Assembly: GCA_018969115.1 (NCBI GenBank)
Contig: JAGWYZ010000010.1
Location: 1 to 35,031, forward strand
Direction: 5' to 3'
From: Chloroflexota bacterium
GTDB taxonomy: Bacteria; Chloroflexota; Anaerolineae; J036; Brachytrichaceae
Length of the DNA: 35,031 bases
The stretch's first letter is position 1, and the number at the start of each line of letters is the position of its first letter. The notes below the pieces were generated by a model. The model was given only the letters and a program-made list of their open reading frames with translations, did no database searches and was not told the DNA's origin. Shown in pieces: positions 1-35,031 of the stretch. A program made the translations under genes and the position numbers.

Positions 1-1117
1 CAAAAGTTCGGTAGGTATCGAGCAGCAAACGGCGTTCAAACTCACGCGGGTCATTGGGGTTGGGCTTGTCTTTGTTAAATTTTTTCAGATAATCGCGCGG
101 GGTCGCCGTTAAACCCAGTTTATAGCCAATAAAATAATCGAATACAGCGCGAGCGTTGCCGCCAATCGAGCGATGGGCTTCATCCGAAATAATCAGGTCG
201 AAATCGGTGGGTGAAAAAAGCTGCTGATATTTGTTGTTAAACAACAGCGATTGCACCGTGCTCACCACAATCTCAGCATGTCGCCAATCGTCTCGGCTTT
301 CTTTGTAAATCACCGTCTTATAATCATTCGCAAGCACCTTTCTAAAAGCTTTTGCGGCTTGCTCCTCAAGTTCAATCCGATCCACCAAAAATAACACCCG
401 CCGCGCATTGCCCGTGCGTAAAAACAGTTTAATAATCGCCGCCGAAGTCAGGGTTTTGCCGGTGCCGGTTGCCATTTCGAGCAAAAACCGATCTTGCCCC
501 TTTGCCACGGCTTGTTGAATGGCGTATATCGCTTTATTTTGATATTGCCGCAAAAAGCGCAAGCCGTTGCGTTTAACAAAATCTGCCCGCTCAGATGTAT
601 TTTTCCACGCCGCATCATTGGCATATCCCGGTTGTTGGGTCAATGCCACATAATCATCGCTCACCACTTCGCCGATTAACCGCTTGGGGTTCGGCACGCT
701 TTTCTCATAGCCAGCCACCGAGGTCGGTGTCGGAAAAGCCGTAATAAGATAAGGATTGCCACGTTCAAGATCCCAAAAATAATGCAAGTTGCCATTCGAC
801 AAAATAACAAAGCGGCAATTTTGCGATTTGGCATATTTACGGGCTTGCTCTTTGCCAATTAATGGGTTTTTGTCTTCGGCCTTGGCCTCAAGCACAATAA
901 AGGGAAAGCCTTTTTCATTCAGCAGCAAAAAGTCGATATAACCCTTGCTAACTTTCTCAAAGTCTTTGCCAAGCGCATCAATATCTTGTATTCTGAGCGT
1001 CACACTGCGCTCAAGTTGAATAGTCGCAGGCAAATTTCCATCGGCAAAAAAGCGCCAGCCAGCCGCTTCAAGCAGCCTATTAATCTTAATCCGCGCGACC
1101 GCTTCTTTTATTGCCAT
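1..1117 (-). CDS. hsdR: Type I restriction endonuclease R subunit (HsdR-like) N-terminal part, truncated at window edge
   Basis: Open minus frame from ATG at 1117 to window edge: MAIKEAVARIKINRLLEAAGWRF...; N-terminal nuclease-like segment (FIVLEAKAEDKNP), Walker A FEMATGTGKT, DEAH box ISDEAHRS, GLTATP. Confidence 0.85.
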   Translation of the reverse strand, partial: MAIKEAVARIKINRLLEAAGWRFFADGNLPATIQLERSVTLRIQDIDALGKDFEKVSKGYIDFLLLNEKGFPFIVLEAKAEDKNPLIGKEQARKYAKSQNCRFVILSNGNLHYFWDLERGNPYLITAFPTPTSVAGYEKSVPNPKRLIGEVVSDDYVALTQQPGYANDAAWKNTSERADFVKRNGLRFLRQYQNKAIYAIQQAVAKGQDRFLLEMATGTGKTLTSAAIIKLFLRTGNARRVLFLVDRIELEEQAAKAFRKVLANDYKTVIYKESRDDWRHAEIVVSTVQSLLFNNKYQQLFSPTDFDLIISDEAHRSIGGNARAVFDYFIGYKLGLTATPRDYLKKFNKDKPNPNDPREFERRLLLDTYRTF

Positions 1118-1155
1118 CTCAACCTACCCGACGATTTTAGCACCAAGCGCCTCAG

Positions 1156-1740
1156 TTGAACATGGATGGACAGGATAAACAGGATAAAAAAAGAAAAAAA
1201 TCCTGCCCATCCTGCCCATCCATGTCACTTTTTACAAAGCGATATTCAACAAAAACGAACAGAACAAAAAAAATCCTGCCCATCCTGCCCATCCATGTCC
1301 CTTTTTACAAAGCGACATTCGACAAAAACGAACAGAATAAAAAATATCCTGTCCATCCTGCCCATCCATGTCCCTTTTTACAAAGCGATATTCAACAAAA
1401 ACGAACAGAACAAAAAAAATCCTGTCCATCCTGTCCATCCATGTTCCTTCTTACAAAACAATATTCAACAAAAACGAACAGAACAAAAAAAATCCTGCCC
1501 ATCCTGCCCATCCATGTTCCTTCTTACAAAACAATATTCAACCAAAATGAACAGAATAAAAAAAATCCTGCCCATCCTGCCCATCCATGTTCCCTTTTAC
1601 AAAGCGACATTCGACAAAAACGAACAGAATAAAAAATATCCTGTCCATCCTGCCCATCCATGTCCCTTTTTACAAAGCGACATTCGACAAAAACGAACAG
1701 AATAAAAAAAATCCTGCCCATCCTGTCCATCCATGTTCAA
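1156..1740. repeat. 73-bp tandem repeat array (7 full units plus one truncated unit) bounded by about 30-bp terminal inverted repeats
   Basis: Core TCCTGYCCATCCTGYCCATCCATGT starts at 1201, 1274, 1347, 1420, 1493, 1566, 1639, 1712: exactly 73 bp each time. TTGAACATGGATGGACAGGA (1156-1175) is the exact reverse complement of 1721-1740; extended to 30 bp the match is 27/30. Confidence 0.95.
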
Positions 1741-1743
1741 CCC

Positions 1744-3129
1744 TTACCCCCCAGCCGCTAAAAAGCGCCCACTACCGCGCTCAGCCAACACCTGCCCCTC
1801 AGCGAACACCACCCGCCCCCGTGACACAGTGGCATGAACCTTACCGGCAAACGTGCGATCAAGATACAGCTTATCGATCTCACGCGCCTTACTCACCATC
1901 GCGTCAAGGGTCATGGTAAATGACTGACGCGGGTCATACACACACACATCGGCATCAGCCCCAACCGCAACACGCCCCTTTTGTGGCAAATTAAAAATAC
2001 GCGCTGGGTTGACACACACCAAATCAATGGCCTGCTTGAGCGAAATACGCCCATGCTGCGCCTCGGTCAGCAACGCCGGCAATAGTGTCTGCACCCCGGG
2101 CGCCCCCGATGGCGAGCGCCACATATCGCCCCAGCCGCGTTCCTTCTCTTCGACCAAAAAGGTCGAATGATCCGTCGTCACCACCGACAACGACCCATCG
2201 GCGATGCCACCCCACAACGCCACCTGATCTGCAGCCGTGCGGATGGGCGGATTCACCTTGCCATAAGGCCCCAAACGCATATAGTCATCTTCGGTAAAAA
2301 ACAAATAATGCGGACAAGTTTCGGCGGTAATATCCAACCCATCCCGTTGAAAACGCCGCACCACCTCCAAAGCATGTTTACATGTCACATGGGCAATGTG
2401 AATGGGCGCACCCACCGCCTCGGCCAAGGTCAAAATACGCGCAATCGCCACCGCTTCTACCACTGGCGGGCGCGATTCCATATGCGCGGCCAAATCCATG
2501 CGCCCCGCCGCCCGCAGCGCATTTATCTTCGATTCAAGCATCGAATCGCTTTCGCAATGCACCACCAGCCGCCGCCCAGCCGCCTTGGTCAATTGCAAGG
2601 CCTCATACAACTGGTCATCTTCGGTCAAACAAATGCCAATAAATTCATCATTGCGGCCCAAGGGGGCGCGATGCATAAAAATCTTGAAGGCAATCGCCCC
2701 CATCTCTGCCATGCCCAACACATCATTGCGAATGAGCGTGCCGGGTGCGCCATACAGCGCCACATCCACAATCGCTTGCTCCTCGATCTTCTTGCGGCGG
2801 TTCGCAAACGTCGCAGGCGTGGCGCAACCCGGGTTCGAGATCGGCATCTCAAAAACCGTTGTCACCCCGCCAGCGGCAGCGGCGCGGGTTTCGGTATAAA
2901 AATCGCCACGCACATCATGCCCGGGGGTGCGGCAATGCCAATGAATATCAATCGCGCCCGGCAACACCCACATGCCATTGGCATCTAAGGTCTCGGTGGC
3001 CTGCGGCAATGCCCCGCGCCCACTCACGTTACAAATACGCCCATCGCGTATCCCCACATCGGCGGCTATAAAATCGCCGTTTTCAGTCACCACACTTCCA
3101 TTTAAAATTGCAAGGTCTAATTCTGCCAT
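1744..3129 (-). CDS. Dihydroorotase/allantoinase/dihydropyrimidinase-family amidohydrolase
   Basis: 461 aa; GAIDIHWHCRTPG (HxH metal motif), KIFMHRAP (candidate carbamylated Lys), VVHCESD, IHIAHVT, VVTTDHS, GRVAVGADADVCVYDP C-terminal motif. Confidence 0.88.
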   Translation of the reverse strand: MAELDLAILNGSVVTENGDFIAADVGIRDGRICNVSGRGALPQATETLDANGMWVLPGAIDIHWHCRTPGHDVRGDFYTETRAAAAGGVTTVFEMPISNPGCATPATFANRRKKIEEQAIVDVALYGAPGTLIRNDVLGMAEMGAIAFKIFMHRAPLGRNDEFIGICLTEDDQLYEALQLTKAAGRRLVVHCESDSMLESKINALRAAGRMDLAAHMESRPPVVEAVAIARILTLAEAVGAPIHIAHVTCKHALEVVRRFQRDGLDITAETCPHYLFFTEDDYMRLGPYGKVNPPIRTAADQVALWGGIADGSLSVVTTDHSTFLVEEKERGWGDMWRSPSGAPGVQTLLPALLTEAQHGRISLKQAIDLVCVNPARIFNLPQKGRVAVGADADVCVYDPRQSFTMTLDAMVSKAREIDKLYLDRTFAGKVHATVSRGRVVFAEGQVLAERGSGRFLAAGG

Positions 3130-3176
3130 TGGGTAATTATGCTATAGCCGCAGGTGCAATCTCGCGCATTTCGCCC

Positions 3177-3680
3177 TCAAAGCGTCAATTCCCAATTCTC
3201 GCCAATCAAATCAACCCCAAAACTATGGTGTGGCTCAGATTCAACCAGACGATAGCCAGCCGCCACATAAATTGCCCGCGCCGCCATCAATACGCTATTC
3301 GTCCACAAGGTAATCTTACGATACCCCGCCTGCCGCGCAAAAACAGTGCATTCATCGACCAAGCGCTTGCCAATACCCAACCCACGGGCGCTCGGCTCAA
3401 CCAATAACAATCGCAGTTTTGCAACCTCGGCCTCTTTCTTCACCAAAAACACCGAGCCGACCGGCTGCCCATGTCGCTCGGCAATCCAACAACGCTCATA
3501 CATCGGGTCAAAATGATGAATAAAATCAGCCCCAATGGTCGCCACCAGCGCTTCAAAATGGATATCCCAACCATATTCTTGGTGATATAGCGCCCCATGC
3601 CGTGAAATCACCCAACCGATATCGCCCGGGCGATGTGGACGCAACACATAATCGTGATCTATCATGGTTGATGTACTCAT
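3177..3680 (-). CDS. GNAT family N-acetyltransferase
   Basis: 167 aa with [41 protein letters not shown] acetyl-CoA binding motif. Confidence 0.88.
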
Positions 3681-4444
3681 GGCATTTTGTTGATATATGT
3701 CATTATCTGCTGCACCTTCGCCAACGACACGCGCTGTGTCACTGGGTCAATCACCCCACTATGGCTGTGCAACCCAAATCGCGCCGATGCTTCTGTCGGT
3801 AATTGCGCCAACAAGGTCGGTACAGTTGCCGCCGCCACCCCACCTGCAATCACCACCTTAATGCGCCCCTGTGCATAATCAATTAAATCTGCCAGCCACG
3901 CCCCACATTCAACCGCATGTTTGCCACTTGCCAGCGCCGCACCACACGTTAATACGCGATCGATGCCTGCTCCAATCAATTGATCAAGCAGGGCATGGGG
4001 CTGGGTTTGGATGGGTAATTCATCAAAGGCGCGATGAAAAGTCACCTTTAGCCCTAAGCTTTTGGCATAGGCAGTCAACATTGTTACATGGGGCATGTCA
4101 ATGGCATATGTGCCACAGGCATACGCCTGCGGGGTTAACAGACCCAATACCACCCCATCAGCGCCAGCATGAGCCGCCACGCCAATTTGCTCGTGCATCA
4201 GCGCCACCTCGGTTGGCGAATATACAAAATTACCGGCACGCGGGCGAATCATCACCATTACCCCCCGCCGCTGCCCAAAAGCTGCACGCGCTACGGTGAT
4301 CATCTCTGGGCTGGGGGTTAAGCCTTGCGCTGCCAAATCGGTGCATAATTCAACCGTTGCTGCGCCACCCATATACGCCGTTTGTACGTCTAAGCGCGTG
4401 TTGGTGGCAGTGTTGGCATCAATGCAAATTTCGAGCGGGATCAT
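3677..4444 (-). CDS. cutC: Copper homeostasis protein CutC
   Basis: 255 aa; LEICIDA..., [57 protein letters not shown]-like [11 protein letters not shown]. Overlaps the GNAT start by 4 bp (ATGA). Confidence 0.9.
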
Positions 4445-4470
4445 GAAGTAGAATATTATTAGGTGAGTTA

Positions 4471-4710
4471 ATGATAGCCGTAAAAGGAATTTATTCTAAT
4501 GGCAAAGTTTTATTAAATATGCCATCCATCATATCGTCGCTGCCACAATATGCAGAAGTAATGGTCATTTTTGATACAAACCTCCTATCAGAATCTTGGC
4601 CTACAGAGTCACCAGATGACCCAATCATTGGCATTTTTAGTGGCTCGCCTAATCTGGCAACCGATGCTGAAAATATTCTGACGCATGAATTTTTACCGCA
4701 ACACTCATGA
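4471..4710 (+). CDS. Small antitoxin-like protein (DUF104-like N-terminus), partner of the PIN toxin
   Basis: 79 aa MIAVKGIYSNGKVLLN...AEVMVIFD; directly upstream of and overlapping (ATGA) a PIN-domain gene. Confidence 0.65.
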   Translation: MIAVKGIYSNGKVLLNMPSIISSLPQYAEVMVIFDTNLLSESWPTESPDDPIIGIFSGSPNLATDAENILTHEFLPQHS

Positions 4711-5132
4711 TTGACACATCTCGGCAAGCTGTTGCTGACACAGGGTTCATTGTAGCTCTCACCAATACAAACGATACCGCCCATGTATCAGCTCGGCAAA
4801 ATTTTATACGCTTCGAACAAATTTTTCTACCCCAAAGCACCTTAACTGAAATTTTATTTTTAATTCGTCGCGATGCTGGGACTGCCACTGTTATTAATTT
4901 TCTCGATAGTCTTTATCGTAGCCGCCTCAAACTAACCTGCCTTAATGATCAAGATATTAAACGAACCATACAATTACTAAAGCAATATCAAGATAGTCGC
5001 ATTGATTTCGTTGATGCGAGCGTCATGGCAATGGCTGAACGTTTAGAGATTCGCAATATCCTAACACTAGACCGCCGCGATTTCAGTTTAGTCCGCCCTG
5101 CAAAATGGGATTACTTCGAGCCATATCCCTGA
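4707..5132 (+). CDS. PIN-domain protein, VapC-like toxin
   Basis: 141 aa with spaced acidic residues VADTGFIVAL, LTEILFLI, DFVDASVMAMAE, ILTLDRRDF. Confidence 0.82.
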   Translation: MIDTSRQAVADTGFIVALTNTNDTAHVSARQNFIRFEQIFLPQSTLTEILFLIRRDAGTATVINFLDSLYRSRLKLTCLNDQDIKRTIQLLKQYQDSRIDFVDASVMAMAERLEIRNILTLDRRDFSLVRPAKWDYFEPYP

Positions 5133-5142
5133 TAATCATCCA

Positions 5143-7587
5143 TTAAGGCTTACGCAACACCTTATCATTCGTCAAATAGGCATCAAATACATGTTTTATT
5201 TGCAAAAGTTGGCTCATCAATAAACCAGCTTCATCCGAATTCGCCAATTCGGTTTTCAGCCAAATCTTCACTTCACACGTCACTTTGTCGCGATATGGAA
5301 TCCCAAGGTCAATAATATTCGCTTTACGGGCCGTCATCAAATTTGTCACATCATTTAACAAGCCAGCCCGCTCAACCGCCTCTAATACAATCTCGACTGG
5401 CACACTTTCAGACACAGGCGCACCATAAGTCACCTCAATAAAACGCTCTGGGTCACAATTAATCAAATTTTTGCAATCACGACGGTGCACCTTCACCCCT
5501 TCGCCACGCGTGGTATAGCCAATCAAGTCATCGCCGGGTTTGGGATTGCAACATGCCGCTGGGGTAGCATAAACATCGTATGTGCCAGCCACACAAAACA
5601 CATTAGCCGGCGAAGTGGCGGCAGGTTGTGGGCGGCGCCATCGTTGTGGTAATAAATTGGGCACCAAGCCGGGCCGCGCCTCACGCACGCGCTGTCGTCT
5701 TTGTTGTTCTTCAATAATGCGCGAGGTGAGGTTATGAATCGAAATCACCCCCCAGCCGACCTTCTCTAAGAAATCATCCATCGATTGCGTGCTAGTCTTA
5801 AACAACGCCTGCACATCCTCAATCTTAAGTGCATGTCCAGCGCTGGTGCGTTTAATAGCTTGGTCAACCATTTGTCGCCCACCGGCAATATTTTGAGTGC
5901 GCTCTTGCCGCCGAAACCATGTGCGAATTTTGTTTTTGGCGGTCGACGTAACAACCGTGCCTTCCAGCCAGTTACGGCTCGGCACCGCGTCGTTCTTGGT
6001 TACAATTTCAATTTGGTCATCACTATTTAACGCATGGTTGATGGGTTTATACACCCCATTCACCCAACCACCACGGCAACGATGGCCTAAATCGGTGTGA
6101 ATATGATAAGCAAAATCGAGCACTGTCGCGCCTTTCGGCAATTCAATCAAGCGGCCTTTGGGCGTAAAACAGTAAATTTTGTCATCTAGCTCACGGTTGG
6201 CCTGTACTGCCGCCGCCGTAAACGAGGCCGCATCATCTTCATTGCTACTCAGCACCTTCAAATCATCGCGCCAAGCATCCAAATATTGCTGATATTGCAG
6301 CGTAAGCAGTTCCGATTCTTTATACAGCCAATGGGCGGCCACACCATATTCGGCGGCCTGATGCATGGAACGGGTGCGAATTTGCACCTCAAGTGGGCGG
6401 CCATCTTGTACCACTACCGCTGTGTGTAAACTTTGGTAATGATTGTCTTTAGGTTTCGAAATATAGTCGTCAAATTCAGCCCGAATTGGTTTCCATAAGT
6501 TATGCACCACATATAGCACCTCATAACAGCGCATTGCACCAATATCCCGGGCACGTTTTTGGCGCTCTTCTTCGCTCAAATTATCAGTCAATACATCTTC
6601 AGTACGCAACAAAGCTTCAACGGCATCATCTTGCTGGTCTTCAATAATCACCCGAACCGCGCGCAGATCCATAATCTGGTCAAACACCAGCTTCTTTTTT
6701 TGCATTTTACGCCAAATGCTATAGGGCTGCTTGGCCCGCCCAGAGATTTGAATACGGGTAATGCCACGTTCAGCCAATGCTTGTGTCAGCTTGGCAATTT
6801 GCTGTTTTACACTCTGATTACGCTCATCGGCCCCTTCCTCGAGCCGTTGCATCAAATCGAGCCAGACATCTGACTCGGCATAACGAAACCCCAATTCTTC
6901 AAGCTGCTGTTTCCATTCCCACATCCCCAAACGATTCGCCAATGGGGCATAAATTTCAAGCGTTTCACGGCCAATTTTCTTGCGTTTCTCAGGGGCCATC
7001 GCCTCAAGCGTTTGCATATTATGCAAACGATCGGCCAGCTTAATCAACACCACCCGCACATCACTAGCAATACCCAAAAACATCTTGCGTAGCGATTCAG
7101 CCTCGCGGTTGGTGCGATATAAAAACGCCTCTTCACGCTCTTCTTTTTTGGTCGCCACATGATTGCTATGTGTATGTCCACTGCCATTCAACACCAAAGC
7201 TGCAGCTGCCTGATCTTTCTGCAAATCTTTTGCCAACGCCTCACGTCGGCTAATCTTAGTCACAGAATCGACTAAATTAGCAACTTCGGCCCCAAAGCCC
7301 TGCTTAATCTCTTGAATAGTGACAGACGTATCTTCGGCCACATCATGCAATAAGGCCGCAGCAATGGTTGCGGCATCTAAGCGCATACAGGCCAACGTGC
7401 GGGCTACGGCAAATGGGTGCGTAATATACGGTTCGCCAGATTTTCGGCGTTGGCCTTCGTGGGCGCTAAAAGCTACTGCATAAGCCTGCGCAATCAGATC
7501 CCGCCCGCTCTCATCAGTTCGGGTGGCATAAAGGGCCAATAATTCATCAATACTTGCAACTTGGCAAGTGTAAGGATCATCGAGCAT
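5143..7587 (-). CDS. (p)ppGpp synthetase/hydrolase, RelA/SpoT family
   Basis: 814 aa; HD domain LLHDVAEDT and LIKLADRLHNM, synthetase GRAKQPYSIWRKMQKK and EFDDYISKPKDNHYQSLHTAV, TGS domain CFTPKGRLIELPKGATVLDFAYHIHT, C-terminal ACT. Confidence 0.95.
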   Translation of the reverse strand: MLDDPYTCQVASIDELLALYATRTDESGRDLIAQAYAVAFSAHEGQRRKSGEPYITHPFAVARTLACMRLDAATIAAALLHDVAEDTSVTIQEIKQGFGAEVANLVDSVTKISRREALAKDLQKDQAAAALVLNGSGHTHSNHVATKKEEREEAFLYRTNREAESLRKMFLGIASDVRVVLIKLADRLHNMQTLEAMAPEKRKKIGRETLEIYAPLANRLGMWEWKQQLEELGFRYAESDVWLDLMQRLEEGADERNQSVKQQIAKLTQALAERGITRIQISGRAKQPYSIWRKMQKKKLVFDQIMDLRAVRVIIEDQQDDAVEALLRTEDVLTDNLSEEERQKRARDIGAMRCYEVLYVVHNLWKPIRAEFDDYISKPKDNHYQSLHTAVVVQDGRPLEVQIRTRSMHQAAEYGVAAHWLYKESELLTLQYQQYLDAWRDDLKVLSSNEDDAASFTAAAVQANRELDDKIYCFTPKGRLIELPKGATVLDFAYHIHTDLGHRCRGGWVNGVYKPINHALNSDDQIEIVTKNDAVPSRNWLEGTVVTSTAKNKIRTWFRRQERTQNIAGGRQMVDQAIKRTSAGHALKIEDVQALFKTSTQSMDDFLEKVGWGVISIHNLTSRIIEEQQRRQRVREARPGLVPNLLPQRWRRPQPAATSPANVFCVAGTYDVYATPAACCNPKPGDDLIGYTTRGEGVKVHRRDCKNLINCDPERFIEVTYGAPVSESVPVEIVLEAVERAGLLNDVTNLMTARKANIIDLGIPYRDKVTCEVKIWLKTELANSDEAGLLMSQLLQIKHVFDAYLTNDKVLRKP

Positions 7588-7695
7588 AGCAACAACCTGT
7601 TTGAACGACGATGAAATAACAATGTAAATTTACACAGGCTAAAATTATACGCACATTAGCGTGATCTTGACAATATTGGCAAATTAAAAATCCAT

Positions 7696-8574
7696 ATGGC
7701 AAAACCTAGCATCCTCAGCAAACTCAACATAGGCACATGGCGTGAAAACGCTTGGCTTATTCTGGGCTGCGTCTTCCAAGCCCTTTCGGTAGCCGTTTTC
7801 CTTGGCCCAGCCGATATTGCCTCTGGCGGGGCATCTGGCCTCGCTATCATCTTAGCACGGCAATTCCCTATTCCCATCTCAATTGGGCTACTCACCTTCA
7901 TCATCAACTTGCCATTATTTTGGCTAGGGGCACATTATATGGGGGGATGGGGCTTTTTGCTACGCACGATCATCACCGTCATCTTATATACCAGCCTAAC
8001 CGCCTTTTTTGAAAATACCGCGCTAAAACCCCTCACCCAAGACCTTATGCTCAACACCCTATTTGGGGCGGTTGTGGGGGGGATTGGCGGCGGCATCGTG
8101 TTTTATGCGCGGGCCACTACCGGTGGCACCGATATTTTGGCGCTCTTGCTCACCCGATGGCGTGGGCTACCGCTCAGTCAAGGCTATCTTATTTCCGACG
8201 TACTGGTCATTGGTTTGGCTGGATTGGTCTTTGGCTGGGAGAAAGCCCTCTACGCCGTTATCGCGCTCTATGTGGGGGGTGTAACCGCCGAAGCCGTGTC
8301 TGAGGGCGTACATGTGAGCCGCACCGCGCTCATCATTTCAGAACAACCTGAAAATGTCGCACAAGCCATCTTAAGCCAAATGGGACGCGGCCTCACCCGC
8401 TGGAGTGGTGTCGGTGGCTTTACAGGTCAAGATCGCCCCATTCTATTTGTTGTCATTAGCCGCGCCGAAACCGCCATGCTTAAACATATTGTCGCCACTA
8501 CAGACCCCTCAGCCTTTGTTGTCATCAGTCATGCCCAAGAGGTTTATGGCGAGGGCTTTCGCAAATTTGAATGA
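7696..8574 (+). CDS. YitT family (DUF161/DUF2179) membrane protein
   Basis: 292 aa; GPADIASGGASGLAIIL, TTGGTDILALLL, C-terminal DUF2179-like GGFTGQDRPILFVVISRAE. Confidence 0.85.
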   Translation: MAKPSILSKLNIGTWRENAWLILGCVFQALSVAVFLGPADIASGGASGLAIILARQFPIPISIGLLTFIINLPLFWLGAHYMGGWGFLLRTIITVILYTSLTAFFENTALKPLTQDLMLNTLFGAVVGGIGGGIVFYARATTGGTDILALLLTRWRGLPLSQGYLISDVLVIGLAGLVFGWEKALYAVIALYVGGVTAEAVSEGVHVSRTALIISEQPENVAQAILSQMGRGLTRWSGVGGFTGQDRPILFVVISRAETAMLKHIVATTDPSAFVVISHAQEVYGEGFRKFE

Positions 8575-8614
8575 TAACGAGACAAAGCAGATTCCAAGTC
8601 GATAAAAGGTTTCA

Positions 8615-8669
8615 CCGATGTCACTCTCTCTTCCTAAAGTCATGCTTGGGGAAGAGAGAGTGACATCGG
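8615..8669. terminator. Hairpin between convergent genes: perfect 20-bp stem, 15-nt loop
   Basis: CCGATGTCACTCTCTCTTCC (8615-8634) is the reverse complement of 8650-8669; lies between the ends of the YitT and MFS genes. Confidence 0.65.
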
Positions 8670-8692
8670 CCATTCATCTTTTAGGAATTGTT

Positions 8693-8731
8693 CATAAGTC
8701 TCGGAGGTCTTGCAAACCTCTAAGACTTATG
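8693..8731. terminator. Second hairpin overlapping the MFS stop codon
   Basis: CATAAGTCTCGGAGGT (8693-8708) pairs with ACCTCTAAGACTTATG (8716-8731), 14/16. Confidence 0.5.
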
Positions 8732-9995
8732 CTGATACCGTTTTGACCACAGGCGTGCGGCTATTCCACAATGCAAACAATGGCAATGACACGATACAAA
8801 TGCCTACCGCCCCAACCCAAATAAAATCAAACGAAGCCAATAATAAACCACTGCTCAAACTGCCCACGCCCGATGCCAAATTTACAAACAGATCGCTGGC
8901 CCCTTGCGATTTTGCCCGCTCGGCTGGGGTGAGTACATTCGTCAACATCGTCGAGCCAGAGACATAACACATACTCCAGCCCAACCCAACCAAAAACTCC
9001 GACCACATAATCCAAGGTGTATTTAAAAACAATGGCGTAAAAATACAACCCAATGCCAATGTCGCCAACCCAACATAAATCATCGTGCGGCGGCCAAATT
9101 TATCAACCAGCCGACCCACCACTGGCGATAACGCAAACATACCCAACACATGCGCCGTAATAACAATCCCAACATCAGCCTCATGTCCATGATTTTTCAT
9201 ATGCAAGCCAATCACTGCCATCATCAATGCCATTGCCGCTTGCGCACAAGCCAACGTCACCATTGCGGCCCGTGCAACTGGATGATGTAAAACCGGCGCA
9301 CCTTTTACATTCAACGCAGAGGCCTTGTCCTCATCCGTGCGTTGCAGTGTTGCCCCAGCCCTTTGGGCCAAGCCCTTAAAATCAACATCGTTCAGCAAAA
9401 TTGCAATAATAATACCGGCTATAGCAGCCAAAAATGCAGTCATTAACGGCGCACCGGCGTCGGGCATTAAGCCAAAATATTGATTAACGAATCGCCCAGA
9501 CGGGCCAGCCAACACTGGGCCAATGACCGCCCCCACTGTTCCTCCCCACACTACGCGGCTCACGGCGCTCGCTCGGCGGTTAGGTGGATTGATTTCAGCA
9601 GCGGCATAACGACCTTGATCTAAAGCACCACGCCCCATGCCTAAAAGCACCATGCCACAAAAAAATACCGACAGTGCACTTAACAACACCCCGCCTGCGG
9701 ACACTAAACCACCGATCATAGCAAAGGCGCTGCCGATCAGCAAGGCATTGCAGCGGCCAATTCGCCCGATCAAACGCCCGCTTACATAAGACGAGATTGC
9801 CGCCCCCAATAAAATCAATGCTTGCGGAACTCCGCCCATCCGATCCGTGCCACTTAACCGCGAAGCAATAATCGCATTAAGAGTACTCAGGCTTAAAAAG
9901 CCCATCGAAGAAACACTTTGAGATAAAGCCAAAGCGGTACCCGCCCGACGAATAGCTGTTTGATCTGATTGCATAATGTTAAGACTATACCGCAA
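8727..9995 (-). CDS. MFS transporter
   Basis: 422 aa, many hydrophobic segments; GRLIGRIGRCNALLIGSAF and GRLVDKFGRRTMIYVG loops typical of MFS. Confidence 0.87.
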   Translation of the reverse strand: MRYSLNIMQSDQTAIRRAGTALALSQSVSSMGFLSLSTLNAIIASRLSGTDRMGGVPQALILLGAAISSYVSGRLIGRIGRCNALLIGSAFAMIGGLVSAGGVLLSALSVFFCGMVLLGMGRGALDQGRYAAAEINPPNRRASAVSRVVWGGTVGAVIGPVLAGPSGRFVNQYFGLMPDAGAPLMTAFLAAIAGIIIAILLNDVDFKGLAQRAGATLQRTDEDKASALNVKGAPVLHHPVARAAMVTLACAQAAMALMMAVIGLHMKNHGHEADVGIVITAHVLGMFALSPVVGRLVDKFGRRTMIYVGLATLALGCIFTPLFLNTPWIMWSEFLVGLGWSMCYVSGSTMLTNVLTPAERAKSQGASDLFVNLASGVGSLSSGLLLASFDFIWVGAVGICIVSLPLFALWNSRTPVVKTVSA

Positions 9996-10106
9996 AATAA
10001 ATATTCGCCGAAGTCATAGTGACTTCGGCATACATAAACAAATACAAACAAGTTCGCCGATTTCACGATGTCTTTCTTAATGTAACATTATTAAGATATC
10101 GTGCGA

Positions 10107-10146
10107 AAAATAAAAAAAGCACTGTTAACAGTGCTTTTTTTATTTT
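10107..10146. terminator. Bidirectional rho-independent terminator downstream of rplS (40-bp perfect palindrome)
   Basis: AAAATAAAAAAAGCACTGTTAACAGTGCTTTTTTTATTTT, perfect inverted repeat with A/T tails, 12 bp past the rplS stop. Confidence 0.9.
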
Positions 10147-10158
10147 CAAAATAATTAC

Positions 10159-10542
10159 TTAAGCTATTGCGGCTTTTGCAGCAGGCTTAGCATCGACACG
10201 ACGTTCTTTCAAACGGGCCGACTTACCTTGTAGATCGCGGAAATAATACAACTGCGCACGACGCACCTTCGCATGTCGCAATACTTCTACCCGCTCAATA
10301 CGCGGTGAGAACAACAAATAAGTACGCTCAACCCCCACGTTATTGGTCGCAATACGACGCACTGTAAAGTTTGCATTTGCACCACCACGGCGCAGACGAA
10401 TGATTGTGCCTTGAAAAACTTGGATGCGTTCCTTGTCACCTTCAACAATCCGCTGATGCACACGTACCGTATCCCCAGAACTAAGTTGGGGGATCTTGTC
10501 ATTCTTAATTAAGCTCTTTTCGAGCGATTCGACGAGATTCAT
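10159..10542 (-). CDS. rplS: 50S ribosomal protein L19
   Basis: MNLVESLEKSLIKNDKIPQLSSGDTVRVHQRIVEGDKERIQVFQGTIIRLRRGG...; start set at 10542 (SD GGAG upstream) rather than the longer ORF start at 10707. Confidence 0.96.
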   Translation of the reverse strand: MNLVESLEKSLIKNDKIPQLSSGDTVRVHQRIVEGDKERIQVFQGTIIRLRRGGANANFTVRRIATNNVGVERTYLLFSPRIERVEVLRHAKVRRAQLYYFRDLQGKSARLKERRVDAKPAAKAAIA

Positions 10543-10630
10543 CGTTATTTCTCCATTTAGCAATTTGATAACAAGCAATAGCGCAAAAAAGATACCACAC
10601 CATTTGCCGATCCTCAAATTACAGATCGGT

Positions 10631-11032
10631 TTAGCGCTTGGTATAAGTTGGGGCCTTGCGTGCACGCTTGAGACCCGGCTTCTTGCGTTCCTTTTCGCGT
10701 GGGTCACGAGTTAAGAAACCAGCAGTCTTGAGCGAAGCGCGATATTCGGCATCAACCAACAAGAGGGCACGAGCCACTGCCAAACGTGATGCAATCGCTT
10801 GACCAGTAATGCCACCCCCGCCGACATGTACACTGACATTAAAACGTGCACTTGCGCCTGTCATCACCAATGGCGCAGAAACTGCAGCCACATCTTCGGT
10901 GCGGCTAAAATAAGTCGTGGCATCCTTATCATTAATAAGCACTTTGCCACTCCCGCCTGCATAAAGCCGTGCGCGTGCTGTTGAGGTCTTACGGCGACCT
11001 ACACCTTCTACAAATTGAACTACGTCTGACAT
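10631..11032 (-). CDS. rpsI: 30S ribosomal protein S9
   Basis: GVGRRKTSTARARLYAGGSGKVLINDKD... ends DPREKERKKPGLKRARKAPTYTKR. Confidence 0.97.
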   Translation of the reverse strand: MSDVVQFVEGVGRRKTSTARARLYAGGSGKVLINDKDATTYFSRTEDVAAVSAPLVMTGASARFNVSVHVGGGGITGQAIASRLAVARALLLVDAEYRASLKTAGFLTRDPREKERKKPGLKRARKAPTYTKR

Positions 11033-11094
11033 ATTGCTGCAAATAAATTGTTTAGTGAACGATCACATCTCACAACCGCCCAACCATCCAACCA

Positions 11095-11538
11095 CTAAAT
11101 TGTCATCTCCTGAGGATTTTGTGACACATGAGGATGATCACTGCCACCATACACTTTGAGTTTTGTAATCATGCGTCGCCCCAAGCGATTATGCGGGATC
11201 ATGCCCCACACCGCTGCACGAATGATCTTGTCGACCTTGCCTTGTCCAAGCAAATTACCCAACGATTCCACTTTCAAACCACCGCCTGTATAGGTTGAGT
11301 GGCGATAATATTTCTTATCGTCCAAGCGATTACCGGTCACTTTGACCTTCGAGGCATTGACCACCACAACAAAATCGCCACAATCAACATTAGGCGTATA
11401 GGTTGCCTTATGCTTGCCAATAATAACCTTAGCAATTTTCGACGACAAGCGGCCGAGCGTCTGCCCATCAGCATTGACGACATACCAATTTTTCTTGATA
11501 TCAGCCGCTGAAGCGGCGTATGTCTTATTTGTCACCAT
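11095..11538 (-). CDS. rplM: 50S ribosomal protein L13
   Basis: NWYVVNADGQTLGRLSSKIAKVIIGKHKATYTPNVDCGDFVVVVNA... Confidence 0.97.
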   Translation of the reverse strand: MVTNKTYAASAADIKKNWYVVNADGQTLGRLSSKIAKVIIGKHKATYTPNVDCGDFVVVVNASKVKVTGNRLDDKKYYRHSTYTGGGLKVESLGNLLGQGKVDKIIRAAVWGMIPHNRLGRRMITKLKVYGGSDHPHVSQNPQEMTI

Positions 11539-11554
11539 CGTTCTTACCTTCTCT

Positions 11555-12286
11555 CTAATAACTAACGTTCACCAAACATAACCCACAAGCAGGCGCCACC
11601 CCTTTTATAAGATCAGGATTACGCGCTTCAAGCATGCGATCTATATCTTCGACAGAATTTCTGTCACTTCCAATGCGAACTAATGTGCCAACAATGCGGC
11701 GCACCATGCGAAACAAAAAGGCATTCGCCTCTATCGTAAATCGTAATTCGTACAATGATACTTCTTGCCAATTCGCTCGAATGATTCGTCTAACCGTCGA
11801 TTCACCCACAGTTGGAGAACCAAAAGCCCTAAAATCATGCTCTCCAATCAAACGTTCAGCAGCAATATTCATGTTATCAACATTTAAAACCCACGGCAGT
11901 TGCCACGCATAATACCTCATTAAAGGATGCCGAACCAAATCCATCCTCAAAGTATATTCATAGGTGCGGCTAACGGCACTAAAACGTGGATGAAACTTTT
12001 CATCACAAATTTCAATTGACCGTATTACCACATCATCAGGCAAATTTGCATTTAATGCGCATTGCAATCGATCTAATGGATGTACCCAATCAACCTCAAA
12101 AGCAATAACTTGCCCACTGGCATGAACACCCGTGTCGGTTCTGCCAGCACCAATAATACCAACCGACTTGCCACATATCTGTAGCAGTGCAGCCTCGACC
12201 TCGCCCTGAACTGTTCTAACACTCGCCTGACGCTGAAACCCAAAATAATGAGTTCCATCATAGGCGAGTGTGGCACGAATCTTCAT
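11555..12286 (-). CDS. truA: tRNA pseudouridine synthase A (38-40)
   Basis: MKIRATLAYDGTHYFGFQRQ, GAGRTDTGVHASGQV, SRTYEYTL, FRMVRRIVGTLVRIG. ORF can extend 8 codons to 12310. Confidence 0.95.
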   Translation of the reverse strand: MKIRATLAYDGTHYFGFQRQASVRTVQGEVEAALLQICGKSVGIIGAGRTDTGVHASGQVIAFEVDWVHPLDRLQCALNANLPDDVVIRSIEICDEKFHPRFSAVSRTYEYTLRMDLVRHPLMRYYAWQLPWVLNVDNMNIAAERLIGEHDFRAFGSPTVGESTVRRIIRANWQEVSLYELRFTIEANAFLFRMVRRIVGTLVRIGSDRNSVEDIDRMLEARNPDLIKGVAPACGLCLVNVSY

Positions 12287-12352
12287 AGAGATTAAAGAGT
12301 TGGTATTCAAGTCTATAAACCCACATACCGCCTCTAAAAACCTCTCACAAAA

Positions 12353-12727
12353 CTAAACCCACTCAATCAGTGCCATTGGGGCGTTATCGCCCTTACGTGG
12401 CCCTAATTTTGAAATGCGTGTATACCCACCTTTGCGGTCCGTATAACGAGGTGCCAAATCTTGAAACACCTTACGTACTGTATCCACACCACCATTCACC
12501 TGCCCAGCCACCAAACGGCGAGCTGCAACCTGTGTCCCAGTGTCCGCATCTACGGCTTTCTTTGCAATTGTAATAAGCTTTTCGGCTTGATTTTGAATGG
12601 CCTTACACTTCGTTTCGGTCGTTTGAATACGCCCATGCATGACCAAATCAGTCACCAAGCTACGGCGTAAAGACGTGCGCTGTGCCGACGAGCGCCCCAA
12701 GTGATACCCAGCTATTCGATGTCTCAT
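12353..12727 (-). CDS. rplQ: 50S ribosomal protein L17
   Basis: MRHRIAGYHLGRSSAQRTSLRRSLVTDLVMHGRIQTTETKCKAIQ... Confidence 0.97.
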   Translation of the reverse strand: MRHRIAGYHLGRSSAQRTSLRRSLVTDLVMHGRIQTTETKCKAIQNQAEKLITIAKKAVDADTGTQVAARRLVAGQVNGGVDTVRKVFQDLAPRYTDRKGGYTRISKLGPRKGDNAPMALIEWV

Positions 12728-12729
12728 GA

Positions 12730-13698
12730 TTAAGCAACTTCCTCTTCGCTCACGGGTTCTTCGCCTTGAATCAGATTCCGTGCACGTAATTTTTCTCTCA
12801 ATTCCACCATTGACTTCTCACCAAAGTTACGCAAGTTTGTCAATGAACCACCATGCTTCTCCATCATCTCCATCAAATCACCAATCGTTGAAATTCCTGT
12901 ACGCTTCAACGAGTTATATACCCGTACGCTTAAATCAAGTTCTTCAATTGGTTTATTGCGTGATTCGTGTTGAATGGGTGGCAACTGAACCCCCATACCG
13001 GGCGCAGATTCAACAGGCATAACAATCCCAGCGACCAATTTCAAATGCGTCACCAGTAACTGTGCGGCATAACCCAGCGCTTCATTTGGCCGAATGCTGC
13101 CATCCGTCCAAATTTCAAGCACTAAACGGTCATAATTGGTCATTTGACCAACCCGTGCAGCCTCGACTTCAAAATTCACGCGACGAACTGGGCTATAAAT
13201 TGCATCTACTGGCAATTCGCCAATAGGCAAGCGTGCGTGCTGTTCAGCAGGCGAATACCCACGCCCAGTGTCTACCTGAAACTCAATATCCAACCGTGCT
13301 TTTGCTGAATCTGTCGTAAACAAGTAAAGATCACGGTTAATAATCTCAATTTCCGGTGGTGTCTGAATATCACCAGCAGTAACCACGCCTTCGCCGCGCA
13401 CTTCCAAGCGCATTCGAGCAGGCATATCACCCTGCATCCGCAAACGAATTTGCTTCACATTCAACATCAATTGCGTTACATCCTCTTTGACATTGGGGAT
13501 ATCAGCAAATTCATGATGCACATCAGTGATGCGCATTGAAATAATGGCAGCACCTTCAAGTGAACTATGAAGCACACGTCGTAACGAATTACCAAGCGTT
13601 ACGCCATACCCCTGCTCCATCGGCCCAATCGTAAAACGGCCATAGTCGCGAGTTAGGATGGTGCTTTCAACTTTAGGAAATACAAATGCTTGTGACAA
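12730..13698 (-). CDS. rpoA: DNA-directed RNA polymerase subunit alpha (TTG start)
   Basis: 322 aa; GNSLRRVLHSSLEGAA, C-terminal alphaCTD VRVYNSLKRTGISTIGDLMEM. First codon is TTG (plus strand CAA 13696-13698). Confidence 0.97.
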   Translation of the reverse strand: MSQAFVFPKVESTILTRDYGRFTIGPMEQGYGVTLGNSLRRVLHSSLEGAAIISMRITDVHHEFADIPNVKEDVTQLMLNVKQIRLRMQGDMPARMRLEVRGEGVVTAGDIQTPPEIEIINRDLYLFTTDSAKARLDIEFQVDTGRGYSPAEQHARLPIGELPVDAIYSPVRRVNFEVEAARVGQMTNYDRLVLEIWTDGSIRPNEALGYAAQLLVTHLKLVAGIVMPVESAPGMGVQLPPIQHESRNKPIEELDLSVRVYNSLKRTGISTIGDLMEMMEKHGGSLTNLRNFGEKSMVELREKLRARNLIQGEEPVSEEEVA

Positions 13699-13794
13699 CT
13701 TGCCCCCACACCTTCAATTTCCCTATTTAACACAAGTATATAAACCAACAATAAAAGTTTATATTGTGCAAATCAAGAAATTGAAGACTAGAAA

Positions 13795-14433
13795 TTAGCG
13801 CGAGTAGTATTCCACTACGAGCTGTTCCTTAACAAGGACTTCGATTTCATCACGCTTTGGCAAAACGCGAACCTCAGTCACCAACCCATTGCGATCAGCC
13901 ATTAACCACTGTGGGGTTGTTGGCGATTCTTTGTCAGCAGTCAGTCGGGTCCAATATTCCAACTTGCGGCTAGATTCACGCACCGAAATCTTATCACCCG
14001 GCTTTACCAAGTAAGATGGGATATTCATCGGATGACCATTCACATTAAAGTGGGCATGGGTCACTAACTGACGAGCACCTGCTCGTGACGCTGAAAAACC
14101 AGCACGATAAATCACATTATCCAAACGACGCTCTAGCAAAACAAGCAATTCGGCACCGGTCACACCACGTGATCGGGTTGCTTCACGGAAATAACGGCGG
14201 AATTGGGTCTCAAGCACACCATAGATGCGACGCACTTTTTGCTTTTCACGTAATTGAATAGAATAGTCACTGGGTTTTGTCCGTTTCCCTTTCAAATTTG
14301 GGCCATGTTGACCAGGCACAGTCCCACGCTTATTCATAGCACACTTGCTAGACAAGCAACGCGAGCCTTTCAAAAATAATTTATCGCCCTCGCGGCGGCA
14401 CAATCTACAAACAGGTTCAATATGTCGAGCCAT
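13795..14433 (-). CDS. rpsD: 30S ribosomal protein S4 (Cys-containing form)
   Basis: MARHIEPVCRLCRREGDKLFLKGSRCLSSKC..., RRLDNVIYRAGFSASRAGARQLVTHAH. Confidence 0.97.
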   Translation of the reverse strand: MARHIEPVCRLCRREGDKLFLKGSRCLSSKCAMNKRGTVPGQHGPNLKGKRTKPSDYSIQLREKQKVRRIYGVLETQFRRYFREATRSRGVTGAELLVLLERRLDNVIYRAGFSASRAGARQLVTHAHFNVNGHPMNIPSYLVKPGDKISVRESSRKLEYWTRLTADKESPTTPQWLMADRNGLVTEVRVLPKRDEIEVLVKEQLVVEYYSR

Positions 14434-14520
14434 TTCTTATTTTTAGATTTTTGAGTTTAAATTTTAGATTTATAACACGCAATTAGCCTATAAAACCAAA
14501 ATCTAAAATCATAAATTCCT

Positions 14521-14931
14521 CTAGACGCGGCGCTTCTTTGGTGGGCGGCATCCATTATGAGGGACTGGGGTAATATCCGTAATTGACTTAACGCGCAAAC
14601 CTGATCCCTGTAGCGCACGCACAGCAGACTCACGCCCCGGTCCCGGGCCTTTCACCAACACTTCCACTTCCTGCATACCATTGTCCACTGCCGAGCGATA
14701 TGCATTTTGTGCGGCAATACGGGCGGCAAATGGCGTACTCTTACGGTTACCACGAAACCCCGCTGATCCCGAGCTATTCCAACAAATCGTACCACCCACT
14801 TTATCGGTTATTGTAATAATCGTATTATTGAATGTAGCAGAAATATGGACTTGTCCATATGCCACATTTTTCTTTGCGCGCCGTGGGTTGGTTTGTCGGC
14901 GCACTACTCGTTGCTTTTTCTGTTCAGCCAT
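14521..14931 (-). CDS. rpsK: 30S ribosomal protein S11
   Basis: [15 protein letters not shown]..., ends [18 protein letters not shown]. Confidence 0.97.
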
Positions 14932-15021
14932 AATTAGATTTACGATTTACGATTTAACGATTTACGATTTAACTGTAAAAATACAATCACAAATCGTAAA
15001 CCATAAATCGCAAATTTAAGA

Positions 15022-15411
15022 TTACTTCTTCTTTGCACCCTTACGGCGACCACGACCGGCGACCGTCTTCTTAATACCCTTACGAGTTCGTGCATTGGTG
15101 CGCGAGCGTTGGCCACGTGTGGGCAGGTTGCGCTTGTGGCGCAGCCCTCGATACGAGCCAATTTCAATGAGGCGCTTAATATTTAATTGCACTTCACGGC
15201 GCAAATCACCTTCTACACGATATTCTTTTTCAATAATCTCGCGTAGCTGGGCTACCTCTACTTCGGTCAAATCTTTAATACGAGTCGCGGGACTAATTTT
15301 AGTGCGAGCCAGAATTACTTGTGCGTTTTGTCGACCCACCCCATAAAGGTAGGTTAAACCGATATCAACGCGCTTCTGTCGCGGCAAGTCAACGCCTGCA
15401 ATACGTGCCAT
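15022..15411 (-). CDS. rpsM: 30S ribosomal protein S13
   Basis: [31 protein letters not shown]..., [24 protein letters not shown]. Confidence 0.97.
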
Positions 15412-15480
15412 CTATCTCTTCTCCTAAATACTCTCTAGAAACCAAGTTTTTATGAACTAAAGAATCGGCTCCTGTTTGTT

Positions 15481-15594
15481 CTAGCCCTGTCGCTGTTTAT
15501 GCTTGGGGTTTTCGCAAATAACGAAAATTTTTCCTTGGCGCTTTACCACTTTGCACTTTGGGCAGCGCTTTTTTACCGATGCTGAAACTTTCAT
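15481..15594 (-). CDS. rpmJ: 50S ribosomal protein L36 (not in ORF track, under 60 aa)
   Basis: Translated by hand: [44 protein letters not shown] upstream. Confidence 0.95.
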
Positions 15595-15663
15595 ATCAAA
15601 CCTCTATCAACGCGTAATTTTACGCGCAAAAAACCGACTCACCTACCGGCGAGCCGGACTATC

Positions 15664-16437
15664 TCAACTTAAAATTGTTAACACTTCTGGCTCACCATCC
15701 GTGATCGCCACCGTGTGCTCAAAATGGGCGCTAAGTTTACCATCTTTTGTCGCAACTGTCCAGAGGTCTTTCTTAACTTTTGTTCCGGCAACCCCTTGAT
15801 TGATCATAGGTTCCACCGCAATGGTCAAACCCGGACGTAACATAAAGCCATGGTCCTCTTCACCCGTATTCATTAAACTAAAGCCTTCATGTAGCTTACG
15901 CCCGACACCATGACTGCTGTATTCTTCAACCACACTATAACCACGACCATGCGCAACCCGTTGAATTGCTGCACCAATATCTCCGAAGCGATTTCCTTTA
16001 CGCATGACAGCAATCGCACTCTTCAAGCATTCCTGCGTCGTTGACATCAATTCTTGGGCATATCGGTTTACTCGCCCTACCGGAAAGGTGGTGGCAGAGT
16101 CGGCATGGTAGCCCTTATAACAAGCTCCAACATCTATTTTGACAATATCACCCTCTTTTAACCGCCGCGTGGTAGGAATACCATGCACAATCTCATCATT
16201 TACCGAAGCACAGATTGTTCCTGGAAAGGGTGGCTGCCCTGCTGTTTTATCAGGGATATAACCTTTAAATGATGAAACTGCACCATGTTTTGCAATAATA
16301 TCGGCAGCAATTTGGTCTAGATCTAAAGTGGTAACACCCGGTTTTACATGATGCCCAATTTCGGCTAAAACCGTCGCAACAATATGACCTGCTTGCCGCA
16401 TCAAAGCTAATTCTGGGAGCGATTTTAGAACTATCAT
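15664..16437 (-). CDS. map: Type I methionine aminopeptidase
   Basis: 257 aa; GYIPDKTAGQPPFPGTICASVNDEIVHGIP, DVGACYKGYHADSATTFPVG, YSSHGVGRKLHE. Confidence 0.96.
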   Translation of the reverse strand: MIVLKSLPELALMRQAGHIVATVLAEIGHHVKPGVTTLDLDQIAADIIAKHGAVSSFKGYIPDKTAGQPPFPGTICASVNDEIVHGIPTTRRLKEGDIVKIDVGACYKGYHADSATTFPVGRVNRYAQELMSTTQECLKSAIAVMRKGNRFGDIGAAIQRVAHGRGYSVVEEYSSHGVGRKLHEGFSLMNTGEEDHGFMLRPGLTIAVEPMINQGVAGTKVKKDLWTVATKDGKLSAHFEHTVAITDGEPEVLTILS

Positions 16438-16440
16438 GCC

Positions 16441-17091
16441 CTATACCTTCGCAATCGCTGCTAACAATGCCACTGTTACTTGGTCAACAGTTTGTTCGCC
16501 ATCAATTTGGCGCAACAACCCTCGGTCTGAATAATATGAAATCAATGGAGACGTATTCTTTTCAAATACTTTGACCCGTTCCGTCACCGTTGCTGGCTCG
16601 TCGTCTGGACGGCGATATAGGGTTCCTAAACAATCACTTTTCTTGCATACCTTGGCATCATTTGGTCCTAAACTGTAAACAGAACCACAGGTATTGCATG
16701 TCCAACGATTGCTCAACCGTTCAACCAACAACTCAGACCGTACGTGCAAATAAGGCACAACTGTGATTGCTTGCCCAATGTTTTTGAGCATTTCATCTAA
16801 TGCAAGAGCTTGGGGCTGTGTTCGCGGAAACCCATCTAAAATAAAGCCCGTTTGACAATCAGGCTTGCTCAAGCGATCTTGCACAATTTGAATTGTAAGT
16901 TCATCAGGGACGAGTGCGCCGCTATCCATTATTGCGGCAACACGCCGGCCTAACTCGCTATCGCTCTTACGAATCGCACGAAACATATCACCACTAGAGA
17001 TATGTGGAATATGAAACTGCTGAACAAGAACAGCTGCTTGGGTACCTTTGCCTGCGCCCGGTGCCCCTAACATAACAATACTGTTTTTCAT
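16441..17091 (-). CDS. adk: Adenylate kinase (Cys-containing lid)
   Basis: MKNSIVMLGAPGAGKGTQA, GFILDGFPRTQPQA, CNTCGSVYSLGPNDAKVCKKSDCLGTLYRRPDDEP. Confidence 0.96.
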   Translation of the reverse strand: MKNSIVMLGAPGAGKGTQAAVLVQQFHIPHISSGDMFRAIRKSDSELGRRVAAIMDSGALVPDELTIQIVQDRLSKPDCQTGFILDGFPRTQPQALALDEMLKNIGQAITVVPYLHVRSELLVERLSNRWTCNTCGSVYSLGPNDAKVCKKSDCLGTLYRRPDDEPATVTERVKVFEKNTSPLISYYSDRGLLRQIDGEQTVDQVTVALLAAIAKV

Positions 17092-17123
17092 TGCATTACG
17101 CCCCAATAACCCAAGATCAAAAA

Positions 17124-18548
17124 TTAACGAATAAAACCTTCGTACCGTCGCATCATTAATTGTGCTTCAAGCTGACGCATGGTATCGAGCACAACACCAA
17201 CCAAAATAAGCAAACCAGCACCATCGATCAAACGTGCACCACCTGTTGCCCCTAAGGGCGTCAAGAATTGCAAATTGGTAACGTAGGCGATACCATCAAT
17301 AATATACGGCAGAATTGCCAACGTAGCTAAAAATAAAGCCCCCACAATGGTTAAACGACGCATTACCTTGGTGATAAACGTATCAGTTGTTTTTCCGGGA
17401 CGGATACCCGGAATAAAACCACCTTGTTTTTGTAGGTTTTCAGCAAGGCTTTGTTGTTGCATTACAACATCGGTATAAAAATAGGTAAATCCGATTACAA
17501 GCACAAATAACATAATTGGATAGAAAACCTGCACAAAGCTAGTTCTACCGCCAATTCGTCCGCCCGTAAAAATCTGAATCACGCTTTGAGCAAAATTTTG
17601 AACACCAGCATCCGTGCTATTCGCAAAAAAGCCTGCAATCACTGCTGGAAATGTCAGCAAGGCTTGGGCAAAAATCAACGGGATCATACCGGTCGAATTT
17701 ACCTTGAGGGGGATATGTGTCCCTTGCCCCCCCATCACACGGCGGCCCCGGACACGCTTCCCATATTGCACATTAATTCGACGCTCTGCTTCTTGAATAA
17801 TAACAATGGCAATGATCATGCCGATGAGAAACAAAGCAAATGAAATGAACGTTGCAACTCCGGATGCAGTATCTGTCGCAGTTCCAAAGATTGAGGCAAC
17901 ACCAAATGGCAAACGCGAAACAATCCCTCCAAAAATGATCATTGATAAACCTTGACCAATACCACGCTCAGTAATTAATTCGCCAAGCCAAATTGCAAAC
18001 AGAGTACCAGCCGTCATTGTCAAAATGGTGACAATTGTAGGCAAGATAAAAGCAGGATCGGTTAAACCCCAGTTAGGCAATACCCGTCCCAATTGACCAC
18101 TACTGACACTTTGTCCAATGCTTTCAAAAATATTTACTTGACCAATTGCATTCAGCATCGCCATTGGCACGGTAAAGATGTAAGTCAATCGGTTAATTTT
18201 GCGCCGGCCCTGTTCCCCTTCTTTTGCCATTTCTGTCAAACGAGGAATCACAGGTATCATCAATTGGATGATTAATTGTGCTGTCACATAAGGATATACC
18301 CCCATTGACAATACAGAAAAGTTATAAACCGAACCGCCTGATAGCAAGCTCAGCAAACCTACAAGGTTTCCTAATGCACCGGCTGACCCAGCATTAATAT
18401 TTTCTTGAATCTGGCGCAATAGTTCTACGTTCACACCCGGTACCGGAATATGCGAAACTAACCGATATATTGCCAGAATGAACACCGTGAACAAGATTCT
18501 GCCACGAAGTTCTGGGAGAAATAGCGCATTGCGCAGAGCTTCTAACAT
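17124..18548 (-). CDS. secY: Preprotein translocase subunit SecY
   Basis: 474 aa; RILFTVFILAIYRLVSHIPVPGVN, VYPYVTAQLIIQLM, ITERGIGQGLSMIIFGGIV, FIPGIRPGKTT. Confidence 0.97.
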   Translation of the reverse strand: MLEALRNALFLPELRGRILFTVFILAIYRLVSHIPVPGVNVELLRQIQENINAGSAGALGNLVGLLSLLSGGSVYNFSVLSMGVYPYVTAQLIIQLMIPVIPRLTEMAKEGEQGRRKINRLTYIFTVPMAMLNAIGQVNIFESIGQSVSSGQLGRVLPNWGLTDPAFILPTIVTILTMTAGTLFAIWLGELITERGIGQGLSMIIFGGIVSRLPFGVASIFGTATDTASGVATFISFALFLIGMIIAIVIIQEAERRINVQYGKRVRGRRVMGGQGTHIPLKVNSTGMIPLIFAQALLTFPAVIAGFFANSTDAGVQNFAQSVIQIFTGGRIGGRTSFVQVFYPIMLFVLVIGFTYFYTDVVMQQQSLAENLQKQGGFIPGIRPGKTTDTFITKVMRRLTIVGALFLATLAILPYIIDGIAYVTNLQFLTPLGATGGARLIDGAGLLILVGVVLDTMRQLEAQLMMRRYEGFIR

Positions 18549-18625
18549 ATTTAAAATTGAGAATTGAGAATAATATTGAAATGTGAGTGACGATAAATAT
18601 CCTCAATTCTCAACTCTGATACAAA

Positions 18626-19108
18626 TTATCGAACGCGATAACCGCCGCGCTTTACTTCTAACTTGGTAACAGTCCCACCTGCTTGTTCAATTTTCTCTTT
18701 GGCGGTTGCCGAAAATTTATGAGCAGTTACTTTTAATGCCAAAGCAATATCGCCATCACCTAAAATTGCAATATGTGAATCGCTATTATGGGTCAGTCCC
18801 ATTGCTACCAATGCTTCTGGGGTTACCTCAGCATTAGCCTCAAATCGTTCAGCTAGGGTGCTAACATTAATCGGTGTATATACAATTTTGTATGGATTAG
18901 AAAAATTTACACCGCGTGCAAATGGTAATTTTCGAACCAAGGGCATTTGACCACCTTCGAAATAACCATTTTTTACGCCACCAGAACGTGAGGCTTGCCC
19001 CTTCTGACCCTTACCAGCCGTCTTACCTTGACCAGCCGAGGGACCTTGACCTTTGCGCTTCTTGCGCTTACGTGAGCCTGCTGCAGGCTGAATTTCATGT
19101 AATTTCAT
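18626..19108 (-). CDS. rplO: 50S ribosomal protein L15
   Basis: MKLHEIQPAAGSRKRKKRKGQGPSAGQGKTAGKGQKGQASRSGG; start moved to 19108. Confidence 0.96.
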   Translation of the reverse strand: MKLHEIQPAAGSRKRKKRKGQGPSAGQGKTAGKGQKGQASRSGGVKNGYFEGGQMPLVRKLPFARGVNFSNPYKIVYTPINVSTLAERFEANAEVTPEALVAMGLTHNSDSHIAILGDGDIALALKVTAHKFSATAKEKIEQAGGTVTKLEVKRGGYRVR

Positions 19109-19209
19109 GTTGTAACTCGCTTTCGCTGACGCTACAACCAAAATATCGAATTGAAAATGCACCGTAATAAATTACACACACTCCCAATTCGTCATCTTGC
19201 GTTGTGCTT

Positions 19210-19404
19210 CTAATTTGAAATTTGAACCAAATGTTTAACCGCATTCACCATGCCGCGGATTTGTGGCACATCTGGGCGCTCAATAACTTGACCAAGTTTT
19301 GAAAAACCAAGCGCCTTTAAGGTTCGCTTTTGGCGAACATCATAACTAATTGCACTCTTGACCCATTTAATTGTCAATTTTTTTTCGCTAGTCATATCGC
19401 TCAT
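19210..19404 (-). CDS. rpmD: 50S ribosomal protein L30
   Basis: KLTIKWVKSAISYDVRQKRTLKALGFSKLGQVIERPDVPQIRGMVNAVKHLVQI. Confidence 0.94.
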   Translation of the reverse strand: MSDMTSEKKLTIKWVKSAISYDVRQKRTLKALGFSKLGQVIERPDVPQIRGMVNAVKHLVQISN

Positions 19405-19407
19405 TGC

Positions 19408-20160
19408 TTAAGCCTCTCCCACTGGTTTTGGAAATGGGCGCAAAGCATCCACTTCTTTACCACGCCGCTTAGCTTCTTCGTCCAAATTCTTTAATTGCAT
19501 TAAAGCATCAAACGTTGCATAAGTTGCATTCATCTTGCTGCCAGAGCCAAGAGACTTTGTCAACACATTTTGCACACCTGCCGCTACCAAGACAGCACGC
19601 ACACCACCACCAGCAATGACACCAGTACCGGGAGATGCTGGTTTTAATAATACCTTGGCCCCACCATACTTCATAATCACTTCATGTGGAATAGTGTGAT
19701 CAAGTAAGTGAACTTGTTTCATACTTGTGCGTGCGCTATCTGTTGCTTTACGAATGGCATCTTGGACAGCACGGGCACGGCCTAAACCGATACCAATCTT
19801 GCCTTTACCATCGCCAACAACAATCAAAGCTCGAAATGCAAAACGTCGGCCACCTTTGATTACTTTTGCAACACGCGTAATATCGACAATCTTCTGCTCA
19901 AAATCATCCACTGGGCGTTCTTGGCGTGGTCCCCCACGCCCTTCATTGCCCATATTTGCAGCAGGATTGGCAGCATTTGCGTTACCGCGACCGCTACCTG
20001 GGCCACCACGCCCACCACCGGGGCCGCGATTTCCACCGCCAGCGCTGCGGTTTCCACCGCCAGAACTGCGATTTCCACCGCCAGAACTGCGATTTCCACC
20101 ACCGGGGCCACCAGCACTGGGGCCGCTACGTCGAATCGGATTTGGTCTTGCGTCTGCCAT
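19408..20160 (-). CDS. rpsE: 30S ribosomal protein S5 with long Gly/Asn/Arg-rich N-terminal extension
   Basis: Core FEQKIVDITRVAKVIKGGRRFAFRALIVVGDGKGKIGIGLGRARAVQDAIRKA; N-terminal 80+ aa include GGGNRSSGGGNRSSGGGNRSAGGGNR. Confidence 0.96.
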   Translation of the reverse strand: MADARPNPIRRSGPSAGGPGGGNRSSGGGNRSSGGGNRSAGGGNRGPGGGRGGPGSGRGNANAANPAANMGNEGRGGPRQERPVDDFEQKIVDITRVAKVIKGGRRFAFRALIVVGDGKGKIGIGLGRARAVQDAIRKATDSARTSMKQVHLLDHTIPHEVIMKYGGAKVLLKPASPGTGVIAGGGVRAVLVAAGVQNVLTKSLGSGSKMNATYATFDALMQLKNLDEEAKRRGKEVDALRPFPKPVGEA

Positions 20161-20162
20161 AG

Positions 20163-20519
20163 TTAGAACTCCAATCCACCTTCGCGAGCGCCATCTGCGA
20201 CGGCCTTAACACGACCATGATAGCGATACCCCGCGCGATCAAATACAACTTTTTTAATACTCTTTTCTTGTGCGCGTTTGGCAATTAATTTACCTACTTC
20301 ACGCGCTGCATCTGTTTTTTTAAAGTTCGCATTCTTGATCTCCGCATCTAATGATGAAGCGGCAGCTAGTGTATGACCAACACTATCATCAATCAACTGG
20401 GCATACGTGCCAGTCAAGCTGCGAAACACATTCAGACGTGGGCGACTTGGCATACCTGCCAAGTTTGACCGCACACGTCGGCGGCGGCGTTCTCGCGCCT
20501 CAGTTCGTTGCTGTGACAT
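20163..20519 (-). CDS. rplR: 50S ribosomal protein L18
   Basis: [44 protein letters not shown]..., [26 protein letters not shown]. Confidence 0.96.
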
Positions 20520-20585
20520 CTCTGAATTCTTGAGTTTAGATTTTAGATTTTGGGCCACTTATCATAAGTAACCCGAAATCTAAAA

Positions 20586-21149
20586 TTATTTGGCGCCTTT
20601 ACCCGTCTTGCCAGACTTACCAGCCTTACGACGAATGACCTCGCCCTGATACTTAATTCCCTTGCCTTTATAGGGCTCAGGGGGACGGACCTTACGGATC
20701 CGAGCTGCAGTTTCACCCACTACTTCCTTATCCACACCACTCACTGTAATAGTACGTGTCTTAGGATCAGTTCCGAGTGTAATCCCACTTGGAGGCGGGA
20801 AATCTACAACGTGTGAAAAACCCACATGCAATATTAAATTTTTACCAGACATCTCGGCGCGGTATCCCACACTTTCAGCTGTAATTTCTAATACACGGGT
20901 AAAACCGGTTGAGACACCTACGATCATATTGTTTAACAAGGCACGAGATAAACCGTGCAAAGCACGGGTATCGCGTTCCTCATTTTCACGCGCAACCGTG
21001 ATATTTCCGGCCTCATTCTTCACAGTCATACGAGGATCAAATCGGCGACGAAGCTCGCCTTTGGGTCCCTTTACGGTGACCAATGATCCATCTAATTTAA
21101 TATCAACCCCCTTCGGGAGGCTGATGGGTTGTTTTCCAATTCGTGACAT
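20586..21149 (-). CDS. rplF: 50S ribosomal protein L6
   Basis: MSRIGKQPISLPKGVDIKLDGSLVTVKGPKGELRR..., EPYKGKGIKYQGEVIRRKAGKSGK. Confidence 0.97.
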   Translation of the reverse strand: MSRIGKQPISLPKGVDIKLDGSLVTVKGPKGELRRRFDPRMTVKNEAGNITVARENEERDTRALHGLSRALLNNMIVGVSTGFTRVLEITAESVGYRAEMSGKNLILHVGFSHVVDFPPPSGITLGTDPKTRTITVSGVDKEVVGETAARIRKVRPPEPYKGKGIKYQGEVIRRKAGKSGKTGKGAK

Positions 21150-21228
21150 CTTGCGATTTGCGATTGACTATTAATGATTAATACCAATAAGCAACCTAGT
21201 TTATAGGAGGCTCATGATGGTCCAACCA

Positions 21229-21633
21229 CTAACTGACATAACAGAGCACTTCGCCACCAACACCCAACCGCTTTGCTTGTTTGCCCGTAATTACCCCTTT
21301 TGGGGTGGACATAATAGCGATGCCGATACCGCTCAATACACGCGGAATCTCATCTCTACCGCAATAGACGCGGCGGCCTGGTTTGCTAATGCGCTTCAGA
21401 TCTGAAATTGCTGCGGTACGCTCACGACGCTCGCCCGAATAGCGCAAAGTCAAATTAAGCATCTTAGCAGCTCCCACCTCGACGATCGCATAATCATCGA
21501 GATATCCCTCATCTTTCAAAATTTCTGCGACGCGTGCGGTCATCTTCGACGCATATACTGGCACCGTTCCATGACCGACTGCTACCGCATTACGGATACG
21601 CGTAAGCATATCACCTAATGTGTCAGTAACCAT
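21229..21633 (-). CDS. rpsH: 30S ribosomal protein S8
   Basis: DTLGDMLTRIRNAVAVGH..., SKPGRRVYCGRDEIPRVLSGIGIAIMSTPKGVITGKQAKRLGVGGEVLCYV. Confidence 0.97.
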   Translation of the reverse strand: MVTDTLGDMLTRIRNAVAVGHGTVPVYASKMTARVAEILKDEGYLDDYAIVEVGAAKMLNLTLRYSGERRERTAAISDLKRISKPGRRVYCGRDEIPRVLSGIGIAIMSTPKGVITGKQAKRLGVGGEVLCYVS

Positions 21634-21641
21634 TTATTCTC

Positions 21642-21836
21642 CTACCAAGATGCTTTGCGCACACCCGGGATTTCTCCTTTCAAAGCCAATTCACGAAATG
21701 TAATGCGTGATAAACCAAATTTACGCATGTAACCACGCGCACGTCCAGTCACAGCACAACGATTTCGTACCCGCACACGATATTTGCGGTTGGCTTCACG
21801 ATAAAACATTGCAGTTCGCGGTCTTTTTTCAGCCAT
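21642..21836 (-). CDS. rpsN: 30S ribosomal protein S14, short form lacking the zinc-binding cysteine pairs
   Basis: [64 protein letters not shown]; start at 21836 with SD GGAG. Confidence 0.95.
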
Positions 21837-21911
21837 TTCTCTCCAATCTTGTGATCTTGTGATGTTGCAATTTTTACTCACCCAATCGCGATATCACAAA
21901 ATCTAAAATGT

Positions 21912-22466
21912 TTAGTTTTGTCCGGGCTTTGCAAACGGCATCCCAAAATGTTTTAGCAATGCACGTCCTTCATCATCGGTATTTGCCGTAGTCACAATTG
22001 TCAACTCAAGACCACGAAGTTTATCGACTTTATCGTATTCGATCTCTGGGAAAATCAATTGTTCACGCACACCAAGTGTGTAATTGCCGCGGCCATCAAA
22101 ACAATCGGCTGGCACACCGCGAAAATCGCGCACACGTGGCAGTGCAAGGTTAACTAATCGATCCAGAAAGTCATACATACGTGAACCACGTAATGTTACA
22201 GTAACCCCAACTGGGCGGTTTTCACGCAATTTAAAGTTAGCAATCGCTTTCTTCGCCTTGGTGATTACAGGTTTCTGGCCCACAATCGCTGTCAAATCTT
22301 TTAATGCTGCATCAGCAGCTTTTGGATTGTCTGCGGTCTCGCGTCCGACACCAATATTTACAACGATCTTCGAAATTTTCGGCACCTGCATGTGGTTTTT
22401 ATAACCAAATTCTTTAATTAATGCAGGTCTAACTTCGTTAAGGTATTTCTCGCGTATATTTGCCAT
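21912..22466 (-). CDS. rplE: 50S ribosomal protein L5
   Basis: [34 protein letters not shown]..., [29 protein letters not shown]. Confidence 0.97.
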
Positions 22467-22467
22467 G

Positions 22468-22782
22468 TTAACCGATCACCTCATCATGCTTATTCGAGAA
22501 ACGCTTCTTGCTATCGCCTTCAAAACGATAATTTACACGGGTAGGTTTGCCAGATGGTGTCACCAATATTGCGTTAGAAACATCAATAGGCACTTCCACC
22601 TCAATAATACCCGTTTGTTGTGACCGAAGATTGCGTTGTGACTTCTTCTGGTTTTTCTTCATGACGTTCACCCCACGCACAACGATCTTACCACTCTTGG
22701 GCATCGCACGAATGACTTCGCCTTGACGACCACGATCATTGCCGCTGAGGATTTGAACGGTATCTCCCTTCTTAATCTTCAT
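22468..22782 (-). CDS. rplX: 50S ribosomal protein L24
   Basis: [46 protein letters not shown]. Confidence 0.95.
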
Positions 22783-22795
22783 CGTAATTTCTCGT

Positions 22796-23167
22796 TTAGA
22801 GAACCTCCGGTGCGAGCGAGACAATCTTCATATAACCCTTATCTCGCAATTCGCGTGCAACTGGCCCAAAAATGCGTGACCCCTTTGGATTTGTCTCATC
22901 ATCGGCCAAAATTACCGCTGCATTATCATCAAAACGAATATATGAGCCATCTGGACGGCGATATTCTTTTGATACTCGAACAATAACGGCTTTAACAACT
23001 GAATGAGCCTTTACATCACCTGTTGGCGAGGCTTTCTTCACGGTTGCTACAATCGTATCGCCAATCGTCGCATAACGACGACGTGTGCTGCCGCGCACTT
23101 GAATGCACAACAACTCTTTTGCCCCCGTATTATCGGCGACTACTAGTCTGCTTTCCTGCTGAATCAT
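22796..23167 (-). CDS. rplN: 50S ribosomal protein L14
   Basis: [37 protein letters not shown]..., [23 protein letters not shown]. Confidence 0.97.
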
Positions 23168-23170
23168 TTC

Positions 23171-23425
23171 TTACCCCGCCTTACGGACAATCTGTTCCAG
23201 CATCCAGCGCTTTGTGCGGCTGAGTGGGCGTGACTCAACCATTTGCACCATATCGCCGGGCTTGGCTTCATTATTTGCATCGTGACAAGCATAATTCTTG
23301 CTGCGCCGCAATACTTTACGATACAACGGGTGGCGAATGCTTCGCTCTACCCGTACTATGACAGTCTTTTCCATCTTGTCGCTGACGACTGTCCCAATGA
23401 GTCGTCGTCGTCGTTCCATGCTCAT
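23171..23425 (-). CDS. rpsQ: 30S ribosomal protein S17
   Basis: RRRRLIGTVVSDKMEKTVIVRVERSIRHPLYRKVLRRSKNYACHD, ESRPLSRTKRWMLEQIV. Confidence 0.96.
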   Translation of the reverse strand: MSMERRRRLIGTVVSDKMEKTVIVRVERSIRHPLYRKVLRRSKNYACHDANNEAKPGDMVQMVESRPLSRTKRWMLEQIVRKAG

Positions 23426-23430
23426 TGCTA

Positions 23431-23655
23431 TTACTCCGCTTTCGTCATCTGGGCTGCCAATTCACGTTGGCGTTGCACAGTCTTGATTCGCGCGATAACC
23501 TTCCGAACGCGCGTAACACTATTAGTATCGGTTAACTGATTTTGTGCGCGTTGAAATCGCAGGTTAAACAGTTCACGATACGACTCATCTAATTTAGCCG
23601 CTAATTCGGCCGCAGACATATTGACAATTTCTTGTGGTTGTACTCCCTTTGCCAT
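23431..23655 (-). CDS. rpmC: 50S ribosomal protein L29
   Basis: MSAAELAAKLDESYRELFNLRFQRAQNQLTDTNSVTRVRKVIARIKTVQRQRE; start at 23655 (SD GGAG). Confidence 0.93.
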   Translation of the reverse strand: MAKGVQPQEIVNMSAAELAAKLDESYRELFNLRFQRAQNQLTDTNSVTRVRKVIARIKTVQRQRELAAQMTKAE

Positions 23656-23659
23656 GACT

Positions 23660-24070
23660 TTACTCCTGCTTCCCAATGACCTGCGTCTTCATCGGCAGTT
23701 TATATGCCGCTTGACTCAGAGCCACTTTAGCAATATCTGCTGGCACACCCGATACTTCAAACATAACACGTCCGGGCTTTACAACCGCAACCCAATGATC
23801 AACACTACCCTTACCAGAACCCATGCGGGTTTCGGCAGGCTTAGCTGTAATTGGCTTGTCTGGGAAAATGCGAATCCACATCTTACCGCGACGTTTCATC
23901 TCACGCACAATCACGCGACGAACCGCCTCGATTTGTCGGGCCGTAACCCAAGCTGGCTCTATGGCTTGCAAACCAAAATCACCAATTTCTATCTCAACGT
24001 TGCCTTTCGCCATGCCAGTACGACGTCCGCGCTGTTGTTTACGATACTTTACTCTCTTTGGCATCAACAT
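23660..24070 (-). CDS. rplP: 50S ribosomal protein L16
   Basis: [49 protein letters not shown]. Confidence 0.97.
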
Positions 24071-24157
24071 GATGTCAACCTCTCTTAAATTTTAAATTTT
24101 AAACTTTGGATTTTGAATGAAGCAATTGTGCAGATCCAAAATCTAAAATCTAAATTC

Positions 24158-24859
24158 TTATCGTTCCCGTTCCTTCTGTGAGGATTGTTGGGTGCGGGTT
24201 GGGCGAGTTATCTCTTTTGCTTGCGCACCGGGTAATACTTCACCTTTATAAATCCACACTTTTACACCAATCCGACCATAAGTCGTCGCAGCTTCAGCTT
24301 GAGCATAATCAATATCAGCGCGGAGCGTACCACGCGGAATTCGACCTTCCATATGCTTATCTGTACGCTTCATATCAGAACCGTTCAAACGCCCTGCACA
24401 CTCAATCTTAACACCATGAGCGCCTTTTTGCATGGTAGTTTGAATTGCCTTTTTCATTGCGCGTGTATGTGGAATACGGCGTTCAATTTGTTGTGCAATA
24501 TTCTCGGCAACCAAATAAGCAACCAAGTCAGGCTGTGTAATTTCTTCAATATCGAGCTTGACTTTTTTACCAGTCATACGCTCAATACCTTCTCGAATTG
24601 CCTTTACTTGAGCACCCTTGCGCCCAATCACAATTCCCGGACGAGCCGTATGCACAGTAACGTGCAATTGATTCGGCGGAAATCGTTCAATAATGACATC
24701 GGCAACACCAGCTTTGTCCATTTCTTTACGCAAATAACTGCGCAGACTAAAGTCTTCTTGCAAAAGCTTAGTGTAGTCACGCTTAGAGGCAAACCAGCGG
24801 CTCTTCCAGTCGCGGATCACGCCCAATCGGAATCCATAAGGATGAACTTTTCGACCCAT
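24158..24859 (-). CDS. rpsC: 30S ribosomal protein S3
   Basis: MGRKVHPYGFRLGVIRDWKSRWFASKRDY..., GIVIGRKGAQVKAIREGIERMTGKKV (KH domain). Confidence 0.97.
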   Translation of the reverse strand: MGRKVHPYGFRLGVIRDWKSRWFASKRDYTKLLQEDFSLRSYLRKEMDKAGVADVIIERFPPNQLHVTVHTARPGIVIGRKGAQVKAIREGIERMTGKKVKLDIEEITQPDLVAYLVAENIAQQIERRIPHTRAMKKAIQTTMQKGAHGVKIECAGRLNGSDMKRTDKHMEGRIPRGTLRADIDYAQAEAATTYGRIGVKVWIYKGEVLPGAQAKEITRPTRTQQSSQKERER

Positions 24860-24939
24860 ACTTTTTACGTTGATTGATTGACTAGTTGATTAGTTTTGCA
24901 CTATGTCACCAATGTAAACCCATCAACCAATTAACAAAT

Positions 24940-25311
24940 TTACTCAGCCGCCTCACCAACAACCACGTTAATGTGGCACGACTTGCGCTCAATCGGACGG
25001 AACCGACCACGCGCGCCAAAGCGACGCCAGCTACGGCTGGGGCCGCCATCAACCCAAATTTGCTTTACCACCAAATCATTGGGGCTTAGCGAATGGCGAT
25101 CTGTGGCATTTGCAACAGCAGATTGAATTGCTTTGCTCACTGGCTCAGCAGCCGCCTTTGGCGTGAAACGCAACAAAGTCAAAGCGTCAACAGCTTTTTT
25201 ACCACGCACTAAATCGACGACCAAACGAACTTTCTGGGCCGACATACCAATATGACGGGCGATTGACATCGCTTCATTACTAGACAACTTACTTGAAACT
25301 TTTTGTCCCAT
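24940..25311 (-). CDS. rplV: 50S ribosomal protein L22
   Basis: ARHIGMSAQKVRLVVDLVRGKKAVDALTLLRFTPKAAAEPVSKAIQSAVANA. Confidence 0.96.
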   Translation of the reverse strand: MGQKVSSKLSSNEAMSIARHIGMSAQKVRLVVDLVRGKKAVDALTLLRFTPKAAAEPVSKAIQSAVANATDRHSLSPNDLVVKQIWVDGGPSRSWRRFGARGRFRPIERKSCHINVVVGEAAE

Positions 25312-25314
25312 GGT

Positions 25315-25593
25315 TTACTTATCATCCTTCGAATCTTTCGAAATATGTCCACGGAAGGTTCGTGTTGGTGCAAATTCACCTAACTTGTGGCCAACCATGT
25401 TCTCAGTTACATAAATGGGAACATGACGCCGCCCATCATGCACAGCAATTGTGTGACCTACCATTTGCGGGAAGATCGTAGATGAACGTGACCAAGTTTT
25501 TAATACTTTTTTCTCGCCCTTTGTATTCATTGTCTCAACACGTTTGAGCAATTTTGCGTCTACAAAGGGGCCTTTTTTCAGAGATCGTGACAT
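25315..25593 (-). CDS. rpsS: 30S ribosomal protein S19
   Basis: [20 protein letters not shown]..., [32 protein letters not shown]. Confidence 0.97.
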
Positions 25594-25596
25594 AGC

Positions 25597-26424
25597 TTAC
25601 TTAGTCCTCCGACGAATAATAAATTTATTCGTGCGCTTGTTACGGCGCGTCTTAACACCCAATGCTGGCTTACCCCATGGGGTCTTAGGACTGGGCATAC
25701 CAATTGGCGAACGGCCTTCACCGCCACCATGTGGGTGAGAGGCTGGGTCCATAGCGATACCGCGAACACTCGGTCGAATACCCAAATGGCGGCTGCGACC
25801 GGCTTTACCTAACTTGATATTGCCATGATCTGTATTCCCAACTTGGCCGATCGTCGCCATACAAGCTTGTAGTATCATGCGGGTTTCACCGCTTGGCATA
25901 CGCAAGGTTGCATAATCGCCTTCTTTCGCTAACAATTGTGCACCGGCACCAGCCGAGCGCACCATTTGTGCACCTTTTCCCGGGCGCAGTTCAATAGCAT
26001 GAACCGTAGTACCAACCGGAATATTTGTTAATGGCATCGAATTACCAACCTTTGCCTCAGCATCAGGTCCGCTCATCACATCATCACCCACTTTCAAACC
26101 AATAGGGGCAATAATATAGCGCTTCTCGCCATCAGCGTAGTGCAACAAGGCAATACGTGACGAACGATTCGGGTCATATTCAATGGTAGCAACACGCGCT
26201 GGCACACCAAATTTATTGCGCTTAAAATCGATAATGCGATATGCGCGTTTGTGTCCGCCACCTTGATGGCGTGTGGTAACCCGACCAAAAGCATTGCGCC
26301 CACCACGTTGACGCAAATCAGTCACTAAAGACTTTTCTGGCGTATCACGTGTAATGTCAGAAAAATCTGACATCGTCATCATGCGCTTGCTGGGTGTAGT
26401 CGGTTTAAATGACTTAATTGCCAT
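25597..26424 (-). CDS. rplB: 50S ribosomal protein L2
   Basis: [25 protein letters not shown]..., [36 protein letters not shown]. Confidence 0.97.
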
Positions 26425-26726
26425 TATGCTACCCCCTCAAATATGCCAATACGATCGGTAGGTCGCACTTGCACAACAGCTTTTTTCCATTCTGATTGGC
26501 GGATCATTGAGCGGCGTGTTCGTTGATTACGTTTCATTTTCTTTGGCATCACGGCAATATTGACACGTGTTACCTTTACATCAAAAGCAATCTCTACCGC
26601 TTCCTTAATTTGCTGCTTATTGGCACGACCATCAACTTCAAAGGCATACTGTGGCGACTCATAACCAGTCTGCCATGTCGTCTTCTCAGTAATGAGCGGG
26701 CGTCTCAGCACTTCATATGGATGCAT
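26424..26726 (-). CDS. rplW: 50S ribosomal protein L23
   Basis: [17 protein letters not shown]..., [30 protein letters not shown]. Confidence 0.95.
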
Positions 26727-26839
26727 CTTTCGTTCCTCTTGTTTTGCAGGCGCAATACTTAATGTAACGCCTATACTTTCTCAATTTATGCACTTAAACA
26801 TTAGCCTTAAATTCAAAAACTAATATTTAAATTTTCAAA

Positions 26840-27457
26840 TTAACCGAGCCACTCCTCAACCTTCTTCAGAGTATCGAGTGATAAAACCAACTTGTCGTGT
26901 GTAAAAATATCACGAATATTGAGATAACCCGACAAAAGTGTTTTATGGCCTTCGGTATTGCGAGCAGCACGTTCCAAATTTTCATTGTGTGCTGGCAAAA
27001 CCACCAAACCCTTGTTTACCTCTAATGCCTTCATTGCATTAACAAAATCTTTAGTCTTGGCTTGTCCCAAGTCAAAAGAGTCAACCACAACTATTTCTTG
27101 ATCAAGGCACTTTTGAGTTAAAGCGCTACGAATAGCACCACGCACCATCTTTTTGGGCATGGCCTGAACATAGCTGCGAACCACTGGACCAAAAGCAACA
27201 CCGCCACCCACCCAATGTGGGGCCTTGCGGCTACCTTGACGCGCATTGCCTGTGCCTTTTTGCGCAAATGCTTTCTTCTTTGTGCGATTGACTTCAGCAC
27301 GTGTCTTCACTTTGTGGGTTCCGAGATGTGCATTTGCATTTTGGCGCAACAAGGACTGATGCATTAATGCCTGATTGACTTCAACACTAAAAATGTTGTC
27401 TGGCAATTCAACTTCGCCTACTTGCTGCCCTTGGAGATTTTTGACTGCGATTTTCAT
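26840..27457 (-). CDS. rplD: 50S ribosomal protein L4
   Basis: HQSLLRQNANAHLGTHKVKTRAEVNRTKKKAFAQKGTGNARQGSRKAPHWVGGGVAFGP. Confidence 0.96.
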   Translation of the reverse strand: MKIAVKNLQGQQVGEVELPDNIFSVEVNQALMHQSLLRQNANAHLGTHKVKTRAEVNRTKKKAFAQKGTGNARQGSRKAPHWVGGGVAFGPVVRSYVQAMPKKMVRGAIRSALTQKCLDQEIVVVDSFDLGQAKTKDFVNAMKALEVNKGLVVLPAHNENLERAARNTEGHKTLLSGYLNIRDIFTHDKLVLSLDTLKKVEEWLG

Positions 27458-28122
27458 GCTTTTTTCGCCTCCTTAATCACCACCACGCCACCATTTGCAC
27501 CTGGAACAGAGCCAGCAACCGCAATCAAATTACGCTCGACATCGACCATCATTACCTTAAGTCGGACTGAAGTGCGGGCTTCATCACCGAAGTGACCAGC
27601 CATGCGAGTACCCTTTTCAACGTGGCCAATGCCTGTACCTGCACCAATGGAGCCCGGTGCGCGTTCACGGTCTGAGGCACCGTGTGTTTTCTTTTGGCGA
27701 TGAAACCCGTGGCGCTTGATGTTACCTGCAAAACCACGCCCCTTAGACGTGCCAGAGATGTCTACAAATTCGCCAGCCTTAAAAATATCGGCTTTAACAA
27801 CATCACCAGCTTTCATACCATCAACAGCTTTAATACGATTTTCGTATAAATGCTTAACCGGTGGAACACCCGCCAATTCTTTGCGCTTTGGATATTTTGT
27901 ATTTGGGGCTAAGTTGCCCAAATGTCCGAGCTCACCGCGTGACAACTTCTTGGCCTGAACTTCGCCGAATCCAAGTTGGATGGCATCATAGCCTTCTTTT
28001 GCCATTGTCTTAATTTGCGTTACGTAGTTTGGTCCCGCTTCAATTACGGTAACCCCTGTAACGTTGCCCTTTTCATCAAAGAGCTGGGTCATGCCGACCT
28101 TTCGGCCAATCAGCTTCTTCAT
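27454..28122 (-). CDS. rplC: 50S ribosomal protein L3
   Basis: MKKLIGRKVGMTQLFDEKGNVTGVTVIEAGPNYVTQIKT..., GRGFAGNIKRHGFHRQKKTHGASDRERAPGSIG. Confidence 0.97.
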   Translation of the reverse strand: MKKLIGRKVGMTQLFDEKGNVTGVTVIEAGPNYVTQIKTMAKEGYDAIQLGFGEVQAKKLSRGELGHLGNLAPNTKYPKRKELAGVPPVKHLYENRIKAVDGMKAGDVVKADIFKAGEFVDISGTSKGRGFAGNIKRHGFHRQKKTHGASDRERAPGSIGAGTGIGHVEKGTRMAGHFGDEARTSVRLKVMMVDVERNLIAVAGSVPGANGGVVVIKEAKKA

Positions 28123-28140
28123 ATTTCAATCATTGGCATA

Positions 28141-28249
28141 AAAGCGCATGTGGGCGCTTTAGCTTGACTGTGCTTCAGGATCATTGGCTGATGGTTACTT
28201 GGGAAGATAGTCTGCTGCTTACCGATAAGTCCAGACGAGCGCCATCAGC
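28141..28249 (-). promoter_or_regulatory. Candidate structured RNA in the rpsJ-rplC gap (nested helices plus attenuator-like hairpin)
   Basis: 8-bp stem 28187-28194/28242-28249, 5-bp stem 28210-28214/28232-28236, 4-bp stem 28218-28221/28226-28229, and hairpin 28141-28147/28154-28160 just upstream of rplC. Confidence 0.4.
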
Positions 28250-28346
28250 ATAATCCCTATATTCGGTTGTTAAGAATTAGAAATTTTTCGAGATCACGAT
28301 TTAACCGCAAAAGTGCAATTTAACCGCAAAATTACCCCATTACTAA

Positions 28347-28655
28347 TTACAACTTAATTTCGATATCTACGCCTGCAGGCAAATTCAACCGCATCAGGTT
28401 TTCGATTGTCTTCGAATCTGGATCCATAACATCAATCAAACGCTTATGGGTACGGATTTCAAAGTGTTCATGCGAGTCTTTATCGATATAAGGCGAGCGC
28501 CGAACCGTAAAACGCTCAATTTTTGTCGGCAGTGGCACGGGGCCAACCACCGTAGCGCCAGCACGCTCTGCGTTTTCTACGATTCGCTGCGCCGACATAT
28601 CGAGCGAGCGATGATCATATGCTTTTAGCCGAATTCGAAGTCTTTGCTTTGCCAT
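28347..28655 (-). CDS. rpsJ: 30S ribosomal protein S10
   Basis: [76 protein letters not shown]; start at 28655. Confidence 0.97.
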
Positions 28656-28669
28656 CTTTTTACTTTTGG

Positions 28670-28719
28670 TTTTGAATTTTGGATTTTGAGTTGATAAGCT
28701 CAAAATCCAAAATTCAAAA
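28670..28719. repeat. Intergenic palindromic cassette (tuf-rpsJ), perfect 21-bp stem
   Basis: TTTTGAATTTTGGATTTTGAG (28670-28690) is the exact reverse complement of 28699-28719; loop TTGATAAG. Confidence 0.9.
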
Positions 28720-28726
28720 TCACAAA

Positions 28727-29926
28727 TTAGCCTAACACCTTGGTAATGGTGCCAGCGCCCACTGTCAAACCACCTTCACGAATGGCGAATTTTGAACCTT
28801 GTTCCAAAGCGACGGGTGCAATCAATTGCACTTTCATCGTCACGTTGTCACCAGGCATCACCATCTCTACCCCTTCCGGCAAGGTCACATTCCCTGTCAC
28901 ATCCATCGTGCGGATGTAGAACTGGGGGCGATACCCTGTGAAGAATGACTTGTGGCGCCCCCCTTCATCTTTGCGCAACACGTATACTTGTGCTTCAAAT
29001 GTGTCATGTGGCTTAATTGAGCCAGGCTTGGCCAACACCATACCGCGCTCAACATCTTCACGTTCAATACCACGCAACAACGCACCGCAGTTGTCACCAG
29101 CATCGGCGCTTTCAAGCACCTTGTGGAACATTTCCAAACCCGTCGCAGTCGTGGTGCGGGTATCCCTCAGACCCACGATTTCGACCGTATCGCCAACCTT
29201 AATCGAACCACGCTCAACACGACCCGTCACTACTGTGCCACGTCCTTTAATCGAGAACACGTCTTCAACGGGCATCATAAATGGCTTGTCGGTCTCACGC
29301 ACAGGTTGTGGAATATAAGAATCGCAGGCATCCATCAATTCTAAAATGGGCTTGTATTCAGGCGCATTAATGTCTTTGCTGGTGCTTTCCAAGGCCTTCA
29401 TTCCTGAACCACGAATGATTGGGGTGGCATCGCCCGGAAAACCATACTTGTCGAGCAATTCGCGCAATTCCATCTCGACCAATTCCAACAATTCTGGGTC
29501 ATCCATCATGTCGACCTTGTTCAAGAAACACACAATGCTTGGCACTTCTACTTGGCGGGCAAGCAACACGTGTTCTTTGGTTTGGGGCATTGGGCCATCT
29601 GGTGCACTAACTACCAAAATTGCACCGTCAACTTGAGCTGCACCGGTGATCATGTTCTTAATATAGTCACGGTGACCGGGCATGTCGACGTGGGCATAAT
29701 GGCGCTTCTCGGTCTCATATTCGACGTGAGCAATGCTGATCGTAATACCACGGGCCTTTTCTTCAGGAGCCTTGTCAATTTGATCATAGGCCATGAAGCT
29801 GGCGCCGCCTTTCATCGCCAATACTTTGGTGATTGCAGCGGTCAAGGTCGTCTTGCCGTGATCTACGTGCCCCATCGTGCCGATGTTTAAGTGGGGCTTA
29901 GTTCTTACAAATTTCTCTTTTGCCAT
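28727..29926 (-). CDS. tuf: Elongation factor Tu
   Basis: 399 aa; [48 protein letters not shown]. Confidence 0.97.
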
Positions 29927-29964
29927 CTCTCTTTTCTATCTCCAGTAATGAGTGACGAATCACT

Positions 29965-32058
29965 CTATTTCGTGTTTTTACCAATCAACTCATCAGCCAA
30001 ATTCTTGGGTAATTGGGCGTAATGGTTAAATTCCATCACAAAGTTTCCGCGTCCTTGCGTCATACCACGTAATTCGGTCGCATAACCAAACATTTCACTC
30101 AGCGGAACATCGGCGTTAACAGCCTGTGCGTTACCACGGTCTTCAATACTATGAATGGCACCGCGTCGAGAATTTAAGTTACCAACGACCGAGCCTGTAT
30201 AGGCTTCGGGTACAACAACTTCAACCTTCATGATGGGTTCCATCACAACACCTCTGGCCTTGGCAACAGCTTCTTTAATTGCAAAAGATCCTGCAATTTT
30301 GAACGCCATTTCAGATGAGTCAACTTCATGGAAAGACCCATCAACCAAATGAACCTTCACATCGACCATCGGGTAGCCCGCAATGATGCCAGCATCTAAA
30401 GCTTCTTTAATGCCTTTTTCTACTGCTGGAATGTATTCACGTGGAATCGCACCGCCAACAATTTCATTAAGAAATAAAAAGCCTTTACCGGTTTCATTTG
30501 GTTCAATTTCAATTGCACAATCACCAAATTGGCCTTTGCCACCCGACTGACGTTTGAAAGTACCACGAGCAGCCGCAGCCTTTGTGATCGTCTCACGATA
30601 GGCTACACTAGGTCGCCCAGTCTTCACCTCAACATTGTATTCGCGCTTCATACGGTCAACAATCACATCAAGGTGCAACTCGCCCATACCCGCTAGTGTG
30701 GTTTGACCAGTTTCAGCATCAGTCGCATAATGTAACGTCGGATCTTCATCCGACAAGGCACGTAGCGCCTTACCCATTTTGTCTTGATCGACTGTTGTCT
30801 TTGGCTCAACTGAAATCTTAACCACAGGCTCTGGGAAAGAGATCTTCTCAAGCAAAATAGGTTGATCGATATCGCTTAAGGTATCACCCGTAATCGAGTC
30901 TTTTAGACCTTGTGATACACCAATATTACCTGCGCTAACCGATGTAATCGGCTCGCGTTTATTCGCATGCATTTGAAACAAGCGTGAAATACGCTCTTGC
31001 TTGCCTTTGCTGGTATTAATAACTGTTTCGCCTTGCGAAACCACCCCAGAATAAACACGGAAGAAAGCCAACTTACCCATCCCCGTTGGATCGGTAATCA
31101 CCTTAAATACCAAAGCTGAAAATGGTTCTTTGGAATTAGGATTGCGCGTAATGGGTTGTTCGGTAACAGGATGAATACCCGTTGTGGCTGGTACATCTAA
31201 TGGCGAAGGCAGATAAGCAGCAACAGCATCCAGCACCAATTGCACCCCTTTATTCTTTAGTGCCGAGCCACAAAATACCGGGAACAACTTACGTTTAATA
31301 GTAGCATCACGAATTGCCGGAATCATTTCCTCGATGGTCGGAGTTTCTCCCTCCAAATATTTCAACATCAAGTCATCGTTGGTTTCAGCTAATGTTTCAA
31401 TCATCTTCTCGCGGGCAGCTTTAGCCGCAGCCTGATGGCTAGCCGGAATTGGACCACGGGTGATTTCTGTGCCCTTGTCGCCTGAAAAGGTGACATATTC
31501 CATTTTCAATAGATCGATGATACCAGCAAAATCTGACTCTAGCCCAACGTTCAATTGCATCACCAAGGGCTTGGCGGCAAGTCGGTCTACAATCATGCTA
31601 ATGCATCGCTCTAAGCTTGCGCCGGTGCGATCGAGCTTATTAACAAAACAAATACGGGGAACACCATATTTATCAGCCTGACGCCATACAGTCTCTGATT
31701 GTGGCTCTACACCGGCCACACCGTCAAACACTACAACGCCGCCGTCTAACACACGCAATGAACGCTGCACTTCAACTGTAAAGTCGATATGCCCCGGAGT
31801 GTCAATCAAATTGATTTGAATCTCTTTTCCTTCGGGTGTTTTCCAAAAACATGTTGTTGCCGCAGCCGTAATGGTAATACCGCGCTCTTGTTCTTGCGCC
31901 ATATAGTCCATCACGGCAGCGCCTTCGTGTACTTCACCGATTTTATAAGTTCGGCCTGTATAGTACAAAACGCGTTCTGACGTTGTGGTCTTGCCAGCGT
32001 CGATGTGCGCAATAATACCAATATTGCGTATGTCGTGTAACGGATACTCTTTACTCAT
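29965..32058 (-). CDS. fusA: Elongation factor G
   Basis: 697 aa; [70 protein letters not shown]. Confidence 0.97.
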
Positions 32059-32140
32059 TGCTCAATTTCGTATTATTTTTTAATTTAGGCTTTAAAACAT
32101 TGTTTTTCAAAATAAATAGCCCAAAATCAAAAACTTAAAA

Positions 32141-32611
32141 CTACCAGCGGAAATGTGCAAATGCACGGTTCGACTCTGCCATTTTGTGAGTTTCCTCACG
32201 CTTTTTAATTGCTGCACCCGTATTATTTGCGGCATCCATCATCTCATTTGCCAATTTTTCGGCCATCGACTTGCCACTCCGCTTGCGGGCTTCACCAATC
32301 AGCCAACGCATTGCCAAGCTTTCTTTACGATGGGCATTTACTTCTACCGGTACTTGCAGCGTTGCACCACCAACACGGCGGGGCTTGACTTCTACATTGG
32401 GGCCAAGCTTATTCATAGCCTCTTCAAAAATAGAAAGGGCTGGCTTTTGTAGCTTGGTCTCAGCAATTTGCAATGCTGTATATACAACATTTTGCGCAAC
32501 ACTCTTCTTACCGCTGTACATAATGCGGTTGATCAAGCGCTGTAACACTTGACTGTTATAGCGTGTATCGGGCATCACAGGGCGCTTGGGGGGTTGATTT
32601 CGTCTTGGCAT
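32141..32611 (-). CDS. rpsG: 30S ribosomal protein S7
   Basis: MPRRNQPPKRPVMPDTRYNSQVLQRLINRIMYSGKKSVAQNVVY..., MAESNRAFAHFRW. Confidence 0.97.
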   Translation of the reverse strand: MPRRNQPPKRPVMPDTRYNSQVLQRLINRIMYSGKKSVAQNVVYTALQIAETKLQKPALSIFEEAMNKLGPNVEVKPRRVGGATLQVPVEVNAHRKESLAMRWLIGEARKRSGKSMAEKLANEMMDAANNTGAAIKKREETHKMAESNRAFAHFRW

Positions 32612-32624
32612 CTTACAATTTTCG

Positions 32625-32678
32625 ATTTACGATTTATGAGTTTGGATTGATATCGATCCAAACTCATAAATCGTAAAT
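32625..32678. repeat. Intergenic palindromic cassette (rpsL-rpsG), perfect 23-bp stem
   Basis: ATTTACGATTTATGAGTTTGGAT (32625-32647) is the exact reverse complement of 32656-32678; loop TGATATCG. Confidence 0.9.
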
Positions 32679-32682
32679 TAAT

Positions 32683-33159
32683 TTACTTCTTCTTTGCTGG
32701 TGCGGGTTTGCCACCTTTACCTACGGCAACAGGTGCGCCTTTCTTGGGGCGCTTAGCACCATATTTTGAGCGGCTTTGCATGCGCTTATCAACACCATCA
32801 GTGTCAAGCGTGCCACGAACGATGTGATAACGCACGCCCGGCAGGTCTTTAACACGACCACCACGCACCAGTACCACAGAGTGCTCTTGCAGCTTGTGCC
32901 CTTCACCGGGAATATATGCCGTCACTTCTGCGCCATTGCTTAAGCGTACGCGTGCAACTTTGCGCAAGGCTGAGTTTGGCTTCTTAGGAGTTTGAGTTCG
33001 AACGATAGTGCAAACACCACGTTTCTGTGGTGCGCCCTTGGGTTGCACAGTACGCTTGTTACCTTTTAAGGTATTGGTTGTAAATTGCAACTGAGGTGCC
33101 TTACTCAACGCCTTTTTCGGCTTTCGGCCCCTGCGGATCAATTGATTAATTGTCGGCAT
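32683..33159 (-). CDS. rpsL: 30S ribosomal protein S12
   Basis: [25 protein letters not shown]..., [67 protein letters not shown]. Confidence 0.97.
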
Positions 33160-33181
33160 ACGTTTTTATGTTATACAAATC

Positions 33182-33309
33182 AAAGCATTTGCTGGATAAA
33201 ATTTATTTATGCGCTGAAATGGTCGCAGCAAATGCCTTACTTCTACGATCTTTTCACTTTGTCTTAGGCGCATAAAAGAGGCTAACTCTTTTCGAGTAGC
33301 CTCTTTTAT
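33182..33309 (-). promoter_or_regulatory. Candidate structured leader of the str operon (attenuator-like hairpin plus possible pseudoknot)
   Basis: Hairpin 33272-33288/33294-33309; stem 33182-33194/33226-33238 (12/13); exact 9-bp complement TTTATGCGC 33206-33214 / GCGCATAAA 33268-33276 interleaved with it. Confidence 0.5.
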
Positions 33310-33378
33310 TTCTTTAGTTCAGCTAATATTCGGGCGATCCAGGTAGTCACGCCTTTTACTTTTAAATTAGCGGATGAT

Positions 33379-33406
33379 AGTATATCACTAATCAGAAAAT
33401 TGTCAA
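33379..33406 (-). promoter_or_regulatory. Sigma-70-type promoter for the rpsL (str) operon
   Basis: Minus strand TTGACA (33406-33401), 16-bp spacer, TATACT (33384-33379); predicted TSS near 33372, about 210 nt upstream of rpsL. Confidence 0.75.
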
Positions 33407-33474
33407 CCACTGAGCGACCGACGATTTACAAAACACTTTCACTTTAAGGGTATGTTTCTTAAAGCAAAAATTGT

Positions 33475-34593
33475 TTAACCTAAAGCCTGAGCCAAATCCG
33501 CAATCAGGTCATCAGGATGCTCAAGCCCAATCGAGCAACGCAATAATGCCTGAGAGGTCTTACTGGTCTGGCCTTCAAGCGAGGCGCGGTGCTCAATCAG
33601 GCTTTCAAAACCACCAAGGCTAGTGGCACGGGTAAATAATTTCACCTTGGCGGCGACTGCCATCGCCTCATCGCGCCCACCCTTGACCTCAAATGACAAC
33701 ATGCCACCAAAGCCATGCATTTGTTCGGCGGCAATATCATGATTCGGGTGAGTAGCTAAACCGGGATAATTGACTAATGTAACTTTGGGGTGTTTGTACA
33801 AAAATTCGGCTAATTTCTGAGCACGTTCATTATGTGCCCGGACCCGCAATGACAAGGTGGGAATACTACGCAATAAAAGCCAGCAATCAAATGGCGATGG
33901 CACCCCCCCACCCCAAATTTGAAAATCGCGGATTTTTTTAAACAGCGCATCGTCTTGCTTGGCAACCACACAACCACCCAAGACATCGCTATGCCCGCCA
34001 ATATATTTAGTGGTAGCATGCATCACCAAATCTGCACCCAATGCCAGTGGGGATTGGTTAATCGGCGAGGCCCATGTGTTGTCGCATACGCACAACGCAC
34101 CAACTTGGTGTGTAATCTCGGCAATACGAGCAATATTGGCAATGTTGAGACGTGGGTTTGAGGGCGATTCAATCCATACCAGCCGCGTGTTGGGTCGCAT
34201 AGTGTGCAACACTTGCTCGGCATCAGTCATGTCGATAAAGCTAAATTGCAACCCCCAACGTACATAATGCTCGTCAAGTAAATGACGAGTTCCATGATAC
34301 AGATCATCTGGCATGATGACATGGTCACCAGCGCTGAGGGCATGAATAACACTGAGTGTGGCGGCCTGCCCAGAAGCAAAGGCGGCTGCTGCCGCGCCGC
34401 CCTCTAGCATCGCCAGCGCAGCTTCGAGTCGGTCTCGGTTAGGGTTGCTAGCACGGGTATACGCATGACCGCGTGGATAACTGCCATCAGCCTCACGCTC
34501 AAAAGTGGTGGATAAAATAAGTGGCGGTGCAATTGCACCTGTACTTGGGTCAACATCGTGCCCAATATGGATTGTGCGGGTTTCAAAATGCAT
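33475..34593 (-). CDS. Cys/Met metabolism PLP-dependent enzyme (cystathionine gamma-synthase / gamma-lyase / methionine gamma-lyase family)
   Basis: MHFETRTIHIGHDVDPSTGAIAPPLILSTTFERE..., YTRASNPNRDRLEAALAMLEGG, SGQAATLSVIHAL, DNTWASPINQSPLALGADLVMHATTKYIGGHSDVLGG. ORF extends to 34662, but the conserved start fits 34593. Confidence 0.92.
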   Translation of the reverse strand: MHFETRTIHIGHDVDPSTGAIAPPLILSTTFEREADGSYPRGHAYTRASNPNRDRLEAALAMLEGGAAAAAFASGQAATLSVIHALSAGDHVIMPDDLYHGTRHLLDEHYVRWGLQFSFIDMTDAEQVLHTMRPNTRLVWIESPSNPRLNIANIARIAEITHQVGALCVCDNTWASPINQSPLALGADLVMHATTKYIGGHSDVLGGCVVAKQDDALFKKIRDFQIWGGGVPSPFDCWLLLRSIPTLSLRVRAHNERAQKLAEFLYKHPKVTLVNYPGLATHPNHDIAAEQMHGFGGMLSFEVKGGRDEAMAVAAKVKLFTRATSLGGFESLIEHRASLEGQTSKTSQALLRCSIGLEHPDDLIADLAQALG

Positions 34594-34973
34594 ATTGGCA
34601 GTATACAAGCTGTAATAAGCCAATATTGCAGCTACGAATAGGCACAAAAAACACTTAGACACCCATCAGCCTACAACTTTTGCCTCATGACATTACACGT
34701 ATCAACTGTTATTTCTATCATTTTTACTGACACTGTTACTATCTTGCTGTTGTTCATTAAATCAAGTAAATATGATTATGCTTAAACATATATAGCACTG
34801 AAATAAATAATAGCGTTACTATGCAAACAGCCGTGCCCATCAAAATTATGCTATTGGGTGATTCTCTAAGAGAGTGTTTCTTAAATCAATTTCCACTTTT
34901 TTGTCAGATGAAATCATCGGTAGTTTAGTCTAAAAGTAGGGATGTTGTTCAAATCTGTAGTAAAACAGAGGGT

Positions 34974-35031
34974 ATGAAAAAAAAAGAAGAACAACATCCC
35001 CCCGCAGTATACAAAACAGTCGAAGCAATCA
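34974..35031 (+). CDS. 5' end of an unidentified ORF running off the window
   Basis: Open from ATG 34974: MKKKEEQHPPAVYKTVEAI...; only 19 codons visible. Confidence 0.3.
   Translation, partial: MKKKEEQHPPAVYKTVEAI

Follow-up and report, generated by a model that had tools for sequence, protein, structure and literature searches.

Stop-proximal heptad hairpins in the ribosomal-protein operon and wider genome of an Anaerolineae bacterium

Palindromes assembled from degenerate heptads occupy gaps of the ribosomal-protein operon in the window, by which we mean the whole 35,031-nt stretch of DNA analysed. With about even confidence, we regard these cassettes as stop-proximal 3′ RNA hairpins that would be born by slippage and fold-back, pass from one heptad class to another while the fold is kept, and serve a role akin to that of REP elements. 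Our best reading is that they are lineage-specific, fast-evolving, STRR-like heptad palindromes with a birth at the DNA level and a putative REP-like role, with neither a REP sequence nor a REP transposase.

Inverted repeats in the operon gaps

At the DNA level, the gapped palindrome score of each gap was compared with those of 100 dinucleotide shuffles. The inverted repeat beat every shuffle in 10 of the 21 operon gaps (Table 1), which bears out the initial annotation's picture of operon gaps filled by inverted repeats; shuffled sequences, named there as a potentially refuting control, lacked stems of such length. Folding of the sense RNA gave z < -2 for 15 of the 17 operon gaps of 40-135 nt, and in a comparison of operons the share was 90% over three sister genomes and 17% for outgroups. 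The rpsL>rpsG hairpin, described as a 23/23-bp stem, is indeed a perfect stem of 23 bp that starts 4 nt past the rpsL stop codon, and the rpsM>rpsK hairpin takes up 86 of the 90 nt of its gap. In the short operon gaps, palindrome coordinates leave 4-24 nt unpaired between the stop and the next start. Two listed examples fared less well: 11051-11099, given as a 7/7 stem, scores under the shuffle mean (p = 1.0), and 24860-24939, given as a weaker form, is weak as DNA (p = 0.089) and is supported as sense RNA (z = -2.8, p = 0.013). The rpmD>rplO hairpin had not been listed. The rpsG>fusA (32059-32140) and fusA>tuf gaps showed nothing special in the operon gap tests. The self-identity of the arms has a clear peak at lag 7 (0.46 in co-directional gaps), in agreement with the near-heptameric phrases, each gap with its own motif, noticed beforehand.

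Table 1 Palindromes and tested gaps in the window (IR, inverted repeat score)
Feature	Positions	Strand	Heptads or phrases	DNA level	RNA level or context
rpsL>rpsG hairpin	32625..32678	-	ATTTACG/ATTTATG	IR 23, > all shuffles	-30.9 kcal, z -9.4
tuf>rpsJ hairpin	28664..28725	-	GATTTTG	IR 22, > all shuffles	z -8.0
rplV>rpsC weak hairpin	24869..24935	-	TTGATTG-type phrases	p 0.089	z -2.8, p 0.013
rpsC>rplP hairpin	24091..24154	-	GATTTTA	IR 13.5, > all shuffles	z -3.0
rplE>rpsN hairpin	21853..21903	-		IR 10, > all shuffles	z -3.3
rplF>rplR hairpin	20541..20585	-		IR 13.5, > all shuffles	z -5.4
rpmD>rplO hairpin	19134..19205	-		IR 10, p 0.01, > all shuffles	z -5.7
rplO>secY hairpin	18557..18613	-	TTGAGAA	IR 13.5, > all shuffles	z -6.1
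rpsM>rpsK hairpin	14934..15019	-	GATTTAC	IR 17.5, > all shuffles	sense -32.4, antisense -18.3 kcal
rpsK>rpsD hairpin	14447..14516	-	GATTTTA	IR 15.5, > all shuffles	z -3.7
rpsD>rpoA hairpin	13712..13786	-		IR 12, > all shuffles	z -5.6
rplM>rpsI gap (no palindrome support)	11033..11094	-		p 1.0	z -1.0
Class A palindrome CCGATGTCACTCT...AGAGTGACATCGG	8614..8668	.			between convergent genes

The class A palindrome is another class of element than the heptads, with the same genome-wide habit of lying at 3′ ends; genomes G003 and G001 carry different, non-alignable palindromes at its site.

Genome-wide distribution and position at stop codons

The elements are found genome-wide, and the operon is not a special place within its own genome. 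With our own gene calls outside the operon, a sample of 442 kb from this genome has a significant palindrome in 53% of its 35-250 bp co-directional gaps; the density singled out by the initial annotation stands out against other bacteria but not against the host's own genome. Across the genus, whose members are uncultured Chloroflexota, significant palindromes occur in about half of the co-directional and 64-100% of the convergent gaps and are rare in divergent ones. For gaps of 60-250 bp, the counts are 149/236 co-directional and 33/37 convergent versus 13/43 divergent (p = 8e-6). The heptad type, whose arms are present in 32 of 80 (G000) and 28 of 71 (G001) significant co-directional palindromes, accounts for 60/236, 6/37 and 2/43 of these gaps, respectively (p = 0.002), with no difference in frequency between co-directional and convergent gaps.

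The abundance of stems at convergent gene ends would suit intrinsic or partial transcription terminators, the latter an option raised at the outset, and some non-heptad stems, e.g. downstream of rplS, qualify as ordinary terminators. The heptad class, however, departs from the GC-rich stem and U-tract of an intrinsic terminator: its stems are AT-rich and TTTT occurs at or after the stem in just 5 of 60 (3/32 and 2/28). Some ten terminators in series in one essential operon would, moreover, be costly, and we consider this explanation very improbable.

Heptad hairpins start 0-8 nt past the stop codon in 52 of 60 cases, whatever the gap length; their relative gap position is 0.16 (p = 1e-6), and the longer the gap, the farther away is the next start. 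Hairpins in gaps of 120-180 nt are likewise placed next to the stop, with about 50-60 nt left before the following start. Start-codon anchoring or SD occlusion is rejected, since the hairpins track the stop and not the start in long gaps, and a stop codon always within the array is rejected because lag-7 identity extends to the stop in a minority alone. The same measurements bear on translational coupling, in which the hairpin would loop out the spacer so that a gap of 60-100 nt acts like one of 4-24 nt. Such bridges would fit the unpaired remainder in the operon, which resembles the direct gaps of 1-30 nt, and coupling has been proposed for Nostoc STRR hairpins (PMC2670836). The equal frequency of heptad hairpins in convergent and co-directional gaps, and their distance from the next start in the longer gaps, argue against it, and we regard coupling as possible but rather unlikely.

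The 5′ arm is G-rich in 65 of 69 heptad hairpins, and the G-first polarity holds for 77 of 83 across three genomes, which places a clear constraint on any origin model for such repeats. A head-to-head junction of two telomere-like ends would have this polarity too. Among 69 heptad palindromes there are 42 different dominant heptamers, and copies of one mobile repeat are rejected on this ground for the heptad class; the original impression of one architecture with differing motifs, a class and not copies of one repeat, is upheld. Some heptad words recur many times despite this variety.

Turnover between relatives and folding of the transcript

At orthologous co-directional gaps the presence of a hairpin is conserved (20 both, 17 neither and 3 discordant, p = 3e-8; in a second comparison 16, 16 and 6, p = 2e-5), and often one heptad class has taken the place of another in the sequence. 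Bases in the stem evolve at the same rate as those elsewhere in the gap, and at one locus (L164:7984) a unit was gained in both arms at once. It seems that shape rather than sequence is conserved after stop codons. In operon alignments, the rpsC>rplP 5′ arm has one additional heptad in the sister genome G003, where the rplE>rpsN 3′ arm differs by an 8-bp unit, and tuf>rpsJ in G001 is rewritten in sequence with the stem retained. The rplF>rplR differences between G000 and G003 are WC-GU exchanges, and its inner stem in G001 carries compensatory changes (ACTTA/TAAGT to GCCTA/TAGGC). At rpsD>rpoA, the inner stem is rewritten between G000 and G003 and the outer stem is constant, with a gap identity of 0.83 versus 0.91-1.00 for other gaps. 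The alignments of relatives to which the initial annotation had pointed reveal coordinated change: kept presence with replaced sequence, gains of heptad units in a single arm or in the two together, and drift that preserves GU pairs.

This rewriting of stems between sister species also weighs against ribosomal-protein autoregulatory sites. The rpsL-rpsG gap of E. coli is regulatory and was for that reason counted in favour of autoregulation, as was a sub-threshold Alpha_RBS match at 15379-15476, upstream of rpsM. However, that match lies outside the stems, the heptad stems have no Rfam ribosomal-protein match at the gathering threshold, and other genes genome-wide are followed by the same elements, leaving autoregulation extremely improbable. 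Membership of an Rfam family was likewise rejected: the sole matches, weak miRNA-like ones to perfect stems, were judged to be chance.

In operons of the genus, 90% of gaps reach z < -2 in the sense direction versus 52% in antisense, and sense folds better in 32 of 42 gaps (p = 1e-6). The same holds for 103 of 145 gaps in operons of the family (p = 1e-8), which argues that selection acts on the RNA; in operons of other Chloroflexota or outgroups the excess is not significant. Only the ribosomal-protein operon gives a strong sense-strand result. Over the whole genome the sense excess is small: it reaches significance in G001 but not in G000 (p = 0.43), is about as large in gaps without palindromes and is not palindrome-specific. 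GU:AC mismatches in co-directional gaps are modestly skewed (72:45 in G000, 54:40 in G001 and 25:23 in G003), which is only suggestive of RNA selection. A sense bias is present in drifted stems and absent from the perfect stems, which are the freshest (rpsL>rpsG, tuf>rpsJ).

The little bias of fresh stems would be expected if slippage and fold-back template switching kept producing neutral or selfish heptad palindromes that are tolerated only where harmless, just past genes and not in promoters. Unconstrained primary sequence, class swaps, the two-arm gain and a patchy taxonomic spread point the same way. Neutrality would nevertheless leave unexplained the operon's sense-strand excess stability, the placement of hairpins no farther than 8 nt from the stop in long gaps and the kept presence with replaced sequence, and we grant it the same modest chance as coupling.

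Relation to known repeats and a proposed mechanism

The AT-rich, short-period type was suspected to be known already, and cyanobacterial heptad hairpins provide the precedent. STRR heptamer hairpins lie, for example, in the hupS-hupL gap and close to hoxW of Nostoc/Anabaena (PMC2670836), the Nostoc hyp operon has intergenic repeats (PMC2408588), and transcript stability or translation coupling are the proposed roles (PMC2670836; PMC2408588). The present elements share with STRRs an intergenic location, within operons too, degenerate and usually 7-bp units, and hairpin formation; STRRs belong to filamentous cyanobacteria, whereas the present host is one of the Anaerolineae (Chloroflexota), and we therefore use the label "STRR-like". 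The available parts of the STRR literature hold no statement on stop anchoring, a G-rich 5′ arm, class swapping or density in ribosomal-protein operons. An AATTACG-type stretch is present on a Dolichospermum plasmid. The taxonomic spread of heptad hairpins is patchy; by RpsC, the closest named relatives belong to the Anaerolineae and Thermoflexales.

REP/BIME elements are likewise palindromes 3′ of coding regions in unidirectional and convergent gaps, with G-T pairs in their stems, close to or supplying stop codons, and are thought to act as RNA (PMC3733652). However, they are many copies of a conserved 20-40 bp palindrome, drawn from a small set of conserved sequences tagged GTAG/CGTC (PMC3733652), whereas dozens of heptads are in use here. 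RAYT-driven REPs are rejected, as the 94%-complete assembly gave 0 matches to the RAYT/Y1 transposase (PF01797) in a search whose control recovers this family in 5 of 14 known genomes. In E. coli, REPs near stop codons reportedly stall ribosomes. An intron-borne heptad system also has two RNA-pairing arms of degenerate heptads with variable unit number, but at one site inside an intron rather than at many sites between genes; its motif TDNGATT presumably also fits the GATTTAC, GATTTTA and GATTTTG found here. TAACTGA heptamer arrays, common to distant phyla (Beggiatoaceae, Cyanobacteria, Bacteroidetes), are similarly intergenic and in some cases within ribosomal-protein operons, but consist of a single heptamer in direct repeat, located immediately before start codons (PMC4679880), unlike the present palindromes after stops.

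For the stop-proximal hairpins we propose the following course of events. A heptamer-based palindrome would arise or insert right after a stop codon, replication slippage and fold-back templating probably writing the two arms jointly, the G-rich one in the lead. As comparison of relatives shows, the unit number then changes and the whole sequence gives way to a different heptad class in the same place; the transcript's ability to fold would be kept, as strand statistics support, while drifting via G-U pairs. The REP-like structure 0-8 nt past the stop could block 3′-5′ exonucleases and the hairpins could mark gene boundaries in polycistronic mRNA, so that each upstream reading frame would retain a protected 3′ end of its own. 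Where operon gaps are short, the hairpin may additionally fold away most of the spacer. More speculatively, and in our view doubtfully, an active polar palindrome-making process may be at work both in this lineage and in other bacteria that share these heptads, writing short units at both site ends just past stops, always G-rich strand first, and overwriting the site with a different heptad, with RNA selection keeping the hairpin, the ribosomal-protein operon included.

Records of heptad repeats in cyanobacteria go back decades, with no established function or origin. Within this genus, the many orthologous sites at which a conserved hairpin has a replaced sequence allow "structure is selected" to be told apart from "sequence is copied" and make both origin and function testable. 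If our reading is correct, an exchangeable structural part would be carried at the 3′ ends of bacterial genes, including those of the cell's most conserved operon.

Palindromes in the ribosomal-protein operon and across the genome

The window is an entire contig (G000:C154) from a 4.6 Mb, 94%-complete assembly of 472 contigs (G000). Its minus strand carries rpsL to rplS in str-S10-spc-alpha ribosomal-protein order, with flanking genes besides, and its RpsC has its named relatives in Anaerolineae/Thermoflexales (Chloroflexota). Operon start codons were corrected before gap analysis, rplR, rpsN, rpsJ, rplO and others being over-long in the ORF list. The inverted repeats that the initial annotation had described in the operon gaps are borne out: 10 of 21 gaps (≥25 bp) score above all 100 dinucleotide shuffles for gapped palindromes, sense-strand RNA folding gives p ≤ 0.02 in 13 of 15 selected gaps, and z is below -2 for 15 of the 17 gaps of 40-135 nt. 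One of its examples is unsupported, and a stem missing from its list was found (Table).

The density that it took to single out this operon is general, as palindromes equally fill gaps across 442 kb of G000, about a tenth of the genome, drawn from a fragmented metagenome assembly with simple, home-made gene calls beyond the operon. In this sample, 53% of co-directional, 64% of convergent and 28% of divergent gaps of 35-250 bp hold a significant palindrome; the corresponding values are 54%, 100% and 26% in G001, of the same genus, and 49%, 83% and 7% in G003, whose ribosomal proteins are near-identical to those of G000. Two kinds occur. Class A palindromes (45-75 bp, GC-richer) have recurrent ends, GCCGATTTCACTAT...ATAGTGAAATCGGC and variants, around variable perfect cores, and lie chiefly in convergent or longer gaps. 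The heptad-armed kind, defined by an arbitrary cut-off, comprises 69 hairpins with 42 dominant words, including AATTACG, GATTTTA/GATTTAC, AATGGTT, AAGTGCT, AGCCATG, AAGGATG and AGTAGTC. Dispersed repeats ~110-120 bp long, present in dozens of copies in G003 and G001, are not heptad hairpins.

Features by position (plain numbers, window; L handles, locus or locus:position in sampled sequence)
Position	Feature	Detail
8614-8668	Class A palindrome
L166, L175, L180, L190 and others	Class A palindromes
10060-10145	Ordinary terminator-like stem downstream of rplS	A/T-flanked (AAAAAAAGCACTGTTAACAGTGCTTTTTTT)
11051-11099	Example in initial annotation	Unsupported as palindrome
13699-13794	rpsD>rpoA gap	Inner stem rewritten
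15379-15476	Alpha-operon ribosome binding site match, immediately upstream of and into rpsM	Sub-threshold, 28 bits (cut-off 38)
19134-19205	Stem absent from initial annotation
L164:7603	Class swap	AATTACG -> AGTAGTC
L192:5612	Class swap	TTAATGG -> AATTACG
L164:15267	Class swap	GGTTGAT -> GATTTTGG
L186:17239	Class swap	GGTTGAT -> GTTGCAG
L267:254	Different heptads at one stop codon	AAGGATG (G000, G003) vs TGGTTGA (G001); flanks ~90-95% identical
L164:7984	Unit-number change, G000 and G003	One extra heptad in both arms
L163:12986-13100	Dispersed repeat
L163:16256-16376	Dispersed repeat
L163:18136-18245	Dispersed repeat
L188:4405-4522	Dispersed repeat

Stop-codon anchoring and arm polarity

Of 60 heptad hairpins in co-directional gaps, 52 begin 0-8 nt past the stop codon, and in a minority the repeat extends into the stop codon itself. 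In gaps of 120-180 nt their median distance is ~2 nt from the stop and 50-60 nt from the next start. Convergent and co-directional gaps hold them equally often and divergent gaps hardly ever, which ties them to gene 3' ends rather than starts. The idea that the hairpin bridges a stop codon to the next start, which draws on operon gaps leaving just 4-24 nt unpaired, is thereby weakened as a general role.

Of the 69 heptad palindromes, 65 have a G-rich 5' arm (p 3e-15); with G003 included, making three genomes, a G-rich 5' arm and C-rich 3' arm are found in 77 of 83, and in all 10 convergent cases. A palindrome reads alike on either strand, so the polarity belongs to the element itself and cannot derive from transcription direction. 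Non-heptad palindromes have no G-first polarity (65 of 130).

Replacement at orthologous gaps and spread of the arm words

Among orthologous gaps 40 bp or longer, significant palindromes are shared far above expectation, both in G000-G003 co-directional gaps (20 with one in both genomes, 17 in neither and 3 discordant; p 3e-8) and between G000 and G001 (16, 16 and 6; p 2e-5). At shared sites their sequences are frequently unrelated, and class A palindromes have unrelated palindromes or heptad hairpins in their place. The automatic 'SWAP?' label also takes in unit-number changes and drift; unambiguous class changes number at least six G000-G001 and about two G000-G003 pairs. G000-G003 identity in the rpsD>rpoA gap is 83%, against 91-100% in other gaps, with divergence confined to the inner stem and the outer stem kept, as if the former had been rewritten in a single event. 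Stem positions diverge between these genomes at the same pace as the remainder of the gap (0.060 vs 0.056).

The GATTTDN triple heptad has 82 occurrences in G000 (reversed control, 9), 148 in G001 and 95 in G003; two genomes of another genus, G010 and G015, have 101 and 174, with zero control matches. Its count is zero in G002, assigned to G000's genus yet far more distant than G001 and G003, a distribution that would represent patchy gain or loss. Of 150 genomes from the class, 16, belonging to several families, contain (AATTACG)x3 (control, none), and an AATTACG-type match occurs in plasmids of Cyanobacteria and Bacteroidota. Because the same words recur patchily across phyla, these matches point to a shared word-making process, rather than descent of each cassette.

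Sense-strand folding and possible role

Genome-wide, stem mismatches lean modestly to G-U over A-C, and sense RNA is slightly stabler than antisense, to the same degree in gaps without palindromes. In the ribosomal-protein operon the sense strand is more structured within the genus (mean z -4.5 vs -3.0, p 1e-6), where G000 and G003 are non-independent and single genomes give p 0.002 (G001) and 0.057 (G000), and within the family (-2.1 vs -1.3, p 1e-8). The difference is not significant for this operon in other Chloroflexota and outgroups. Operon gaps with z < -2 make up 90% in the genus vs 17% in outgroups. Perfect stems, presumably young, have no sense bias, whereas drifted ones do, such as rpsM>rpsK (-32.4 sense vs -18.3 antisense), a pattern consistent with an origin as a DNA palindrome, after which selection would act on the RNA.

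The nearest known kind is the cyanobacterial STRR hairpin, of which these are a variant in another phylum. STRR hairpins are described as having usually 7-bp units and lying within operons, with suggested roles in transcript stability or translation coupling (PMC2670836; PMC2408588), and P6b heptads offer further precedent (PMC3488679). REP elements have position and presumed RNA role in common with heptad hairpins (PMC3733652), although the latter lack REP sequence conservation and a transposase. We tentatively propose that heptad palindromes arise by slippage and fold-back copying, and that as 3' mRNA hairpins they would form an exonuclease barrier and mark gene boundaries; they may in addition affect termination or coupling.
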